Of a stretch of 64,000 nt of DNA, positions 1 to 64,000 are shown piece by piece. Made by a program: the position numbers and the translations under genes. The stretch covers positions 6,900,001 through 6,964,000 of the forward strand of contig NZ_CP048113.1 of assembly GCF_010093065.1 (NCBI RefSeq), read 5' to 3'. The notes beneath the pieces are model-generated. The model did no database searches. It was not told the DNA's origin and saw nothing but the letters and a program-made list of their open reading frames with translations. The DNA is from Chitinophaga agri (GTDB lineage Bacteria > Bacteroidota > Bacteroidia > Chitinophagales > Chitinophagaceae). The stretch's first letter is position 1. Each line of letters begins with the position of its first letter.

Positions 1-519
1 GGTTACCTGATCGGTAGTCAGCAGGGTAACAAAGCACCGCTGCCGCCTAAAGCAGAGCTTAACTGGTGGTATCAGTTCTACTTCGCTACCGAACGTGGCC
101 GTGAAGGATATAAAGAGAACACGCTTGCATTCAATAAACTGATCTGGCAGACTGCTTCCCCAAAATGGAATTTCAGTGATGCCACTTATCATCAGTCTGC
201 AACCGCATTTGATAATCCCGATCATGTACAGATCGTTATTGATAATTACCGCTGGAGACTGGGACTGGCCAAAGGAGAAGCAAAATACGACGAACTGGAA
301 AAGAAACTGGCTACAGCACCTGCGATCACCGTACCAAGTGTGACCCTCGAAGGAGACGCCAATGGTGCACCACATCCTGATCCGGCTAACTATGCCGCTA
401 AGTTCACTGGCAGGTATGCCCACCATACTATCGGTGGCGGAGTTGGACACAATTTACCGCAGGAAGCACCACAGGCATTCGCAGATGCGATCATCGAAGT
501 GAATAATTTTTCTAAATAG
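1..519 (+). CDS. Alpha/beta hydrolase, C-terminal part (5' end outside window)
   Basis: The reading frame is open from the first base and ends at TAG 517-519, giving 172 residues of a protein whose N-terminus lies upstream. The sequence reads as the second half of an epoxide-hydrolase/haloalkane-dehalogenase-like alpha/beta hydrolase: a Trp/Tyr-rich lid region (ELNWWYQFYFATERGREGY), a stretch ending in the strand before the acid residue (ITVPSVTLEGDANGAPHP), and near the end GGGVGHNLPQEAPQAFADAI, where the His of GHNLPQE is the expected catalytic histidine. The nucleophile elbow is not in the window, so the substrate cannot be inferred. A hairpin terminator follows 23 bases after the stop. 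Confidence 0.8.
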   Translation, partial: GYLIGSQQGNKAPLPPKAELNWWYQFYFATERGREGYKENTLAFNKLIWQTASPKWNFSDATYHQSATAFDNPDHVQIVIDNYRWRLGLAKGEAKYDELEKKLATAPAITVPSVTLEGDANGAPHPDPANYAAKFTGRYAHHTIGGGVGHNLPQEAPQAFADAIIEVNNFSK

Positions 520-541
520 GCGGGGGGATTACAACAGACAG

Positions 542-571
542 GAGGTCTGCTCATCAGAGCGGGCCTCTTTT
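542..571 (+). terminator. Rho-independent terminator after the alpha/beta hydrolase
   Basis: A 10-bp stem (542-551 with 558-567, G.U pairs allowed) with a 6-base loop is followed by TTTT. It overlaps the earliest possible TTG start of the next gene at 570, which argues that the next gene starts further downstream. Confidence 0.8.
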
Positions 572-653
572 GCTTACTGCAGATATCCCTCCCGTAAATT
601 CTCCCGCTGGCGTAATATTTGGACCCTGCATACTTAAATATAAGTGTTCAGAT

Positions 654-1418
654 ATGGATGTGATTGATCAGTTTTATGCAGGTACCAGCGGACTGGTATT
701 ACCCGTGCCCAATAAACAGGCGTACCCTCCTGCCTATAAGGACAAAAGCAGACTTACCTTCTATGCGTCCCTGTTTAATAGTCTGGAGGTGAACAGTTCG
801 TTTTATAAGATTCCGATGGCCGGTACGACCAGGCGGTGGGCAACGGAAGTGCCGGAGGGATTTGCCTTTACCTTCAAATTATTCAGGGGAATTACGCATA
901 ACAAGGGCCTTGATTTCGACCCCGCGGTGGTGACACAATTCATGCAGGTCATTGATCAGGTGGGCGACAGGAAAGGGGCATTACTGATCCAGTTCCCGGC
1001 CAGTATTGTATTCGACAGTTTCGGGCAACTGGAGCGGCTGCTGGATGTTATCCGGCAATGTGATCCGGATGCCTCCTGGGATATATGCATTGAATACCGG
1101 CATCCATCCTGGTATGAAAGCGAGACGTTCGAGTTGCTGGCGGATTACAACGCCGCCATGGTCCTCCATGACATGCCTAAAAGTACGCCACCAGACATTA
1201 GGTCTTCTGTGCGCTTTGCCTACCTGCGGTTTCACGGACCAGCCGGTGATTATAAGGGTGGTTATCCCGATAAGGTCTTACAACAGTATACCAACAGGAT
1301 CCATGGATGGTTAGATGAAGGGAAGCGGGTCTATACCTATTTCAATAACACGGCCGGAGACGCGCTCCCTAATCTCGAAACACTCCGCAGACAGGTGAAC
1401 GGTATAGCCACCAAATGA
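654..1418 (+). CDS. DUF72 (YecE-like) protein
   Basis: This 254-residue protein matches the DUF72/YecE family, a TIM-barrel-like family of unknown biochemical function. Recognisable features are the N-terminal FYAGTSG segment, SRLTFYASLFNSLEVNSSFYK around residues 32-52, LLIQFPAS, CIEYRHPSW and the LRFHGPAG motif, with Arg-His and Arg-Phe-His-Gly typical of the family. The frame is open back to a TTG at 570, but that codon lies inside the upstream terminator, so ATG 654 is preferred. It appears to be a single-gene unit. Function beyond the family name is not known. Confidence 0.85.
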   Translation: MDVIDQFYAGTSGLVLPVPNKQAYPPAYKDKSRLTFYASLFNSLEVNSSFYKIPMAGTTRRWATEVPEGFAFTFKLFRGITHNKGLDFDPAVVTQFMQVIDQVGDRKGALLIQFPASIVFDSFGQLERLLDVIRQCDPDASWDICIEYRHPSWYESETFELLADYNAAMVLHDMPKSTPPDIRSSVRFAYLRFHGPAGDYKGGYPDKVLQQYTNRIHGWLDEGKRVYTYFNNTAGDALPNLETLRRQVNGIATK

Positions 1419-1630
1419 AAAGAGACGGCCAGTGGCAGTCTCCAAGCCAAGGTCAACAGGGGTGTTGTTTTTCATGAGTAACTGAATAATAGGTGAAGGG
1501 AATATTCAGCTGCAAGTTAATGTATTCTCTTAATCATGCAACAGCGCGGTTAATCCTATCTGTTCCTGCATTATTTGCATTACATTTAGGTAGGTTTAAA
1601 AATATCCATTGATCTGTTAAGACTATACTT

Positions 1631-1882
1631 ATGAATGTCATTCCTCTGACACTGCTGCAGGCTGCCATGCTTGGCGGTATCCTGATATTGCCGATGATAA
1701 TGATCGCCTTACTTTGTATTTTCCTGTATAACTTTCTGCACAGGATCTTTAGTAAAAAGATCTCCGATCCTGATGACCTGGACCGCACCGTTATCTGGCT
1801 GAAAAGTATCATGATACCCGGCATACTGGGTGGTGCATTGATGTACTGGTACTGGAATATGCTGATGCAGATCAGGTTTTAA
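1631..1882 (+). CDS. Small two-helix membrane protein, function unknown
   Basis: The 83-residue product has a long hydrophobic stretch at about residues 8-38 and a second at about 58-78, separated by a charged loop containing KKISDPDDLDR. This is a plausible hairpin inner-membrane protein. The start ATG is the only reasonable one. No family is recognised. A convergent terminator at 1972-2009 separates it from the next gene, which runs the other way. The reverse-strand frame over the same bases looks like a shadow. Confidence 0.55.
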   Translation: MNVIPLTLLQAAMLGGILILPMIMIALLCIFLYNFLHRIFSKKISDPDDLDRTVIWLKSIMIPGILGGALMYWYWNMLMQIRF

Positions 1883-1971
1883 TTAAATTATATCCCACCG
1901 GGGAACATGCCCGTGTATCCCGGCAGGAGGTATTATTTACTGCCTGCAAGCTGTCATTTTCCCTGTAAGGG

Positions 1972-2009
1972 CAAAACAAAACAGGCTTTCCCCGCAGAGA
2001 AAGCCTGTT
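1972..2009 (-). terminator. Terminator of the HEAT/cytochrome c gene
   Basis: A perfect 11-bp stem (1980-1990 with 1999-2009, 8-base loop) is followed on the minus strand by a T-rich tail (TTGTTTTG). It sits 36 bases after the stop codon of the minus-strand gene ending at 2045. Confidence 0.85.
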
Positions 2010-2044
2010 CATACATCCGCCAGGCGGATCAGGTATTTGAAATA

Positions 2045-5000
2045 TTAATTGTCTGTTTTCTGTTCTGCCAGGAAGCTCACCACATCCCTGATCTCTTTTT
2101 TTGAAAGTAACAGTTTCATGTCTGGCATGCTCGACTGCGCGTATTTCTTGTTGGTGATCTGATCAGCCGGAATGGTACGTTCTGTCTGTCCTTCTTTGAT
2201 GGTCAGACTTGACTTAGTCTCTCCCTGGAGTATCCCTGTCACTTTCTTTCCATCCTTCAGGTCCAGCGTTACCATACCAAATCCGGGTGCCAGCCGTGCA
2301 CTCGGAGAGATGAGCGCCTGTAAGATCTGTTCTCTTGTAATACGGCTGGCTACACCATTTAACCGTGGGCCCGCATTGCCGCCTTTGTCGTCATATGAGT
2401 GGCAGCGCATACACTGTGAGTTCTGGTTATCGAAGAAAATGTGTCTGCCGCGTCCTGGATCACCCCCCTGCAGGCAACTATTATAAGAAGCCATCAGGTC
2501 GTCCGGCGACATTTTGCTGTTCACAGCCTTGTATTGAGCGATCAGCGTAGCGGAACGACTACTATCGATCGCTTCACCCAGTTCAAGATAGATATCCGGA
2601 TCAAGTTTACCGGTAGACATTTTGGTTAATAGTTCACCGAGCGGTTTTTCCGTATACTGCGCAGGCAGTTTACCTAATGTGAGCAAAGCGGCCTGTTTCT
2701 CTTCGGCGGTCTTGTTGGCGATCACACCCATCAGCAGGTTAACCATGACACCTTCAGAGATGTGTAGTTTCCCCAGCATATCCAGACCGGCCACGCGCAC
2801 TGTTTTTTCTCTGTCGCTCAGGGCCAGGGTGATGCCCTGTTCCACACCAGCATCCTGAAGGTCTACAAGTGCTCTCAGAGAGGCCACACGCATGTCAGCG
2901 TCTTTATCTGCTTTCACACCTGCGAGCAGGGCTGCGCCAGCTTGTTTGATCTGCAGTTTGGCAATTGCTTTTGCTGCACTGATACGTACCGGCAATTCCT
3001 TATCCTTCAGCAGGGCGATCAGCGGAGAGGTAGAGAGGCTTACCGCAGGCGCCGCATTCCTTTTTATTTCACCCCGCAGTCGGCCATCTACACGGTCAAG
3101 TACCGATGGTTTTGCCCATACACTTAACGCGTCGATGGCTTCCGCACGCATCGCTGCCGGACTACCGGTTTGCTGTGCATAGGTGACCAGGTTATGCAAT
3201 GCGCTGTCCGTCCCGAGTCGCAGGTTGGCGTTGATCGCACGACGGATCAGGGCTTCGTTTTTAAAGCTGGTGGTGACGAGCAGATTCGCTAACGCAGGCA
3301 ACGCATCTTTCACCGACAGGTCATCGTTGATGGCGCGGGCTGCTTCTGTTGCTACGAATTCGTCTTTATCATTTACAAATGCAGCCAGTCCCGGGTGACT
3401 CATTCTTCTGAGCGCCACAACTGCTGCAATGCGCAGTGCGCGGGAAGGACTGTTGGCCAGCGCTACCAGGGGGGCCGGCTGACCGATACGGGAGAGTGCT
3501 AATGCACCGGCATGACGCTGATAGGCATCTACATCATTATTCGCTTCGAGGAAGGCGATGAGTGGTTGCACCGCCGGCGCGTAGGCTATTCTGCCCAGTG
3601 CTTCTGCCGCAAAGAAACGTGCACGGCTGGCAGTATCTTTTAATATAGGTACCAGTGCAGGACCGGCTTCTTTATAACGGATGTCGCCCAGCCATTTTGC
3701 TGCCTGTGCACGGATCTCAGGATCACTGTCCTGCAGCAATGGCAGTAGTACTTTCGCGTATTTTTTATCCTGACGGGCCAGCTGACTTAATCCCCAGATG
3801 GCGTGTACTCTTGCCAGCTGATGATCAGTTTGTTTCAGCGCCTGTTCAAACAGGGGGACTCCTTTGTCTTTACGTTTTACCAGTTCGAACTGTGCCTTCA
3901 TACGTACACGCATATCCGGATTGCTGAGAAGTGCGGCCAGGTCATCTTCCTTACGTGAACTGAAGTCGGCTGCCAGCAGCGCTTTGGTATTTTTACGCTC
4001 CGCGGATGCAGCACCAGTTTTATCATCCAGTTTCCAGATACGACCGTAGTTGTGTGTGCCCCAGCCGTCGATCCAGTCTGCTACATACAGGGCGCCATCG
4101 GGACCAAAGTCGATACCGGTAGCCAGTATGCCGCCGAGTACTTTTTTATGTTCACCCAATTCGAAGGAAGCACCTTTCGGGTTGAGCTTAAAGGCGTGTA
4201 CACCAGAGTTGGAAGGGTTACCTACGAATTCTGCTACGAAGAAGGTGTTCTTGTAGGCAGGGCCTAAAGCCGTACCCGGATTATAAACGAAACCGGCAGG
4301 GCCACTTACGAAGTTGCTGATGCAGGGTGTGATGTAAGCCGCCTGTCCTTCGAAGCGGGGCAGGTACATTTTTTCGTCCATCCAAACTTTGTAGGTGTTG
4401 TTATCAGGATCGTTGTATTTACCGTATTGCCAGTTAGCGCGCCATCCCTGGTCACTACCATTCACGAGATATACGAGACGTTCTTTTTCACCCGGGTGGT
4501 CACCGTCATTGTCTTCACTGATAATGTTACCATATTCATCAAAGGCAAATTCATGTGTGTTTCTGATACCGTGGGCAAAGATCTCAAAGTCGCTGCCATC
4601 GGGATTGGAGCGGGCCAGCACACCGCTGTTGGGGAATGACCATTCTTTCCCGTCAGGACCTTTGCCGTTAAAGCCGATATCGCCTATCTGCCAGTAGATA
4701 CGGCCATCAGGACCCATTTCCACACCGGACATCCCGTGGCCGCTAAAGCCGACGTGTACCGCGTATCCATGGGAGATAGAAGTCTTTTCGTCAGCAATGC
4801 CGTCATGGTTTTTATCCCTGAGACGCCACAGGTCGGGGGCTACGGCGAAATAGAGATCATCGCCATCGCTCAGTACACCGCCACCTACGTCGGTCACTTC
4901 ATCGTGAAAGTCATTTACGACTAATTGTGCCTGATCGGCCACACCATCACCGGAGACATCATCCAGCCGGTATACCAGTTCTTTTTCTATGGTAAGATCG

Positions 5001-5458
5001 CGCCAGTCGTGAGAGCCGTCATGGTTCAGGTCTTCCAGCCACTCGTTCTTCTTACTGTTTTCAGGAGACAGCTCTTTATGCAGGAATGCGCGGCGGTCTT
5101 CTACCGTTTGCAGACTGATCGATGGGATCTCCCAGTCCCGGTGTCCGCGTATGTCAAACTCAGAATGCTTCTGCCGGTCTGTGGTGGTGTAATAGATCCT
5201 TCCCTGATCGTCTACATCGATGGCGACAGGAGAGACCACGAGAGAGTCGATACCCCACAGTGTGAGCGACAGCCCTTCAGCCAGTTCAGGTTTCACGATA
5301 GTGCCAATAGAGTCTGCCAGATGGGCTGTCAGCGTAGCGTCCATTCTTTTGATCTGTTTGTCCGCCGGGCCACTGTCCTGTTTACAGGCAGGCAGGCAAG
5401 CCACAGAAAAGAGCAGTGATGCCAGAATTGGATCTTTTAAAGCATGCAGTTTTTTCAT
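2045..5458 (-). CDS. Membrane-bound dehydrogenase/HEAT-repeat/cytochrome c protein (PVC-type heme-binding)
   Basis: An 1137-residue exported protein. The order is a signal peptide with Cys near residues 21-25 (probable lipoprotein), a beta-propeller dehydrogenase-like domain (about 60-490), roughly 400 residues of HEAT repeats (VPLLQDSDPEIRAQAAKWLG and similar), and a C-terminal cytochrome c domain with heme motif CMRCH near residue 1016 and a probable Met ligand in SSMPDM near 1108. Three DxNxDGxxD-like calcium loops occur at about 143-226. This is the layout of the PVC-type heme-binding CxxCH family (membrane-bound dehydrogenase domain plus Pirellula/Verrucomicrobium-type heme domain). It probably oxidises a sugar or alcohol at the envelope; the substrate is unknown. 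ATG 5458 is preferred over TTG 5470 because it starts the signal peptide directly. Confidence 0.85.
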   Translation of the reverse strand: MKKLHALKDPILASLLFSVACLPACKQDSGPADKQIKRMDATLTAHLADSIGTIVKPELAEGLSLTLWGIDSLVVSPVAIDVDDQGRIYYTTTDRQKHSEFDIRGHRDWEIPSISLQTVEDRRAFLHKELSPENSKKNEWLEDLNHDGSHDWRDLTIEKELVYRLDDVSGDGVADQAQLVVNDFHDEVTDVGGGVLSDGDDLYFAVAPDLWRLRDKNHDGIADEKTSISHGYAVHVGFSGHGMSGVEMGPDGRIYWQIGDIGFNGKGPDGKEWSFPNSGVLARSNPDGSDFEIFAHGIRNTHEFAFDEYGNIISEDNDGDHPGEKERLVYLVNGSDQGWRANWQYGKYNDPDNNTYKVWMDEKMYLPRFEGQAAYITPCISNFVSGPAGFVYNPGTALGPAYKNTFFVAEFVGNPSNSGVHAFKLNPKGASFELGEHKKVLGGILATGIDFGPDGALYVADWIDGWGTHNYGRIWKLDDKTGAASAERKNTKALLAADFSSRKEDDLAALLSNPDMRVRMKAQFELVKRKDKGVPLFEQALKQTDHQLARVHAIWGLSQLARQDKKYAKVLLPLLQDSDPEIRAQAAKWLGDIRYKEAGPALVPILKDTASRARFFAAEALGRIAYAPAVQPLIAFLEANNDVDAYQRHAGALALSRIGQPAPLVALANSPSRALRIAAVVALRRMSHPGLAAFVNDKDEFVATEAARAINDDLSVKDALPALANLLVTTSFKNEALIRRAINANLRLGTDSALHNLVTYAQQTGSPAAMRAEAIDALSVWAKPSVLDRVDGRLRGEIKRNAAPAVSLSTSPLIALLKDKELPVRISAAKAIAKLQIKQAGAALLAGVKADKDADMRVASLRALVDLQDAGVEQGITLALSDREKTVRVAGLDMLGKLHISEGVMVNLLMGVIANKTAEEKQAALLTLGKLPAQYTEKPLGELLTKMSTGKLDPDIYLELGEAIDSSRSATLIAQYKAVNSKMSPDDLMASYNSCLQGGDPGRGRHIFFDNQNSQCMRCHSYDDKGGNAGPRLNGVASRITREQILQALISPSARLAPGFGMVTLDLKDGKKVTGILQGETKSSLTIKEGQTERTIPADQITNKKYAQSSMPDMKLLLSKKEIRDVVSFLAEQKTDN

Positions 5459-6171
5459 ATGAGGAAGCAAATAATTGTCGTTTGTACACGGTTGTGTTAT
5501 GACCGATTAAGATAGGGTAAAAAAAATGCAGAAGTGAATAATTTTTTTGGGCGGACATGTGGTGGTAATGGGTGGTATGCAGGCAGGGGAATGGAAGCGG
5601 ATCTGTTCATTGTAAAATAGGGGATGGGTCCACAATGGACGTTGAGGCAGTTGTTGTGCTGTGATGGGAGTAGGTTTAGGCGTAAATTATTTATATTCAA
5701 TTTTTTGTGTGATGTTTGGCCATGCGTGTCACAGCAATGATGTATGTTATTTCCGTTGAGTGCAGGATGAGTGGTAGTTCAATCGGGTGTTTGTGTGTTA
5801 TTGTTCAGGTAAGCTTCAGGTAAGCTTTCTCCTCCGTTTCTCCTCCGTCTTTAAACGGAGGAGAAACGGAGGAGAAAGCTTACCTGAACAGTACACGATC
5901 GATGCTGCACACAAGGTAGGCTGACCTTGAAATAACCCACTGCTACCGCAATGCCTCCCTGAATTTTCTGGGCTGAAATTGCGTATTTCCCGCAGGTTTT
6001 TTTTCCTTTTTCCGGTGTAGATTTGTGATATGATCAGTGAGGGATCAGCACTATTTTCTGCATAAAGCGCCCCTATGCAGATGATGGTTTTCCAGGGTAG
6101 GCATACACGGGTACACATACAAAGATGGCAACGATTGTATGACAGACAGCGACGCCGCCAGGGATCAATGA
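5459..6171. other. 713-base intergenic region with a long perfect inverted repeat
   Basis: No convincing gene is seen between the two minus-strand genes. Short open frames here have no protein-like composition. The striking content is the 34-bp inverted repeat at 5815-5888, listed separately. The rest is AT-rich and unremarkable. Confidence 0.6.
5815..5888. repeat. 34-bp perfect inverted repeat with internal direct repeats
   Basis: Arms 5815-5848 and 5855-5888 are exact reverse complements, with a 6-base spacer CTTTAA. Each arm contains two copies of TCTCCTCCGT in tandem. The outer 11 bases (TTCAGGTAAGC) occur again as a direct repeat immediately upstream at 5804-5814. There is no T-tract, so it is not a standard terminator. 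A long extruding or transcribed hairpin is possible, but nothing in the sequence fixes a function. Confidence 0.9.
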
Positions 6172-6924
6172 TCAATGGATCCTGAATGCGAGTCCGGCGT
6201 TACCGAAGTAATTACTTTCTGTAGTAAAGAGAGTATGACCGAATGCCAGATGTACCAGCCAGTCGGCTGACAGGTGATATAAGAACCCACCGTCGGCATT
6301 ATGAACTGGTGATTCTCCGGCAGCAAACTGTCCAAAGTATTCACCAAAGACGGATAGATGATCTGTTAGTTCATATTTTACATCTCCACTCAGCTGCCAG
6401 CCCCACTGCTTTTCAAATGCTTCCTGTTTATAGGAGGCGTTAGCGGCAACAGTGAGTTTATCGAACGCTTTCTCGAGCACGAGCACAAATAGTGGCGACC
6501 AGTAGCCATAGTTCCCTTTTTTCGAGGTAATTGGAATGTGCAGATAAGAGATGAGCGATATGTCAGGTAAGCTTTTTTTGTCTTTCAGCAATGCGATCTT
6601 CGTGCTTAACGCCAGCGGATACTGCCCCTGTGTTGTTTCGGAGATAAAGAGATCCCGTTCTTTGCCCTGTTCGACCAATAGTCTGGCCTCGACGTTTTTG
6701 AGCAATCCATATCGCAGTAACGAAGAGGATATCAGGGCTGTTTGCCCGGAGCTGAATTTATTGTAGTAGAATTCTGTCTCAAGCTGGAGACTTTTGGGGT
6801 CAATAACAGTGGCGCCATCTGTCTGGTCAGGACGGTCTGTATTGATCTTCTCCTGCCCGTTGGCAGTCATCGCATATACGCAGAAGAAGGCTGTCAGCAC
6901 AGTTAGTATGCGCCTGTTGGTCAT
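6172..6924 (-). CDS. Outer membrane transporter-like protein, phenol MetA-degradation family
   Basis: The product is 250 residues from the chosen start, with a signal peptide ending near MTANGQ. The mature N-terminus carries NTDRPDQTDGATVIDPKSLQ, the hallmark of the Phenol_MetA_deg / putative transporter family, followed by alternating short amphipathic strands (FYYNKF, WQLSGDVKYEL, LSVFGEYFGQF, GNAGLAFRIH) typical of a beta-barrel. It probably resides in the outer membrane; the transported substrate is unknown. ATG 6924 puts the basic residues NRR directly ahead of the hydrophobic core; an upstream ATG at 6945 would add seven residues. It stands alone, with long gaps on both sides. Confidence 0.75.
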   Translation of the reverse strand: MTNRRILTVLTAFFCVYAMTANGQEKINTDRPDQTDGATVIDPKSLQLETEFYYNKFSSGQTALISSSLLRYGLLKNVEARLLVEQGKERDLFISETTQGQYPLALSTKIALLKDKKSLPDISLISYLHIPITSKKGNYGYWSPLFVLVLEKAFDKLTVAANASYKQEAFEKQWGWQLSGDVKYELTDHLSVFGEYFGQFAAGESPVHNADGGFLYHLSADWLVHLAFGHTLFTTESNYFGNAGLAFRIH

Positions 6925-7233
6925 AAGTAGTAAATAATTAGTCATTGATAATTGGCTGTAAACGGGAGTTTATTATACAATAAGGCTGCCAACTATATGC
7001 CGGTGATCAGCTGGAAATTATTTAATACTGTTTAGTGATCAATAGATGACTGCTGTGTAACAGGCTATATATTTCCTGGTATGGCCGGACAACCAGTGCA
7101 ATAGCTGTCAAACCATACCAGGCACGAAGATATATGCAACGTAATCGGGTATACTCTTATTGGGGTGTTCACTATGTAGTGATTTACCTGTAGTGATCTT
7201 TAGATCAGCAAACGCCGGCATCGGATAACTATT

Positions 7234-7725
7234 TTACCGGCTCTTTGATCTGGCACTTTTATACAGCATTACCACAGCTGTTGTGGCCAATGCTGTTAGT
7301 GCGATTTTTTTTATCAATCCGGCACGATTGTATTTCCAGGCTGCTTTCCAGCCTTTCTCTGCAAAGATGTTGGGTACATGTCCCTTTTTGAGATCATCGA
7401 TAATACCTTCCACCACGTTTACACGGTCGGCCAGTAACAAGGGGAGCCAGTGGCCATAGCTGGATTCACTGTGTTTAAAGGCATACCGGCGGATATTGCC
7501 ACTTAGTCCTTCAGGTGGGCAGGACGTACCGAAAACAGCTGAAACGCCCGGACGTTCATTGGAATGAAGTATCTCAACGGTAACCGGTTGCTGCGGAGGG
7601 CGTTCCCAGTTGGTCCGCTGATGGTCATCGCCGGTATATTTCTTTATGGGGTATGTGGGCTCATTTTCAGGATCCGCATCTACGCCCCAACCTTTGATAT
7701 GTGCAAATTTTTTCTCTAAGTCCAT
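7234..7725 (-). CDS. Hypothetical protein partnered with the zinc dehydrogenase
   Basis: A 163-residue protein with a soluble N-terminal part (VDADPENEPTYPIKKY, GTSCPPEGLSGNIRRYAFKHSES) and a single hydrophobic segment near the C-terminus (IALTALATTAVVMLYKS), so it is probably tail-anchored to the inner membrane. It starts 2-12 bases after the stop of the dehydrogenase gene and must be co-transcribed with it; ATG 7734 is an alternative start. No catalytic motif is recognised. Proteins of this shape are seen beside such dehydrogenases, but the function is unknown to me. Confidence 0.7.
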   Translation of the reverse strand: MDLEKKFAHIKGWGVDADPENEPTYPIKKYTGDDHQRTNWERPPQQPVTVEILHSNERPGVSAVFGTSCPPEGLSGNIRRYAFKHSESSYGHWLPLLLADRVNVVEGIIDDLKKGHVPNIFAEKGWKAAWKYNRAGLIKKIALTALATTAVVMLYKSARSKSR

Positions 7726-7736
7726 AGTAAGCATAT

Positions 7737-8891
7737 TTATTGTCTTGCAGACGGTGGAATAAGAATTGGTTTAATACAATTATCCAGTTTGGCAGAGAAC
7801 ATATGGTAGGCATCTGCTACCTCTTCAAGAGGGATACGATGTGAGATGATCGCTTTCGGGTCAATATAACCTGACCTGATATGCTCTATCAATCGCGGCA
7901 GCAGCCGTTTAACGGACGCCTGATTGGCGCGTATAGTAATACCTTTGTTGACTACATTGCCAATAGGGATCAGGTTATCGGTAGGACCATACACACCCAC
8001 AATAGAGACGATGCCACCTTTCTTTACGGAATTGATCGCCCAGTGTAATGCAGTGGCAGAGCCAGCCTGTAACATCATCTTTCTGCCGGTGATGGTTTGC
8101 ATGGCATTACCGGCAGCATCTCCGCCTACCGCGTCTATACAAACGTCGGCACCAAACCAGTCCGTTGTTTTCTTCAGGAATAACACAGGATCTTCCATGG
8201 AGCGGAAGTTGTATGCCTCACATTGCGCATAGTTACGGGCGAAGTCGAGTCTGTATTCAAGATGGTCGATAATGATCACCCTACCAGCGCCAAATAGCCA
8301 GGCGCATTTAGCAGCCATGATACCAACAGGCCCTGCGCCGAACACAACGACGGTATCCCCTTTTTTGATGCCGCCCATTTCGGCCGCCTGGTAGCCTGTC
8401 GGGACTACATCAGTGAGCAATACTGCGTCATCAGGGTGCATATCTTCCGGTATCACGACCGGGCCTACATCCGCGTACGGAACGCGCACATATTCCGCCT
8501 GTCCGCCATCGAAGCCACCGGCAGTATGTGAATATCCATAGATGCCTCCCACAGCAGTTGCCTCAGGATTTGATTCATGGCAATTGCCAAAAAGCTCCTG
8601 TTTACAGAAGGCGCATTTGCCGCAGGCGATGTTGAAAGGCACCAGGACTTTATCTCCTGTTTTCAGCTTTTGTACACCAGATCCAACGGTTTCGACAATG
8701 CCGATAAATTCATGGCCAAAGGTTGATCCGACGCGGGTATCCGGCACGAGTCCGTGATACAGGTGAAGGTCAGATCCGCAAATGCATGAGCGTAATACGC
8801 GGACAATTGCATCTTCCGGATGGAGTATTTCCGGTTCAGGTTTCTGTTCAGCACGGACCCTGAAAGGGCCTCTGTAGTTCATAGCGAGCAT
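7737..8891 (-). CDS. Zinc-dependent alcohol/formaldehyde dehydrogenase-like MDR protein
   Basis: A 384-residue medium-chain dehydrogenase/reductase. Catalytic zinc ligands are visible as Cys38 (RSCICGSD) and His60-Glu61 (GHE). The structural zinc loop has Cys90, 93, 96 and 104. The NAD(P)-binding Rossmann motif VVVFGAGPVGIMAA lies near residue 182. The length and the inserted segment after the structural zinc site fit the glutathione-independent formaldehyde-dehydrogenase-like branch, but the substrate cannot be set from sequence. It is the first gene of a two-gene unit with the small downstream protein. The start is ATG 8891. Confidence 0.9.
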   Translation of the reverse strand: MLAMNYRGPFRVRAEQKPEPEILHPEDAIVRVLRSCICGSDLHLYHGLVPDTRVGSTFGHEFIGIVETVGSGVQKLKTGDKVLVPFNIACGKCAFCKQELFGNCHESNPEATAVGGIYGYSHTAGGFDGGQAEYVRVPYADVGPVVIPEDMHPDDAVLLTDVVPTGYQAAEMGGIKKGDTVVVFGAGPVGIMAAKCAWLFGAGRVIIIDHLEYRLDFARNYAQCEAYNFRSMEDPVLFLKKTTDWFGADVCIDAVGGDAAGNAMQTITGRKMMLQAGSATALHWAINSVKKGGIVSIVGVYGPTDNLIPIGNVVNKGITIRANQASVKRLLPRLIEHIRSGYIDPKAIISHRIPLEEVADAYHMFSAKLDNCIKPILIPPSARQ

Positions 8892-9068
8892 AAGCGACGT
8901 TTAACATTAATAAACTATAATGGGCAGTCTGCTAGAGACCATGCACTATAGCAAGGGAGCCGAAAAACGTGCCGGGTTACAATGCTGGTAAGTCATGCTC
9001 GTACGGAGGTGAATATGAGGTTTTAAGTCACAGCAGCATTTTATAGCTGTTTATCTTCAGCCACATCA

Positions 9069-10601
9069 TTATGCAGCTTTGCGTCTGCTCTTTCTGGCCA
9101 TATTTCTTTGCATTATTTTCTGAATAAGTGTTTTGAGCCTGGATTTATAGTCGGATACCAGCCATTCAGTATAGTTCTTTGTCACTTTTCCCAGGCATTT
9201 GCCGTATTGTTTTACGCGCCATTGTATTTCCTGGTCCAGTTTATCAGCCAGTTCCATCGCATGTGCAATAGAGTCACTGTTCTCGATGCACATCACGACG
9301 TGTTGCCTGATAGCGTCCCTAATAACGGTGGCAGGTTTCAGGCCGGCATCCAGTGCCTGCTGCCAGGCTTCCTGCACATCAAATGAGAACTGTAATGTGT
9401 TGGGAAAGTCGGAGCGGAGGTCGGCCGATATGACATGTGCCTCACGGGTTGACTGCTGATGGACGTATGCCATGAATGCTTCCGGTCTGTCGAATATCAG
9501 TTGCCAGTCTACGGGTGCCTGCCATTCTCCGAAACGTTCAACATTATTACCCAGATCGATGATGTTGAAGGTCTTTTTCTTTGGCAGGCTTCTGGAGCCC
9601 CTTCCGATCATCTGATGGTATAATGTCAGTGAAGTCGTGGCACGGTTCAGGATCACCGCCTGGATGGATGGCTCATCAAAGCCCGTGGTCAGGATAGATA
9701 CAGACGTGAGAATGGCGCCTTTGGTCTTCTTAAACCATCTGAGAATGTCTTCGCGTTCCGCGGCAGTTTGCCGGTTGTCGAGATGTCTGACAGGATAGCC
9801 TGCATCTTCAAATAGTTTGCAGACATTCCTTGAGGTAAATATCCCGTTGTTGAAGATCAGCGTCTTTTTATTTTTTGCGTGTGTTTCATATGCATGTAAC
9901 AGCAATTCGAGCATTGCTCTGGAAGAATATAACTCGTCGGAACTGCTGATGGTAAAGTCACCATAAATACCCGTCTTCAATGAGTTTAGTTCCACATCAT
10001 ACCGCCAGGTGACAGGTCGTGCGAGATACCCCTGGCTGATCAGGTTGCCGATGCTTTCGCCAATCACCAGTTCCTGATAGCTCTTCTTCATGGGTAGGTC
10101 GGCATCCGAACTTAAAGGGGTCGCAGTGACACCGATAACGATGGCGTCAGGAAATTTATGCAGCAGCTTCTGAAAAGCATTATGGTGTGCCTCATCAATA
10201 ATCACCAGACCGATCTGTGAAGGGTCGAACAGGCCGTCTTTAAGGCGGTTACGCAGTGTTTCCACCATGGCAACATAGCTGTCATAGTTATCTTTCTTCC
10301 GGACCTGTTTGACACTGCTATTGATCACCCTGGTTTTGATACCAGCTTTCTTCAGCGTGGCAGCTGTCTGGTCACATAATTCAACACGGTGCGTAAGTAC
10401 AATCGCCTTACGGTGATGACAGGTGACATACCATTTAGCTATTTCAGAGAAAATAACGGTTTTTCCTCCGCCGGTAGGCAGCTGGTAAAGGATCCTGTTG
10501 CCTTTAGGGGCATTCGTTACCTTTTCAAATAGTATATTAAGGTCGCGTTCCTGGTAGGGGTATAAGCCGGAGGGCTTAGGCGCTTTCACTTCGCTTCTCA
10601 T
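9069..10601 (-). CDS. DEAD/DEAH-box helicase (SSL2/type III restriction ResIII-like)
   Basis: A 510-residue superfamily 2 helicase. Visible motifs are Walker A (LPTGGGKTVIF), DEAH box (VIIDEAHH), motif III-like GVTATP, and motif VI (QMIGRGSRSLPKK). The C-terminal about 140 residues are helical and basic, without a nuclease signature. It therefore looks like a stand-alone ATP-dependent helicase, probably in DNA repair or nucleic-acid remodelling. No restriction or modification partner is next to it. ATG 10601 gives MRSEVKAPKPSGLYPYQ, a good family-like N-terminus; GTG 10646 is an alternative. Confidence 0.85.
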   Translation of the reverse strand: MRSEVKAPKPSGLYPYQERDLNILFEKVTNAPKGNRILYQLPTGGGKTVIFSEIAKWYVTCHHRKAIVLTHRVELCDQTAATLKKAGIKTRVINSSVKQVRKKDNYDSYVAMVETLRNRLKDGLFDPSQIGLVIIDEAHHNAFQKLLHKFPDAIVIGVTATPLSSDADLPMKKSYQELVIGESIGNLISQGYLARPVTWRYDVELNSLKTGIYGDFTISSSDELYSSRAMLELLLHAYETHAKNKKTLIFNNGIFTSRNVCKLFEDAGYPVRHLDNRQTAAEREDILRWFKKTKGAILTSVSILTTGFDEPSIQAVILNRATTSLTLYHQMIGRGSRSLPKKKTFNIIDLGNNVERFGEWQAPVDWQLIFDRPEAFMAYVHQQSTREAHVISADLRSDFPNTLQFSFDVQEAWQQALDAGLKPATVIRDAIRQHVVMCIENSDSIAHAMELADKLDQEIQWRVKQYGKCLGKVTKNYTEWLVSDYKSRLKTLIQKIMQRNMARKSRRKAA

Positions 10602-10806
10602 AAATGATCTTCTGTTAGTTGTATGCTTAATGACTGCTCTTCCCACAATATGTGGAGACAGATGATACCATGAAGTATATCAAACCTGGGGCCAATGGGT
10701 TGATCCGGGTGATAGGGCTGATGGAAGTTTAACAGGGTTTTGGGAAGTGATAGTGCCGGTATTTCGTAATCTGGAGGACAGTTACTAACTTTCTCAAAAT
10801 AAGCGT

Positions 10807-11715
10807 ATGAGCAGGATCCACGTTATTGTGTTAATTAATTTCATTGCAGCCGCTACCGGAGTAAGCGTATCTGCACAGCAGACAAATCTTCCGGCAGTAG
10901 TGGCGCCGGGTGCTGAGTTGAAGAAGGTGTCCGGAACATTTGCTTTCTCAGAAGGGCCCGCAGTTAATAAGCGGGGGGATATTTACTTCACCGACCAGCC
11001 GAATGATAAAATATGGAAGTATGACAGGGCAGGTCATTTATCCTTGTTCATGGATAAGACAGGTCGTTCCAACGGGTTGTATTTTGACAGACAGGGGAAC
11101 CTGATCGCATGCGCAGATGAGAAGAATGAACTATGGTCTATCGGTCCGGGGAAGAAGGTAACGGTGTTACTCAGTGAGTACGAGGGAAAACACCTGAATG
11201 GTCCTAATGACCTGTGGATTGATCCGAAGGGAGGTATTTACTTTACAGACCCTTACTATCAACGTGATTACTGGGAGCGTAAGCAGCCGGAGATCCCGGG
11301 TCAGAAGGTGTATTATCTGCCTAAAGGCGCCAGCAGGCCGGTGATAGTAGAAGATAGTGTGGTGAAGCCGAATGGTATTGTAGGCACACCAGATGGAAAG
11401 TACCTGTATGTTGCCGATATACAGGCGAATAAGACCTATCGGTATGCGATTGGAGCAGATGGTCGCCTGACGGATCGCCAGGAGTTTGTGCCACAGGGCT
11501 CTGATGGGATGACACTGGATAACGAGGGGAATCTGTATATCACAGGACGTGGAGTGACGGTATATGACCAGACGGGAAAAAAGTTAGGAAATATACCGGT
11601 ATCTGCAAACTGGACGGGTAATGTGTGTTTTGGCGGCAAAAAAAGGAACATGCTGTTCATTACCGCTTCGGAAGCCGTATATACCCTGCAGATGAGGGTA
11701 AAGGGTGTGGAGTGA
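10807..11715 (+). CDS. SMP-30/gluconolactonase-like secreted protein
   Basis: A 302-residue protein with a clear signal peptide (hydrophobic to about residue 24, ending VSAQ). The mature part is a six-bladed beta-propeller of the SMP-30/gluconolactonase/LRE family: FSEGPAVNKRGDIYFTDQPNDKIW, NGLYFDRQGNL, LNGPNDLWIDPKGGIYFTDPYY and PNGIVGTPDGKYLYVAD carry the metal-site Glu, Asn and Asp residues expected in the family. Likely periplasmic lactone hydrolysis in sugar-acid metabolism. A hairpin terminator lies 32 bases downstream. Confidence 0.9.
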   Translation: MSRIHVIVLINFIAAATGVSVSAQQTNLPAVVAPGAELKKVSGTFAFSEGPAVNKRGDIYFTDQPNDKIWKYDRAGHLSLFMDKTGRSNGLYFDRQGNLIACADEKNELWSIGPGKKVTVLLSEYEGKHLNGPNDLWIDPKGGIYFTDPYYQRDYWERKQPEIPGQKVYYLPKGASRPVIVEDSVVKPNGIVGTPDGKYLYVADIQANKTYRYAIGADGRLTDRQEFVPQGSDGMTLDNEGNLYITGRGVTVYDQTGKKLGNIPVSANWTGNVCFGGKKRNMLFITASEAVYTLQMRVKGVE

Positions 11716-11747
11716 CCGGATAAGATTATATTGTTCAGCGTATAAGC

Positions 11748-11783
11748 AGCGATGCCGGAGACTTTCTCCGGCGTCGCTGTTTA
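11748..11783 (+). terminator. Terminator between the SMP-30 and GH43 genes
   Basis: A 13-bp GC-rich stem (11748-11760 with 11766-11778, one G.U pair, 5-base loop) is followed by GTTTAATT. It separates convergent genes and may act on both strands. Confidence 0.75.
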
Positions 11784-11799
11784 ATTGACAGAGAGGCGG

Positions 11800-12756
11800 C
11801 TATTTTACCTTCAGCCACCGGAACGAGGTCTTATCTGCCACCAGGAGAGAAGGACCGGATTTCGAGCGTTTAAATGCCAGTTTCAGCATACCCGTTACCC
11901 GGGGAGATACCTTCTCCTGATCATGGTGTGTATGTAATACATAATACATCTGTTGTTTCCTATCAGTAAAGACGTCCCCATGGCCACTGCCGTTATACCC
12001 GATGGTATGCCTGCTGATGATCGGGTTGCCTTCATACTTTGTCCAGGGGCCTGCAGGCGATGGGGCAGTAGCATAACCTACAGCGTAATCCTTGTTCCGG
12101 AAATCATTCGCAGAATAAATAAGGTAGTAGTTATTTTCATACTTCAGTACCGTAGGCCCCTCCGTGACCGGCCAGTCCGATCCGGCAGTATTCTCCCATC
12201 CGGCAGTACCGGATATACATTCTTTTTCCGTACCGGGAATGATATCAGAGAGGTCGGGCTTCATTTCCACGACGAAGATCCGGTTACCGTTCTGTAATCT
12301 GACATGGTAGAGGTAAACTTTTCCATCGTCATCGAAGAAGAGGAAGGGATCGATCTGCTTGCCCGTACCGCTGAGCGCAAAGAGGCTATCCTGTTTGAAA
12401 GGCCCCGCCGGACTCGTCGCCCTGGCAATAGCGATGTGCTCGTCAGCAGTATACGCCATGTAGTATCGGCCATTGCGGGCAATGACCTGCGGGGCCCAGA
12501 AGCCACCGGCTCCGAAGGCCTCGCCACGTCTCAGTGCAAGGGTATCCGTGGTGCCCTTTACAGGTGCCCAGGTGGCCAGGTTATCTGATGTATATACAGG
12601 AAAACCTTTATTACTGCCGGTGCCGTAGAGATAGAACTTTCCTTTATCAGCGAAGATCGTTGGATCAGCCAGGAAGATAGCGGGTTGCTGGGCCAGGCCA
12701 TTGGATATGATGCCGGTCACCAGTAACGCGCTGAAGAAAGATATTTTATTGACCAT
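11800..12756 (-). CDS. Glycoside hydrolase family 43 protein
   Basis: A 318-residue secreted five-bladed propeller enzyme. The signal peptide starts MVNKISFFSALLV and ends near GLAQQ. GH43 landmarks are the catalytic-base Asp in FLADPTIF, FWAPQVIARNGRYYMAYTA, the pKa-modulating Asp in QIDPFLFFDDDGKVYLYHV, and the acid Glu in VTEGPTVLKYENNYYLIYSA, all in the normal order. Arabinan or xylan side-chain cleavage is typical for GH43, but the subfamily is not assigned here. ATG 12756 is chosen over an upstream ATG at 12804 because it begins a standard signal peptide. It is a single gene, convergent with the SMP-30 gene. Confidence 0.9.
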   Translation of the reverse strand: MVNKISFFSALLVTGIISNGLAQQPAIFLADPTIFADKGKFYLYGTGSNKGFPVYTSDNLATWAPVKGTTDTLALRRGEAFGAGGFWAPQVIARNGRYYMAYTADEHIAIARATSPAGPFKQDSLFALSGTGKQIDPFLFFDDDGKVYLYHVRLQNGNRIFVVEMKPDLSDIIPGTEKECISGTAGWENTAGSDWPVTEGPTVLKYENNYYLIYSANDFRNKDYAVGYATAPSPAGPWTKYEGNPIISRHTIGYNGSGHGDVFTDRKQQMYYVLHTHHDQEKVSPRVTGMLKLAFKRSKSGPSLLVADKTSFRWLKVK

Positions 12757-12960
12757 GCCTGTTAAGATAAGGATCCGGACCCGGATTTCCAGAGAATAAT
12801 ACAAACAGGTACGGGTATCCGCTGGCTACTTCGGATTTGACATTATGCAGGACGGGGGATCGGTGCCGTTTATATGTCACTGATCTTCTTTATAGTGTTT
12901 GTTAGTTGTATGTTCGCCCACAATTATTAATAGTAGCTGTGCGTATCTAAACTAACTGAA

Positions 12961-12990
12961 AACGCCCCCTGAGTTCAGGAGGCGTTTTTT
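12961..12990 (-). terminator. Hairpin terminator downstream of the VF530 gene
   Basis: Near-perfect inverted repeat AACGCCCCCTGA / TCAGGAGGCGTT with one mismatch. It is followed by T-runs on either strand (TTTTTT on plus, GTTTTC on minus). Its place, 22 bases after the minus-strand stop at 13012, fits that gene. Confidence 0.7.
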
Positions 12991-13011
12991 ATTTATTTTC
13001 CGGATCGTGCG

Positions 13012-13254
13012 TTATTTCAGTTTACCTGTGCGTAAGGCGTATTTGTAGAAGTCTTCTACTTTGGTCCTTGCCCAGGGCGTTTTACGCAGGAACTTCAGGC
13101 TGGACTGTATGGAAGGATCACTGATAAAGCAGTTGATCCTGATCTGGTAGCCCAGCTCTTCCCATCCGAAGCTTTCTACCAGGTGTGTGATGATCTTTTC
13201 GAGCGTAAGGCCGTGTAAAGGGTCTTTTGATGTATTCCCTGTTTCCATATTCAT
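13012..13254 (-). CDS. VF530 family (DUF2132) small DNA-binding protein
   Basis: The 80-residue product matches the VF530/DUF2132 family: [28 protein letters not shown], then [24 protein letters not shown] and VEDFYKY. The family has a small alpha/beta fold proposed from structure to bind DNA; its role is unknown. It is intact at normal length and monocistronic, with a terminator close behind. Confidence 0.9.
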
Positions 13255-13340
13255 GCAGTTTGCTCAGCAAAGATACGGGACTTACACCGTTCCCGCTACT
13301 GTTTATATTTTCCTGAAGCCTCGATACCATCTAAATGAAC

Positions 13341-13367
13341 AAGGTGTACCAATGACTGATACACCTT
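13341..13367 (-). terminator. Terminator of the FdhF/YdeP gene
   Basis: An 8-bp stem AAGGTGTA / TACACCTT (13341-13348 with 13360-13367) lies 37 bases beyond the stop of the minus-strand oxidoreductase and is followed on that strand by TGTTCATTT. Confidence 0.6.
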
Positions 13368-13403
13368 TCTTTAATAGTTGATTTATTGATGATATTCCTT
13401 GTT

Positions 13404-15719
13404 TTAAACTTCCTGATGTCTTCTGATCTTGATGACCACCCGTTTTGATGCCGGCATATTACTTTCGTCTACCGTATTATTGATAGAGACAAGCACATTC
13501 GTCTCGGGGAAATAGGTGACGGTATCCTTTTCCGGTATACTGTAAGGCACTACCAGGAACAGTCGGGCCACCCGTTCAATACCATCATCATAATTGAAAA
13601 GATCTACTTTATCGCCCTCTGCGAAGCCTGCCTTTTCCATATCAACAGGATTCATGAATATGACACGGCGCTCATTCCTGATGCCCCTGTACCGGTCTTC
13701 AAGCCCATAGATCGTTGTGTTGAACTGATCGTGCGTGCGTGTGGTCGCCATGGCATATTCGTCTGCCGCAAGCTGGTTGAGCGGTACACCTGTTACTGAA
13801 AAGGCGGCACGTGTATCGGAAATACTACTTTTAAATTTGCCTTCTCTGGGGCCATTGGGAAGATAGAACCCGCTGCGTTGCCTGACTTTCGTGTTGTAAT
13901 CTTCAAACCCGGGAATACAGGCCGCGATGGCATCTCTTACGGCGTCGTAGCTGTTTTCAAACAGGTCCCAGTTCACCACCGAGCGGTCTCCCAGTGTGGC
14001 TTTTGCCATTCTGCATACAATGTGTGTTTCATTGAGCAACTGATCGGATACTGGTTTCAGCATCCCTTTGGATGATTGTACAACGCCCATAGAGTTCTCG
14101 GTACTGATGAACTGATGTACGCCGTTGACCATGTCAATATCACTACGGGATAATGCAGGCAGGATCAATGCTTCTTCGCCATGTACCAGGTGGCCGCGGT
14201 TTAATTTGGTAGATACCTGTACACTCAGTTTCAGTTTTCTCATGGCAGCTGCTGTGAAGGTAGTATCTGGTGTAGCTGACAGGAAATTGCCGCCCATCCC
14301 GAAGAACACCTTTACCTTGCCTTCGTGCATGGCCTTTATCGTTTTCACTACATCATATCCATGTTCACGCGGCGGATTAAATCCAAATACTTTCTGCAGC
14401 CGGTCCAGCTGTTCCTGACGAGGTTTTTCCATGATCATCATGGTACGGTTTCCCTGTACGTTACTATGCCCGCGGACAGGACAAACACCGCCTCCCCTGA
14501 TGCCGATACTTCCTTTTAATAACAACAGGTTGACGATCTCCTTTAGCATATCCACACCGTTCTTCTGTTGCGTCAGTCCCATTCCCCAGCACACGATGAT
14601 GCGTTTCTTGTCACGCAAAATATCTGCTGCTGCCTGTATATCCGCTACCGGTACAGCGGCGGATGCGGCCAGTTCATGTAACTGATAGGTGCTGAGCTGC
14701 TGAATGAACGCCTGATAACCGACAGTATTTTCATTGATAAAATCGTGATTAAATACCTGTCCGGGGGCCCTCTGTTCTGCTTCATACAAGAGTAGTTCAA
14801 TAGCCTTCAGTAAGGCCATATCTCCATTGATCTTCACCTGCAGGAACAGGTCGGCCAGCTTAACCCCGTGTCCGATAACACCATTGAACTGTTGTGGATT
14901 CCGGAACCCCATCAATCCCGCTTCCGGCAACGGATTGATAGCAATGACCTTTGCACCGTTGCGCTTCCCTTTTTCAAGGGCACTCATCATGCGTGGCGCA
15001 TTTGTGCCGGGATTATGACCTATGATGACAATAACATCCGTATCATAAAAGTCATCAAGTGTGACAGATCCTTTTCCCAGTCCGATCACATCGGCCAGGG
15101 CAACACCTGAAGTCTCATGACACATATTGGAGCAGTCGGGCATGTTGTTCGTACCAAATTCTCTGACAAATAACTGATATACAAAAGACGCCTCGTTGCT
15201 GGTACGTCCGGAGGTATAGAACGCCGCTTCATCAGGAGAATCAAGCGCATTCAGATGTTGTCCGATCTTATTAAAGGCATCCTGCCAGCTGATCGGCTGA
15301 TAATGCGTTCCGCCTTTGGGCATGTACATCGGTTCTGCGAGCCGGCCTTTCTTTCCAATTTCATAGTCTGTCAGACTGGCCAGATCAGCTACTGCATTTT
15401 CTGCGAAGAATTCGGCTGTCAGCTTTTTTCCTGTCGCTTCTTCCGCCAGTGCCTTGGCGCCATTCTCACAGTATTCCCCTATCGGAGAACGTTCATCATC
15501 CGGGTCAGGCCATGCACAGCTGGGACAGTCAAATCCGCCCCGCTGGTTCATCTTTAGTAATGCTTTCATGCCCCTGAAGGCGATACGCTCTTCCTGCAGA
15601 TCACTGAGCGCTGCTAATACAGCCGGAATACCGGCAGCCCAGTGTTTGGCAGGCTTCAGTTCAAGTTTTAACAGCTTTACAGGATTCTCGGCTGATGGCG
15701 TTTTCTGTTCCTCTTTCAT
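13404..15719 (-). CDS. FdhF/YdeP family molybdopterin oxidoreductase
   Basis: A 771-residue cytoplasmic molybdopterin enzyme of the formate-dehydrogenase-alpha-like FdhF/YdeP family. The N-terminus has DCPSCAWPDP followed by GEYCENGAKA (Cys65, 68, 84), the cluster-binding region of this subgroup. Then come YTSGRTSNEASFVYQLFVREFGTNN, VVIIGHNPGTNAPRMM, and the C-terminal molydop-binding domain with TRTHDQFNTTIYG and RRVIFMNPVDMEKAGFAEGD. There is no signal peptide. The electron partner and substrate are unknown; the E. coli homologue YdeP is linked to acid resistance. It is monocistronic, with a 14-base dyad-containing promoter region upstream. Confidence 0.9.
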   Translation of the reverse strand: MKEEQKTPSAENPVKLLKLELKPAKHWAAGIPAVLAALSDLQEERIAFRGMKALLKMNQRGGFDCPSCAWPDPDDERSPIGEYCENGAKALAEEATGKKLTAEFFAENAVADLASLTDYEIGKKGRLAEPMYMPKGGTHYQPISWQDAFNKIGQHLNALDSPDEAAFYTSGRTSNEASFVYQLFVREFGTNNMPDCSNMCHETSGVALADVIGLGKGSVTLDDFYDTDVIVIIGHNPGTNAPRMMSALEKGKRNGAKVIAINPLPEAGLMGFRNPQQFNGVIGHGVKLADLFLQVKINGDMALLKAIELLLYEAEQRAPGQVFNHDFINENTVGYQAFIQQLSTYQLHELAASAAVPVADIQAAADILRDKKRIIVCWGMGLTQQKNGVDMLKEIVNLLLLKGSIGIRGGGVCPVRGHSNVQGNRTMMIMEKPRQEQLDRLQKVFGFNPPREHGYDVVKTIKAMHEGKVKVFFGMGGNFLSATPDTTFTAAAMRKLKLSVQVSTKLNRGHLVHGEEALILPALSRSDIDMVNGVHQFISTENSMGVVQSSKGMLKPVSDQLLNETHIVCRMAKATLGDRSVVNWDLFENSYDAVRDAIAACIPGFEDYNTKVRQRSGFYLPNGPREGKFKSSISDTRAAFSVTGVPLNQLAADEYAMATTRTHDQFNTTIYGLEDRYRGIRNERRVIFMNPVDMEKAGFAEGDKVDLFNYDDGIERVARLFLVVPYSIPEKDTVTYFPETNVLVSINNTVDESNMPASKRVVIKIRRHQEV

Positions 15720-15786
15720 GATGTACGATGATTAACTAACAAACAGTGCGATGAGTAAGTTGGTTCGTTGGATGATACCTGGGTAC

Positions 15787-15804
15787 ACTTCCATTGATGG
15801 AAGT
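15787..15804. promoter_or_regulatory. Dyad upstream of the FdhF/YdeP gene
   Basis: Perfect dyad ACTTCCA-TTGA-TGGAAGT, 68 bases before the start codon of the minus-strand oxidoreductase. It could be a repressor or activator site. No regulator gene is adjacent, so the assignment is only positional. Confidence 0.3.
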
Positions 15805-15931
15805 TAAAATGAATGGAGGTATTATTTGATGGAGGGAGAAGGAAAACGATGAATTGGCTAACAAATACCAAAAAAAATACAACTCATTTACTGCAGCGTA
15901 AAGAGGGGAATATGTTTAGCAGGAAGGCAAG

Positions 15932-15985
15932 AAAACTGCAACACACCCAAGGGCAGAGAAGCTGACTTTGGTGTGTTGCAGTTTT
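15932..15985 (-). terminator. Terminator of the FtsX-type permease gene
   Basis: A 16-bp perfect stem (15932-15947 with 15970-15985) with a 22-base loop, followed by TTTTCTTG on the minus strand, 18 bases beyond the stop codon at 16004. Confidence 0.75.
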
Positions 15986-16003
15986 ACAGGTGTGCAGGTG
16001 GTG

Positions 16004-18421
16004 TTATTCTGATCTTAATGCTTTTACTGGATTCATGAGTGCCGCTTTGACTGCCAGCAGGCTGACCGTCAGCAGTGCGGTCATGACGCTCAATACCCCT
16101 GCGATACCGATCATCCACCATTGTATGGCTACCCGGTAGGCAAAGCCCTGCAACCATTCCTGCATAGCCCACCATATTGCCGGTGTGGCGATGAGAATGG
16201 CTATTAGTACGAGTTTTACAAAATCAGAGGAAAGCAAAGTAACGATATTGGTGACAGAGGCGCCCATTACCTTTCGTACGCCGATCTCTTTTACCCGCTG
16301 TTCGGTGGTGTAGGTCGCCAATCCGAATAGTCCCAGGCAGGCGATCAGGATCGTCAGGGCGGCAAAGGCTGCGAACAGTTCTCCGAAGCGGGCGTCCTGT
16401 TTGTACTGTTTGTTGAACGACTGGTCCAGGAAGCTATAGAGGAACGGGCGATGTGGTACGAGGGTACGCCATCTCTGTTCGAGTGCTTTTAAAGTCTGGG
16501 ATAGATGATCTGTCTTTATACGGAGCGATAGCTTATTCAGTGACTGATAAGGCGCCATTCTCATGGCTAGTGGCTCCACTTTTTTGTGCAGGGACTGATA
16601 ATTAAAATCTTTTACCACACCAATGACGGTTCCTTTGCGTCCCCATTGTTCAAAACGTTTACCGACGATCTCCTGAGGATCTGAATAGCCATATTGTTTC
16701 ATGGCCGCTTCATTGATCAGGAGAGATCCTTCCGCATCAACAGGGAAGTTGCGGGAGTACGGCCTTCCAGCTGCCATTTTTATTTCATATACCGGGATGA
16801 AATCGTAGTCAATCTCGTACATGGCAGGTGTTTCACTTTTCATGTCACCACTACGGGACTCAATATGAGTGGTGCCATTCGGGTAGAAATCGCCTGGTAC
16901 GGCCCTGGACGCGGAGATGGACTGTACCGCAGGGTTTTCGGCCAGTGCGGCTTTGATGGCTTCTACTGATTCATTCACTTTCTGGTCGCCACCATAGTCG
17001 ATCACCAGCATCTGATCCTGACGGAAGCCCAGTGTATGCGACCGCATATGCCGGAGCTGAGAATAAACGATCATGGTACCTGCGATCAGTGCAACAGATA
17101 AACTGAACTGCACCACTACCAATCCCTTACGTAGGGCGACGCCTTTGTTGGACGAACGGAACTGACCTTTCAGTACTTCTACAGGCCTGAACCGTGATAA
17201 TACCCAGGCCGGATAGGTGCCGGCCAGCAATCCTAAGAGGAAGGGCATGATAGCAAGTATAGGTGTGATCTTCCAGGACAGAAGCAATTTATAGTTAAGA
17301 GGCTTACCCGATATTTCACTGATAAATGGCAGGGCGATAGTCGTAAGTATTACGGACAGCAATACAGCTGCGAATGAGATCAGGATGGACTCTGTGAGGA
17401 ACTGGTATATCAGGCCCCGCTGATAGGCGCCTACAGCCTTTCTTACACCAACTTCCCGTGCCCTTTCCATGGAGCGGGCAGTAGAGAGGTTTACGAAATT
17501 GATGCAGGCAATGAGCAGGATGAAGATGCCGATCATTGAAAAGATGTACACGTTCGACAGACTACCCGTAGGACCTGGCTGTCGCTGGGCTTTTGAGTGC
17601 AGGTATGCGGCTGATAAAGGCTCAAAAGCGATGGTGTAAAGATCATTATTGTTCTTCGGGTAATGACGGGATACATAGTCGGGAATCTTGGCCGCCAGCG
17701 TTTTAATATTTGTGTGAGGAGCCAGCAGGAAATAAGTATAGAAGTCAATGTATCCCCATTCATTAAAGATCTCGGGACGCCATTTTATGAAGGTGGTCAT
17801 GGAGACCAGTGCCTGGAAGGTAAGATGTGAATTGGCAGGTACGTCTTCGATCATACCCGTTACGGTGAAGGCCTCCTGGTTTTCTACGCGCAGTGTTTTT
17901 CCAACGGGGTTCTGATCGCCAAAATATTTCCGGGCCAGACTTTGTGTCAGCACGATGCTGTTAGGGGCAACGAGGGCCTGTTTCGGATTGCCGGCCAGCA
18001 TCTTCCAGCTGAATACGTCAAAGACAGTTGAGTCGGTGAATACCATCCCTTCTTCCTGGAAGTGTTTGTCACCGTGCTCCAGCAGGAAGGTATTGGGGCT
18101 GGTGAACTGCACTATTTTCTCTATCTGCGGAAAGTCGGCCGCCAGGGCAGGAGCAGTCGGCGCATTTCCCCATACCTGGTATTCTTCAGGGGAGGGGGCG
18201 ACGTTCCTGTCGGCATTCTTAGCATTCCGGTAGGCATGTGTCACCCGGTAGATCCGGTCAAACCGGGTATTGTACCGGTCATATGACAGCTCATCCTGCA
18301 CATACATCATGATCAGGATACAACAGGTGATGCCAATTGCCAGCCCGGTGATGTTGATGGCCGAATAGGCCTTCTTCCGGGACAGGTTCCGCCAGGCAAT
18401 TTTAAGATAGTTCTTTAACAT
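16004..18421 (-). CDS. ABC transporter permease, MacB/FtsX type
   Basis: An 805-residue inner-membrane permease with two FtsX-like units. It begins MLKNYLKIAWRNLSRKKAYS, followed by a transmembrane helix (ITGLAIGITCCILIMMYV) and a MacB-type periplasmic core (to about residue 270). Three helices span about 285-420, a second periplasmic domain follows, and three C-terminal helices carry ERVKEIGVRKVMGASVTNIV, the coupling helix typical of FtsX domains. In Bacteroidota these long permeases often occur alone, far from an ATPase; none is next to it here. Likely role: lipoprotein or small-molecule export or signalling, substrate unknown. Confidence 0.9.
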   Translation of the reverse strand: MLKNYLKIAWRNLSRKKAYSAINITGLAIGITCCILIMMYVQDELSYDRYNTRFDRIYRVTHAYRNAKNADRNVAPSPEEYQVWGNAPTAPALAADFPQIEKIVQFTSPNTFLLEHGDKHFQEEGMVFTDSTVFDVFSWKMLAGNPKQALVAPNSIVLTQSLARKYFGDQNPVGKTLRVENQEAFTVTGMIEDVPANSHLTFQALVSMTTFIKWRPEIFNEWGYIDFYTYFLLAPHTNIKTLAAKIPDYVSRHYPKNNNDLYTIAFEPLSAAYLHSKAQRQPGPTGSLSNVYIFSMIGIFILLIACINFVNLSTARSMERAREVGVRKAVGAYQRGLIYQFLTESILISFAAVLLSVILTTIALPFISEISGKPLNYKLLLSWKITPILAIMPFLLGLLAGTYPAWVLSRFRPVEVLKGQFRSSNKGVALRKGLVVVQFSLSVALIAGTMIVYSQLRHMRSHTLGFRQDQMLVIDYGGDQKVNESVEAIKAALAENPAVQSISASRAVPGDFYPNGTTHIESRSGDMKSETPAMYEIDYDFIPVYEIKMAAGRPYSRNFPVDAEGSLLINEAAMKQYGYSDPQEIVGKRFEQWGRKGTVIGVVKDFNYQSLHKKVEPLAMRMAPYQSLNKLSLRIKTDHLSQTLKALEQRWRTLVPHRPFLYSFLDQSFNKQYKQDARFGELFAAFAALTILIACLGLFGLATYTTEQRVKEIGVRKVMGASVTNIVTLLSSDFVKLVLIAILIATPAIWWAMQEWLQGFAYRVAIQWWMIGIAGVLSVMTALLTVSLLAVKAALMNPVKALRSE

Positions 18422-18492
18422 AATGGTTGTTGGTATTATAGTGGCAATCTTAATGTAATCTGTAGGAACAAAAAGATTGCCATTCGTCTATA

Positions 18493-19071
18493 ATGGCTCC
18501 TGTGGCTGTCTTCCCTTTTTCTGGCGGATGGAAGTGTCCAGATACGGACATTCATTCCGGCCGGAAATGGACAGCTGGAATAGCGAAAGTTATTGATAAT
18601 AGCGGATATATGCGACCTCCGTATTACACGCCACTTCAAACGATGTATCGGGGCCCACTTGCGGAAGGGCGGGAATTAATGACGGGCGTCTGGACGTATT
18701 ATTACCCCTCGGGTAGCATTTATGCGCAGGGGGAATACGGGATAGGTGCGTTTATGGATTGTCAGTCAGGAGGGCCTGCGAGGACCTACTATAATTATAA
18801 GATAGGTCCGTGGACATATTGGTATGAGAACGGAAAATTACTGACCAGAGGAAACTATGTTCCCGGCAGGGCTACATGGAGGAATTCCTGTGGAACTGAT
18901 ACGGTGTTACAGTCGGCGGTGAATCATTCATGGAAGTTCTATGATAGTACGGGTAATGACATGCCGGAGGTAGACAGGAGTATCATCGACAAGATCAATA
19001 CCCGCCATGAAGGCACGCTTTATTTATATATACTAAGAGCGCCGGAGTTATCAGCCGGGACACGGGAGTAG
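18493..19071 (+). CDS. Hypothetical protein with MORN-like (YwqK-type) repeats
   Basis: A 192-residue product with two clear repeats of the antitoxin-like MORN variant: GVWTYYYPSGSIYAQGEYG and GPWTYWYENGKLLTRGNYV, with a weaker third (HSWKFYDSTGNDMPE). There is no signal peptide. ATG 18493 lacks a ribosome site and ATG 18610 is a possible alternative that still keeps all repeats. Such repeats occur in many Bacteroidota proteins of unknown role. The N-terminal 30 residues before the repeats look less protein-like. Confidence 0.6.
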   Translation: MAPVAVFPFSGGWKCPDTDIHSGRKWTAGIAKVIDNSGYMRPPYYTPLQTMYRGPLAEGRELMTGVWTYYYPSGSIYAQGEYGIGAFMDCQSGGPARTYYNYKIGPWTYWYENGKLLTRGNYVPGRATWRNSCGTDTVLQSAVNHSWKFYDSTGNDMPEVDRSIIDKINTRHEGTLYLYILRAPELSAGTRE

Positions 19072-19244
19072 TGGAGATTCTCCCCGTTGATGTGCTGTTT
19101 GTGCAGGATTCGCTTCAGCGTCTCTCTGGCCGGTAGCCTTTCGATGCAGGCGATTGATCGTCCTGAGTCGCCTTAATGACGTTTTCATCTTATTCAGTTA
19201 TCTTCGTGACCGAAACCAATATCCCATTACCTTAATTTATTCCT

Positions 19245-20195
19245 GTGTTAACGAATCGACGTAACCCTTATGCCTTATTATTAGCGTTACTAAGTATTGT
19301 GGCCGGCTTATCTGGCTGCTACAATGTAGATACAACCCGGGGCGAGCCCTTTGATATTGATCCGGTTGCGACTGTTAGGAACAGCGAAGGGGTGATGCAA
19401 CTATTATCGGAGTGTATAGCATCAGACAGCACATTCGTATTAAGGATCAAAAATGATTATCCTGTGAAAGGGAGAAGTATCCAGCTATTGAAGATCCGTG
19501 AAATTACAGATAACTATCCTCCGACAAACGATATCATTATTCTCGCTGATGAGCTGCCTGAGAATGCCAAAAATCAAAATTTGTATTATCTCGCCAAGAA
19601 AATGAGAGTTTTTAAAATTGCGGATAGCCTTTTGCCGGAGACGATTGAAGAACGTGAGTGTGCCTATGTTTTCTATCTTGACAAAAAGCTGCATGCCAGT
19701 AATGTTTATTTACCGGACTCTATGGATGGCGATAAAACATATAATTACTTCAAGCGCCTGGCAATTGCGATGAACCGTGAGCCAACACATATTCCGCGGC
19801 CGTTTTACAGAGGTAAAGGTACTACCATTGGAAGAAGCAGGTCATCTACATTGTCATTTTCATCTTCCTCTTTTTCTTCGGGAACAAGTATCTATCAACA
19901 GGGACAATCCGTTAATGTAGGCAGCAGGCGCGTGAATAAGGGTTATTATGAGGACTTTTATTTCAAAAATACCGGCAGCGACCCTGTGACGATCTATGAT
20001 GTGAAGAATAGCTGGAACCGCCTTGGTTGCAAGGTTGAAGTACCCAATGAGGTCATCATGCCTGGATCGGAGGGAAGGATAAGGGTATACTATAAATTGA
20101 ACGGAAGTGGGTCTTTTAATAACGAGGTAAAGGTGTATACGAATCAGAACGGCAGTTATCAAACGTTGAATATATCCGGAACGGCAACAAGATAG
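19245..20195 (+). CDS. DUF1573 domain lipoprotein
   Basis: A 316-residue lipoprotein starting at GTG 19245. The signal peptide (RRNPYALLLALLSIVAG) ends in lipobox LSGC. The middle has no recognised fold and includes a Ser-rich linker near residue 205. The C-terminal about 85 residues form a DUF1573-type Ig-like domain: FYFKNTGSDPVTIYDVKNSW, CKVEVPNEVIMPGSEGRIRVYY, then YQTLNISGTA. There is no in-frame ATG before the signal peptide, so the GTG is needed. Envelope-located, function unknown. Confidence 0.75.
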   Translation: MLTNRRNPYALLLALLSIVAGLSGCYNVDTTRGEPFDIDPVATVRNSEGVMQLLSECIASDSTFVLRIKNDYPVKGRSIQLLKIREITDNYPPTNDIIILADELPENAKNQNLYYLAKKMRVFKIADSLLPETIEERECAYVFYLDKKLHASNVYLPDSMDGDKTYNYFKRLAIAMNREPTHIPRPFYRGKGTTIGRSRSSTLSFSSSSFSSGTSIYQQGQSVNVGSRRVNKGYYEDFYFKNTGSDPVTIYDVKNSWNRLGCKVEVPNEVIMPGSEGRIRVYYKLNGSGSFNNEVKVYTNQNGSYQTLNISGTATR

Positions 20196-20242
20196 TGGAC
20201 GTTATGGTAGTTTAAGCGGCAGTTAATGTTTTAATTTTCTTC

Positions 20243-20286
20243 CTATAAAAAAGTGCCCCCGACAAGTCACTGACTTGTCGGGGGCA
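20243..20286 (-). terminator. Strong terminator of the Thr-rich lipoprotein gene
   Basis: A 16-bp perfect stem (20254-20269 with 20271-20286; the effective loop is about 5 bases) is followed on the minus strand by CTTTTTTATAG. It ends the gene whose stop is at 20304 and faces the plus-strand gene ending at 20195. Confidence 0.85.
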
Positions 20287-20303
20287 TGGCCAATTGATCT
20301 CTT

Positions 20304-21053
20304 TTAATGATTCCATTCCAACCCCGCTACCTGGAAGGTAAATACTCTTGCTAATTCACTTCCTTCCGTACCGATTTCCAATAGTATTTTCTTTGATGTT
20401 TTTAACATCGTAATGAACTCCTTAGACGAATTAATGTAGAATCCGTTCGCGCTGCCACTGTCTACTGCGTTAGACCTGACATTGAACCTTATGGGTTCGT
20501 TATTGTCAAAACGTATTCTGACAGTGTTGAAGTTTACATCTAATAGATGGGTAGAAGACAGGATCTCAACTGTAGTATTCTTATTGGTATTATGTTTAAG
20601 ATGTATGAACAAAAAGCCGGTGTTGGACACCCATTCCGGTCCTGATTCGTTAGTGGTCGTGGTCGTAGTGGTCGCTTCAAATTTTTTACGATCAGTTGTG
20701 TTTTTTGTTTGAAACCATGGCTTTTTCTCTTTGATCGTTGTTTTTGTAGTGGTAGTGGATGTTGACTGATCCTTCCAGTAGCCGCCTGTAGTTATTCTTT
20801 CGTCAGAATAAAGGTCGGCGGCATAGTAAGCAATGGTAGACGTCATCCGGTCTTCATGATTATAATACTTCCATTTAGAGGAATCGGCTGGCTGAGTAGC
20901 GACCGCTAATGGTTTAGCCTGCTGGTCTTTACTGGATGCGTGGTGGCTGCGTGTTTTGCCTTTTTTAAAGTGATCGTTGCATTTGGAAATGCCGCCTATC
21001 ACGAAAAAAAAGATTCCAATGGAAATCCAGATCTTTTTGGCATTTGTTGACAT
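20304..21053 (-). CDS. Hypothetical membrane-anchored protein with Thr-rich segments
   Basis: A 249-residue protein with an N-terminal transmembrane anchor (IWISIGIFFFVIGGIS, ending in Lys-Cys, so a lipoprotein is possible). A low-complexity region follows with two Thr tracts (STSTTTTKTT near residue 98 and ATTTTTTTNES near 128). The C-terminal domain (about 140-249) is regular alpha/beta sequence: GFLFIHLKHN, VRIRFDNNEPIRFNV, GFYINSSKEFITMLK, and resembles small envelope domains with a single catalytic-free sandwich. No family is assigned with confidence. Confidence 0.6.
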   Translation of the reverse strand: MSTNAKKIWISIGIFFFVIGGISKCNDHFKKGKTRSHHASSKDQQAKPLAVATQPADSSKWKYYNHEDRMTSTIAYYAADLYSDERITTGGYWKDQSTSTTTTKTTIKEKKPWFQTKNTTDRKKFEATTTTTTTNESGPEWVSNTGFLFIHLKHNTNKNTTVEILSSTHLLDVNFNTVRIRFDNNEPIRFNVRSNAVDSGSANGFYINSSKEFITMLKTSKKILLEIGTEGSELARVFTFQVAGLEWNH

Positions 21054-21131
21054 AGATGTAGGGATATCAATTTAATAGGAGGCTAATGTATGGTTTATAT
21101 ATTAAAAAATACTTATGTAGTTGTTGATTTT

Positions 21132-21191
21132 GCAAAAAATGGGGGTTAGTCCCCCGCGGCGGCATATTGCCTGCGTATCGCTGCGGGGGAC
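21132..21191 (-). terminator. Compound GC-rich terminator of the tandem esterase gene
   Basis: On the minus strand a 13-bp GC-rich hairpin (21179-21191 with 21149-21161, one G.U pair) is overlapped by a second small hairpin (GGGGG 21141-21145 with CCCCC 21151-21155 in plus-strand terms) directly before a T6 run. The two cannot form together because they share the central block. Confidence 0.7.
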
Positions 21192-21255
21192 GTTGAGCAA
21201 TGCTCAGTGTTTTTATGTCTGTATACCATTTTTTTCAGTCCTGCGTAGCGTGCTA

Positions 21256-23479
<2,224 letters not shown>

Positions 23480-24055
23480 ATGCGAAGGGACTTAGATATC
23501 GTTACATGCCAGAACAGTGATGAGGAACTGTTGCAGCAATTGCAACTGAATCATAATGCTGTTGCATTCAGTATCCTTTATGAGCGTTACTGGGAGAAAC
23601 TGGTCACTATCGCCTATATTCGTCTTAAATCTTCAATGGATGCACAGGAGGTCGTACAGGATCTGTTCCTGGATCTCTGGAAGAGATCTGAAAATATTCA
23701 GCTAAAGTATTCGTTTAATACATATATATGTGGTGCCCTCAAGTATAAGATCATTACTTTCCTTGCAAGGCGTAAAAATGAAGCCGAGCGGCAATCAAGG
23801 CTGGAACTTCCGGAGATTGATCGCAGTACGGAGCAATGGCTTAGTTACCAGCAACTGAGAGACGAACTGGAAAGCTCGATACAATCCCTGCCTGAGAAAT
23901 GCCGGCTCGTGTTTAAGCTGAGCCGGGAAAAGGGATTAACTGAAAGAGAAATAGCGGCAACGCTTAATATATCTATGAAGACCGTTGAATCCCACATGAG
24001 TAAAGCGCTAAGGACCCTGCGCGCATCCCTCAGATATCTCCACATTTTTTTCTGA
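23480..24055 (+). CDS. ECF RNA polymerase sigma factor (PUL-linked)
   Basis: A 191-residue sigma-70 family ECF factor of the Bacteroidetes type. Region 2 is seen in FSILYERYWEKLVTIAYIRL and DAQEVVQDLFLDLWKR. Region 4 is LPEKCRLVFKLSREKGLTEREIAATLN with the helix-turn-helix ISMKTVESHMSKALRTLR. It lies 100 bases upstream of the FecR gene. By analogy with FecI/FecR and Bacteroides trans-envelope systems it should be released when SusC senses its ligand and drive the susCD genes. ATG 23480 is the only good start. Confidence 0.93.
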   Translation: MRRDLDIVTCQNSDEELLQQLQLNHNAVAFSILYERYWEKLVTIAYIRLKSSMDAQEVVQDLFLDLWKRSENIQLKYSFNTYICGALKYKIITFLARRKNEAERQSRLELPEIDRSTEQWLSYQQLRDELESSIQSLPEKCRLVFKLSREKGLTEREIAATLNISMKTVESHMSKALRTLRASLRYLHIFF

Positions 24056-24155
24056 TCCGGCTTATTGATCTTACAGACTTCTGCTTAAAAAAATTTTTCT
24101 CCTGGACTAAGGGTGGCTGATCAGTTGCTGAGACTATATATAAAACAGCCTTATA

Positions 24156-25292
24156 ATGCCTGATCTGACTCCTGAACAAATATCCCTCCTGGCGGACAAA
24201 TTACTGAAAGGCACTATTAGTGAAGAGGAGAAAGTATTGTTTGAAAACTGGTATAATACGTTTCCGGAAGAAGACGTCCGGTGGAATGATGAAAGTGTGC
24301 ATGCTGCCGCTGAACTGAAGCGCAGGATCTACCGTCGTGTCAAGGGAGATAGCATCATTACAGGGAAGTGGTATTGGGCGGCGGCTGTTATTACCTTATT
24401 GATTGCCGGAGGGGCGTATTATCATTATAACACACAGAAGGGCAGGGAACAGTTACTGGCAAAATCAGGATCTGTATCCGGCGGGACTATTGTGCCAGGA
24501 ACCAATAAGGCTACGTTAGTGATGGCGAATGGTAATACCATTACTCTTAATGATGAAGAAAACGGGGTATTAGCACAGCAGGGAAATACAAAAATTATCA
24601 AACTGAATAGTGGACAACTGGCGTTTCAGCAGGGACAAGGTAAGGATGCTGGTAGCGTGGCATCCTTGAATACGCTTTCCACACCACGTGGTGGCCAGTA
24701 TCAGATCACGCTTCCGGATGGAACGACGGTATGGCTGAATGCGGCCAGCAAGCTGGTTTTCCCCACTGCGTTTACCGGAAAGGACCGGGTGGTAAAACTG
24801 ACCGGAGAGGCTTATTTCGAAGTAGCCGCTAATGAACATCAGCCTTTTATTGTTGTGGCCAATGAGATGGAAGTAAGCGTTTTGGGCACGCATTTTAATG
24901 TGAAAGCATATGGCGACGAGTCTTTTGCCAAAACTACACTATTGGAGGGGAAGGTGAAAGTTGCCGTTAACAATAAGGATGTATTACTCAAACCCGGCCA
25001 GCAGGCGAAAATGAATAATGCCGGAGCAATGAATGTAATAGCAGTGAATGTAGACGATGTCGTGGCCTGGAAGAATGGAACATTCAGCTTTGATGATGTA
25101 ACTATTGCAGAAGTGCTGCAACAGCTCGCCCGCTGGTATGATGTGGAGATCGTTTATCCTGATGGCGTGCCAAACGGGCTTTTCCGTGGTGAAATAGATA
25201 AAAAGTCAGATATAGCTACTGTGCTGAAAATATTAGAGGTAAGCGGTGTAAAGTTTACTGTAGAAGGCCACAAGATACTGGTGCGGCCGTAG
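24156..25292 (+). CDS. FecR family anti-sigma factor
   Basis: A 378-residue single-pass inner-membrane protein. The cytoplasmic N-terminus (about 1-70) should bind the sigma factor; one transmembrane helix is at about 71-88 (WYWAAAVITLLIAGGAYY). The FecR domain spans about 170-280 (TPRGGQYQITLPDGTTVWLNA, KLTGEAYFEVAANEHQPFIV, VLGTHFNVKAY), and a C-terminal DUF4974-like domain (about 305-375, FSFDDVTIAEVLQQLARWYD) probably contacts the STN domain of the SusC receptor. It is 100 bases after the sigma gene and 186 bases before susC. Confidence 0.93.
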   Translation: MPDLTPEQISLLADKLLKGTISEEEKVLFENWYNTFPEEDVRWNDESVHAAAELKRRIYRRVKGDSIITGKWYWAAAVITLLIAGGAYYHYNTQKGREQLLAKSGSVSGGTIVPGTNKATLVMANGNTITLNDEENGVLAQQGNTKIIKLNSGQLAFQQGQGKDAGSVASLNTLSTPRGGQYQITLPDGTTVWLNAASKLVFPTAFTGKDRVVKLTGEAYFEVAANEHQPFIVVANEMEVSVLGTHFNVKAYGDESFAKTTLLEGKVKVAVNNKDVLLKPGQQAKMNNAGAMNVIAVNVDDVVAWKNGTFSFDDVTIAEVLQQLARWYDVEIVYPDGVPNGLFRGEIDKKSDIATVLKILEVSGVKFTVEGHKILVRP

Positions 25293-25379
25293 TATGTAAT
25301 AATAGTCAACCAAAATAATAAAATGCCACATTTATGAAGAACGTACCACCATGAAGTATGTGCCCGTAATCCTGTTGAA

Positions 25380-25405
25380 ACAGGGGCGATTGAGCCCGCC
25401 CCTGT
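25380..25405 (+). promoter_or_regulatory. GC-rich hairpin in the susC leader
   Basis: A 9-bp perfect stem ACAGGGGCG / CGCCCCTGT with an 8-base loop, 73 bases upstream of the susC start, inside the 186-base gap after fecR. No T-tract follows, so it may shape or protect the susC leader RNA rather than terminate. Confidence 0.4.
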
Positions 25406-25478
25406 AAAGTCCGGGTTCTGCGGCTGACAAAAGTCCAACGAAGATCAATTATCATTCACACCCAAACACTGCAAATCT

Positions 25479-28400
25479 ATGCAATTGCATGATGATGTAA
25501 AAGCCATGCCTGTAAAATGGCTTTATTTAAAGAAAGTGAGCATTGAAAAGTTATGCTCTATACCACGAAAAACACTCCTTGTTATGAAAATGATTGTCTT
25601 GTTGCTAACAATAGCCTGTTTGCAGGTGAATGCTACGGGATATGCGCAAAAACTAAGTTTGTCGCTAAAGGACAGGCCGCTGGAAGATGTCCTGCGCGAA
25701 ATTAAAGTGAAGACGGGTTATAAGTTCTTCTACAAACTGGACATGCTGGACAATGCTAAGAGAGTAACCATCCGCATAGACAATGCAGACCTGTCCAATG
25801 TGCTGGATATCATCTTTAAGGAACAACCATTTACCTACCAGATCGTAGATAAGACCATCATTATCAAACCCAGGTTACATACCTTGTTACCCGAAGGGGA
25901 GGTCCGTCCGGACATGACTATAACTGGTAAGGTCACCGATGATAAGGGTAGTCCTTTGCCGGGTGTATCTGTTCAGGTGAAGGGTACATCTAAAGGTACG
26001 CAGACCAATTCCCTGGGTGAATACCAGTTAACCGGAATAGATCCGGATGCCATACTGGTATTCAGTTATCTCGGCTACCAGGTACAGGAGATGCCGGTTA
26101 AGAGCCGTAGCAATATCACAGTTGCACTGGTCTCTTCCTCGATCGGTCTGGGTGATGTTGTCGTAGTAGGGTATGGTAAACAATCCAGAAAGAACCTGAT
26201 CAGTGCTGTGAACACGGTGAAGGCCGAAGAACTGAATAAGGGGGCGATTACGGACGTTGGACAACTTTTACAGGGTAAAGTGCCCGGATTAAACATATCT
26301 GCCAGTGGAGACCCTAATGCGGTGGCTACAGTGGTATTGCGCGGAGCGTCTACACTGAACAGTTCCCAGGGGCCGTTTTATGTGATCGATGGTGTGCCAG
26401 GGGTCGACATATCCGCTATTGCGCCTGATGATATTGCTTCCATCGATGTATTGAAAGATGCGGCAGCTACAGCAATATATGGTAACCGGGCTGCCAATGG
26501 CGTAATCATGGTCACCACTAAAAAAGGCAGGAAGGGCGAGTCCCGCGTGTCTTATAATGGCTACGTAGGACTGGAAAAGGTGTCAAATAAGCTGGATATG
26601 ATGGATGCTGCTGAGCTGAGAGAATTCCTGAGCAGAAATGGTCAGTCTTTCGCTCCTACAGATGATAAGAATGCCAATACGGACTGGCAGAGCGCGATCC
26701 AGCGTAAGCAGGCCGTCTCTCATAGTCATAATATATCTTTCAGTGGTGGCGGAGATCACGGTACGTATGCCGCCAGTCTGAGTTACATAAAAAAAGAAGG
26801 AATTCTGCTGAACAGTGATCTTGAACGAGTGGTAGCACGTTTAAGTGCGGAACAATATGCCCTGAATGACAAGGTGAAATTTGCACTGAATGTGACAAAT
26901 TCAAACAGTAGCGCGAATGACATTCCCTACCGTAACGTAGTATTGCTTCAGTCCGCCCTGCATCTGCCGGTATCGCCTGTGAAAAATCCGGATGGCAGCT
27001 ACTTTGAAAACTTCAATACACAAGGGTATTACAATCCGGTAGCGATGATCGATAATAGCCAGATGAATACTAAATACAATAACCTTGTAGGAAGTTTTAA
27101 TACCCAGGTCAAACTGCCTTTCGGGTTTGTCTATGACCTTAACCTGTCTTATATCGGCTTTACTTCAACACATGGAGAGTACTATAATAAATACTTTACC
27201 ACTAACTATAACAGCATGTACGATAATCCTAATCCCGGATTAGGATTTCACAGTCAGCAAACCTTCGGAGCGAACGGACAGGCGACCAGGAGTGTATACC
27301 AGAATACCAGCAAGATCCTTGAAACATTCCTGACCTGGAACCGGACATTTGGTTTGCACAATATCAGTGCGGTATTAGGCTATTCATGGCAGAATAACAA
27401 GATAGGGGAGGGCTTTCAGGTAACGACCAGTAATTTCCCGGTTGATAATATCGGGTATTCCAATCTGGCACTGAGTAACCCATATGCTATATCCGGTTTT
27501 CAGATTGGACTGGGCACTGACGGTGTATTTCAGGAGAACCGGCTGATATCTAATTTTGCGCGTCTGAATTATGGATTTAATGATAAATACCTGTTGCAGG
27601 CTTCGTTAAGAAGAGATGGCAGCTCCGTGTTCGGAGCGAACCATCAATGGGGATATTTCCCTTCTGTCGGACTGGCATGGAGGATCAGCCAGGAGCAGTT
27701 CATGAAGCATCAGTCAGCATTTACTGATCTGAAACTGCGAGCGAGTTATGGTATAACAGGTAATGCTTCAGGTTTTAATGCCTTTACCGCAAGGTTTATC
27801 TCCGGTACACAGGGAATCTTCTATTATAACGGAGCTGCTGTATCTGCAAGTGGGCCAATTCAGGCAGCTAACCCTGATCTGAAATGGGAGAAAACAAGTA
27901 CAGCCAATATAGGAGTGGATTTCGCCATTCTCAAAGGGAAACTGAGTGGTTCGATCGATCTGTATGATAAGAAAACCACCGGTATGATCTATTCTTACAG
28001 GGTCGATCCGATCCTGGTACCTACCGGTACTATTGTGGCCAATGGTGGCAGTATGAGCAACAGAGGTATAGAATTGAGCCTGAATGCGGCCATAGTAGAG
28101 AACAAGACCTTTGGCTGGAACACTGGTATTAACTTCGCGCATAACAGGAATGAGATCACCAGTCTGACCAATCCGCTTTTCTCCGGCGGAGACTCTATAC
28201 TGCTTGCCTTTCCTGAGGGTGCCGGCCAGTCCAGCCACTCCCTGGAAATACTGAAACAGGGTAAGCCACTGGGACAATTCTTTTCACCAATATATGCAGG
28301 CAAAGATGCCAATGGCGTGTCACAGTTCGTAGCGGCAGATGGAAAGCCCACTACTACACCTATTATAGGCGCGGATTATCATTATATCGGTAACTCTCAG

Positions 28401-28850
28401 CCCAAATTATTAATGGGCTGGTCAAACAGCTTTCGTTATAAGAACTTCGACCTCAATATTTTCCTGAGAGGTGTGTTTGGGAATAAAATCTTCAATGCAA
28501 CGAGGGCTGATCTTTTCCGGCCGAACACTGCCCAGTATACCAATATCCTGAAAGAGGCGGCTAATGAAAGTGTGGCGGATTATAACGCTTACCTGTATTC
28601 TACCCGTTTCGTGGAAAGCGGTACTTACGTGAGATTCGACAATGCCACCCTGGCGTATAACTTCAGGAACCTGCATCCTTACATTAAAAGTATAAGACTA
28701 TATGTGACGGCTAACAATCTTTTTGTTATTACCGGTTACAAGGGTGTGGATCCTGAAGTCAATCAGGGTGGTATAGCACCTGGTGTGGATTACAATAACT
28801 TTTATCCTAAGACGAGGACTTTTATGTTGGGTGTTAACGTGTCATTCTAA
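25479..28850 (+). CDS. SusC/RagA TonB-dependent outer membrane receptor with STN domain
   Basis: A 1123-residue transducer-type TonB-dependent transporter. It has a long N-terminal leader, a signal peptide (MIVLLLTIACLQVNATGYAQ around 37-57), and an STN domain (about 58-128, LKDRPLEDVLREIKVKTGYKFFY) that should contact FecR. A carboxypeptidase-regulatory-like domain follows (about 143-220), then the plug (QLLQGKVPGLNISASGDPN, VLRGASTLNSSQGPFYVIDG, IDVLKDAAATAIYGNRAANG) and a barrel ending in MLGVNVSF. With SusD it forms the glycan importer. The signal core starts 36 residues after ATG 25479, so ATG 25584 (MKMIVLLL) is an alternative start. Confidence 0.95.
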   Translation: MQLHDDVKAMPVKWLYLKKVSIEKLCSIPRKTLLVMKMIVLLLTIACLQVNATGYAQKLSLSLKDRPLEDVLREIKVKTGYKFFYKLDMLDNAKRVTIRIDNADLSNVLDIIFKEQPFTYQIVDKTIIIKPRLHTLLPEGEVRPDMTITGKVTDDKGSPLPGVSVQVKGTSKGTQTNSLGEYQLTGIDPDAILVFSYLGYQVQEMPVKSRSNITVALVSSSIGLGDVVVVGYGKQSRKNLISAVNTVKAEELNKGAITDVGQLLQGKVPGLNISASGDPNAVATVVLRGASTLNSSQGPFYVIDGVPGVDISAIAPDDIASIDVLKDAAATAIYGNRAANGVIMVTTKKGRKGESRVSYNGYVGLEKVSNKLDMMDAAELREFLSRNGQSFAPTDDKNANTDWQSAIQRKQAVSHSHNISFSGGGDHGTYAASLSYIKKEGILLNSDLERVVARLSAEQYALNDKVKFALNVTNSNSSANDIPYRNVVLLQSALHLPVSPVKNPDGSYFENFNTQGYYNPVAMIDNSQMNTKYNNLVGSFNTQVKLPFGFVYDLNLSYIGFTSTHGEYYNKYFTTNYNSMYDNPNPGLGFHSQQTFGANGQATRSVYQNTSKILETFLTWNRTFGLHNISAVLGYSWQNNKIGEGFQVTTSNFPVDNIGYSNLALSNPYAISGFQIGLGTDGVFQENRLISNFARLNYGFNDKYLLQASLRRDGSSVFGANHQWGYFPSVGLAWRISQEQFMKHQSAFTDLKLRASYGITGNASGFNAFTARFISGTQGIFYYNGAAVSASGPIQAANPDLKWEKTSTANIGVDFAILKGKLSGSIDLYDKKTTGMIYSYRVDPILVPTGTIVANGGSMSNRGIELSLNAAIVENKTFGWNTGINFAHNRNEITSLTNPLFSGGDSILLAFPEGAGQSSHSLEILKQGKPLGQFFSPIYAGKDANGVSQFVAADGKPTTTPIIGADYHYIGNSQPKLLMGWSNSFRYKNFDLNIFLRGVFGNKIFNATRADLFRPNTAQYTNILKEAANESVADYNAYLYSTRFVESGTYVRFDNATLAYNFRNLHPYIKSIRLYVTANNLFVITGYKGVDPEVNQGGIAPGVDYNNFYPKTRTFMLGVNVSF

Positions 28851-28870
28851 CAGCATCTAAAAAACAGTGT

Positions 28871-30487
28871 ATGAAAAAGTTAATCAGCTATATATTCATT
28901 TCCTTTTTGTTGTGTGTTTTCAGTGCATGTTACAAACTGGAAGTTCCTATTACATCCGCACTTACACCAGACGTTTTTCCTACAGACAGTACACAGTTTA
29001 TCGCGGCATCAGGCCCCGCGTATGTTGCTTTACGGGGAAATATCGGTGTGGAATATTTTTTTATGCAAACATTGACAACAGATGAGGGGATCTTTCCTGC
29101 AAGAGGTGGTAACTGGTTCAACGGAGCGGAGTTTCAGCAATATCATTATCACACATGGACGAAAGATCATGCGGGTGTCAACGGCAACTGGGTATGGTTC
29201 TCCACTATTATTGGTACTGTGAACCAGTCTTTGGCTATCCTTGGACAAAATATACCGGAAGGTTCCAGTAAGAAGACTACGCTGGCAGAACTGCGGATGG
29301 TGCGTGCAATCGCCTATTATCTTATGATGGATAATTACGGTAATGTACCCATTGATACAGTAAGCGGAGATTTTTCGGCAAAGCCCAATGTTCCCCGGGC
29401 ACAGGTTTTTACTTTTGTAGAAAATGAAATTAAGTCCTGTCTGCCTGATCTGAGTGCGGTCAGTGGCGTATCAACTTATGGAAGGGCCAACAAATGGACG
29501 GCATATGCCTTATTGGCGAAGCTTTACCTGAATGCGGAGATATATACCGGTACGCAGCGAAATGATGATTGCATTGCAGCCTGCGATAATGTGATAAAGT
29601 CGGGTCTATATTCACTGGAGCCAGCCAATACCTATCTGCAGATGTTCTATCCTGATAACGGTCCGCAGATGAAGGAGTTTATTTTTGCGATACCCTTTGA
29701 TCCTGCGTGGTCAAATACTTTCCCATTCAGATCGCAGAACCTGCATGCACGTTACGATGTACCGCGTGGACTGGCAGCTACTAAATTTAAACTGCCGTTT
29801 ACACCAGATGGCGCCATCAGCACACTGCCTTCATTCTATGCTAACTTCGATGATCCGAATGATGTGCGCAACCGTCAGTGGCTGACCGGACCCCAGTTCC
29901 TGGCCGATGGGGTTACGCCGGCTACTGTTACTACAACGAAAAAGGGATATGATCAGTTCTATACAGGTGCAGATGGCGCGGCTCCCTATACTTATCAGAT
30001 AGATATCAAACCTGAAGTGGTGTTAAGACAGGATGTCAATTCATTTGATGCCGGTAATGATGAAATAGCGTGGAATATGGGATACCGGAATATCAAGTTC
30101 TATCCGGATGCAACATCGCTGAACAGGAACCAGAAGAATGATATTCCGTTGTTGCGTTACTCCGATGTACTGTTGATGAAGGCGGAGGCTATTTTACGCG
30201 GCGGCAGTGCTACGATGGGGCAGACAGCGCTTTCGCTGGTGAACGAGTTAAGGTCACAGCGCACGACATCTGCTGCACTTACTGCGATCACACTGGAAGG
30301 AATATATGCGGAAAGGTGCAGGGAGCTGGTATGGGAATCCTGGCATAGGAATGATATGATCCGCTTTGGTAAATATGAAAGCAAGTGGGGATTCAAGACA
30401 GATGCTGATGTGAATCGTCGTATTTTCCCTATTCCTACATCTGCGTTGCAGCTTAATCCGGCACTGAAGCAAAATCCAGGGTACTAG
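28871..30487 (+). CDS. SusD/RagB family glycan-binding lipoprotein
   Basis: A 538-residue surface lipoprotein: signal peptide MKKLISYIFISFLLCVFSAC with the lipobox Cys at residue 20. It then shows the SusD-like N-terminal region (AELRMVRAIAYYLMMDNYGNVPI, TPR-like KWTAYALLAKLYLNAEIYTG) and the C-terminal RagB/SusD domain (IPLLRYSDVLLMKAEAIL, ERCRELVWESWHRNDMIRFGKYE, RIFPIPTSALQLNPALKQNPGY). It lies 20 bases after susC. It binds glycan and acts as lid on the SusC barrel. Confidence 0.95.
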   Translation: MKKLISYIFISFLLCVFSACYKLEVPITSALTPDVFPTDSTQFIAASGPAYVALRGNIGVEYFFMQTLTTDEGIFPARGGNWFNGAEFQQYHYHTWTKDHAGVNGNWVWFSTIIGTVNQSLAILGQNIPEGSSKKTTLAELRMVRAIAYYLMMDNYGNVPIDTVSGDFSAKPNVPRAQVFTFVENEIKSCLPDLSAVSGVSTYGRANKWTAYALLAKLYLNAEIYTGTQRNDDCIAACDNVIKSGLYSLEPANTYLQMFYPDNGPQMKEFIFAIPFDPAWSNTFPFRSQNLHARYDVPRGLAATKFKLPFTPDGAISTLPSFYANFDDPNDVRNRQWLTGPQFLADGVTPATVTTTKKGYDQFYTGADGAAPYTYQIDIKPEVVLRQDVNSFDAGNDEIAWNMGYRNIKFYPDATSLNRNQKNDIPLLRYSDVLLMKAEAILRGGSATMGQTALSLVNELRSQRTTSAALTAITLEGIYAERCRELVWESWHRNDMIRFGKYESKWGFKTDADVNRRIFPIPTSALQLNPALKQNPGY

Positions 30488-30503
30488 TAACGATCACTTA
30501 TTG

Positions 30504-30538
30504 ATGCTTCCCGTGTATCTGCTATATACGGGAAGCAT
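30504..30538 (+). terminator. Hairpin between susD and the GH89 gene (attenuator-like)
   Basis: A 15-bp stem (30504-30518 with 30524-30538, one G.U pair, 5-base loop) lies 16 bases after the susD stop. The T-tract is poor (ATATTGCC), so it may be a leaky terminator or an RNA-stabilising structure giving more susCD than enzyme transcript. Confidence 0.6.
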
Positions 30539-30596
30539 ATTGCCAGCCACGCATTGAATGTTACCATGCCACGTCGAAGGAATCAATAATATTATT

Positions 30597-32783
30597 ATGA
30601 AGAAATTGTTTTGTTTGGTTTTTATCTTTTTAACCAGTTATGCCTATGGGCAGCTGCATACCACGGCTGCATATGACCTCATAAGAAGAGTAGTGCCGGC
30701 ACATCAGCAACAGTTCGTTGTACAGCCTTTACAGCAACAGGAAGACAAAGACGTTTTTGAAGTAGAAAGCAAAAATGGAAAGATCATTTTGAGGGGGAAT
30801 AATGGTGTGGCGATTGCAGCAGCGCTTTATTATTATCTGGAGGAGTATTGCCATTGTCAGATCACCTGGAATGGGACTAATCTGAAGTTGCCTGCTACAT
30901 TGCCTGTAGTCGACGGGAAGGTGAGGCATACAACACCATATACCTATCGTTACTACCTGAACTATTGTACTTTCAACTATAGCATGGCATGGTGGGACTG
31001 GACGCGTTGGGAGAAGGAGATTGACTGGATGGCATTACATGGCATTAATATGCCCCTTGCGATCACAGGAGAGGAATATACCTGGTACCTGGTGTATAAA
31101 GAGCTGGGATTTACCGATGAGGAGCTCGCAGGCTTTTTTAGCGGGCCAGCTTACACCGCCTGGTTCTGGATGGGTAATTTAGATGGATGGGGAGGTCCGC
31201 TACCCATGTCGTGGATAAAGTCTCATAGGGACTTACAGGTGAAGATATTGCAACGCCAGCGGGCTTTGGGAATGAAACCGGTATTGCCTGCATTTACCGG
31301 ACATGTACCGCCTGCTTTTAAGAAAAGATTTCCTGAGGCGAAGTTAAAGGCAACTAACTGGAAAAATGGTTTCGCGGATACCTATATCCTTGATGCCGAA
31401 GATCCACTGTTTGCGCAGATAGGAAAGAAGTTCCTCGAAGTACAGACCCGGTTGTATGGTACTGACCACCTATATTCTGCTGATACCTTTAATGAGAATG
31501 AACCGCCATCAAATGATTCTCTGTTTTTGTCACAGCTGAGCGCCAGAATATACGATGGTATGCGGCAGGCAGATACGGCTGCAATATGGGTGATGCAGGG
31601 ATGGCTATTTTATAGTGATCGTAAGTTCTGGGGCGCACCGCAGATAGCGGCGTTGCTCAATGCGGTACCCGACGATAAGATGATCCTGCTGGATTTAGCT
31701 GCGGAAATAGAGCCTGTCTGGAAGCGGACCGCCTCATTTTATGGTAAACCATGGATATGGAATATGCTGAATAACTTCGGTGGAAACGTCAATCTTTTTG
31801 GGCGTATGGACGGGGTAGCCGCCGGACCGGCGTTGGCATTAAAAGATACTGCTTCCGGGCGTCTGCGGGGTATTGGTTTAACAATGGAAGCGATTGAGCA
31901 AAATCCCGTGATGTATGAGTTGATGATGCAGCATACCTGGCAGTCCGATCCGATAATCATTCATGAGTGGCTGGAAAAATATGTTCTGAACAGGTATGGT
32001 ACTAAAGACACCAGTCTTGTCCGGGCATGGGACATACTGCGACGGACGGTGTATAATGGTCAGCTTATCAGGGATGGAGCTGAGTCTATCGTAACGGGCA
32101 GGCCGACCCTGGATTCTACCACCGAATGGACCCGCACCAAATTAAACTATAACCGGAATGAACTGTTGCCTGCATGGGATCTTTTTATTGCAGCGGCTGG
32201 AAATGGCGCGAAGGCAGATGGGTTCCAATATGACCTGGTAGATATTACAAGGCAGGTATTGGCTAATTATGCCCATCCTTTGCAGCAGATGTGGGTGAAG
32301 GCATATAATGAAAAGGATAGCGCCGCCTTTCAGCTGTACAGTAAGCAGTTTATTACTTTGATCTATGACATGGACCGGCTGCTGGCTACGAGAAAGGATT
32401 TCATGCTTGGTCCATGGTTATCTTCCGCCAATAAGTGGGGGACGAATGAAAAAGAGAAAGCGTTGTATGAACGAAATGCGCGTGACCTCATTACATTATG
32501 GGGAGATGCGAACAGTCCGTTACACGAATATTCCAACAGACAGTGGAGCGGTTTGCTTAACGACTTTTATGCACAGAGATGGATACAGTTCTTGGATATG
32601 TTGCAATTATCCCTGAGGGCAGGAGCGCCGGCTGATTTCAATGGATTTGAAGCGCGAATAAAGCAATGGGAGTGGCAGTGGGTGAACAGGCGGAATAAAT
32701 TTACTGATATACCAGTTGGAAATAGTATTGCCATAGCGATGGAGATGTATAAATTATATCGTCCTAAATATGCCCAGCGATGA
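30597..32783 (+). CDS. Alpha-N-acetylglucosaminidase, GH89 (NAGLU-like)
   Basis: A 728-residue secreted enzyme related to human lysosomal NAGLU. The signal peptide MKKLFCLVFIFLTSYAYG begins at ATG 30597; an upstream ATG at 30558 would place 13 poor residues before it. GH89 landmarks are YRYYLNYCTFNYSMAWWDW, WMALHGINMPLAITGEEY, the acid Glu in DTFNENEPPS (about residue 300), WIWNMLNNFGGNVNLFG, and the probable nucleophile Glu in GIGLTMEAIEQNPVMYELM (about 431). It removes terminal alpha-linked GlcNAc. Its last 4 bases overlap the start of the acyltransferase gene, implying translational coupling. Confidence 0.93.
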   Translation: MKKLFCLVFIFLTSYAYGQLHTTAAYDLIRRVVPAHQQQFVVQPLQQQEDKDVFEVESKNGKIILRGNNGVAIAAALYYYLEEYCHCQITWNGTNLKLPATLPVVDGKVRHTTPYTYRYYLNYCTFNYSMAWWDWTRWEKEIDWMALHGINMPLAITGEEYTWYLVYKELGFTDEELAGFFSGPAYTAWFWMGNLDGWGGPLPMSWIKSHRDLQVKILQRQRALGMKPVLPAFTGHVPPAFKKRFPEAKLKATNWKNGFADTYILDAEDPLFAQIGKKFLEVQTRLYGTDHLYSADTFNENEPPSNDSLFLSQLSARIYDGMRQADTAAIWVMQGWLFYSDRKFWGAPQIAALLNAVPDDKMILLDLAAEIEPVWKRTASFYGKPWIWNMLNNFGGNVNLFGRMDGVAAGPALALKDTASGRLRGIGLTMEAIEQNPVMYELMMQHTWQSDPIIIHEWLEKYVLNRYGTKDTSLVRAWDILRRTVYNGQLIRDGAESIVTGRPTLDSTTEWTRTKLNYNRNELLPAWDLFIAAAGNGAKADGFQYDLVDITRQVLANYAHPLQQMWVKAYNEKDSAAFQLYSKQFITLIYDMDRLLATRKDFMLGPWLSSANKWGTNEKEKALYERNARDLITLWGDANSPLHEYSNRQWSGLLNDFYAQRWIQFLDMLQLSLRAGAPADFNGFEARIKQWEWQWVNRRNKFTDIPVGNSIAIAMEMYKLYRPKYAQR

Positions 32784-33919
32784 GTAAACAGACTGGAGGA
32801 AGATTGGTATCACTTGACGCATTACGGGGCTTTGATATGTTCTGGATCATGAGTGGTGAGCATATTATTCATGAGTTGGCAAAGGCTACGAACTGGCCGG
32901 TATTCCGGGTCATGTCGGCGCAACTGCATCATACGGTATGGAATGGTTTCACCTTCTATGATATGATATTTCCGCTGTTCCTGTTTATTTCGGGTATATC
33001 AATGCCTTATTCCATGCAGAAGAAGGTGCAATTGGCAGGTGTCGGTGAAGCTTTCGAATTGCCCTGGAAAGATAAAAAGGCATTGTATCTCTCCATGTTG
33101 CGGAGGACCCTCCTGCTGATCATACTTGGATGTATTGTGAATGGCTTACTGGCTTTCAGGGGGTATGAGCAGACCCGGTTTGCCAGCGTATTGGGACGTA
33201 TCGGTCTCGCCTGGTTCTTTGCCGGCCTGATATATTTAAATAATGATGTACGGAAGCAGCTATGTTATCTGGTGGCGATACTGTCAGGATACTGGGCGAT
33301 GATGGAATTTATTCCCGTACCAGGTTATGGCGCGGGTGTACTGACAATGGAGGGATCTTTTGAGTCTTATGTTGACAGGCTATTACTTCCGGGTAAGTTA
33401 CATGATGGCATACACGATCCGGAAGGTATCATGTCCACTATCCCGGCTGTGGGAACAGCGCTGATGGGTATATTGACCGGCACATTTCTCCGGGATGGGA
33501 AGTTCAGTATGCGGGAGAAAGCCTGCTTTCTTTTCGCTGCCGGGATTGGTTTCGTCTTACTCGGCTTGTTATGGGACACGGTTTTCCCAATAAACAAGCG
33601 CTTATGGACAAGCTCTTTTGTTGTATATACAGCAGGGTGGAGTCTGCTGCTATTATCTATCTTCTATTGGGTTATAGATGTTGCAGGATTTCAGCGTTGG
33701 GCCTTTCTATTTATTATAATCGGTACAAATTCCATACTTATTTATATGTGTGCGGAGGGACTGGTGAACTTTAAGTATACTGCCGACTATATTTTTGGAG
33801 GGGCGATCCGGCACCTGCCTTTGTTATGGCAACCGGTATTGGCTGCGATGTCGGTTACTTTTGTGCAATTAATATTATTGTATATTTTGTATAGGAATAA
33901 GCTCTTTCTGAAAATATAG
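32780..33919 (+). CDS. DUF5009 membrane acyltransferase, HGSNAT-like
   Basis: A 379-residue polytopic inner-membrane protein (about ten hydrophobic helices). The N-terminal motif RLVSLDALRGFDMFWIM and HTVWNGFTFYDMIFPLFLFISG align with lysosomal heparan-alpha-glucosaminide N-acetyltransferase (HGSNAT). His51 (HTVWNG) sits where HGSNAT has its proposed acetyl-accepting histidine (HASWNG). The family is DUF5009/acyltransferase-3-like. The 4-base ATGA overlap with the GH89 gene links the two. Inference: it could acetylate terminal glucosamine in the periplasm with cytosolic acetyl-CoA, producing the GH89 substrate. Confidence 0.85.
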   Translation: MSKQTGGRLVSLDALRGFDMFWIMSGEHIIHELAKATNWPVFRVMSAQLHHTVWNGFTFYDMIFPLFLFISGISMPYSMQKKVQLAGVGEAFELPWKDKKALYLSMLRRTLLLIILGCIVNGLLAFRGYEQTRFASVLGRIGLAWFFAGLIYLNNDVRKQLCYLVAILSGYWAMMEFIPVPGYGAGVLTMEGSFESYVDRLLLPGKLHDGIHDPEGIMSTIPAVGTALMGILTGTFLRDGKFSMREKACFLFAAGIGFVLLGLLWDTVFPINKRLWTSSFVVYTAGWSLLLLSIFYWVIDVAGFQRWAFLFIIIGTNSILIYMCAEGLVNFKYTADYIFGGAIRHLPLLWQPVLAAMSVTFVQLILLYILYRNKLFLKI

Positions 33920-34047
33920 CGGGAGGGTTATGCGTCGTCTGCCCGGCAGCGTGTTAGGACGAGATCGTGTTTAGATTTCCACGAAGGAGCATTAGCTGTA
34001 TTACAGGTGGACGAATTGACATTGTTTTCATAATAAAATATTTCACG

Positions 34048-35697
34048 TTGAACAGAAGAACGCTTTTAAAACAACTTGGTCTGGCTATTCCGGCAGCCAT
34101 GATAAACATGGAGCTTCGCGCTTCGGATGCTACATTGGGTTATCCGGAGGAAATGATGACAGGGCCTTTTAAACCCACCTGGCCATCTTTGCAACAGTAC
34201 GCTACTCCTGACTGGTTTCGTAACGCCAAATTTGGGATATGGGCGCACTGGGGACCTCAGTGTCAGCCGGAAAACGGTGATTGGTATGCCAGGGAAATGT
34301 ATATGGAAGGTAATCATCATTACAATTTCCATCTGAAGAAATATGGTCATCCGTCCGTCTTCGGATTCAAAGATGTGATCAACGAATGGAAGGCGGAGCT
34401 ATGGGATCCGGAGTCGCTGCTGTCATTGTACAAGGATGCTGGCGCGAAATATTTTGTAGCCCTTGCTAATCACCATGACAATCTGGACCTCTATCAGAGT
34501 AAATATCAGCCGGCATGGAATAGTGTAAAGGTCGGACCTAGGAAAGACGTGATCGGTGGATGGGCGAAAGCTGCAAGAAAACAGGATATACGTTTCGGTG
34601 TGAGCGTGCATGCTGCTCATACCTGGAGTTGGATGGAAACCGCACAGCGCGCAGATAAAACGGGCCCATTTGCCGGTGTACCCTACGATGGAAAGGTAAC
34701 CAGGAAGGATGGGAAAGGAAAATGGTGGGATGGGATGGACCCGCAGGACTTGTATGCCCAGAATCATCCGCTGAGTGAAAATAGTTATGATGACGGAATG
34801 ATCCATCGTCAATGGAACTGGGGCAATGGGGTAACTCCTCCTTCAAAAGCGTACTGCGATAAATTCCTTAACCGCACGATCGATCTGATTAACCGTTATG
34901 ATCCGGATCTGCTGTATTTTGACGACACCGCTCTTCCGCTGTGGCCCGCCAGTGATGCAGGGCTGAAGATAGCAGCACACTATTATAATCGTAGTATACA
35001 GCAGAAAGGAGCATTGGATGTTGTGATCAATGGTAAAATCCTGGATGAGCAGCAACGGAAATGCATGGTGTGGGATATAGAACGTGGCCAAAGCAATAAC
35101 AGTGAACCCCTGCCGTGGCAGACATGCACCTGCATTGGGGCGTGGCATTATGACCGCGGCATCTATGACAGGCATGGATATAAAAGCGCAGGAACAGTTG
35201 TTCAGACGCTGGTAGATGTTGTTAGTAAAAATGGCAATCTGCTGTTGAGTATTCCAGTCAGAGGTAATGGTACTATCGATGAAGATGAAAGAATGATCGT
35301 AGAAGAAATAGGCCGCTGGATGAAGGCAAATGGCGAAAGTATTTTTGATACGAGGCCCTGGAAGATATTCGGTGAGGGGCCGGCTATGGAGCAGTCAGCA
35401 CCGCTTAGTGCACAGGGATTTAACGAAGGGAAAGGAAAGGAATTTACGGAGCAGGATATTAGATTTGTGGTGAAGGGAAATGTCTTGTACGCAACCGCAA
35501 TGCGCTGGCCGGAGAATGGTAAGCTGACTATAAAATCGTTGGCAGCTGGTAATGAGTTGTATGCGAGGGAGATCAGCAAAGTGACTTTAGTGGCGTCGGA
35601 TAGTGTGTTGTCGTTTAAGAGGACGGAGAATGGGTTGGAGGTTGAATTGCCGGAGAGAAAGGAGTTTGGATATGCTGTTGCATTGAGGATTGTTTGA
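34048..35697 (+). CDS. Alpha-L-fucosidase, GH29
   Basis: A 549-residue exported enzyme. The family fold is seen in TPDWFRNAKFGIWAHWGPQCQPENGDWYAREMY, AGAKYFVALANHHDNLDLYQSKY, FGVSVHAAHTWSW, DPDLLYFDDTALPLWPA (the second-last Asp region is the expected nucleophile) and NGNLLLSIPVRGNGTID, all GH29-type. The TTG start at 34048 gives MNRRTLLKQLGLAIPAA, a Tat-like twin-arginine signal. The frame is open back to GTG 33967, which would put 27 unusual residues ahead of it, so TTG is preferred. It lies 128 bases after the acyltransferase gene and is the last gene of the PUL. Confidence 0.85.
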   Translation: MNRRTLLKQLGLAIPAAMINMELRASDATLGYPEEMMTGPFKPTWPSLQQYATPDWFRNAKFGIWAHWGPQCQPENGDWYAREMYMEGNHHYNFHLKKYGHPSVFGFKDVINEWKAELWDPESLLSLYKDAGAKYFVALANHHDNLDLYQSKYQPAWNSVKVGPRKDVIGGWAKAARKQDIRFGVSVHAAHTWSWMETAQRADKTGPFAGVPYDGKVTRKDGKGKWWDGMDPQDLYAQNHPLSENSYDDGMIHRQWNWGNGVTPPSKAYCDKFLNRTIDLINRYDPDLLYFDDTALPLWPASDAGLKIAAHYYNRSIQQKGALDVVINGKILDEQQRKCMVWDIERGQSNNSEPLPWQTCTCIGAWHYDRGIYDRHGYKSAGTVVQTLVDVVSKNGNLLLSIPVRGNGTIDEDERMIVEEIGRWMKANGESIFDTRPWKIFGEGPAMEQSAPLSAQGFNEGKGKEFTEQDIRFVVKGNVLYATAMRWPENGKLTIKSLAAGNELYAREISKVTLVASDSVLSFKRTENGLEVELPERKEFGYAVALRIV

Positions 35698-35930
35698 TTC
35701 ATAGTGATTGGGAGATGGCGTGGATGGAGGTGTGTTATATAGCAGGAAGATGGTACAGATGTCGTGTTAAAACCCGATCATTGTGATCGAAGATAACATG
35801 AGGACGCCAGTACGAAGTAGGTTCTTACATCGTTTATGGTGTTTGCCGGGAGATAAAAGCAGGTATAATAACGTATGTGGATAGGGTGTTCCTAATCCTT
35901 CAATGATAATGGCGTACCGAAGATATGGTG

Positions 35931-36587
35931 TTAGTTGACCAGGATTTGGGATGTATATTGTATGATGAAACTTTTGAGGAAGTCGTCAATGGTTTCTTCT
36001 TCCATTTGTTCCTGTTGTAACAGGGATGTTTTGAGTCGTTGGTATTCATCTGTTTTCTTAAAGGCCAGGAATTGTTTGCTTTTAAACGCTTCGTATTGGC
36101 TGGCGCTGAGGTTTTTATCTTTTTTCACATCTCCTTTGTTTATTTCCAACAGGATGTAGTGTTCATAGGTGGATCCGTATCCCATATGCACATAGTTGAC
36201 AAGTTTGCCATAAGGGATGACCAATAAGCCTGTCTGCCAGTCGACTTTGATATGCGTTTGTCCGGGGAAAACCTGTTCCATGACACTTTGGAATTTTGTA
36301 TCGTATCTACCTTTACTGGTAGTGTCTCTCACTTCGATCTCTATATCCTTAAGGTAAAGACTTCCATTGCTTACTTCGAACGTCGCAACGTATCCACGCC
36401 ATAGTGCTGTGGATCCGATGCCTCCGCGGGGACGTTTATCTGGGTGACTGGTAAAGTAACTTTCCATGGGATTACTATGCATATCATATTCCTTCCCCTT
36501 GTAGATGATCTTATCCGGATATTGGGCGGTGGCGAAAACGGTGACCTTTAAAAAGAGTGTCAGTAGCAAAGTGAGTAATAGTTTCAT
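35931..36587 (-). CDS. Secreted hypothetical protein
   Basis: A 218-residue protein with a signal peptide (MKLLLTLLLTLFLKVTVFATAQ). The mature part contains YPDKIIYKGKEYDMHSNPMESYF and long alternating stretches, ending in a helical, Glu/Gln-rich C-terminus (LLQQEQMEEETIDDFLKSF). No family is recognised. It stands alone on the minus strand between the PUL and the ABC operon, with 233 empty bases on the PUL side. Confidence 0.65.
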   Translation of the reverse strand: MKLLLTLLLTLFLKVTVFATAQYPDKIIYKGKEYDMHSNPMESYFTSHPDKRPRGGIGSTALWRGYVATFEVSNGSLYLKDIEIEVRDTTSKGRYDTKFQSVMEQVFPGQTHIKVDWQTGLLVIPYGKLVNYVHMGYGSTYEHYILLEINKGDVKKDKNLSASQYEAFKSKQFLAFKKTDEYQRLKTSLLQQEQMEEETIDDFLKSFIIQYTSQILVN

Positions 36588-36920
36588 TTATTCTTTTTTT
36601 ATGAGATGCAAATTACGCCTGGATTCCATAAATGTAATTTCCGTCGATTAATAAGTGTTTAGAAGATTGGTTGATCTTTTGACCGTAAAATGATGATTGA
36701 GGCAATAAAAGGTAGTACATGCAAATAAAGTCGTAGTGGCTTCAATTTTGTTTGGTAAACAGGATGTAAATTTAAAATGGCCCTGTAAATCAATTTATTA
36801 CAGGGCCTTTGCTTGCCAATTGCCGGAATAATTGAACCACTTAATTGTGGTATTGCTAAGTTAAGCCATGAAGGCTGGGTTCATTCCGGAAGGATTCATT
36901 GAAAATTATCTGTTAAGAAG
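36588..36920. other. 333-base gap with the ABC operon terminator
   Basis: No gene is seen. It carries the hairpin at 36779-36807 and a smaller dyad near 36837-36852. Confidence 0.5.
36771..36807 (-). terminator. Probable terminator of the ABC/NEW3 operon
   Basis: A 10-bp perfect stem GGCCCTGTAA / TTACAGGGCC (36779-36788 with 36798-36807, 9-base loop), followed on the minus strand by ATTTTAAATTT. It is 114 bases past the permease stop. Confidence 0.6.
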
Positions 36921-37973
36921 TTAGCTTCTGATCTCACGCCGCATGAACAGGTAGTAGGTCCATGCAAAGCAGACGGTAGTAGCTGCAAGTAGCCCGCTTA
37001 CCTGAGGCCATATAATCATTAGACTTTCTCTAAACGGCAGGGGTGCAGGTACAGCACCTGCCATTTCTTCCATAGTTACCGGACCCAGGCTGCGAACGGA
37101 AGGTATGAGTAAGGTAGTAGTGGCATCTGTGTAAAGCTGACCAGGTGCTATTCTCAATAGGTTCAAGATCATATTTTCATACCAGATGAGCTGCTCCGAC
37201 GGTAGTATCTCAGGATTTGCCGGCAGAATGGCCCTTACTAACAGTTTAATAAGGAGCTGGTAAAATACGGTGAGGAAGATCCATATTCCAATGGCTGTTA
37301 GAGCTGCTGTTGCAGCCTGCCTGAAGCGCACAGACAGATGGATGGAAAGCGCCAGCCAGAAAGCAACATATAAGATGCTGAAGGCGGTGAAAGCGAAAAT
37401 TCTCAGGGCTTCCTGTGGTTCCATTCGCACACCGGTGAAGAATAATCCTCCTCCTACCATTAGCAATATCAGCGACGTAAAGAAGACGGTGACAACCAGG
37501 CCAGCGCTTACAAACTTAGAAAGCAGAAGGTTGTCCCGATATACGGGTTGTGCCATGATCCTGGCGAGCGTACCACTGCTCTGTTCTCTATTCACTGCAT
37601 CAAAGCCAAGACTAATACCGAGTAGCGGTCCCAGGAAGCTGATAAACACATGAAAGGGCGGCACTACTTTGTCAGTAGCGGTAAGCAGCTTTAAATAGAG
37701 AAAAGTGTGATCAGGGTCGCTCAGATTGCCGGTGGCAGCTCCAATGTTAGAAAGCGATACGTACATGGCGGTTACGAATGTAAGCACGATGAGCGACATC
37801 AGAACGATCAGGCGCCAGCTACGTATGTGGTCTGCAATCTCCTTACTTACCATTATGCTGAACGGAGAAGGCGTTTGCCGGACGGTAGGCCTGTTACTGC
37901 TCCCTTTGTTTGTAAGAGACAGTCCAGTGAAGGAAACTGGCGGACGTTTAATGAGTTGTAGTTTCAGCTGCAT
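36921..37973 (-). CDS. ABC-2 type transporter permease
   Basis: A 350-residue inner-membrane permease with about six helices (IVLMSLIVLTFVTAMYVSL, FHVFISFLGPLLGISLGFD, AGLVVTVFFTSLILLMVGGG, TAFSILYVAFWLALSIHLSV, LTAIGIWIFLTVFYQLLIKL and a C-terminal helix). The MAQPVYRDNLLLSKF segment following EQSSGTLARI is characteristic of ABC-2 (NosY-like) permeases. The start overlaps the 3' end of the ATPase gene by 26 bases from ATG 37973, or 56 bases from ATG 38003. It pairs with the upstream ATPase. Confidence 0.85.
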   Translation of the reverse strand: MQLKLQLIKRPPVSFTGLSLTNKGSSNRPTVRQTPSPFSIMVSKEIADHIRSWRLIVLMSLIVLTFVTAMYVSLSNIGAATGNLSDPDHTFLYLKLLTATDKVVPPFHVFISFLGPLLGISLGFDAVNREQSSGTLARIMAQPVYRDNLLLSKFVSAGLVVTVFFTSLILLMVGGGLFFTGVRMEPQEALRIFAFTAFSILYVAFWLALSIHLSVRFRQAATAALTAIGIWIFLTVFYQLLIKLLVRAILPANPEILPSEQLIWYENMILNLLRIAPGQLYTDATTTLLIPSVRSLGPVTMEEMAGAVPAPLPFRESLMIIWPQVSGLLAATTVCFAWTYYLFMRREIRS

Positions 37974-38922
37974 TGTTTTCAAAATATTTTTGATAGATGT
38001 CATCTAAACTATAGTCTTTTTTGTGTACGCCGGTAATATCACATCCGTTTTCAACCAGCAGGCGGACGATGGCAGGTGTGATATCATGGGTGCAGGTAAA
38101 GACAAGATCTTTGTCTTGCACGTTCACTTCTTTCACGGCATCCAGTCCTGAAAAGATCGCCATGTGTGGCCATGGTTGCGGGACCGGAGCCGTCAGGGTT
38201 ACTGTAGTCGTATGGCCACCCTCGTTCAGCATACTGCCTGAAAGGGTATTGATATTACCTTCTACTTCCAGTTTACCATTTACGAAGATTCCAACACGAT
38301 CACATACCTGCTGTACATGGTGCAGATGATGAGAGGAGATCAATACGGTAATTCCCCGTTGTCTGCTGAGCTGCTTGATCAGTATCAGAAATTCCCTGAC
38401 ACCTGTTGGATCGATACCTAGTGTAGGTTCGTCGAGAATGATTACTGCAGGGTCTTTGATTAGCACATCTGCCAGCCCCAGTCTTTGTTTCATGCCCCGG
38501 GAAAATGTGGAAGTCTTTTTATCAGCATCGCCTGCAAGACCTACCAACGCCAATGTTTCCATGCACTTCTTCCTGATTTCATGTTCTGGCAAACCATTCA
38601 AACGGGCGATGTATAGCAGGTTTTCGAGGGCGGTCATGTTATCGTAGAATCCAACACTGTCTGGCATATAACCTACGCTGCGTTTGACGGCGATAGGTGA
38701 GCGGGTCGCATTATATCCGCACACGTGAACGGTACCCGCCGTAGGTTCTGTAAGGCCCAGCATCATGAGAATGGTAGTGGTTTTACCAGCCCCATTTGGC
38801 CCTAACAGACCGAAGATCTCGCCTTTGTAGATGGTGAGATCCAGGTCGTCCACTGCTTTTTTCTTCCCATAGCATTTCGTCAACCCTTTCAGTTGTATGA
38901 CAGGATCATTTATCTGTAACAT
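37948..38922 (-). CDS. ABC transporter ATP-binding protein
   Basis: A 324-residue ATPase: Walker A GPNGAGKTTTILMM, Q-loop region GYMPDSVGFYDNMTALENL, signature FSRGMKQRLGLADV, Walker B PAVIILDEPTLGID, and switch His in VLISSHHLHHVQ. The C-terminal about 100 residues form the accessory domain usual for ABC-2 exporter ATPases. It sits in the middle of a three-gene unit, after the NEW3 protein and before the permease, so it probably powers export rather than import. Confidence 0.93.
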   Translation of the reverse strand: MLQINDPVIQLKGLTKCYGKKKAVDDLDLTIYKGEIFGLLGPNGAGKTTTILMMLGLTEPTAGTVHVCGYNATRSPIAVKRSVGYMPDSVGFYDNMTALENLLYIARLNGLPEHEIRKKCMETLALVGLAGDADKKTSTFSRGMKQRLGLADVLIKDPAVIILDEPTLGIDPTGVREFLILIKQLSRQRGITVLISSHHLHHVQQVCDRVGIFVNGKLEVEGNINTLSGSMLNEGGHTTTVTLTAPVPQPWPHMAIFSGLDAVKEVNVQDKDLVFTCTHDITPAIVRLLVENGCDITGVHKKDYSLDDIYQKYFENNAAETTTH

Positions 38923-38967
38923 GATATGTTTTGTTGTTATGGAAACGTATGTTTGATGGAGATGCTG

Positions 38968-39834
38968 TTACCTCCTACCGTACTTGCGGATGAGATACCA
39001 GACAATGCCAATGGCCACTAAAATAATGAGGATGCCAAGCCATCCCGCAAGCAGGGACGTTTTTACTGTGATACGGAAAGCAGCCTGCGCGTTGCTTTCC
39101 TGGCTCTTTACGTTGAAGGTAATAGCATAGTCACCGGCAATGGTTTTGTCGGGCACACTTATTTTGGCTATCACTTCCTGTGAGGCATCCGGGTTCAGTT
39201 GCTGGAGCTTTGCAGGCTCAAACGTGCATGTCCACTGCGGAGGAAGCTGTGCGGAGTGCTCGAGTTCTTTCAGGGGTAGCGTACCGGTATTTTTCACTGT
39301 AAGGTGGATCTCCTGGTGTGCACCGGCAGTGACTTCATCACTCAGGCGGCCGGTAGGTGTTGTAAGCGTGACAGCGTAATTGCCTTTTACAACGGCCTCA
39401 AGCTCTAATTGTAGTGTATCATGGCTGGATACCGCGTGGACCGGAATTTTATACTTGCCCGGTTTTACGTTTGGTGAAGGATTCACTTCTACGGATAGCT
39501 CTTCAGACTTGGCGCCTGTTAAATTGAGTGCGGTGACCGGCATCCCCTGGACACGGAAGCCTACCATCCAGCCGGCGGGAACCGCTGCTGAGAGTTGATA
39601 GACTAAGGGCGTAGTGCCGGGATTACGTAGGGTGGCATTATAACGGAACGTTTCATTGGCCGCAGCCTCGATGTTCATAAGCCTTACGGTGAAATTGTCA
39701 GTAGACTGCGGAGGAGAAGGTACTTTTTCCGCTTTTACAAGTGTGTGCGCTGCGAAAAAAACGATGCATAAACAATAGGAAAAGCGCCTCTTAAAAGATC
39801 TGGGCGAACGGGTAAATAGTAATTCTGTTAACAT
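38968..39834 (-). CDS. NEW3-domain membrane-anchored protein of the ABC operon
   Basis: A 288-residue protein with an N-terminal signal segment (FSYCLCIVFFAAHTLVKA) and two NEW3/Ig-like domains (about 45-135 and 150-255; RYNATLRNPGTTPLVYQL, VNPSPNVKPGKYKIPVHAV, HLTVKNTGTLPLKEL, VPDKTIAGDYAITFNVKS). A C-terminal transmembrane helix (GWLGILIILVAIGIVWYLI) ends in basic KYGRR. It should face the periplasm and is the first gene of the exporter operon. Related NEW3-ABC operons exist in many bacteria; the cargo is unknown. Confidence 0.82.
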   Translation of the reverse strand: MLTELLFTRSPRSFKRRFSYCLCIVFFAAHTLVKAEKVPSPPQSTDNFTVRLMNIEAAANETFRYNATLRNPGTTPLVYQLSAAVPAGWMVGFRVQGMPVTALNLTGAKSEELSVEVNPSPNVKPGKYKIPVHAVSSHDTLQLELEAVVKGNYAVTLTTPTGRLSDEVTAGAHQEIHLTVKNTGTLPLKELEHSAQLPPQWTCTFEPAKLQQLNPDASQEVIAKISVPDKTIAGDYAITFNVKSQESNAQAAFRITVKTSLLAGWLGILIILVAIGIVWYLIRKYGRR

Positions 39835-40343
39835 GATCCAATAACTAAAATTTATTAATGATAGTTTTCAAAAAATGTCAGTTTAGCGTTGTTACCAGTA
39901 TGATTCGTAGGAACGGGCGGCAATTTAAAAACTGAGATGAAAATTTAGAACTGTTAAAAAAATTTTAACAACTTTTTAAGGTCCACTGTTGGGGATGATA
40001 GTTCCGGCGGTTTCGTTTATGGCCTGCTGGTGTATACCTGGCCGGGATGGTAGTTACTTCTATCTGATACACAGGCACCATTCAACTCCACCCATGCTGG
40101 GGATTTTTATAAATAAGAAGATCCGTTCTTCTGAATCTTTTACCTTGTCAAATAGTGTAAAATGATGGTATCATGTCAATGGTGCAAGTAGTGCTTGCAC
40201 CATTGATATGGAGGTGCTGGTATGTTGGTTATCAATTGATAGTGGCTGTTGAAATTCTGGATAGGCCTCTGCAAAAGCTCTCATGTTAGATTTTGAGAGG
40301 AAAGTCCCTTTATATCAGAGAAGCGGCGATTACTGCAGGCGGT
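39835..40343. other. 509-base gap with a long hairpin
   Basis: No gene is seen. The main structure is the 17-bp hairpin at 40172-40210, listed separately. The part beside the NEW3 start is AT-rich and must hold the operon promoter. Confidence 0.5.
40172..40210. repeat. 17-bp inverted repeat (long hairpin)
   Basis: Arms 40172-40188 and 40194-40210 pair fully with one G.U and a 5-base loop (TAGTG). There is no T-run on either side. It is 133 bases past the stop of the DoxX gene. Confidence 0.75.
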
Positions 40344-40706
40344 TTATTTTGCATAGTTTATTTTTCTAAAATAATAATAGGATACGCATAGTATTGCAAA
40401 CGGAATCAGCGGTGCCATACCTTTTGCAGCACCATCAGCGAGCCAGTGTCCCAGGCTTGCAGAAAGCAGTAATATTCCAAAAGCGACATAAGCCCATTCT
40501 TTAAACATACTGGGTATAGCAGGGATGAGGATAATTATTGCACCCACGATCTTACAGATGTCTAATTCAAGATTGAAATAAGCAGGGAAGCCAAGTCTGT
40601 GTATGGATTCGATTAAGTATGCCCGCGGAGCAAAATAGGATGGAAGTACAATCAACGCGATTCCAATAATTGTAATGATCCAATAAATTCTTTTTTCTTT
40701 CTGCAT
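40344..40706 (-). CDS. DoxX family membrane protein
   Basis: A 120-residue inner-membrane protein with four hydrophobic helices. Seen are IYWIITIIGIALIVLPSYF, IESIHRLGFPAYFNLELDICKIVGAIIILIPAI, YVAFGILLLSASLGHWLADG and PLIPFAILCVSYYYF, the DoxX-like/DUF417-type pattern with the conserved Leu-Gly-Phe-Pro. It is divergent from the HxlR regulator gene with a 129-base shared gap, a common arrangement for regulated DoxX genes. Role likely in redox or membrane stress; unproven. Confidence 0.8.
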   Translation of the reverse strand: MQKEKRIYWIITIIGIALIVLPSYFAPRAYLIESIHRLGFPAYFNLELDICKIVGAIIILIPAIPSMFKEWAYVAFGILLLSASLGHWLADGAAKGMAPLIPFAILCVSYYYFRKINYAK

Positions 40707-40724
40707 GGTTTAAATATTACAACA

Positions 40725-40732
40725 CAAAATTA
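40725..40732 (-). promoter_or_regulatory. Candidate -7 box of the DoxX gene
   Basis: On the minus strand TAATTTTG matches the Bacteroidota -7 consensus TAnnTTTG, 19 bases before the ATG. No clear -33 TTG is seen at the usual spacing. Confidence 0.3.
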
Positions 40733-40769
40733 TTTGACATAGCTTTACAATTGTTATCTGTTACCTTTT

Positions 40770-40783
40770 GGAAACTGGTTTCC
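40770..40783. promoter_or_regulatory. Dyad between divergent DoxX and HxlR genes (possible operator)
   Basis: Perfect dyad GGAAAC-TG-GTTTCC lies in the shared 129-base region, 53 bases before the chosen HxlR start and 64 before the DoxX start. HxlR proteins bind short dyads as dimers, so it may be the regulator's site. That is inference from position and symmetry. Confidence 0.4.
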
Positions 40784-40835
40784 TCTATGAAATCAAGTAG
40801 CTATTGATAAAGCGATTACAGTAATTTTGAATTAT

Positions 40836-41201
40836 ATGAATGCAAAAAAGCCAGCTCCGCAAGTACCTGATTGTAAAGAGCAATTAATTGCAATAAAGGA
40901 TACTATGATCTTGTTATCGGGGAAATGGAAAATTCAGATTATTGGATGGCTCCTGCTATATGGTAAGGTGCGTTTTATGGATATGCTGCGTGGGATAGAA
41001 GGTATTGCTGCCAAAATGCTCTCTAAAGAGTTGCAGGAACTTGAGCAAAATGAAATAGTGTCCCGAACTGTGATGAATACGAAGCCGACAACTGTGGAAT
41101 ACGCGCTAACGGAACATGGTAAGACTTTGAGCGGGGTAATTGACGCTATTTCAGCTTGGGGAGTTACGCATCGAAAATTTCTGTTTAAAAAAGAAAGCTA
41201 A
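40836..41201 (+). CDS. HxlR family winged-helix transcriptional regulator
   Basis: A 121-residue HxlR-type regulator. The core is LLSGKWKIQIIGWLLLYGKVRFMDMLRGIEGIAAKMLSKELQELEQNEIV, the winged-helix DNA-binding unit, and VEYALTEHGKTLSGVIDAISAWG, the family end. The Cys-containing N-terminal segment (VPDCKEQL) is a common redox-sensing position in this family, suggesting a response to electrophiles or quinones. ATG 40836 is preferred to TTG 40827. It probably controls the divergent DoxX gene. Confidence 0.88.
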   Translation: MNAKKPAPQVPDCKEQLIAIKDTMILLSGKWKIQIIGWLLLYGKVRFMDMLRGIEGIAAKMLSKELQELEQNEIVSRTVMNTKPTTVEYALTEHGKTLSGVIDAISAWGVTHRKFLFKKES

Positions 41202-41220
41202 TTAGGTCACTGGAGGCTTT

Positions 41221-41285
41221 TTCTTTTCGTGTGCCCATTAGGGGTAAGTTTACGAGCCGTTTAATTCATATTATCAATAAATTAG
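41221..41285 (+). repeat. Island repeat copy R1 (GTGCCCA...CGAGCC)
   Basis: Starting at 41231 the bases GTGCCCATTAGGGGTA, then GTTTACGAGCC and TTATCAATAA, align base for base with copy R5 at 52449 apart from scattered substitutions. It is preceded by an AT-rich CTTTTTCTTTT tract. It begins about 30 bases after the HxlR gene and marks the start of the accessory island. Confidence 0.55.
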
Positions 41286-41626
41286 GTTGCTAAAAGTGCT
41301 GCAGACATTGACCAAAGGCCTGAACGATTGTATCAAGCTGAAATGGAAATGTTTTGAAGAGAAAGACAAATAAGCGTGTTGGGGGGCAGAAGCTTATGAT
41401 TAGCAGGGCTTTATCTTAAGAATGTCCAACAGAACATCTTATGGCGAGACATGTATTGATTGTGTTGCCTGAGTTTTGTTTTGAGTGTAGGAAGGAATAG
41501 TGAATATCGCAGGCTTAGACGACTATAAAAAGCAAACGGTTGGAGAACATCTCGGACCTTTCCGCTTTTGTGCCCGGTACGGTGGAACAATCCCAATTTC
41601 CCGACAGAATTAAAAGAAACACAAAA
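41286..41626. other. 340-base gap, no recognised gene
   Basis: Contains short broken reading frames, and copy R2 near its end (listed separately). No recognisable protein. Confidence 0.4.
41515..41585 (+). repeat. Island repeat copy R2 (degenerate)
   Basis: GACGACTATAAAAAGCAAA begins a segment that matches R5 (52398 onwards) through the degenerate hairpin (GGTTGGAG...CTCGGACCTTTCCGCTTTT) and the start of the tail (TGTGCCCGGTACGGT). After this the similarity ends. Confidence 0.6.
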
Positions 41627-42616
41627 ATGATACTGCAGGATTTAATAAGTCTGATAGGAGTAAAAAGTACGGACCCAAGGATTGCACAGCTATTTGAGCA
41701 GAATAATCTGGGTAAACCGCCTAAAACAATCACATCTAATCAGGGGCAAAAAGCATTCAAAGACAAGCAGCAGCTGATAGACTACACTTTCAAATTTGAT
41801 ATCACCAATGACAGTTACTACCCACCTGTAAGTGTCAGGAATGAGGATTACAAATTTGACAACTACCTGAGTAATATGGTAGTGTTTTCCAAACCAGCAC
41901 GTGGGAAAAAAGAATTCGTTGATCCTAAACCGATAAGCTTTTGGGACGGTTTCATAAACCCAGGGAGTTCTTTAGAGGAATGTCTTGCATATTTTGACAA
42001 TCAATCAAGAAGTACTCGCAGCAGTACAATTTTTGAAAAGTCATTGAATGATATAGCGGAAATAAAAGTGTGGTTTGCAAACGATGAAAAAGAGGTGACG
42101 ACTATTGAAATAAGGATTATCGAAGATACTGAGATCTTTGCTCATAGCTATTTCAATCCCGCAAACAAGTTTAACACTGTCCCGCAAGCTTATTCCTTAT
42201 TGGTAAAATGGTTATTTGACAATAAGTACCTGAATCTTTCAGAAGAAACATATAGCCAGGAATTAAGTCTTGATCACACAGATATTCTGGCCTTTGTAAA
42301 GACTCACCTGAAAAGTCATATATGGGATACACAGATCAAGGACATCCCTTACCTGCGATCATTTTTATTTGAAATTGCTTCGAATTCTTCTATTAAAAAT
42401 AAGGATGGAGAGGAAATAAACTTTTATATAAAAAATCTATACGTCAGAACAGCTGGTAAATGGGAGGAACATCAGAAAATTTATGACACAGACATCTTAG
42501 GTTTAGAGGATTTTGAAAATACTATCTTTCTGGATGCTACAAAATCCATTCAGTTTTTAGATACGTTGACTGAGCACTTTGCTTTGTTTGCTCAGCTGAC
42601 TGAAATAAATAAATAG
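41627..42616 (+). CDS. Hypothetical protein of unknown function
   Basis: A 329-residue soluble protein with no signal peptide or membrane segment. Characteristic pieces are MILQDLISLIGVKSTDPRIA, NSYYPPVSVRNEDYKFDNYL-like and KFNTVPQAYSLLVKWLFDN. An earlier start at 41540 lies inside repeat R2, so ATG 41627 is preferred. It is the first island gene and stands alone, flanked by R2 and a strong terminator. The style resembles immunity-type accessory proteins, but I do not recognise a family. Confidence 0.65.
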   Translation: MILQDLISLIGVKSTDPRIAQLFEQNNLGKPPKTITSNQGQKAFKDKQQLIDYTFKFDITNDSYYPPVSVRNEDYKFDNYLSNMVVFSKPARGKKEFVDPKPISFWDGFINPGSSLEECLAYFDNQSRSTRSSTIFEKSLNDIAEIKVWFANDEKEVTTIEIRIIEDTEIFAHSYFNPANKFNTVPQAYSLLVKWLFDNKYLNLSEETYSQELSLDHTDILAFVKTHLKSHIWDTQIKDIPYLRSFLFEIASNSSIKNKDGEEINFYIKNLYVRTAGKWEEHQKIYDTDILGLEDFENTIFLDATKSIQFLDTLTEHFALFAQLTEINK

Positions 42617-42641
42617 TTTGTCAGCAACAGGATATAACAAG

Positions 42642-42684
42642 AAGGAGCTATCTCAAAAGTAAATTGGGATAGCTCCTTTTTTTG
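42642..42684 (+). terminator. Terminator of the first island gene
   Basis: A 14-bp stem (AAGGAGCTATCTCA with TGGGATAGCTCCTT, one G.U pair) followed by T7, 25 bases after the stop at 42616. Confidence 0.85.
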
Positions 42685-42967
42685 TATGGAGTTTTTTCAA
42701 ATAAAAGGCTGATTCTCCCTCTGGTAAGTAAAGGAAATATTACATTTTATCATTACTGCACATTAATCGTAAAATAGCCCCAATCTGCACTCGTGCAGTC
42801 TTTGCCTGAACAATTACTTCTAAACGTCGATACCTTCACGTGTCGATGCCGGATCTCGATATTTCTCGATACTGGGAATTGACATGACCTGGCTGTAAAG
42901 AACTGCGTTTTTTCTTTTTTGTTAGGATAGATTGAACAAGCCTTTGACATTTTGGTCAGCATTTCAT

Positions 42968-43396
42968 CTAGTTTAAGATATTTGAATAATATTTATGTTC
43001 GGTATTATTCATTTCCTTTGTCGCCCAAAACATGTATCTATAGGATATGCTTTGCGCCAATCTTCTATAATGCCTTCTAGGTATCTTATTCGTACAGATC
43101 ATGGAGTCGTCAATTGGAACTGAGAAGAAGAGTATTTCATGAGGTCCGATTGTAAATACCGATGTATTTGGATTCTCTATATTACAAAAAATATCATAAT
43201 TATTGGTTTCCCAATTTTTTCCAAATAAATGCTGTTTATAAACGGAAAATAGAAAACTGTTACCATCTGAATTATTCTTAATTTCCAGACCAATACTGTC
43301 CTTTGATAAATAGCATGCATTGATTACTATGGGATTCTGAGCTGGAAGCTTAGAGGAAAATATACTCAATAAGAGAATCGAAAATATCTTAACCAT
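42968..43396 (-). CDS. Secreted hypothetical protein
   Basis: A 142-residue protein with a signal peptide (MVKIFSILLLSIFSSKLPAQ). The mature part has SIGLEIKNNSDGNSFLFSVY and TIGPHEILFFSVPIDDS, suggestive of a small beta-sandwich, and a basic C-terminal third. No family is recognised. The gene is AT-rich compared with regions 1-3. It runs opposite to the preceding island gene. Confidence 0.6.
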   Translation of the reverse strand: MVKIFSILLLSIFSSKLPAQNPIVINACYLSKDSIGLEIKNNSDGNSFLFSVYKQHLFGKNWETNNYDIFCNIENPNTSVFTIGPHEILFFSVPIDDSMICTNKIPRRHYRRLAQSISYRYMFWATKEMNNTEHKYYSNILN

Positions 43397-43768
43397 TATT
43401 TTATCTTTTTAGTTCCACCATTGGTTTTATGTTGAGGACTCATACACTTAGAATTTTACTTCGGGTGAATAAATATTACAAATTGGGTACAGTTCCCAAG
43501 AATGGCTTGAAAATTTTAATAGACACAAGTGGTCATCGTCCCAATTGTTAAAATTATATAATTTCACAACTGGTATTATCAGTTAGAACTATGCTTTGAG
43601 ATATGATACATACTGCCCGGTCAATCGTACCGGGAGCAAATGATCTCGTCCTAGTTTGGCGGTCCCCAGTCTTAGGACCGATAATCGTTCTTTTTAAGCT
43701 TTTAAGTGTTAAATGATTTACTGGGCTTTGCCCAGTGAATCATTTAATACAAGCCCCCCGGCAGGGGA
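43397..43768. other. 372-base gap including the downstream part of an IS3 remnant
   Basis: No gene is seen. From about 43600 it probably belongs to the IS3 remnant: a dyad CGGTCC/GGACCG near 43662-43682 and an 18-bp hairpin at 43709-43747. Confidence 0.4.
43709..43747 (-). terminator. 18-bp hairpin downstream of the IS3 transposase remnant
   Basis: TTAAATGATTTACTGGGC pairs with GCCCAGTGAATCATTTAA (one G.T pair, 3-base loop), 22 bases beyond the transposase stop at 43769. Confidence 0.55.
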
Positions 43769-43981
43769 TTATGCGGCTTTCGCCATATATACTTCTATTG
43801 GAGTTGAATAATCCAATGATTGATGTAGGCGGGCACGATTATAAAAATTAAAATATCCTGTCAGTCCTTGATAGAGTGAAAGACCATCTTCGTGTACGTT
43901 CAGGTAAATGTGTTCATATTTAACACTCCTCCACAGTCGTTCGATCCATACATTATCCAACGCCCGACCTTTCCCGTCCAT
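43769..43981 (-). pseudogene. IS3-family transposase, C-terminal fragment
   Basis: Only the last 70 residues of an IS3-type DDE transposase (OrfB) remain: SMDGKGRALDNVWIERLWRSVKYEHIYLN-like, then YFNFYNRARLHQSLDYSTPIEVY, which contain the final catalytic Glu region (ERLWRSVKYE) and the usual end of the integrase core. The N-terminal catalytic part is lost at about 43985, where an unrelated reading frame begins on the other strand. This is a dead IS remnant. Confidence 0.85.
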
Positions 43982-43983
43982 GC

Positions 43984-44235
43984 TTATTTTTATTTCATGT
44001 ACAAAGGATCAATGCGAACGATTGTCTTGGCCCTGCGATACTAAATTTTGATCTTGTTACTTATATGCTTCAATGGGAGGATAGGGAGGATATTAAAGGT
44101 AAAATAGAGGGTATTGCTAATGTGATCGTAAAATTTGATGAAACGGGTATACGTTTTATGGATGAATTCCGGCAAATGCGGCCAGATTATATAGAAAAAT
44201 TGGTGGTATGGCTGGTAAGAAGAGGTCCGAATTTG
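43984..44235 (+). pseudogene. Stump of an unknown protein cut by IS3 and IS66
   Basis: The frame is open from the IS3 breakpoint through 44235, where the IS66 element begins and supplies the stop. It encodes about 84 residues with normal protein composition, including NFDLVTYMLQWEDREDIKGK, GIANVIVKFDETGIRFMDEF and MRPDYIEKLVVWLVRRGPN. It lacks both ends of its gene. It may be part of the same gene as the stump right of the IS (48428 onwards), since both run on the plus strand; this is not shown. Confidence 0.45.
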
Positions 44236-44309
44236 TAAGGTTCCGGTAGACAGCATCTTCGGCATGTAAGTCTGAGGGTTTATGTTTGCGTTGTTTAAAT
44301 ATGCCCTGT

Positions 44310-44642
44310 ATGCAACCAACCAATAATTCCACGATACGTTCATTTACAATATCGGAGAAGAAGAATATCGCGATGCAATGGAGCCAGTCAAACGTAAAGA
44401 TGCAAGTGTTTTGTGATAATCATGGAATCACGGTCTCCATGCTCAAGAACTGGAGGAAGCAGTTTGCCACTCCTGCAAAAGTTCCCAGACGAAAACATTT
44501 CATTCAGCTCACACCTTCTAAGGCGAGTATACCAGATATTGCACTTCCATTCGCGGAGGTGGTATCTTTATCAGGTAACAGGATAATTTTTCATTCGGCG
44601 GTCAACACAGACATGCTAAAAGAGCTACTAAACAGTAAATAA
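44310..44642 (+). CDS. tnpA: IS66 TnpA
   Basis: A 110-residue IS66-family accessory protein with an N-terminal helix-turn-helix (KKNIAMQWSQSNVKMQVFCDNHGITVSML). Upstream in-frame ATG 44301 and TTG 44286 are alternatives. The stop is followed directly by the ATG of tnpB. Identical residues are seen in the other copies. Confidence 0.85.
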   Translation: MQPTNNSTIRSFTISEKKNIAMQWSQSNVKMQVFCDNHGITVSMLKNWRKQFATPAKVPRRKHFIQLTPSKASIPDIALPFAEVVSLSGNRIIFHSAVNTDMLKELLNSK

Positions 44643-44999
44643 ATGCTGGCACTCTCGTCCTCATGCCGGTATTTTCTGTATACTCAGCCAATCATGATAA
44701 GTAGTAGCTTTTACAAACTGGCGGCTATTGTCAATCAACAGATGCATTTGGATCCTTTAACCGGGGATGTCTATATTTTCTTTAACCGCAGAGCTACACA
44801 TATCAAGCTACTTCAATGGCAGCAAGATGGATTTGCGATTTATTACAAGCGGCTTGAGAAGGGAACATTTGAGATTCCTAAACCAGGTGGGGTACAACCC
44901 TCGCTTACTTCTACACAATTGATGCTTATTCTGCAAGGCATTCAGATGGATAAAGTCCAGTACCGCAGGCGGTATTTTCGACAATCTTCCGATCATTAA
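44643..44999 (+). CDS. tnpB: IS66 TnpB (Orf2)
   Basis: A 118-residue TnpB of the IS66 Orf2 family: LTGDVYIFFNRRATHIKLLQWQQDGFAIYYKRLEKG is the family core, with FEIPKP following. It begins at the base after the tnpA stop. Required with TnpA and TnpC in IS66 transposition. Confidence 0.9.
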   Translation: MLALSSSCRYFLYTQPIMISSSFYKLAAIVNQQMHLDPLTGDVYIFFNRRATHIKLLQWQQDGFAIYYKRLEKGTFEIPKPGGVQPSLTSTQLMLILQGIQMDKVQYRRRYFRQSSDH

Positions 45000-45048
45000 C
45001 ATCGCGCTAACAAATAATTGATTTCCATTTGATAACATTGCAATTGCA

Positions 45049-45762
45049 ATGAGTACGTCAGCAAAAGATAATGATTACAAACAGCTCTATGAGTCTGCCA
45101 TCAACAAGGTTGAGCAGCTGCAGCATGAATTGAATCAGCTCAAGAAGATGATTTTCGGAGTTCGCCAGGAGCGATTTATTCCCGCAGATAAGAATCAACT
45201 GGCACTCGATATTCCAACAGAACAATCTGCTGTTGTTTGCAACGTGTTAGATGCAAAGAAGGTGACTTATGTCAAAGTTGTAAAACAAGATGCGACTCAA
45301 GGGAGAGATAGCCGTCATACCATACCATCTCACTTACGAAGAGAAGATGTAATTATAGATCCAGACCATATACCAGCTGGTAGTAAACATATTGGCACCA
45401 CTGAAACTGAAGTGCTGGAATACAAACCCGCTGAAATTTATGTAGTCCGTTACATCCGTAACAAGTACCTTCTCCCATCTGCGGATGAGACGTCGTCAAA
45501 AATTATTGTTGGACCTTTGCCAACATTACCAGTTACAAAATCGATGATGGGGCCAGGCTTACTGGCTCAACTGGTTGTTGAGAAGATCTGCGATCATCTC
45601 CCCGTGCATCGCCAGCAACAACGTCTGGAAAGAGATGGCATAAAGCTACCATACTCAACGCTGAGTGATGGTTTTGCTAAGACAGCTGCGTTAATTACTC
45701 CTATTTACAGAGCGCTGGTAACAGAAGTACTCAACGCTGACTATTTGCAGGCTGATGAGACA
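45049..45762 (+). CDS. tnpC: IS66 TnpC transposase, 5' exon
   Basis: The first 238 codons of TnpC, the DDE transposase: a leucine-zipper-like coiled coil (KQLYESAINKVEQLQHELNQLKKM), the zinc-type middle region and the first catalytic region ending ADYLQADET (codon ACA at 45760-45762). The group II intron GTGTG starts right after. Joined to 47606-48382 it gives exactly the 496-residue protein of copy 2. Unspliced translation would run 6 codons into the intron and stop. Confidence 0.9.
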
Positions 45763-47605
45763 GTGTGCCTTGAAGTAACATGAAAAGTTACATGCTGTTA
45801 GATTGATGGTGGCAGGCCCACCGTAAGGGATGACAGGCATACCTTACAAACCACCCTATGATGCTTTGGACGAAAGGAAAAGGTGTTGAGCGATAGGGGA
45901 AAAGGCAGAATTAATCTGTCAGGTAAGATTTAGTGAGCTGAACGAAAGTGAACTGCCATAGTAAAGTATCGATATCGCACTTATTCTGTCGAAAGCAGGT
46001 AACAGTTTCTTACCTACAAATTAAGTTTAGCGACAGTAACCTGGTGTTGGCTAGATGACAGGCGGTACATAGGTAGCAGGACACTAAATCAGGCGATTTA
46101 ATGGAACAAGGGAATTTGTACAGGAGTGCAAAGGGAACAATTCAAGCGGAGACACCGCAAGGTTAAATACCAATATCCTGTACAGAGGCGGACTAAGTCG
46201 TAGTACTATTGAAGCTGCTGTAATGGCTGTGGAGGGAAGGGCTTAGCCAGATTAGTTTTATAAAACCAACAACAGTAAAATGGATGATTGATTATTATGA
46301 AACAAAGCAACATCCGGTGACCAAGAAAATGGTACTGGATGCTTACAAGAAAGTAAAGGAAAATAATGCAAGTGGTGGAATCGACGGAGAAAGTATAGAA
46401 GATTTTTCGATTGATGCGTCAAAGAATCTATACCGGATTTGGAACAGAATGACATCTGGATGTTATTACCCGCCAGTTGTGAAAAGCGTTGAAATTCCAA
46501 AGAAATCTGGCGGTGTGCGTATTCTTGGCATACCTACAATATCAGATCGCATAGCTCAACAGGTTGTGAAAAATTATCTTGAACCTATCGTGGAAGGCAG
46601 CTTCCATGAGGATAGTTATGGATATCGTCCCGGTAAGAATGCACATCAGGCCTTGGAGAAAGCCACTGCACGGTGTGGTTATTATAGTTGGGTGGTTGAT
46701 ATTGATATTCGAGCGTTTTTTGATAGTATAGATCACGAACTGTTGTTGAAGGCAATCGAGTGGTATACAAAAGAGAAATGGATTCTAATGTATATTAAGC
46801 GATGGCTTAAGGCTGGAATTATGTGTAACGGAGAAGTTAGACGTGGGGAAAAGGGCACTCCTCAGGGAGGAGTAATAAGCCCGCTACTAGCTAACATCTT
46901 CCTTCACTTTGTATTTGATAAATGGATGGAAAAGAATCACTCAAACATGCCTTTTGAACGGTATTGTGACGATGCAATTATACACTGTACGACAGAAAAA
47001 CAGGCAAATTTCATCAAAGGTGCAATTACCAGGAGGATGATAGATTGTCGGTTGATGCTGAATGAGGAAAAGACGCGTATAGTTTACTGCAAAAATCATA
47101 TACATACTGAAGCACATCGAAGTGTAAGCTTTGACTTTCTGGGTTATACTTTTCGACCATTAGGCAGACCAACTAAGAATGGCTGGAAACTTATGTATTT
47201 TCCGTGTATGAGTGACTCGTCTAAAAAAGCAGTTAGGCAAAAAGTGAGAGAGGTAGTAAGAAGACGTTTCCAAGGCACGATTTTGAACATCGCAAGGATA
47301 CTAAACCCTAAAATCAGGGGATGGTATCAGTATTATTGTGTATACTCAAAGTGGACAACACATGGATTGTGGTACTGGCTAAATCTAAAATTGGTAAGAT
47401 GGATAATGGAAAATAGAAAGCTTGGAAAGGGACGGGCGCATAGATGGCTTGTAAGAGTCTACGAAACCAATCCCCGATTATTTGAACACTGGTCATTTAT
47501 TCGCCCATATTAATTGTATTGCTAATCTGGAAGCGCCGTGTGATGGGAGACTATCACGCACGGTGCTGTGAGAGGCTTGGGCTGAAATGCCCTTGCCTAC
47601 TCGAC
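45763..47605 (+). mobile_element. Group II intron, copy 1
   Basis: An 1843-base intron starting GTGTGCC (consensus GUGYG) and ending GAC (consensus AY). Domain V is visible at 47532-47567 (AGCGCCGTGTG...CGCACGGTGCT with a GAGA tetraloop and the catalytic AGC). A domain VI-like stem follows to 47605. It carries the maturase gene at 46284-47513 in domain IV. The exact boundaries are confirmed by comparison with the uninterrupted tnpC of copy 2, which reads straight from ACA into TCGGTACC. Confidence 0.95.
46284..47513 (+). CDS. ltrA: Group II intron reverse transcriptase/maturase
   Basis: A 409-residue intron-encoded protein: RT0-RT7 domains (VVDIDIRAFFDSIDHELL at about 137-154, GTPQGGVISPLLANIFLH at 191-208, catalytic YCDD at 227-230 in place of the common YADD), then the maturase X region (about 320-365, ILNPKIRGWYQYYCVYS) and a short basic C-terminus (KGRAHRWLVRVYETNPRLFEHW). 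No HNH endonuclease domain is present, so homing would rely on the endonuclease-free route. It differs from copy 2 by one residue (Ser282 versus Arg). Confidence 0.93.
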   Translation: MIDYYETKQHPVTKKMVLDAYKKVKENNASGGIDGESIEDFSIDASKNLYRIWNRMTSGCYYPPVVKSVEIPKKSGGVRILGIPTISDRIAQQVVKNYLEPIVEGSFHEDSYGYRPGKNAHQALEKATARCGYYSWVVDIDIRAFFDSIDHELLLKAIEWYTKEKWILMYIKRWLKAGIMCNGEVRRGEKGTPQGGVISPLLANIFLHFVFDKWMEKNHSNMPFERYCDDAIIHCTTEKQANFIKGAITRRMIDCRLMLNEEKTRIVYCKNHIHTEAHRSVSFDFLGYTFRPLGRPTKNGWKLMYFPCMSDSSKKAVRQKVREVVRRRFQGTILNIARILNPKIRGWYQYYCVYSKWTTHGLWYWLNLKLVRWIMENRKLGKGRAHRWLVRVYETNPRLFEHWSFIRPY

Positions 47606-48382
47606 TCGGTACCAGTGCTCGACAAGGATAAGAAAGGGAGCACTCATCGGGGGTATTACTGGCTCTATCAGGATAATATTAACAAGCTGCTTGTCTTTGA
47701 TTATCAACCCGGGCGTGGCCGGGAAGGACCCGCAGAAATGCTGAAAGATTTTTATGGTACGCTGCAAACAGACGCTTACTCTGCATATAATAGCATCGTT
47801 GACACCAATAATATAACATTGATCCACTGTCTTGCTCATGCAAGAAGGTACTTCTCTGACGCTATTTACAGCGACCGAGAAAGAGCAGAATATGTATTGG
47901 AACAGTTACAGCTCGTCTATCAGATTGAACGCGATAGCAGGGCGTTAAATCACGACAATGAAAAACGAGCAGCTTCAAGACAGAAGCACTCCTTACCTAT
48001 ACTGAAGAAATTAGGAAGCTGGATGGAAGACCAATACAAGCAGGTACTTCCACAAAGCCCGATAGGAAAAGCCCTTGCCTATAGTATAAAACGCTGGGAT
48101 AAACTCTGTGCCTTCGTGTATGATGGAAAGCTACATCCAGATAATAACGCGGCTGAGAGATCTATAAGAGCGACTGTTATAGGCCGAAAGAATTACCTCT
48201 TTGCCGGGAGCCATGAATCAGCAAAGCGAATTGCAATGCTCTACAGCCTGATCGGAACCTGTAAACTACATAACATTAATCCCAGCCTTTGGCTAAAGGA
48301 CGTTTTAACGGTCATTAACGACCATCCTATCAACAGAATCAAAGAGCTCCTACCTCATATCTGGATCACGAAGCAAAAGTAA
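47606..48382 (+). CDS. tnpC: IS66 TnpC transposase, 3' exon
   Basis: Codons 239-496 of TnpC, reading SVPVLDKDKKGSTHRGYYWLYQD, GRGREGPAEMLKDFYGTLQTDAYSAYN (second catalytic Asp region), HCLAHARRYFSD, and the DDE end with NNAAERSIRATVIGRKNYLFAGSH (catalytic Glu). The stop is 45 bases before the right inverted repeat. The protein can only be made from spliced RNA. Confidence 0.9.
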   Translation, partial: SVPVLDKDKKGSTHRGYYWLYQDNINKLLVFDYQPGRGREGPAEMLKDFYGTLQTDAYSAYNSIVDTNNITLIHCLAHARRYFSDAIYSDRERAEYVLEQLQLVYQIERDSRALNHDNEKRAASRQKHSLPILKKLGSWMEDQYKQVLPQSPIGKALAYSIKRWDKLCAFVYDGKLHPDNNAAERSIRATVIGRKNYLFAGSHESAKRIAMLYSLIGTCKLHNINPSLWLKDVLTVINDHPINRIKELLPHIWITKQK

Positions 48383-48427
48383 CGCTCTCCAAAGTCATTA
48401 AATAGGTGCTGTCTACCGGATACTTAC

Positions 48428-49656
48428 TGTATATAAACATCATTCGTATGAATTAAACCCTGCTATGATTGATTATATGCTAGATAGGTTTGAAAACGTG
48501 GCTGATCTAAAAGAATTTAATCGTGCCCAGTTGACTAATATTTTGAAAATGGCCCATTCTCCATTGTGTTTATATGTGCAAAGTGATAGAGAAGATTATT
48601 TGGTCAAGAGTTTTATCCCATTGGAAGATCATGATCAGGAGGATACTAATACGATGGTAGTTGTGTTGAGTGATAATACGGTAAGTGATGGGACAAAGAT
48701 GAGGGTGATAGAACGAGTAAGTTTTAAAGTATCTGATCTAAGATTGTTGCCAGTACAATATTATCATTTGTTATTGGCGAATGCAAGATTTATACCTAGT
48801 TGGAGGAATATTATACGGTATTATCAGACAACAAGTAATTATTCAGTTGATGAGCAGTTGATGGTTTATATTGAGAGTGTGCATAAGGAGTTGTTTAATA
48901 CGCCATTGCCAACAGGATTGGATCAGGAGGATGGGAAAGACTTGGATAATATTATAAGCTCGCTGCTGATGGGTAAGGTGCTTAAAAATGAGAGCAAGTT
49001 GGAGTTAATAGGCAGTGGCTTGGTTGAACGAAAGCTATTTATCAATGATTTTAGTGGAATGAGTGTGTCGTTAGTACATCATTTATTGCGTCATCTTGCA
49101 ATAGAAAGGGTTACTTTATCTGCGTTGATCAAAGATAGCTTTATGGGGTTTGTGGAATTGACTAATATTTATTGGGATGAACTTTTACCATTATTAGAGC
49201 AATTGCCGCTTGAAGAAAGACATTATTATACTTTGTTACAGGCAAGTTGGATAACGCCAGATCGGAAGCAGGCAATATTGGACCGGGTATCGCGGGAAGT
49301 GATGTTGGGGCTTATTAAGAGGGGGGTATCACATACCGGTAGGCGCTATCCAGGAATCAGGTTTTGAATATACTGATGAAGATATATTAGCGATATTAAA
49401 AGGGGATAGGAAGCCAGCTGCAGATACTTTGGTGGGATTGATACTGGGATATGCAGATCGGTTCAGTGAGGAGACGTTGGTGGAGTTGTTAATGGCATTG
49501 GGTGGACCATTTGCAAAAATTGCGAAAAAGCAGGGGAAGGAAGTAGATAATGCTCCTTGGATGCCTGAGGTACTGAAGGTGTTGAGTGAAGTGGGAGAAC
49601 TGGTTGAGCGTTTTACGACTAAGACAAAGATCATTGAAGTAAAATATATTGAGTAA
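48428..49656 (+). pseudogene. Unknown protein, 5' end lost to IS66 and frameshifted in a G6 run
   Basis: The frame is open from the IS end; first ATG 48465 (MIDYMLDRFENVADLKEF). It stops at 49367, but the next frame continues in the same style from about 49328 to TGA 49654-49656 (GAIQESGFEYTDEDILAIL). Removing one G from GGGGGG at 49321-49326 joins them into a 396-residue protein. The intact gene was longer at its 5' end. The product contains LYVQSDREDYLVKSFIPLED and helical regions. The family is not recognised with confidence; large P-loop NTPases of the YobI type have similar C-terminal halves, only a guess. Confidence 0.6.
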
Positions 49657-49950
49657 CTCTGCTTTATCAAATTATAGTTGTTTACATATTTTAGTCGAAA
49701 CTTTAAGATTGCCTATTTCTCCCATGAATTATGCATTTTTAGATGAGGTATATAGTCCCATAAGAAAGAAGATTAATACCGTAGTGCTAAAAGCTTTAAA
49801 CCCTTGTATTGGTAAGAATATAATTGATGAATAATGTCTACGGAATAGTTATATTCAAATCGGTATTATAATTAGCGTTTATTATAGCAAAACAGGAATC
49901 GAACTATTTTTAGTTGAGAATTAAATAGTTGCGTAGGTAAGAAAATTATA
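49657..49950. other. 294-base gap; no convincing gene
   Basis: A 61-codon frame at 49649-49834 has uncertain coding value. It is left as unannotated, AT-rich sequence leading into repeat R3. Confidence 0.35.
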
Positions 49951-50040
49951 AAAAATGCAAAAGCCGCTCTTAGAGCGGCTTTTGCATTTTCTGTGCCCAG
50001 TAGTGGAACGTTTTCGAACCAAATAATATTGATAATAAAC
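49951..50040 (+). repeat. Island repeat copy R3 with a 19-bp hairpin
   Basis: Perfect inverted repeat 49952-49970 / 49972-49990 (AAAATGCAAAAGCCGCTCT and its complement), T-rich on the right, followed by CTGTGCCCAGTAGTGG at 49991 and TTTTCGAACCAAATAATATTG. This copy is fused to the IS1182 fragment that follows. Confidence 0.75.
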
Positions 50041-50059
50041 AACTTGAGATGTAAATAAG

Positions 50060-50199
50060 CGTTGCTGACTGACATCAATTTTGTCAAGTACTTCGTTTAC
50101 TACCCGCATGGGGTGGTTACTCGCTACCATTTCATTTAAATCCGGAGGCAATAGCATCGCCTGGTGTTGGAACCCCTTGGGGTTCCAGTGGAGAAGCAA
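50060..50199 (-). pseudogene. IS1182-family transposase, N-terminal fragment
   Basis: The minus-strand frame reads GFQHQAMLLPPDLNEMVASNHPMRVVNEVLDKIDVSQ, the start of IS1182-type DDE transposases. The homology stops abruptly at about 50060, where the frame runs into R3. No other part of the IS remains. A dyad TGGAACCCC-TT-GGGGTTCCA at 50168-50187 lies in its first codons. Confidence 0.75.
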
Positions 50200-50204
50200 A
50201 AAGA

Positions 50205-50270
50205 AAACGCTGAAGATAAACTCCGACCTTTAGTGCCCAGTAGCTTTGAAACCCAATTACATTGATTATT
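50205..50270 (+). repeat. Island repeat copy R4 (left of sce7726)
   Basis: CTCCGACCTTTAGTGCCCAGTAG at 50221 matches the right half of the R5 hairpin and its tail start; ACCCAATTACATTGATTATTGACAA follows the same pattern. The left hairpin arm is lost. It lies 100-150 bases before the sce7726 start. Confidence 0.65.
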
Positions 50271-50369
50271 GACAAGTTGATAATTTCATCCTCTTTTGGA
50301 GTTTGTTACATATCTTTTTATCATTATAAACATTTTCTCTATCTTGCAAAGATTAATCATCCGAACTTA

Positions 50370-51242
50370 ATGGTTAAACACATTGAAGTAAAGTACCCAT
50401 CACTACTTGCAAATTTATTTTCACCATCTTTTACTCAAAAGATGATAAAAGGTACTCATGTTCCTTATTTAACACATGTGCTTAATCAGACCGGATTTAA
50501 ATCTTTGTTAAGGTCTGGTCTCACTGTTAAATCGGTTCTTCCCAAAATATTTTATTATTTGAACGACCATTATCGATGTGAATATATTTATAAATCTGCT
50601 ATACTCAACGAAGTTCTATTAAAAAATTATACCCTTCAGGAAGCATCCTATTTCACAGAATTTAGATCCTTTAATGCAAAGGCAGATATTGTTATTTTAA
50701 ACGGAACTTCAATTGTCTATGAAGTCAAGTCCGATATAGACCGTCTTGACAGATTAATTTCTCAAACATCGGCATATCAAAAAATATTTGACAAAGTAAT
50801 CATTACATCAAATAAAGAAAACATTACTAAAATTGAAAAAATAGTAGCCCCTAATATTGGTATAACGATGCTAAATACTGATCTGACTGTTGATACATTC
50901 CGAGAAGCGAAATCAAACTTAGATATTTTAGACAAAGATCTTATATTTGATAGCCTCAGAAGATCAGAGTACTTATCCATTATTGAAAAGGCATTTGGGC
51001 AAACTCCGAAAGTTCCAGGAACGATTATTCATGCTACCTGTAAAAAGATTTTTCAGCAGCTTTCAAATATTGAAGCTCATTCCTACTTTATTAATACTCT
51101 CAAACAGAGGCGCATTTCGAGAGATCAAATCAACTTAGTAAATAATGCACATAAAGCATTAAAAAATCTATTAATAGAAAAAAAACTTTCTGATAATGAC
51201 TGCAAATTAGTTAAATTGGGGTTAGAGCAAAAAATCAACTAA
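50370..51242 (+). CDS. sce7726 family protein
   Basis: A 290-residue protein of the sce7726 family, with a PD-(D/E)xK-like nuclease core: ASYFTEFRSFNAKADIVILNGTSIVYEVKSDID gives Glu98, Asp106, Glu118 and Lys120 (numbered from this start), followed by RLDRLISQTSAYQKIFDKVIITS. The rest is helical and Lys-rich. ATG 50370 is preferred; the longer frame from 50262 begins in repeat tail. Its stop is 11 bases before the sce7725 gene. The families occur as a pair in many bacteria, function unknown; the nuclease-like residues suggest a defence or toxin role (inference). Confidence 0.85.
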   Translation: MVKHIEVKYPSLLANLFSPSFTQKMIKGTHVPYLTHVLNQTGFKSLLRSGLTVKSVLPKIFYYLNDHYRCEYIYKSAILNEVLLKNYTLQEASYFTEFRSFNAKADIVILNGTSIVYEVKSDIDRLDRLISQTSAYQKIFDKVIITSNKENITKIEKIVAPNIGITMLNTDLTVDTFREAKSNLDILDKDLIFDSLRRSEYLSIIEKAFGQTPKVPGTIIHATCKKIFQQLSNIEAHSYFINTLKQRRISRDQINLVNNAHKALKNLLIEKKLSDNDCKLVKLGLEQKIN

Positions 51243-51253
51243 ACCCCGTTATT

Positions 51254-52198
51254 ATGTATTTTCCCTACCTCAGGGCTAAGCAATATGACTTGGCAGCTAT
51301 CTTTGAAGTCAAAGATAGTACATACAAAAACAAATCAGTAATCCCAGTTATTGAACCTGTAACTAAGATTGTAGAAAAACATTATAAGAGGATTTTGGAG
51401 AAAGGGATTCACTTCATTCTTGTTACAAATCCTATGGTCGGAGATTTGGCATCTGTTTCTTTTAGCAAAACAATTATTGATTCTTTAGTTACAAATGTAT
51501 TTAAAGATTATGAAAATTATACTTTAGGCTTTATCATACAACCCGACACATCTTTAGCTGATGTTAAAACTTTTATTACTAGATTCCCGAACAATGAGCA
51601 TGCTTTTATACATTTTCATAAATTCAATGACGCAACGAAACTCGCTGAAATAATTTCGGCAGATAAAAACAACAAATACAACATATTTATTGATGGAAAT
51701 ATTGGTGTCGACTATGTTGAAGAATTTTCTTCAAGCAAGGCTCCTGATATTCTAATCAGTGATGGGTTCAAAAAAAGAAGCAAAAATGAGGCATATCCTG
51801 AAGAAGATTTTTTCTATGATTTGCATAACAGATATGCTATAGACCTGAACTATAACGGCTTTGGGGACTTTACTATAATTGGTGCCCAGTTTAGCAAAGG
51901 GGGAGGGCCAGCGTATGTTGTCGCAATACACTTAACAGATAAAGACAAGCACAATAACCTTGTTGTTAAACATTTCAAGTCCGACATATTAAGTCCTCCT
52001 AGTTCAGTTGACCCAGGCGGTAAATTTAATCAAGCATTAAAGAGATTGAAAAAGCATCTGGATGCTACATCACATTTGAATACTTCTGGTGTTGATGAAT
52101 ATAAAGATTTACATACAACAGGACATTACCCTGGACTGGGTATTGTTAAAAAGATCTCAATCAAACACCATATTGAATTCATTCACTCATTTCTATAA
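51254..52198 (+). CDS. sce7725 family protein
   Basis: A 314-residue protein of the sce7725 family, recognised by the N-terminal MYFPYLRAKQYDLAAIFEV and VIPVIEPVTKI. Later pieces are NIGVDYVEEF, KKRSKNEAYPEEDFFYDLH, YNGFGDFTIIGAQFSKGGG and AIHLTDKDKHNNLVVKHFKSD. It has no signal peptide. It partners the preceding sce7726 gene (11-base spacing) and the pair is bracketed by R4 and R5. No catalytic motif is evident; the family's role is unknown. Confidence 0.85.
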   Translation: MYFPYLRAKQYDLAAIFEVKDSTYKNKSVIPVIEPVTKIVEKHYKRILEKGIHFILVTNPMVGDLASVSFSKTIIDSLVTNVFKDYENYTLGFIIQPDTSLADVKTFITRFPNNEHAFIHFHKFNDATKLAEIISADKNNKYNIFIDGNIGVDYVEEFSSSKAPDILISDGFKKRSKNEAYPEEDFFYDLHNRYAIDLNYNGFGDFTIIGAQFSKGGGPAYVVAIHLTDKDKHNNLVVKHFKSDILSPPSSVDPGGKFNQALKRLKKHLDATSHLNTSGVDEYKDLHTTGHYPGLGIVKKISIKHHIEFIHSFL

Positions 52199-52642
52199 CT
52201 AATCTGTAGACTAATTACTGTCTGTCCATAGGTAAGCATTTCAATGATAAGCTTTTTCTTTTCAGACTTATTAAACTCTATGCTTGATCGTAATCCCCAA
52301 GAATTCAACTTGATCGCTGATTTTTTCAGAAAGCAAATTTCGAACCACCGAACCAAATATTATACTTGAGCTGATAACCAGGCCCAGGGCGGGCTCAGAC
52401 GACTATAAAAAGCAAAAGGTCGGAGATAACTCCGACCTTTCCGCTTTTGTGCCCAGTAGCGGTAGGTTTTCGAACCAATTGAGGCTGATTATTAGTAAAT
52501 TTTCATGAGTCTAGTTGCTGTATGTAGCTCTAACTCTACAAGGGATATAACTTGTTATAGGTCAATTAATGTGTTACTTCTTCTTACTGTGACTGTCAAT
52601 TGCTAGGTAACAATTGTGTCATAGGAAACAATTTAGATTATT
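52199..52642. other. 444-base gap holding repeat R5
   Basis: AT-rich. Apart from copy R5 (listed separately) there is nothing gene-like; a 33-codon frame begins ATG AGT inside the repeat tail at 52505. Confidence 0.45.
52396..52500 (+). repeat. Island repeat copy R5, the best preserved
   Basis: CAGACGACTATAAAAAGC, an 11-bp perfect stem (AAAGGTCGGAG 52415-52425 with CTCCGACCTTT 52430-52440), an outer AAAAGC/GCTTTT pairing, then GTGCCCAGTAGCGGTAGGTTTTCGAACCAATTG at 52449 and CTGATTATTAGTAAA. It closes the sce7726-sce7725 cassette. Confidence 0.8.
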
Positions 52643-52650
52643 AGAAAGCG
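52643..52650. repeat. Target-site duplication, left (IS66 copy 2)
   Basis: AGAAAGCG, repeated exactly at 55001-55008 on the other side of the element. Confidence 0.9.
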
Positions 52651-52695
52651 GTAAGTATCCGGTAGACAGCACCTATTTAATGACTTTGGAGAGCG

Positions 52696-54186
52696 TTACT
52701 TTTGCTTCGTGATCCAGATATGAGGTAGGAGCTCTTTGATTCTGTTGATAGGATGGTCGTTAATGACCGTTAAAACGTCCTTTAGCCAAAGGCTGGGATT
52801 AATGTTATGTAGTTTACAGGTTCCGATCAGGCTGTAGAGCATTGCAATTCGCTTTGCTGATTCGTGGCTCCCGGCAAAGAGGTAATTCTTTCGGCCTATA
52901 ACAGTCGCTCTTATAGATCTCTCAGCCGCGTTATTATCTGGATGTAGCTTTCCATCATACACGAAGGCACAGAGTTTATCCCAGCGTTTTATACTATAGG
53001 CAAGGGCTTTTCCTATCGGGCTTTGTGGAAGTACCTGCTTGTATTGGTCTTCCATCCAGCTTCCTAATTTCTTCAGTATAGGTAAGGAGTGCTTCTGTCT
53101 TGAAGCTGCTCGTTTTTCATTGTCGTGATTTAACGCCCTGCTATCGCGTTCAATCTGATAGACGAGCTGTAACTGTTCCAATACATATTCTGCTCTTTCT
53201 CGGTCGCTGTAAATAGCGTCAGAGAAGTACCTTCTTGCATGAGCAAGACAGTGGATCAATGTTATATTATTGGTATCAACAATGCTATTATATGCAGAGT
53301 AAGCGTCTGTTTGCAGCGTACCATAAAAATCTTTCAGCATTTCTGCGGGTCCTTCTCGGCCACGCCCGGGTTGATAATCAAAGACAAGCAGCTTGTTAAT
53401 ACTATCCTGATAGAGCCAGTAATACCCCCGATGAGTACTCCCTTTCTTATCCTTGTCGAGCACTGGTACCGATGTCTCATCAGCCTGCAAATAGTCAGCG
53501 TTGAGTACTTCTGTTACCAGCGCTCTGTAAATAGGAGTAATTAACGCAGCTGTCTTAGCAAAACCATCACTCAGCGTTGAGTATGGTAGCTTTATGCCAT
53601 CTCTTTCCAGACGTTGTTGCTGGCGATGCACGGGGAGATGATCGCAGATCTTCTCAACAACCAGTTGAGCCAGTAAGCCTGGCCCCATCATCGATTTTGC
53701 AACTGGTAATGTTGGCAAAGTTCCAACAATGATTTTTGACGACGTCTCATCCGCAGATGGGAGAAGGTACTTGTTACGGATGTAACGCACTACATAAATT
53801 TCGGCGGGTTTGTATTCCAGCACTTCAGTTTCAGTGGTGCCAATATGTTTACTACCAGCTGGTATATGGTCTGGATCTATAATTACATCTTCTCTTCGTA
53901 AGTGAGATGGTATGGTATGACGGCTATCTCTCCCTTGAGTCGCATCTTGTTTTACAACTTTCACATAAGTCACCTTCTTTGCATTTAACACGTTGCAAAC
54001 AGCAGCAGATTGTTCTGTTGGAATATCGAGTGCCAGTTGATTCTTATCTGCGGGAATAAATCGCTCCTGGCGAACTCCGAAAATCATCTTCTTGAGCTGA
54101 TTCAATTCATGCTGCAGCTGCTCAACCTTGTTGATGGCAGACTCATAGAGCTGTTTGTAATCATTATCTTCTGCTGACGTACTCAT
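52696..54186 (-). CDS. tnpC: IS66 TnpC transposase, intact
   Basis: A 496-residue DDE transposase of the IS66 family: N-terminal coiled coil (about 6-32), zinc-binding-like middle region (about 95-160), LLAQLVVEKICDHLPVHRQQQRL (about 168-192), first catalytic Asp in DYLQADETSVPVLDKDKKGSTHRGY, second in LQTDAYSAYN, and the Glu in NNAAERSIRATVIGRKNYLF. The 5'/3' exon junction of the intron-bearing copies falls after the Thr of ADET here. Starts at ATG 54186. Confidence 0.95.
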   Translation of the reverse strand: MSTSAEDNDYKQLYESAINKVEQLQHELNQLKKMIFGVRQERFIPADKNQLALDIPTEQSAAVCNVLNAKKVTYVKVVKQDATQGRDSRHTIPSHLRREDVIIDPDHIPAGSKHIGTTETEVLEYKPAEIYVVRYIRNKYLLPSADETSSKIIVGTLPTLPVAKSMMGPGLLAQLVVEKICDHLPVHRQQQRLERDGIKLPYSTLSDGFAKTAALITPIYRALVTEVLNADYLQADETSVPVLDKDKKGSTHRGYYWLYQDSINKLLVFDYQPGRGREGPAEMLKDFYGTLQTDAYSAYNSIVDTNNITLIHCLAHARRYFSDAIYSDRERAEYVLEQLQLVYQIERDSRALNHDNEKRAASRQKHSLPILKKLGSWMEDQYKQVLPQSPIGKALAYSIKRWDKLCAFVYDGKLHPDNNAAERSIRATVIGRKNYLFAGSHESAKRIAMLYSLIGTCKLHNINPSLWLKDVLTVINDHPINRIKELLPHIWITKQK

Positions 54187-54235
54187 TGCAATTGCAATGT
54201 TATCACATGTAAATCAATTATTTGTTAGCGCGATG

Positions 54236-54592
54236 TTAATGATCGGCAGATTGTCGAAAATACCGCCTGCGGTACTGGACTTTATCAATCTGAATGCCTT
54301 GCAGAATAAGCATCAATTGTGTAGAAGTAAGCGAGGGTTGTACCCCACCTGGTTTAGGAATCTCAAATGTTCCCTTCTCAAGCCGCTTGTAATAAATCGC
54401 AAATCCATCTTGCTGCCATTGAAGTAGCTTGATATGTGTAGCTCTGCGGTTAAAGAAAATATAGACATCCCCGGTTAAAGGATCCAAATGCATCTGTTGA
54501 TTGACAATAGCCGCCAGTTTGTAAAAGCTACTACTTATCATGATTGGCTGAGTATACAGAAAATACCTGCATGAGGACGAGAGTGCCAGCAT
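54236..54592 (-). CDS. tnpB: IS66 TnpB (Orf2), copy 2
   Basis: A 118-residue TnpB, differing from copy 1 by two residues near the C-terminus (IDKVQ instead of MDKVQ, and RQSADH instead of RQSSDH). It starts at the base after the tnpA stop. Confidence 0.9.
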   Translation of the reverse strand: MLALSSSCRYFLYTQPIMISSSFYKLAAIVNQQMHLDPLTGDVYIFFNRRATHIKLLQWQQDGFAIYYKRLEKGTFEIPKPGGVQPSLTSTQLMLILQGIQIDKVQYRRRYFRQSADH

Positions 54593-54925
54593 TTATTTAC
54601 TGTTTAGTAGCTCTTTTAGCATGTCTGTGTTGACCGCCGAATGAAAAATTATCCTGTTACCTGATAAAGATACCACCTCCGCGAATGGAAGTGCAATATC
54701 TGGTATACTCGCCTTAGAAGGTGTGAGCTGAATGAAATGTTTTCGTCTGGGAACTTTTGCAGGAGTGGCAAACTGCTTCCTCCAGTTCTTGAGCATGGAG
54801 ACCGTGATTCCATGATTATCACAAAACACTTGCATCTTTACGTTTGACTGGCTCCATTGCATCGCGATATTCTTCTTCTCCGATATTGTAAATGAACGTA
54901 TCGTGGAATTATTGGTTGGTTGCAT
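54593..54925 (-). CDS. tnpA: IS66 TnpA, copy 2
   Basis: A 110-residue TnpA, identical in sequence to that of copy 1. Earlier in-frame starts exist at 54934 and 54949. Confidence 0.85.
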   Translation of the reverse strand: MQPTNNSTIRSFTISEKKNIAMQWSQSNVKMQVFCDNHGITVSMLKNWRKQFATPAKVPRRKHFIQLTPSKASIPDIALPFAEVVSLSGNRIIFHSAVNTDMLKELLNSK

Positions 54926-55000
54926 ACAGGGCATATTTAAACAACGCAAACATAAACCCTCAGACTTACATGCCGAAGATGCTGTCTACCGGAACCTTAC

Positions 55001-55008
55001 AGAAAGCG
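55001..55008. repeat. Target-site duplication, right (IS66 copy 2)
   Basis: AGAAAGCG, exact match to 52643-52650. Confidence 0.9.
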
Positions 55009-55055
55009 ACCGAGCGAAATTTTTAGATGGTTAAAGCATTATATACTACGTTTAG

Positions 55056-55240
55056 ATAGCAGTCTCTTCACCGCTCATTATTACTATCCTATATAAACTA
55101 GGAAGTCAGGTTGGACAACTAGATAAGGCTAATATTTCAATCTTTACGTTGCGACATTTAATTGGCTTATATTTAATTCATGCGTATATTTGGTCAAACG
55201 TTAGACAATATACATTTAGTTCCTTACTCAAATAACTGTA
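55056..55240 (+). pseudogene. Possible tyrosine-recombinase C-terminal remnant
   Basis: The frame from 55056 reads ILYKLGSQVGQLDKANISIF then TLRHLIGLYLIHAYIW before a stop. The TLRH motif with helical flanks resembles the HxxR region of tyrosine recombinases (typical HTLRHSIATHLL), but the preceding catalytic Arg region and the final Tyr are missing. It is weakly supported and clearly not functional. Confidence 0.3.
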
Positions 55241-55264
55241 ATACATATCTATATAATAAAAAAA

Positions 55265-55834
55265 ATGAAGATAACAGTCTTAAATGCCGTCCTCGTTGGC
55301 AATTGGAATTATAAGGTTTTCAATGCAAAGTGGGTCGAGACAAACTTATTCTCATACAAAGGAAATCAGCCAATAAATGGTCTTGTAAATTTGGACGATA
55401 TGGAATTCGGATATGAGTATGATGATTTAGTTTTAATTGTTAAGACTGCTGCTATTGAATTAAGGCTAAAAGATCCTAATAATTTAGATAATATTGAACG
55501 CATTGCTGAAGTATCAAATAAGATACAGTCTTTATTGTCTCATACTCCCATAAAAGGAATAGGTTTTAATATCAAGTATTTACTTGACGGAAATGATGAT
55601 AGTGATTTCATAAAGATAATGAAGACCAAAGGATTTGCCCTTTCTGATTTAGAATTGTCGCAAATTCGACTATCAAAAAAATCAGAAGTGCATAGCACAA
55701 ACATCACATTTGAATATCTTAATGGAGCTATAAAATCAATCGCATTTAATTTCCATTATCCCAAGCCAATAATTTTTGATAACACAGTTATCGCAAATCA
55801 TTTAAAATTTGCTGAATTAAAATTGAGATCATGA
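55265..55834 (+). CDS. Hypothetical protein, first gene of an unknown three-gene module
   Basis: A 189-residue soluble protein: MKITVLNAVLVGNWNYKVFNAKWVETNLF, DDLVLIVKTAAIELRLKDPNN and SHTPIKGIGFNIKYLLDGND. No motif I can name. Its stop overlaps the start of the next gene by 4 bases (ATGA), so the two are translationally coupled. It is AT-rich. It lies between IS66 copies 2 and 3. Confidence 0.65.
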   Translation: MKITVLNAVLVGNWNYKVFNAKWVETNLFSYKGNQPINGLVNLDDMEFGYEYDDLVLIVKTAAIELRLKDPNNLDNIERIAEVSNKIQSLLSHTPIKGIGFNIKYLLDGNDDSDFIKIMKTKGFALSDLELSQIRLSKKSEVHSTNITFEYLNGAIKSIAFNFHYPKPIIFDNTVIANHLKFAELKLRS

Positions 55835-56337
55835 GCAACGAGATTATAAACTATGAAGAACACACTAGCTTTATCAATCAAACAATTGATCTTGAGGATC
55901 GATTAGCGCCAAATGATTTTCTGAAAGTCAAGTTGTCGGACTCTACTGAGAGCAATTTTGTGGAGTTTCAACTACCAAAACAAAGCGTTGATCTTTATTT
56001 CAAAACTCTGGAAATCGAAAAAAGTATAAATGCTTTAAAGCATGTTTACGCAATTACTGCAATCAAAAACTTATTAAAGAAGAATCATTTCTTACAGTTA
56101 AATCTTGATTACTCAAACAAATTAATAAATGAAGAAGAATTCGAGCGAGAAATTGATGATAATCCAGATAGATTTATAATTGAAATGACATCAAATGATA
56201 GTGTTTTGGATTTGTATGTTATCAGTGAGTTGATTGAGAAAATTGGGAATCAATTCACAATTGATGAGGTTTCTGAACTGTTTTCGATTGATACAGAATC
56301 TTTACACAGAGTAATTAGCAAATTGATAAGCCGATAA
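55831..56337 (+). CDS. Hypothetical protein, second gene of the module
   Basis: A 168-residue acidic, Asn-rich, mostly helical protein (RLAPNDFLKVKLSDSTESNFV, KSINALKHVYAITAIKNLL, FEREIDDNPDRFIIEMTSND, EVSELFSIDTESLHRVISKL). The last part resembles a small helix-turn-helix, but it is not assigned. It overlaps the first gene by 4 bases and ends 18 bases before the third. Confidence 0.65.
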   Translation: MSNEIINYEEHTSFINQTIDLEDRLAPNDFLKVKLSDSTESNFVEFQLPKQSVDLYFKTLEIEKSINALKHVYAITAIKNLLKKNHFLQLNLDYSNKLINEEEFEREIDDNPDRFIIEMTSNDSVLDLYVISELIEKIGNQFTIDEVSELFSIDTESLHRVISKLISR

Positions 56338-56355
56338 TATACTAAAAGACAGAAA

Positions 56356-56775
56356 ATGCCTCATATTACTATAGGTAGTTCCATTGAATGTCTAGGAGCG
56401 GAAATACACTCAAGAAAATTTGTCCCTAAAATCGTTGTTAACATTCCAAATGTAGGACGATGTTATAAGTATTCTGGTGATCGCAATAGTGACGCGGTAA
56501 TTACGAAAGAACTACATCCCAAGGTCCCAAAATATAGTACGAATTCGGCCTTAAGCTTAAGTGAGTCAATTGCCGGTGAAGGTATATTTATTTTAGTTAA
56601 TTCTGTTAAGCAATTATTAATTAAAGTATCACCATATACACATAGACACAAAGCTCAATATTGTTCCACAAATGTTTTTACCTATGCAGAAATTACCAAG
56701 CCATTTCCCAATATTGGAGAAATAATAAATTCGAAGCTGCTGCAAAATCCCAATTCAGGATTGTTGGATATATAA
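56356..56775 (+). CDS. Hypothetical protein, third gene of the module
   Basis: A 139-residue protein without signal peptide or membrane segment (MPHITIGSSIECLGAEIHSR, IVVNIPNVGRCYKYSGDRNS, VSPYTHRHKAQYCSTNVFTY). The spacing to the previous gene is 18 bases, suggesting one operon. No family recognised. Confidence 0.6.
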   Translation: MPHITIGSSIECLGAEIHSRKFVPKIVVNIPNVGRCYKYSGDRNSDAVITKELHPKVPKYSTNSALSLSESIAGEGIFILVNSVKQLLIKVSPYTHRHKAQYCSTNVFTYAEITKPFPNIGEIINSKLLQNPNSGLLDI

Positions 56776-56889
56776 TTGTATGTTTATTATACTGTAGCTT
56801 TAAGACTACAAGATGTAATCTCAAAGCTACTACATGACGGATCATACCCCAATTTCTGATAGGCATTTCCGATCTTCAACCCTGGTTAT

Positions 56890-57080
56890 TTATACAGGAT
56901 CTGTTGGCTTAAATGGTTCGATTTTAACAGTGCCAAATTTTGGGAGAGTTGGCGCAACCTCAGCGAACTTATAAGTATACTGATCTGTCAACTTTCTTAG
57001 TAAGGTTTCCCATGCACCAGGTATTGATAGATCAACGATATCGTTTCCTTTAAGCCCAAAAGGAACAATATTCGGTGAAC
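56890..57080 (-). pseudogene. C-terminal stump of an unknown gene cut by IS66 copy 3
   Basis: Minus strand, from the IS edge at 57080 to a TAA at 56890, about 63 residues including NIVPFGLKGNDIVDLSIPGA and WETLLRKLTDQYTYKFAEV. The matching N-terminal part is not found on the other side of the element. Confidence 0.45.
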
Positions 57081-57774
57081 GTAAGGTTCCGGTAGACAGC
57101 ATCTTCGGCATGTAAGTCTGAGGGTTTATGTTTGCGTTGTTTAAATATGCCCTGTATGCAACCAACCAATAATTCCACGATACGTTCATTTACAATATCG
57201 GAGAAGAAGAATATCGCGATGCAATGGAGCCAGTCAAACGTAAAGATGCAAGTGTTTTGTGATAATCATGGAATCACGGTCTCCATGCTCAAGAACTGGA
57301 GGAAGCAGTTTGCCACTCCTGCAAAAGTTCCCAGACGAAAACATTTCATTCAGCTCACACCTTCTAAGGCGAGTATACCAGATATTGCACTTCCATTCGC
57401 GGAGGTGGTATCTTTATCAGGTAACAGGTAAGGTTCCGGTAGACAGCATCTTCGGCATGTAAGTCTGAGGGTTTATGTTTGCGTTGTTTAAATATGCCCT
57501 GTATGCAACCAACCAATAATTCCACGATACGTTCATTTACAATATCGGAGAAGAAGAATATCGCGATGCAATGGAGCCAGTCAAACGTAAAGATGCAAGT
57601 GTTTTGTGATAATCATGGAATCACGGTCTCCATGCTCAAGAACTGGAGGAAGCAGTTTGCCACTCCTGCAAAAGTTCCCAGACGAAAACATTTCATTCAG
57701 CTCACACCTTCTAAGGCGAGTATACCAGATATTGCACTTCCATTCGCGGAGGTGGTATCTTTATCAGGTAACAG
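57081..57774 (+). repeat. Two extra tandem copies of the IS66 left end (347 bp each)
   Basis: Units 57081-57427 and 57428-57774 are identical to each other and, apart from one base (C versus G at about 58050), to the first 347 bp of the full element at 57775. Each holds the left inverted repeat and the first part of tnpA. The junctions read TAACAG followed directly by GTAAGGTTCC, whereas the full copy reads TAACAGGATAATTT; the last bases share CAGG. Confidence 0.95.
57156..57431 (+). pseudogene. Truncated tnpA, tandem unit 1
   Basis: The first 91 codons of tnpA, ending GNR then a TAA provided by the next unit's GTAAGG end. Probably non-functional but could make a truncated helix-turn-helix protein. 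Confidence 0.7.
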
Positions 57775-57778
57775 GTAA
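57503..57778 (+). pseudogene. Truncated tnpA, tandem unit 2
   Basis: Same as unit 1: 91 codons of tnpA, closed by the TAA of the following GTAAGG end. Confidence 0.7.
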
Positions 57779-57849
57779 GGTTCCGGTAGACAGCATCTTC
57801 GGCATGTAAGTCTGAGGGTTTATGTTTGCGTTGTTTAAATATGCCCTGT

Positions 57850-58182
57850 ATGCAACCAACCAATAATTCCACGATACGTTCATTTACAATATCGGAGAAG
57901 AAGAATATCGCGATGCAATGGAGCCAGTCAAACGTAAAGATGCAAGTGTTTTGTGATAATCATGGAATCACGGTCTCCATGCTCAAGAACTGGAGGAAGC
58001 AGTTTGCCACTCCTGCAAAAGTTCCCAGACGAAAACATTTCATTCAGCTGACACCTTCTAAGGCGAGTATACCAGATATTGCACTTCCATTCGCGGAGGT
58101 GGTATCTTTATCAGGTAACAGGATAATTTTTCATTCGGCGGTCAACACAGACATGCTAAAAGAGCTACTAAACAGTAAATAA
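57850..58182 (+). CDS. tnpA: IS66 TnpA, copy 3
   Basis: A full-length 110-residue TnpA, identical in sequence to the other copies. Confidence 0.85.
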   Translation: MQPTNNSTIRSFTISEKKNIAMQWSQSNVKMQVFCDNHGITVSMLKNWRKQFATPAKVPRRKHFIQLTPSKASIPDIALPFAEVVSLSGNRIIFHSAVNTDMLKELLNSK

Positions 58183-58539
58183 ATGCTGGCACTCTCGTCC
58201 TCATGCAGGTATTTTCTGTATACTCAGCCAATCATGATAAGTAGTAGCTTTTACAAACTGGCGGCTATTGTCAATCAACAGATGCATTTGGATCCTTTAA
58301 CCGGGGATGTCTATATTTTCTTTAACCGCAGAGCTACACATATCAAGCTACTTCAATGGCAGCAAGATGGATTTGCGATTTATTACAAGCGGCTTGAGAA
58401 GGGAACATTTGAGATTCCTAAACCAGGTGGGGTACAACCCTCGCTTACTTCTACACAATTGATGCTTATTCTGCAAGGCATTCAGATGGATAAAGTCCAG
58501 TACCGCAGGCGGTATTTTCGACAATCTTCCGATCATTAA
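58183..58539 (+). CDS. tnpB: IS66 TnpB (Orf2), copy 3
   Basis: A 118-residue TnpB identical to copy 1, starting directly after the tnpA stop. Confidence 0.9.
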   Translation: MLALSSSCRYFLYTQPIMISSSFYKLAAIVNQQMHLDPLTGDVYIFFNRRATHIKLLQWQQDGFAIYYKRLEKGTFEIPKPGGVQPSLTSTQLMLILQGIQMDKVQYRRRYFRQSSDH

Positions 58540-58588
58540 CATCGCGCTAACAAATAATTGATTTCCATTTGATAACATTGCAATTGCA

Positions 58589-59302
58589 ATGAGTACGTCA
58601 GCAAAAGATAATGATTACAAACAGCTCTATGAGTCTGCCATCAACAAGGTTGAGCAGCTGCAGCATGAATTGAATCAGCTCAAGAAGATGATTTTCGGAG
58701 TTCGCCAGGAGCGATTTATTCCCGCAGATAAGAATCAACTGGCACTCGATATTCCAACAGAACAATCTGCTGTTGTTTGCAACGTGTTAGATGCAAAGAA
58801 GGTGACTTATGTCAAAGTTGTAAAACAAGATGCGACTCAAGGGAGAGATAGCCGTCATACCATACCATCTCACTTACGAAGAGAAGATGTAATTATAGAT
58901 CCAGACCATATACCAGCTGGTAGTAAACATATTGGCACCACTGAAACTGAAGTGCTGGAATACAAACCCGCCGAAATTTATGTAGTCCGTTACATCCGTA
59001 ACAAGTACCTTCTCCCATCTGCGGATGAGACGTCGTCAAAAATTATTGTTGGACCTTTGCCAACATTACCAGTTGCAAAATCGATGATGGGGCCAGGCTT
59101 ACTGGCTCAACTGGTTGTTGAGAAGATCTGCGATCATCTCCCCGTGCATCGCCAGCAACAACGTCTGGAAAGAGATGGTATAAAGCTACCATACTCAACG
59201 CTGAGTGATGGTTTTGCTAAGACAGCTGCGTTAATTACTCCTATTTACAGAGCGCTGGTAACAGAAGTACTCAACGCTGACTATTTGCAGGCTGATGAGA
59301 CA
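58589..59302 (+). CDS. tnpC: IS66 TnpC transposase, 5' exon, copy 3
   Basis: The first 238 codons, ending at the ACA after the Asp-Glu of ADET, then the intron. It differs from copy 1 by one residue (VAKS versus VTKS). Joined to 61146-61922 it restores 496 codons. Confidence 0.9.
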
Positions 59303-61145
59303 GTGTGCCTTGAAGTAACATGAAAAGTTACATGCTGTTAGATTGATGGTGGCAGGCCCACCGTAAGGGATGACAGGCATACCTTACAAACCACCCTATG
59401 ATGCTTTGGACGAAAGGAAAAGGTGTTGAGCGATAGGGGAAAAGGCAGAATTAATCTGTCAGGTAAGATTTAGTGAGCTGAACGAAAGTGAACTGCCATA
59501 GTAAAGTATCGATATCGCACTTATTCTGTCGAAAGCAGGTAACAGTTTCTTACCTACAAATTAAGTTTAGCGACAGTAACCTGGTGTTGGCTAGATGACA
59601 GGCGGTACATAGGTAGCAGGACACTAAATCAGGCGATTTAATGGAACAAGGGAATTTGTACAGGAGTGCAAAGGGAACAATTCAAGCGGAGACACCGCAA
59701 GGTTAAATACCAATATCCTGTACAGAGGCGGACTAAGTCGTAGTACTATTGAAGCTGCTGTAATGGCTGTGGAGGGAAGGGCTTAGCCAGATTAGTTTTA
59801 TAAAACCAACAACAGTAAAATGGATGATTGATTATTATGAAACAAAGCAACATCCGGTGACCAAGAAAATGGTACTGGATGCTTACAAGAAAGTAAAGGA
59901 AAATAATGCAAGTGGTGGAATCGACGGAGAAAGTATAGAAGATTTTTCGATTGATGCGTCAAAGAATCTATACCGGATTTGGAACAGAATGACATCTGGA
60001 TGTTATTACCCGCCAGTTGTGAAAAGCGTTGAAATTCCAAAGAAATCTGGCGGTGTGCGTATTCTTGGCATACCTACAATATCAGATCGCATAGCTCAAC
60101 AGGTTGTGAAAAATTATCTTGAACCTATCGTGGAAGGCAGCTTCCATGAGGATAGTTATGGATATCGTCCCGGTAAGAATGCACATCAGGCCTTGGAGAA
60201 AGCCACTGCACGGTGTGGTTATTATAGTTGGGTGGTTGATATTGATATTCGAGCGTTTTTTGATAGTATAGATCACGAACTGTTGTTGAAGGCAATCGAG
60301 TGGTATACAAAAGAGAAATGGATTCTAATGTATATTAAGCGATGGCTTAAGGCTGGAATTATGTGTAACGGAGAAGTTAGACGTGGGGAAAAGGGCACTC
60401 CTCAGGGAGGAGTAATAAGCCCGCTACTAGCTAACATCTTCCTTCACTTTGTATTTGATAAATGGATGGAAAAGAATCACTCAAACATGCCTTTTGAACG
60501 GTATTGTGACGATGCAATTATACACTGTACGACAGAAAAACAGGCAAATTTCATCAAAGGTGCAATTACCAGGAGGATGATAGATTGTCGGTTGATGCTG
60601 AATGAGGAAAAGACGCGTATAGTTTACTGCAAAAATCATATACATACTGAAGCACATCGAAGTGTAAGATTTGACTTTCTGGGTTATACTTTTCGACCAT
60701 TAGGCAGACCAACTAAGAATGGCTGGAAACTTATGTATTTTCCGTGTATGAGTGACTCGTCTAAAAAAGCAGTTAGGCAAAAAGTGAGAGAGGTAGTAAG
60801 AAGACGTTTCCAAGGCACGATTTTGAACATCGCAAGGATACTAAACCCTAAAATCAGGGGATGGTATCAGTATTATTGTGTATACTCAAAGTGGACAACA
60901 CATGGATTGTGGTACTGGCTAAATCTAAAATTGGTAAGATGGATAATGGAAAATAGAAAGCTTGGAAAGGGACGGGCGCATAGATGGCTTGTAAGAGTCT
61001 ACGAAACCAATCCCCGATTATTTGAACACTGGTCATTTATTCGCCCATATTAATTGTATTGCTAATCTGGAAGCGCCGTGTGATGGGAGACTATCACGCA
61101 CGGTGCTGTGAGAGGCTTGGGCTGAAATGCCCTTGCCTACTCGAC
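59303..61145 (+). mobile_element. Group II intron, copy 2
   Basis: 1843 bases, the same length as the first copy, starting GTGTGCC and ending GAC, with the same domain V at 61072-61107. Insertion is between the same two tnpC codons. The near-identity of both introns indicates recent spread together with the IS or by homing. Confidence 0.95.
59824..61053 (+). CDS. ltrA: Group II intron reverse transcriptase/maturase, copy 2
   Basis: 409 residues, the same as the first copy except Arg282 where copy 1 has Ser282 (RSVRFDFLG). RT motif is YCDD at 227-230; maturase X and basic tail are intact. Confidence 0.93.
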   Translation: MIDYYETKQHPVTKKMVLDAYKKVKENNASGGIDGESIEDFSIDASKNLYRIWNRMTSGCYYPPVVKSVEIPKKSGGVRILGIPTISDRIAQQVVKNYLEPIVEGSFHEDSYGYRPGKNAHQALEKATARCGYYSWVVDIDIRAFFDSIDHELLLKAIEWYTKEKWILMYIKRWLKAGIMCNGEVRRGEKGTPQGGVISPLLANIFLHFVFDKWMEKNHSNMPFERYCDDAIIHCTTEKQANFIKGAITRRMIDCRLMLNEEKTRIVYCKNHIHTEAHRSVRFDFLGYTFRPLGRPTKNGWKLMYFPCMSDSSKKAVRQKVREVVRRRFQGTILNIARILNPKIRGWYQYYCVYSKWTTHGLWYWLNLKLVRWIMENRKLGKGRAHRWLVRVYETNPRLFEHWSFIRPY

Positions 61146-61922
61146 TCGGTACCAGTGCTCGACAAGGATAAGAAAGGGAGCACTCATCGGGGGTATTATT
61201 GGCTCTATCAGGATAGTATTAACAAGCTGCTTGTCTTTGATTATCAACCCGGGCGTGGCCGGGAAGGACCCGCAGAAATGCTGAAAGATTTTTATGGTAC
61301 GCTGCAAACAGACGCTTACTCCGCATATAATAGCATTGTTGATACCAATAATATAACATTGATCCACTGTCTTGCTCATGCAAGAAGGTACTTTTCTGAC
61401 GCTATTTATAGCGACCGGGAAAGAGCAGAATATGTATTGGAACAGTTACAGCTCGTCTATCAGATTGAACGCGATAGCCGGGCGTTAAATCACGACAATG
61501 AAAAACGAGCAGCTTCAAGACAGAAGCACTCCTTACCTATACTGAAGGAATTAGGAAGCTGGATGGAAGACCAATACAAGCAGGTACTTCCACAAAGCCC
61601 GATAGGAAAAGCCCTTGCCTATAGTATAAAACGCTGGGATAAACTCTGTGCCTTCGTGTATGATGGAAAGCTACATCCAGATAATAACGCGGCTGAGAGA
61701 TCTATAAGAGCGACTGTTATAGGCCGAAAGAATTACCTCTTTGCCGGGAGCCATGAATCAGCAAAGCGAATTGCAATGCTCTACAGCCTGATCGGAACCT
61801 GTAAACTACATAACATTAATCCCAGCCTTTGGCTAAAGGACGTTTTAATGGTCATTAACGACCATCCCATCAACAGAATCAAAGAGCTCCTACCTCATAT
61901 CTGGATCACGAAGCAAAAGTAA
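61146..61922 (+). CDS. tnpC: IS66 TnpC transposase, 3' exon, copy 3
   Basis: The last 258 codons. It differs from copy 1 by a few residues (DSINK versus DNINK, LKELGS versus LKKLGS, DVLMVIND versus DVLTVIND) and several silent changes, so the IS copies have diverged a little more than their introns. Confidence 0.9.
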   Translation, partial: SVPVLDKDKKGSTHRGYYWLYQDSINKLLVFDYQPGRGREGPAEMLKDFYGTLQTDAYSAYNSIVDTNNITLIHCLAHARRYFSDAIYSDRERAEYVLEQLQLVYQIERDSRALNHDNEKRAASRQKHSLPILKELGSWMEDQYKQVLPQSPIGKALAYSIKRWDKLCAFVYDGKLHPDNNAAERSIRATVIGRKNYLFAGSHESAKRIAMLYSLIGTCKLHNINPSLWLKDVLMVINDHPINRIKELLPHIWITKQK

Positions 61923-61985
61923 CGCTCTCCAAAATCATTACATAGGTGCTGTCTACCGGATACTTACCTTTTCTTAGTCTCATAT

Positions 61986-62223
61986 TTATTGTTCCAAGGT
62001 TCCAATAATTTTATGCCTCCATGGCTTAATAATATTCGTATCTGCATATTCCTCGTCTGGAGAACTTTTTAATAATGACTTATCGATGTCAATTATCTTT
62101 TCATTTATCCATTAAACCGAAATGATTTAAGTCAGATGGAATGACGTTGTTAAACTCACCGGAATTTTTTAACACATTGGTATCACGAGGCGGATCCAAT
62201 AAATCATACCCAAAAAAATCCAT
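61986..62223 (-). pseudogene. Small unknown gene broken by a frameshift
   Basis: Minus strand, ATG 62223 reads MDFFGYDLLDPPRDTNVL and on to NHFGLMDK with TGA at 62101. The next frame continues INEKIIDIDKSLLKSSPDEE and IIKPWRHKIIGTLEQ to TAA at 61986. A single-base change in the ATGGATAAATGAAAAG region would join them (about 79 residues). Weak evidence, no family. Confidence 0.35.
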
Positions 62224-62238
62224 GATCCGTAATCTTAA

Positions 62239-62282
62239 TTGGCTTGCAGTAAGCATTAGGATTGATGCTTACTGCAAGCCAA
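62239..62282. repeat. 18-bp perfect inverted repeat
   Basis: TTGGCTTGCAGTAAGCAT and its exact complement with an 8-base spacer. No T-tract beyond AAAAA/TTTTT-poor flanks; 16 bases upstream of the frameshifted small gene. Confidence 0.8.
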
Positions 62283-62670
62283 GTTAAAAATTCACTAAGT
62301 TGAATATTATTGAGGATAAAATCCAATGAGGTGAAGAAAACGTTTCATAGCAGCCATTCAATACGGTATAATTCCAAAGATCTTTGGAATTACGATTACT
62401 TTCTACTACACTTCATTTAACCTCTGAGCAACAGATGCCAATTCCGTAAACTGTGGTAGTCTGGCTGGCTAATTAACATATGTAATCCAAGCGTCCGCAT
62501 CTTGTCTGCAATCATAAAATACAAACTACTTGGTATTTTCTATTGATAGTATCCTTTATATTTTGCGTAGAAGGCCCGATAAGTGATGAACATGAAATCA
62601 GTGAGTATCTGTTGTAGTATAACAGGACACTTAAATTTTAAATATAATATAATAATCAACTTATTAATTT
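62283..62670. other. 388-base AT-rich gap without genes
   Basis: No protein-like frame or strong structure seen. It holds the promoter region of the frameshifted membrane-anchored gene at 62671. Confidence 0.45.
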
Positions 62671-63583
62671 ATGGAAAAAAATACTTGGATTGATGTTGAA
62701 AGGGAATACGAATATCGAAATGAAGAATGGATCGAAGTAAAAAGAAAATCCATTAGAAATCAAGGTTTATCAACTAAGGTGAAAGATATATGGGAGTTAA
62801 TATTCAAGTTTTTTGCCGCGATTGCAATATTTACTCCATTTATCATTATTACTGTCCAAAATAGGAGTGAAATTAAGCTGCAAAAAAAAAAATGCGTTGA
62901 TGGAATTATCGTCTGATATTATATCTACATTAGAATTGTTCAAAAGAACAGCAACATACGATTCCCTTGTAAATTCGGCTAACAATACTACATTGTCTGT
63001 AATTTATCCGTCTAAAATCGCTGTATATGGTACCAAAGAAATTTACGATGCTTACATTTTAGCTAAGTCAAGCTTAGGAGTTGTACTTTATTTGCGAAAA
63101 TTAATGGTTGAAAGCGAAGATATTTTATCACAGATAAGATATTTGAATAATTTTGCAGATTACGTGAGACATGAGATAGATACCGTTTATTTGATCTCAA
63201 ATTCAAAAATATTAAAAGACTCCACGTATTTGAAGAAGCTAATATATAAACTTGACGAGAATCTTTCTTTTGCATTAGGCACCTGTAACAATATTAGGAG
63301 GCATGCGTCAAATGATTCAAGTAAATTTAGTTATCGTCTGATGTCTCGAATATCGGATGGAGAAAAAATATTTCAGAGAATAGAGATATCAAGTGATAAT
63401 TTGTGGGATAGTATGTTTATTGAATCCCAATTACGTGGGAAGAAACTGATATCAATTAATATGCGGACGACTGAACTTAATAGTTGGATGTCGTCTTTGT
63501 CGAAATTCGAACTTTTATCCGAAGAGGCTTATAAAGTTAAAATTGGTCTTTTGCAGGAAACAATCCTTAAGGAGTTAAAATAG
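62671..63583 (+). CDS. Membrane-anchored hypothetical protein split by an A11 run
   Basis: The first frame (MEKNTWIDVEREYEYRNEEW..., 81 codons, stop 62914-62916) contains an N-terminal soluble part and one transmembrane helix near residues 46-62. After AAAAAAAAAAA at 62882-62892 the next frame continues without interruption to 63583 (NALMELSSDIISTLELFKRT, helical, Ser/Leu-rich). Removing one A fuses them into a protein of about 303 residues. It may be a simple frameshift (pseudogene) or be rescued by polymerase slippage on the A-run; the second part also has internal ATG codons. No family recognised. Confidence 0.6.
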
Positions 63584-63794
63584 AGATCATAACCAAGATG
63601 AGACAACATCATTGATAACACGTATTGTCGAGTGACGAAAGCGCGTTTAATCCTATTTTAAATTGAAGAAGTTGTGATTTAATCTGACATTCATTTATCA
63701 ACTGTGCAAATTTGTGAACTTGATTTGTTATCACGGCTTATCGAACCTGTTTTGAATTGAGTATGAATTATTTGTGGAACTGAGTAAGATAGGT
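63584..63794. other. 211-base gap before repeat R6
   Basis: AT-rich, nothing gene-like. Confidence 0.4.
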
Positions 63795-63885
63795 AAAAAT
63801 GCGAAATCCGCTATCAGAGCGGATTTCGCATTTTTTGTGCCCAGTAGTGGATTATTCTCGAACCAATTGGTTCTGATTATTAGTA
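63795..63885 (+). repeat. Island repeat copy R6 with an 18-bp hairpin
   Basis: AAAAATGCGAAATCCGCT (63795-63812) pairs perfectly with 63818-63835, 5-base loop ATCAG, then TTTTTGTGCCCAGTAGTGG at 63836 and CTCGAACCAATTGGTTCTGATTATTAGTAAGTT. The tail matches R5; the stem has the same architecture as R3 but different bases on both arms. Confidence 0.8.
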
Positions 63886-63889
63886 AGTT

Positions 63890-64000
63890 ATGAGTAGTTG
63901 GGTTACCGTACCCATAGTTGTAATCTCATTCTTGTTGATAATATATTTGAATTTTTATATGGATATTATTCTCCGTTTGCCGTTCGACATCCTCAATAAG
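63890..64000 (+). CDS. Start of a possible membrane protein, cut by the window end
   Basis: ATG 63890 opens 37 codons to the window edge: MSSWVTVPIVVISFLLIIYL, then NFYMDIILRLPFDILNK, a signal-anchor-like helix. It starts right behind R6. Too short to classify. Confidence 0.35.
   Translation, partial: MSSWVTVPIVVISFLLIIYLNFYMDIILRLPFDILNK

Follow-up and report, generated by a model that had tools for sequence, protein, structure and literature searches.

The ssrA islands of Dehalococcoides, as described in PMC3146451, lie in tandem behind one RNA gene and have repeats of that gene's 3′ end at their borders; their serine recombinase of ~540 aa overlaps att with the 3′ end of its gene and has no stop before the island border, and the integration module is absent from 15 of 31 islands. 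Among the Bacteroidetes, NBU1 and MTnPi4 reside in tRNA-Leu, and ICE, IME and CIME are described as accreting in tandem at tRNA genes (PMC5704250). The Methylophilaceae island fGI-2 is marked by the recurring last 20 bp of tRNA-Lys (PMC10872708), Alteromonas islands vary by gain and loss of cassettes through site-directed recombination (PMC5217437), and tycheposons are tRNA-anchored transposons of 4-200 kb with a tyrosine recombinase and cargo (as described in PMC10872708). Here we examined a set of repeats in an accessory island of Chitinophaga agri which, very probably, are the distal, attR-type junctions of mobile, mostly non-autonomous modules stacked at the 3′ end of tRNA-Leu.

The preliminary description of the window (the whole stretch of 64,000 nucleotides that was analysed) listed six copies of a hairpin repeat running in the same direction. 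The motif search of the window bore this out for four copies, which have an exact GTGCCCAGTAG at 49993, 50233, 52449 and 63837, all on the + strand, while the two leftmost, at 41231 and 41571, are decayed. Read on the minus strand, a copy consists of a ~50-nt left arm of the element (AACTTATTAATAATCA...TTGGTTCGAAAACG...CTA), followed by the core CTGGGCAC, which is the last 8 nt of tRNA-Leu, and then by a terminator hairpin of tRNA type. Junction 1 (63795..63893; this and the following junctions all on the minus strand) comprises a hairpin at 63795-63836, the core GTGCCCAG, i.e. the tRNA-Leu 3′ end, at 63837-63844 and the left arm up to 63893. Junctions 2 (52407..52503) and 4 (49951..50048) likewise have a left arm, with a GGTCGGAG hairpin and core at 52449 in the former and a AAGCCGCTCT hairpin and core at 49993 in the latter, and in junction 3 (50229..50281, core at 50233) the arm is partly decayed and the hairpin broken. 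The decayed junction 5 (41509..41600), with a broken GGTCCGAG hairpin and a GTGCCCGGTAC core at 41570, was detected via its likeness to junction 2 and not via the arm model; junction 6 (41230..41284), also decayed, forms the distal island end beside a putative HxlR-type regulator gene (40827-41201, so labelled by reading of the sequence). A repeat search placed 49951-50045, 52407-52501 and 63795-63889 in one group; over 95 nt, identity to the first of them is 64-78%. In searches with an arm and core model built from 12 copies of the C. agri genome, junctions 1, 2 and 4 obtained E values of ~1e-15 to 1e-17 and 50229-50281 of ~1e-9 to 1e-10, but these four match by construction since they belong to the 12 copies. 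The 41231 copy, outside the model-building set, reached only ~0.002-0.005, and the 41571 copy was missed, its hairpin side resembling the 52449 copy at 93% over 29 nt and 89% over 38 nt. The 11-mer GTGCCCAGTAG with 2 mismatches was found 16 times in the window against a shuffle mean of 11.5 and is thus not commoner than in shuffles, so the case for the repeats rests on the whole unit; TTCGAACC is exact in two of the six copies (50013 and 52469), plus one further site at 52339.

The 50 nt after the core fold at ≤-10 kcal/mol in 60 of 67 copies from 20 regions, as against 11 of 67 at +300. The hairpins are therefore real, but the proposal that their arms covary so as to keep one structure did not hold: at least eight unrelated stem sequences were counted among the 67 listed copies, which is not what one RNA with compensatory changes would give, and conservation is in the arm and core rather than in the stem. 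The versions of the hairpin are distinct terminators carried in by different modules. A single conserved structured RNA was rejected, as no Rfam match was obtained at the copies at gathering thresholds and the stems are unrelated in sequence; model R1 was left unused for searches because the RNAalifold structure on the first alignment sat on the arm and not on the hairpin. The minus-strand reading as a tRNA 3′ end with terminator proved right as far as CTGGGCAC and the hairpin go, and an intact tRNA-Leu(CAG) was found, but the tail TTCGAACCAATTG...TTATTAGTAA is the element's own arm and not a tRNA T-arm. We rejected a T-arm origin because the tail is spaced from CTGGGCAC otherwise than in a tRNA and does not match in the bases surrounding GGTTCGAA. 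By profile, 3 of 67 copies carry the entire left arm again as right arm (none of 67 in either of two control windows or in shuffled sequence), and the short motif GTTCGA is enriched on the right-arm side (18 of 67 versus 0-2 of 67 across five control windows). Decay showed a mixed relation to tRNA distance. These repeats are genuine attachment-site junctions.

The intact tRNA-Leu(CAG) lies at genome positions 6968136-6968220, 4.1 kb past the window end. Genome wide, all 15 strong copies (E≤0.001) lie on the downstream side of one of six tRNA-Leu 3′ ends and each of the six genes has at least one copy, a count that is not independent because the model was made from 12 of this genome's copies, unlike the copies of relatives, which are independent of it. 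ARAGORN reported an intact tRNA-Leu at all six sites, that is, the target gene is restored after insertion, and a direct repeat of the tRNA 3′ end in tRNA orientation, though short (CTGGGCAC plus terminator), is present at the far island end. The alternative that copies would occur everywhere beside housekeeping genes was checked in the C. agri genome and is not what was found. Copies were detected in 16 of 36 Chitinophaga genomes searched, C. agri included, and in none of 23 genomes of other genera searched with the model; copy counts are lower bounds, since scoring in the genome searches covered only some of the first-look candidates. In 11 genomes, 69 of the 74 copies within 60 kb of a tRNA-Leu end on the same contig lie downstream on the same strand, five on the opposite strand and none upstream on the same strand, the downstream same-strand space amounting to 1.6% of positions × strands. 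Of the 127 copies of these genomes, another 26 share a contig with a tRNA-Leu end but are >60 kb from it, and 27 are on contigs lacking one; some stacks may have moved, may have been broken by assembly or may sit at other tRNA genes. The order treY-tRNA-Leu(CAG) of the treY locus is the same in three relatives; six other treY-bearing relatives had no tRNA-Leu in the stretch taken. No empty site was seen there, and the potassium transporter used as marker for another locus had no other match in the genus.

We took the DNA between two successive CTGGGCAC cores as a module and mapped 76 of these, with a median of 3.3 kb and 51 of ≤5 kb. Most contain no recombinase, and modules that lack one, keep their att sites and are stacked at one target, a feature of CIME type, are present. 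The tRNA-proximal module ends inside the window at 63894..64000 (minus strand) and past it encodes an RT_UG39 reverse transcriptase (654 aa) and an RTasVirE-PriCT2 protein (350 aa) before tRNA-Leu(CAG) is reached. Between junctions 2 and 1 (52460..63794, minus strand) lie two IS66-like copies and ORFs of 189, 168, 139 and 256 aa, all four without Pfam match, and between junctions 3 and 2 a sce7726 family protein (326 aa, 50262..51242, + strand) shares its module with a sce7725 family protein (314 aa, 51254..52198, + strand). Junctions 4 and 3 delimit a module of 240 bp (49999..50232, minus strand) to which no gene was assigned. Junctions 5 and 4 enclose (41577..49992, minus strand) an IS66-like element with a group II intron and ORFs of 358, 142 and 300 aa, the first and last of which have no Pfam match. 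Several modules carry candidate antiviral genes, RT_UG39, a ThsB-like TIR, AbiE and DUF1016 being candidate defence genes of the islands. For the cargo we took 228 ORFs of ≥100 aa from modules of ≤12 kb and subtracted 26 IS66- or intron-like ones and six without a single-locus reference, which left 196 (one listed twice); their direction inside modules is random, 95 with and 101 against that of the tRNA. Of these ORFs 171 were scanned (77 + 94), and the tallies refer to the first 25 families. The earlier suggestion that attachment-site remnants were repeatedly used to gain accessory genes was borne out, with junctions behind tRNA-Leu and modules between them.

A site-specific recombinase beside the tRNA is found in relatives, in two unrelated forms. 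The first is a 364-aa tyrosine integrase (PF13102+PF00589) lying in sense behind the core at a fixed distance from the tRNA-Leu end; the interval is 384-473 bp for 14 of 15 entered matches (of 23 in 11 genomes, eight partial ones being omitted). It is preceded by triple repeats of 12-bp period in nine of ten loci printed, the tenth being degenerate. In the module set five modules have a near full-length integrase and four others integrase fragments. The L118 element of strain CF118 has the arrangement tRNA-INT-att over ~10 kb, with the left arm present. On the other hand, three genomes with full-length integrases of ~62% identity (G016, G022 and G028) yielded no copy by the arm and core model, so the arm is not universal for this integrase family. 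No relaxase or mating gene was identified by Pfam among nine ORFs of two integrase elements (five of L118, four of M14), and plasmid and phage records gave only matches of <60% identity to the integrase.

The second is a 524-aa large serine recombinase lying antisense, with its frame running into the core; in genome G009 (contig C11) the gene, 190627-192201, overlaps att at 190645-190675. Its end is 69-73 bp from the core in eight of 27 entered matches (24 of 38 from the 11 genomes, plus three from G002, G015 and G017), distances to recombinases being measured against 47 tRNA ends and only nine att copies. Among the ten matches of ≥55% identity, five are at 72-73 bp and one at 120 bp; for two, both of G012, the lists used contain no core, and two are in genomes without tRNA data. 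One G012 gene adjoins a tRNA-like 3′ end outside the search pattern. Distant relatives are located elsewhere, 16 of the 27 entered having no core within 5 kb, and phage records gave only matches of <60% identity. In C. agri itself no intact copy of either enzyme was found, only remnants of both. Serine recombinase remnants lie at junctions, and in the window a C-terminal one (52317..52478, + strand; residues 466-519, 77.8% identity, E=8e-20) spans the hairpin and core of junction 2. Since only remnants were found, the modules of this genome are probably frozen.

Furthermore, we compared modules between species. The recombinase-free module M15 of C. oryziterrae is 98.3% identical over 3276 bp to M35 of Chitinophaga sp. 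YR573, and comparison with 600-bp flanks confined the likeness to approximately core to core, the neighbours being different. The host chromosomes at an orthologous tRNA-Leu locus are 86.5-89.7% identical over 6.1 kb, in three pieces, and tblastn at E 1e-4 gave no integrase trace in the shared module. In two further pairs, M12/M37 (94%) and M16/M34 (93%), the likeness reaches as far as a module end. Judged from these alignments, a recombinase-free module has been exchanged between species as a core-to-core unit, although homologous recombination could account for part of the sharing.

The module anatomy, the anchoring at tRNA-Leu and the fixed positions of the recombinases are established by these data, and they suggest the following course. 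Modules would be inserted at the tRNA-Leu 3′ end in succession to form a stack, each having its own terminator hairpin, one or few genes and then the conserved left arm with core; as a module starts with its own hairpin, the tRNA would keep its 3′ end and a terminator after insertion. Two unrelated recombinases of the genus would target this end. Recombinase-free modules would be non-autonomous, cis- or trans-mobilised, keeping their sites and moving when a recombinase is present. That the two enzymes carry out the exchange and act in trans, and that DNA passes between cells, we infer from sequence comparison.

It may be argued instead that this is ordinary tandem accretion with decay, in which each module was autonomous at entry, later lost its recombinase and does not move without one in cis, as in CIME remnants. 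The integrase fragments of four modules, the serine recombinase remnants at C. agri junctions, including 52317-52478, and the lack of any intact recombinase found in that genome all agree with it, and many recombinase-free modules might indeed be decayed elements fixed in place. The recent movement of a recombinase-free module between species (98.3% against 86-90%), with no integrase trace, speaks against it, unless that module travelled inside a larger composite, as it could have; we give this account a little less than an even chance. Equally close to, but short of, even is the possibility that the two recombinases use different, partly overlapping sites, the left arm having spread by recombination within stacks and not being recognised by both. 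Right and left ends would presumably be mixed by excision at any pair of cores in a stack, the right ends do differ by class, and the ~62%-identity integrases occur in genomes without the arm; against this, the L118 arrangement has the left arm, and the arm scores alike behind both classes, INT-type and LSR-type (12 and 12 modules, medians 48 bits), an equality partly due to selection because a stretch counted as a module only if the copy at its end matched the arm model. The right-end classes are regular expressions which we defined ourselves, and for the largest, CCGCTC/GTTCGA (30 of 76 modules), no recombinase was found.

An integron-like system, with one integrase capturing single-gene cassettes at a fixed platform via folded single-stranded sites, would explain why small modules form arrays behind a platform and have all their sites pointing the same way, but we rejected it as highly improbable: gene direction is random, the recombinases belong to other families (PF13102+PF00589 and large serine), the repeats before the integrase resemble double-stranded arm sites, and hairpin sequence differs between copies. 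That the copies are merely strong terminators or REP-like repeats, scattered among genes and playing no part in recombination, is scarcely credible, since, hairpins followed by T runs notwithstanding, it is arm and core that are conserved and not the stem, copies near tRNA-Leu keep almost entirely to a single side and strand, and the borders of a shared module fall at the core.

The reading as stacked attachment junctions has a further, more tentative extension. The landing site at the tRNA-Leu end appears to be common to two unrelated recombinases. It is possible, though rather unlikely, that both use one att site and module end, the recombinase-free modules forming a shared pool, integron-like but with two enzymes and double-stranded sites; either enzyme would then capture modules behind any tRNA-Leu and exchange them between Chitinophaga species. 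If both do accept the same ends, two unrelated recombination chemistries converge on one site, and a ready pool of non-autonomous modules is at hand for direct tests of trans-mobilisation. For soil Chitinophaga the islands explain where accessory genes, including candidate defence genes, are located and offer a possible exchange route, and the junction is a sequence signature for splitting such islands into units.

Tandem accretion is already known, while the common site and common left end look new; by title and abstract opening, the open-licence PMC articles that the literature searches listed describe neither tRNA-Leu stacks in Chitinophaga nor a site common to both recombinase classes. Similar to the ssrA islands as described in PMC3146451, the Chitinophaga stacks are tandem, have 3′-end repeats, a serine recombinase running into att and recombinase-less units, but their targets are tRNA-Leu genes with several anticodons rather than a single tmRNA gene, and they have a tyrosine integrase at the same end and a conserved element arm of ~50 nt. 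With ICE, IME and CIME as described in PMC5704250 they share accretion, a tyrosine integrase at the tRNA-Leu 3′ end and decayed neighbours that keep att, whereas the nine ORFs of two integrase elements include no relaxase or mating gene, and the modules are small, many, found at all six such tRNA-Leu ends of C. agri, with a serine recombinase sharing the site. Tycheposons, as described in PMC10872708, are likewise tRNA-anchored with tyrosine recombinase and cargo, but span 4-200 kb, while 51 of 76 Chitinophaga modules are ≤5 kb and most have no recombinase. Finally, the stacks resemble the additive flexible genomic islands described for Methylophilaceae (PMC10872708) and Alteromonas (PMC5217437), with the full junction and two recombinase families identified in Chitinophaga.

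The preliminary description had recognised six directly repeated units in the window (bases 6900001-6964000 of a single-contig genome of 7.97 Mb). Four of these, at 49993, 50233, 52449 and 63837, carry an exact GTGCCCAGTAG, while those at 41231 and 41571 hold degenerate versions of it. Since the 11-mer GTGCCCAGTAG alone, with two mismatches permitted, was no more frequent in the window than expected by chance, we tested the whole unit. Three window copies share a 95-nt alignment, and a 62-nt profile of the element arm and the core (the last 8 nt of tRNA-Leu) was built from 12 copies of the C. agri genome, 4 of them in the window; copy 41231, outside this building set, matched it weakly. Before this profile existed, a BLAST search of the genome with a single copy as query had already given 12 matches, all of them lying at 1.598-1.709 Mb, 2.5975 Mb and 6.95-6.96 Mb.

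No tRNA was called within the window, and an intact tRNA-Leu(CAG) lies 4.1 kb beyond its end (genome 6968136-6968220, minus strand). Its 3' end is CTGGGCAC, followed by a GGTCGGAG hairpin that is 94% identical over 50 nt to the hairpin of copy 52449, and a copy is therefore ordered as element arm, CTGGGCAC and terminator hairpin. This bears out the earlier minus-strand reading of the unit as a tRNA 3' end with a terminator. The proposed match to an intact tRNA holds for CTGGGCAC and the hairpin and fails for the arm, in which likeness is limited to GGTTCGAA at a different spacing; for this reason we take the arm to be the element's own sequence rather than tRNA-derived. Six tRNA-Leu 3' ends in the genome are of the CTGGGCAC type; each of them has at least one copy, and 15 of 15 copies at E≤0.001 lie downstream of such an end on the same strand. 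The 11 genomes compared have 47 ends of this type, 31 of them with a copy. Of their 127 copies, 69 were on the same strand downstream within 60 kb, none on the same strand upstream and 5 on the opposite strand nearby; another 26 shared a contig with such an end at a distance of more than 60 kb, and the contigs of the other 27 had no such tRNA-Leu. Copies occurred in 16 of the 59 genomes searched, all Chitinophaga (16 of 36 of the genus, C. agri included), and the arm and core model found none in 23 genomes of other genera. Judged from sequence, the units are almost certainly attachment junctions stacked at tRNA-Leu.

Two recombinases are found at these junctions. The first is a tyrosine integrase of 364 aa (PF13102 and PF00589), whose large family comprises 681 proteins at E≤1e-30. 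In 14 of the 15 matches entered, from 23 found in the 11 genomes, its gene is on the tRNA strand and sits 384-473 bp behind a tRNA-Leu or a core. Of 22 integrase loci taken from named genomes, 13 have a tRNA-Leu a short way upstream and 3 have a copy there; among the remaining 6, L114 is full-length and lacks both, and the other five are fragments or reach a contig end. Three direct repeats of 12-bp period precede it, as would be expected of arm sites, their unit differing by integrase clade (GACACTC, GACACAC or GACTAAA); a TGACA repeat pair occurs in 9 of 67 copies, compared with none of 67 in three control windows. The second enzyme is an antisense large serine recombinase of 524 aa (PF00239, PF07508, PF13408), and in 8 of the 27 matches entered the core was 69-73 bp away from the end of a 485-aa query. 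Left arms scored equally behind integrase-type and serine-recombinase-type right ends (medians 48 and 48 bits, n=12 each), which suggests that both types finish with one left arm, although this support is weaker than it appears because the modules were chosen by that arm. Three genomes (G016, G022 and G028) with integrases at about 62% identity, yet without any copy by the arm and core model, further limit this support. In place of the outer left arm, always at the same arm position, we also noticed a sequence of about 200 bp ending in CACGGACTTTGCACAGCGCAATCGAAAACG, with variants (G025 C3 3463 and 190548; G034 C7 4830046; G027 C22 603288), which we read as another element end or an arm-specific insertion.

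We mapped 76 core-to-core modules in 20 regions selected for having copies; their median size is 3.3 kb, and 51 are of 5 kb or less. A near full-length integrase is present in five (three in G012, one of them with internal stops, and single ones in G013 and G034); of these five modules, three start at a tRNA. Four further modules hold an integrase fragment, and two (G009 and G012) a near full-length serine recombinase. In the C. agri genome no intact integrase or serine recombinase of these types was found. It has one integrase fragment (2608391-2608714), and remnants of the C-terminal frame of the serine recombinase lie next to the tRNA, at 2597630-2597737 and at window 52317-52478; PF00589 integrases are present elsewhere, and the other serine recombinase matches, also elsewhere, are at only 25% identity. 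Without the arrival of an enzyme, the modules of this genome can probably no longer move. Between 5486 and 29392, away from tRNA-Leu sites, the genome also has a group of tyrosine recombinase genes, some of them short, and G013 C1 holds four similar triplets of tyrosine recombinases of 428, 351 and 358 aa (41497-43970, 3148234-3150707, 4022406-4024879 and 4275084-4277557) that look like another transposon.

Cargo is varied. The tRNA-adjacent module encodes an RT_UG39 reverse transcriptase and an RTasVirE-PriCT2 protein, a candidate defence pair (genome 6964969-6968020; L023:969-4017). At the window locus, a 2.2-kb module has an sce7726/sce7725 family pair (50262-52198) as its sole genes, the former matched by the PADLOC model cll (E=1.2e-16); an 11.4-kb module carries IS66-like copies and small unknown proteins, and there are also an 8.4-kb module and one of 240 bp with no gene assigned. 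Other modules have ThsB-like TIR, AbiE, PDC and DUF1016 candidates among metabolic genes, and of 196 genes 95 run with the tRNA and 101 against it. The three window copies at 44234-48427, 57775-61968 and 52650-55001 we take to be IS66-like from their ORF layout and inverted ends. Rfam matches at 45808, 47531, 59348 and 61071 show a group II intron in two of them; the third has none at the corresponding place, which suggests that an IS bearing the intron was copied. Two additional 347-bp tandem copies of the IS66-like left end (57081-57774) immediately precede the copy at 57775.

Exchange between species was seen for M15, a C. oryziterrae module without recombinase whose cargo is a single gene, for an M4 metallopeptidase with a secretion tail domain. 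It is 98.3% identical over 3276 bp to M35 of Chitinophaga sp. YR573, compared with 86.5-89.7% for the chromosome by the orthologous tRNA-Leu(CAA) (one locus). The likeness starts close to the upstream core, where the arms also agree over their inner 28 nt. It takes in the module's own terminator and ends about 10 bases or fewer past the downstream core; the flanks, compared over 600 bp, are different. M12/M37 (94%, 2025 bp; core behind M37 broken) and M16/M34 (93%, 1056 bp) are likewise alike up to the module end. A recombinase-free module has thus been transferred in recent times as one unit, either by itself or within a composite. M35 has an extra insert of about 385 bp, absent from M15, which looks like a MITE. 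Short sequences like GGATCAAGTTGAA...TTGGGG (window 52290-52316, genome ~6968060 and M35 of G034) stand at truncated right ends and at both ends of that insert, and look like the ends of one MITE or IS.

Our best reading, which we infer, is that the two enzymes move recombinase-free modules. Tandem accretion at RNA genes is already known (PMC3146451, PMC5704250, PMC10872708 and PMC5217437). As far as the open-licence PMC literature searched reaches, three things appear to be new: the module family, the occurrence of both its recombinases at a single site with a common left end, and the extent of recombinase-free modules. In G009 the serine recombinase frame passes through the GGTCGGAG hairpin into the core, overlapping the attachment site in the same way as Dehalococcoides DsiB overlaps its own (PMC3146451).
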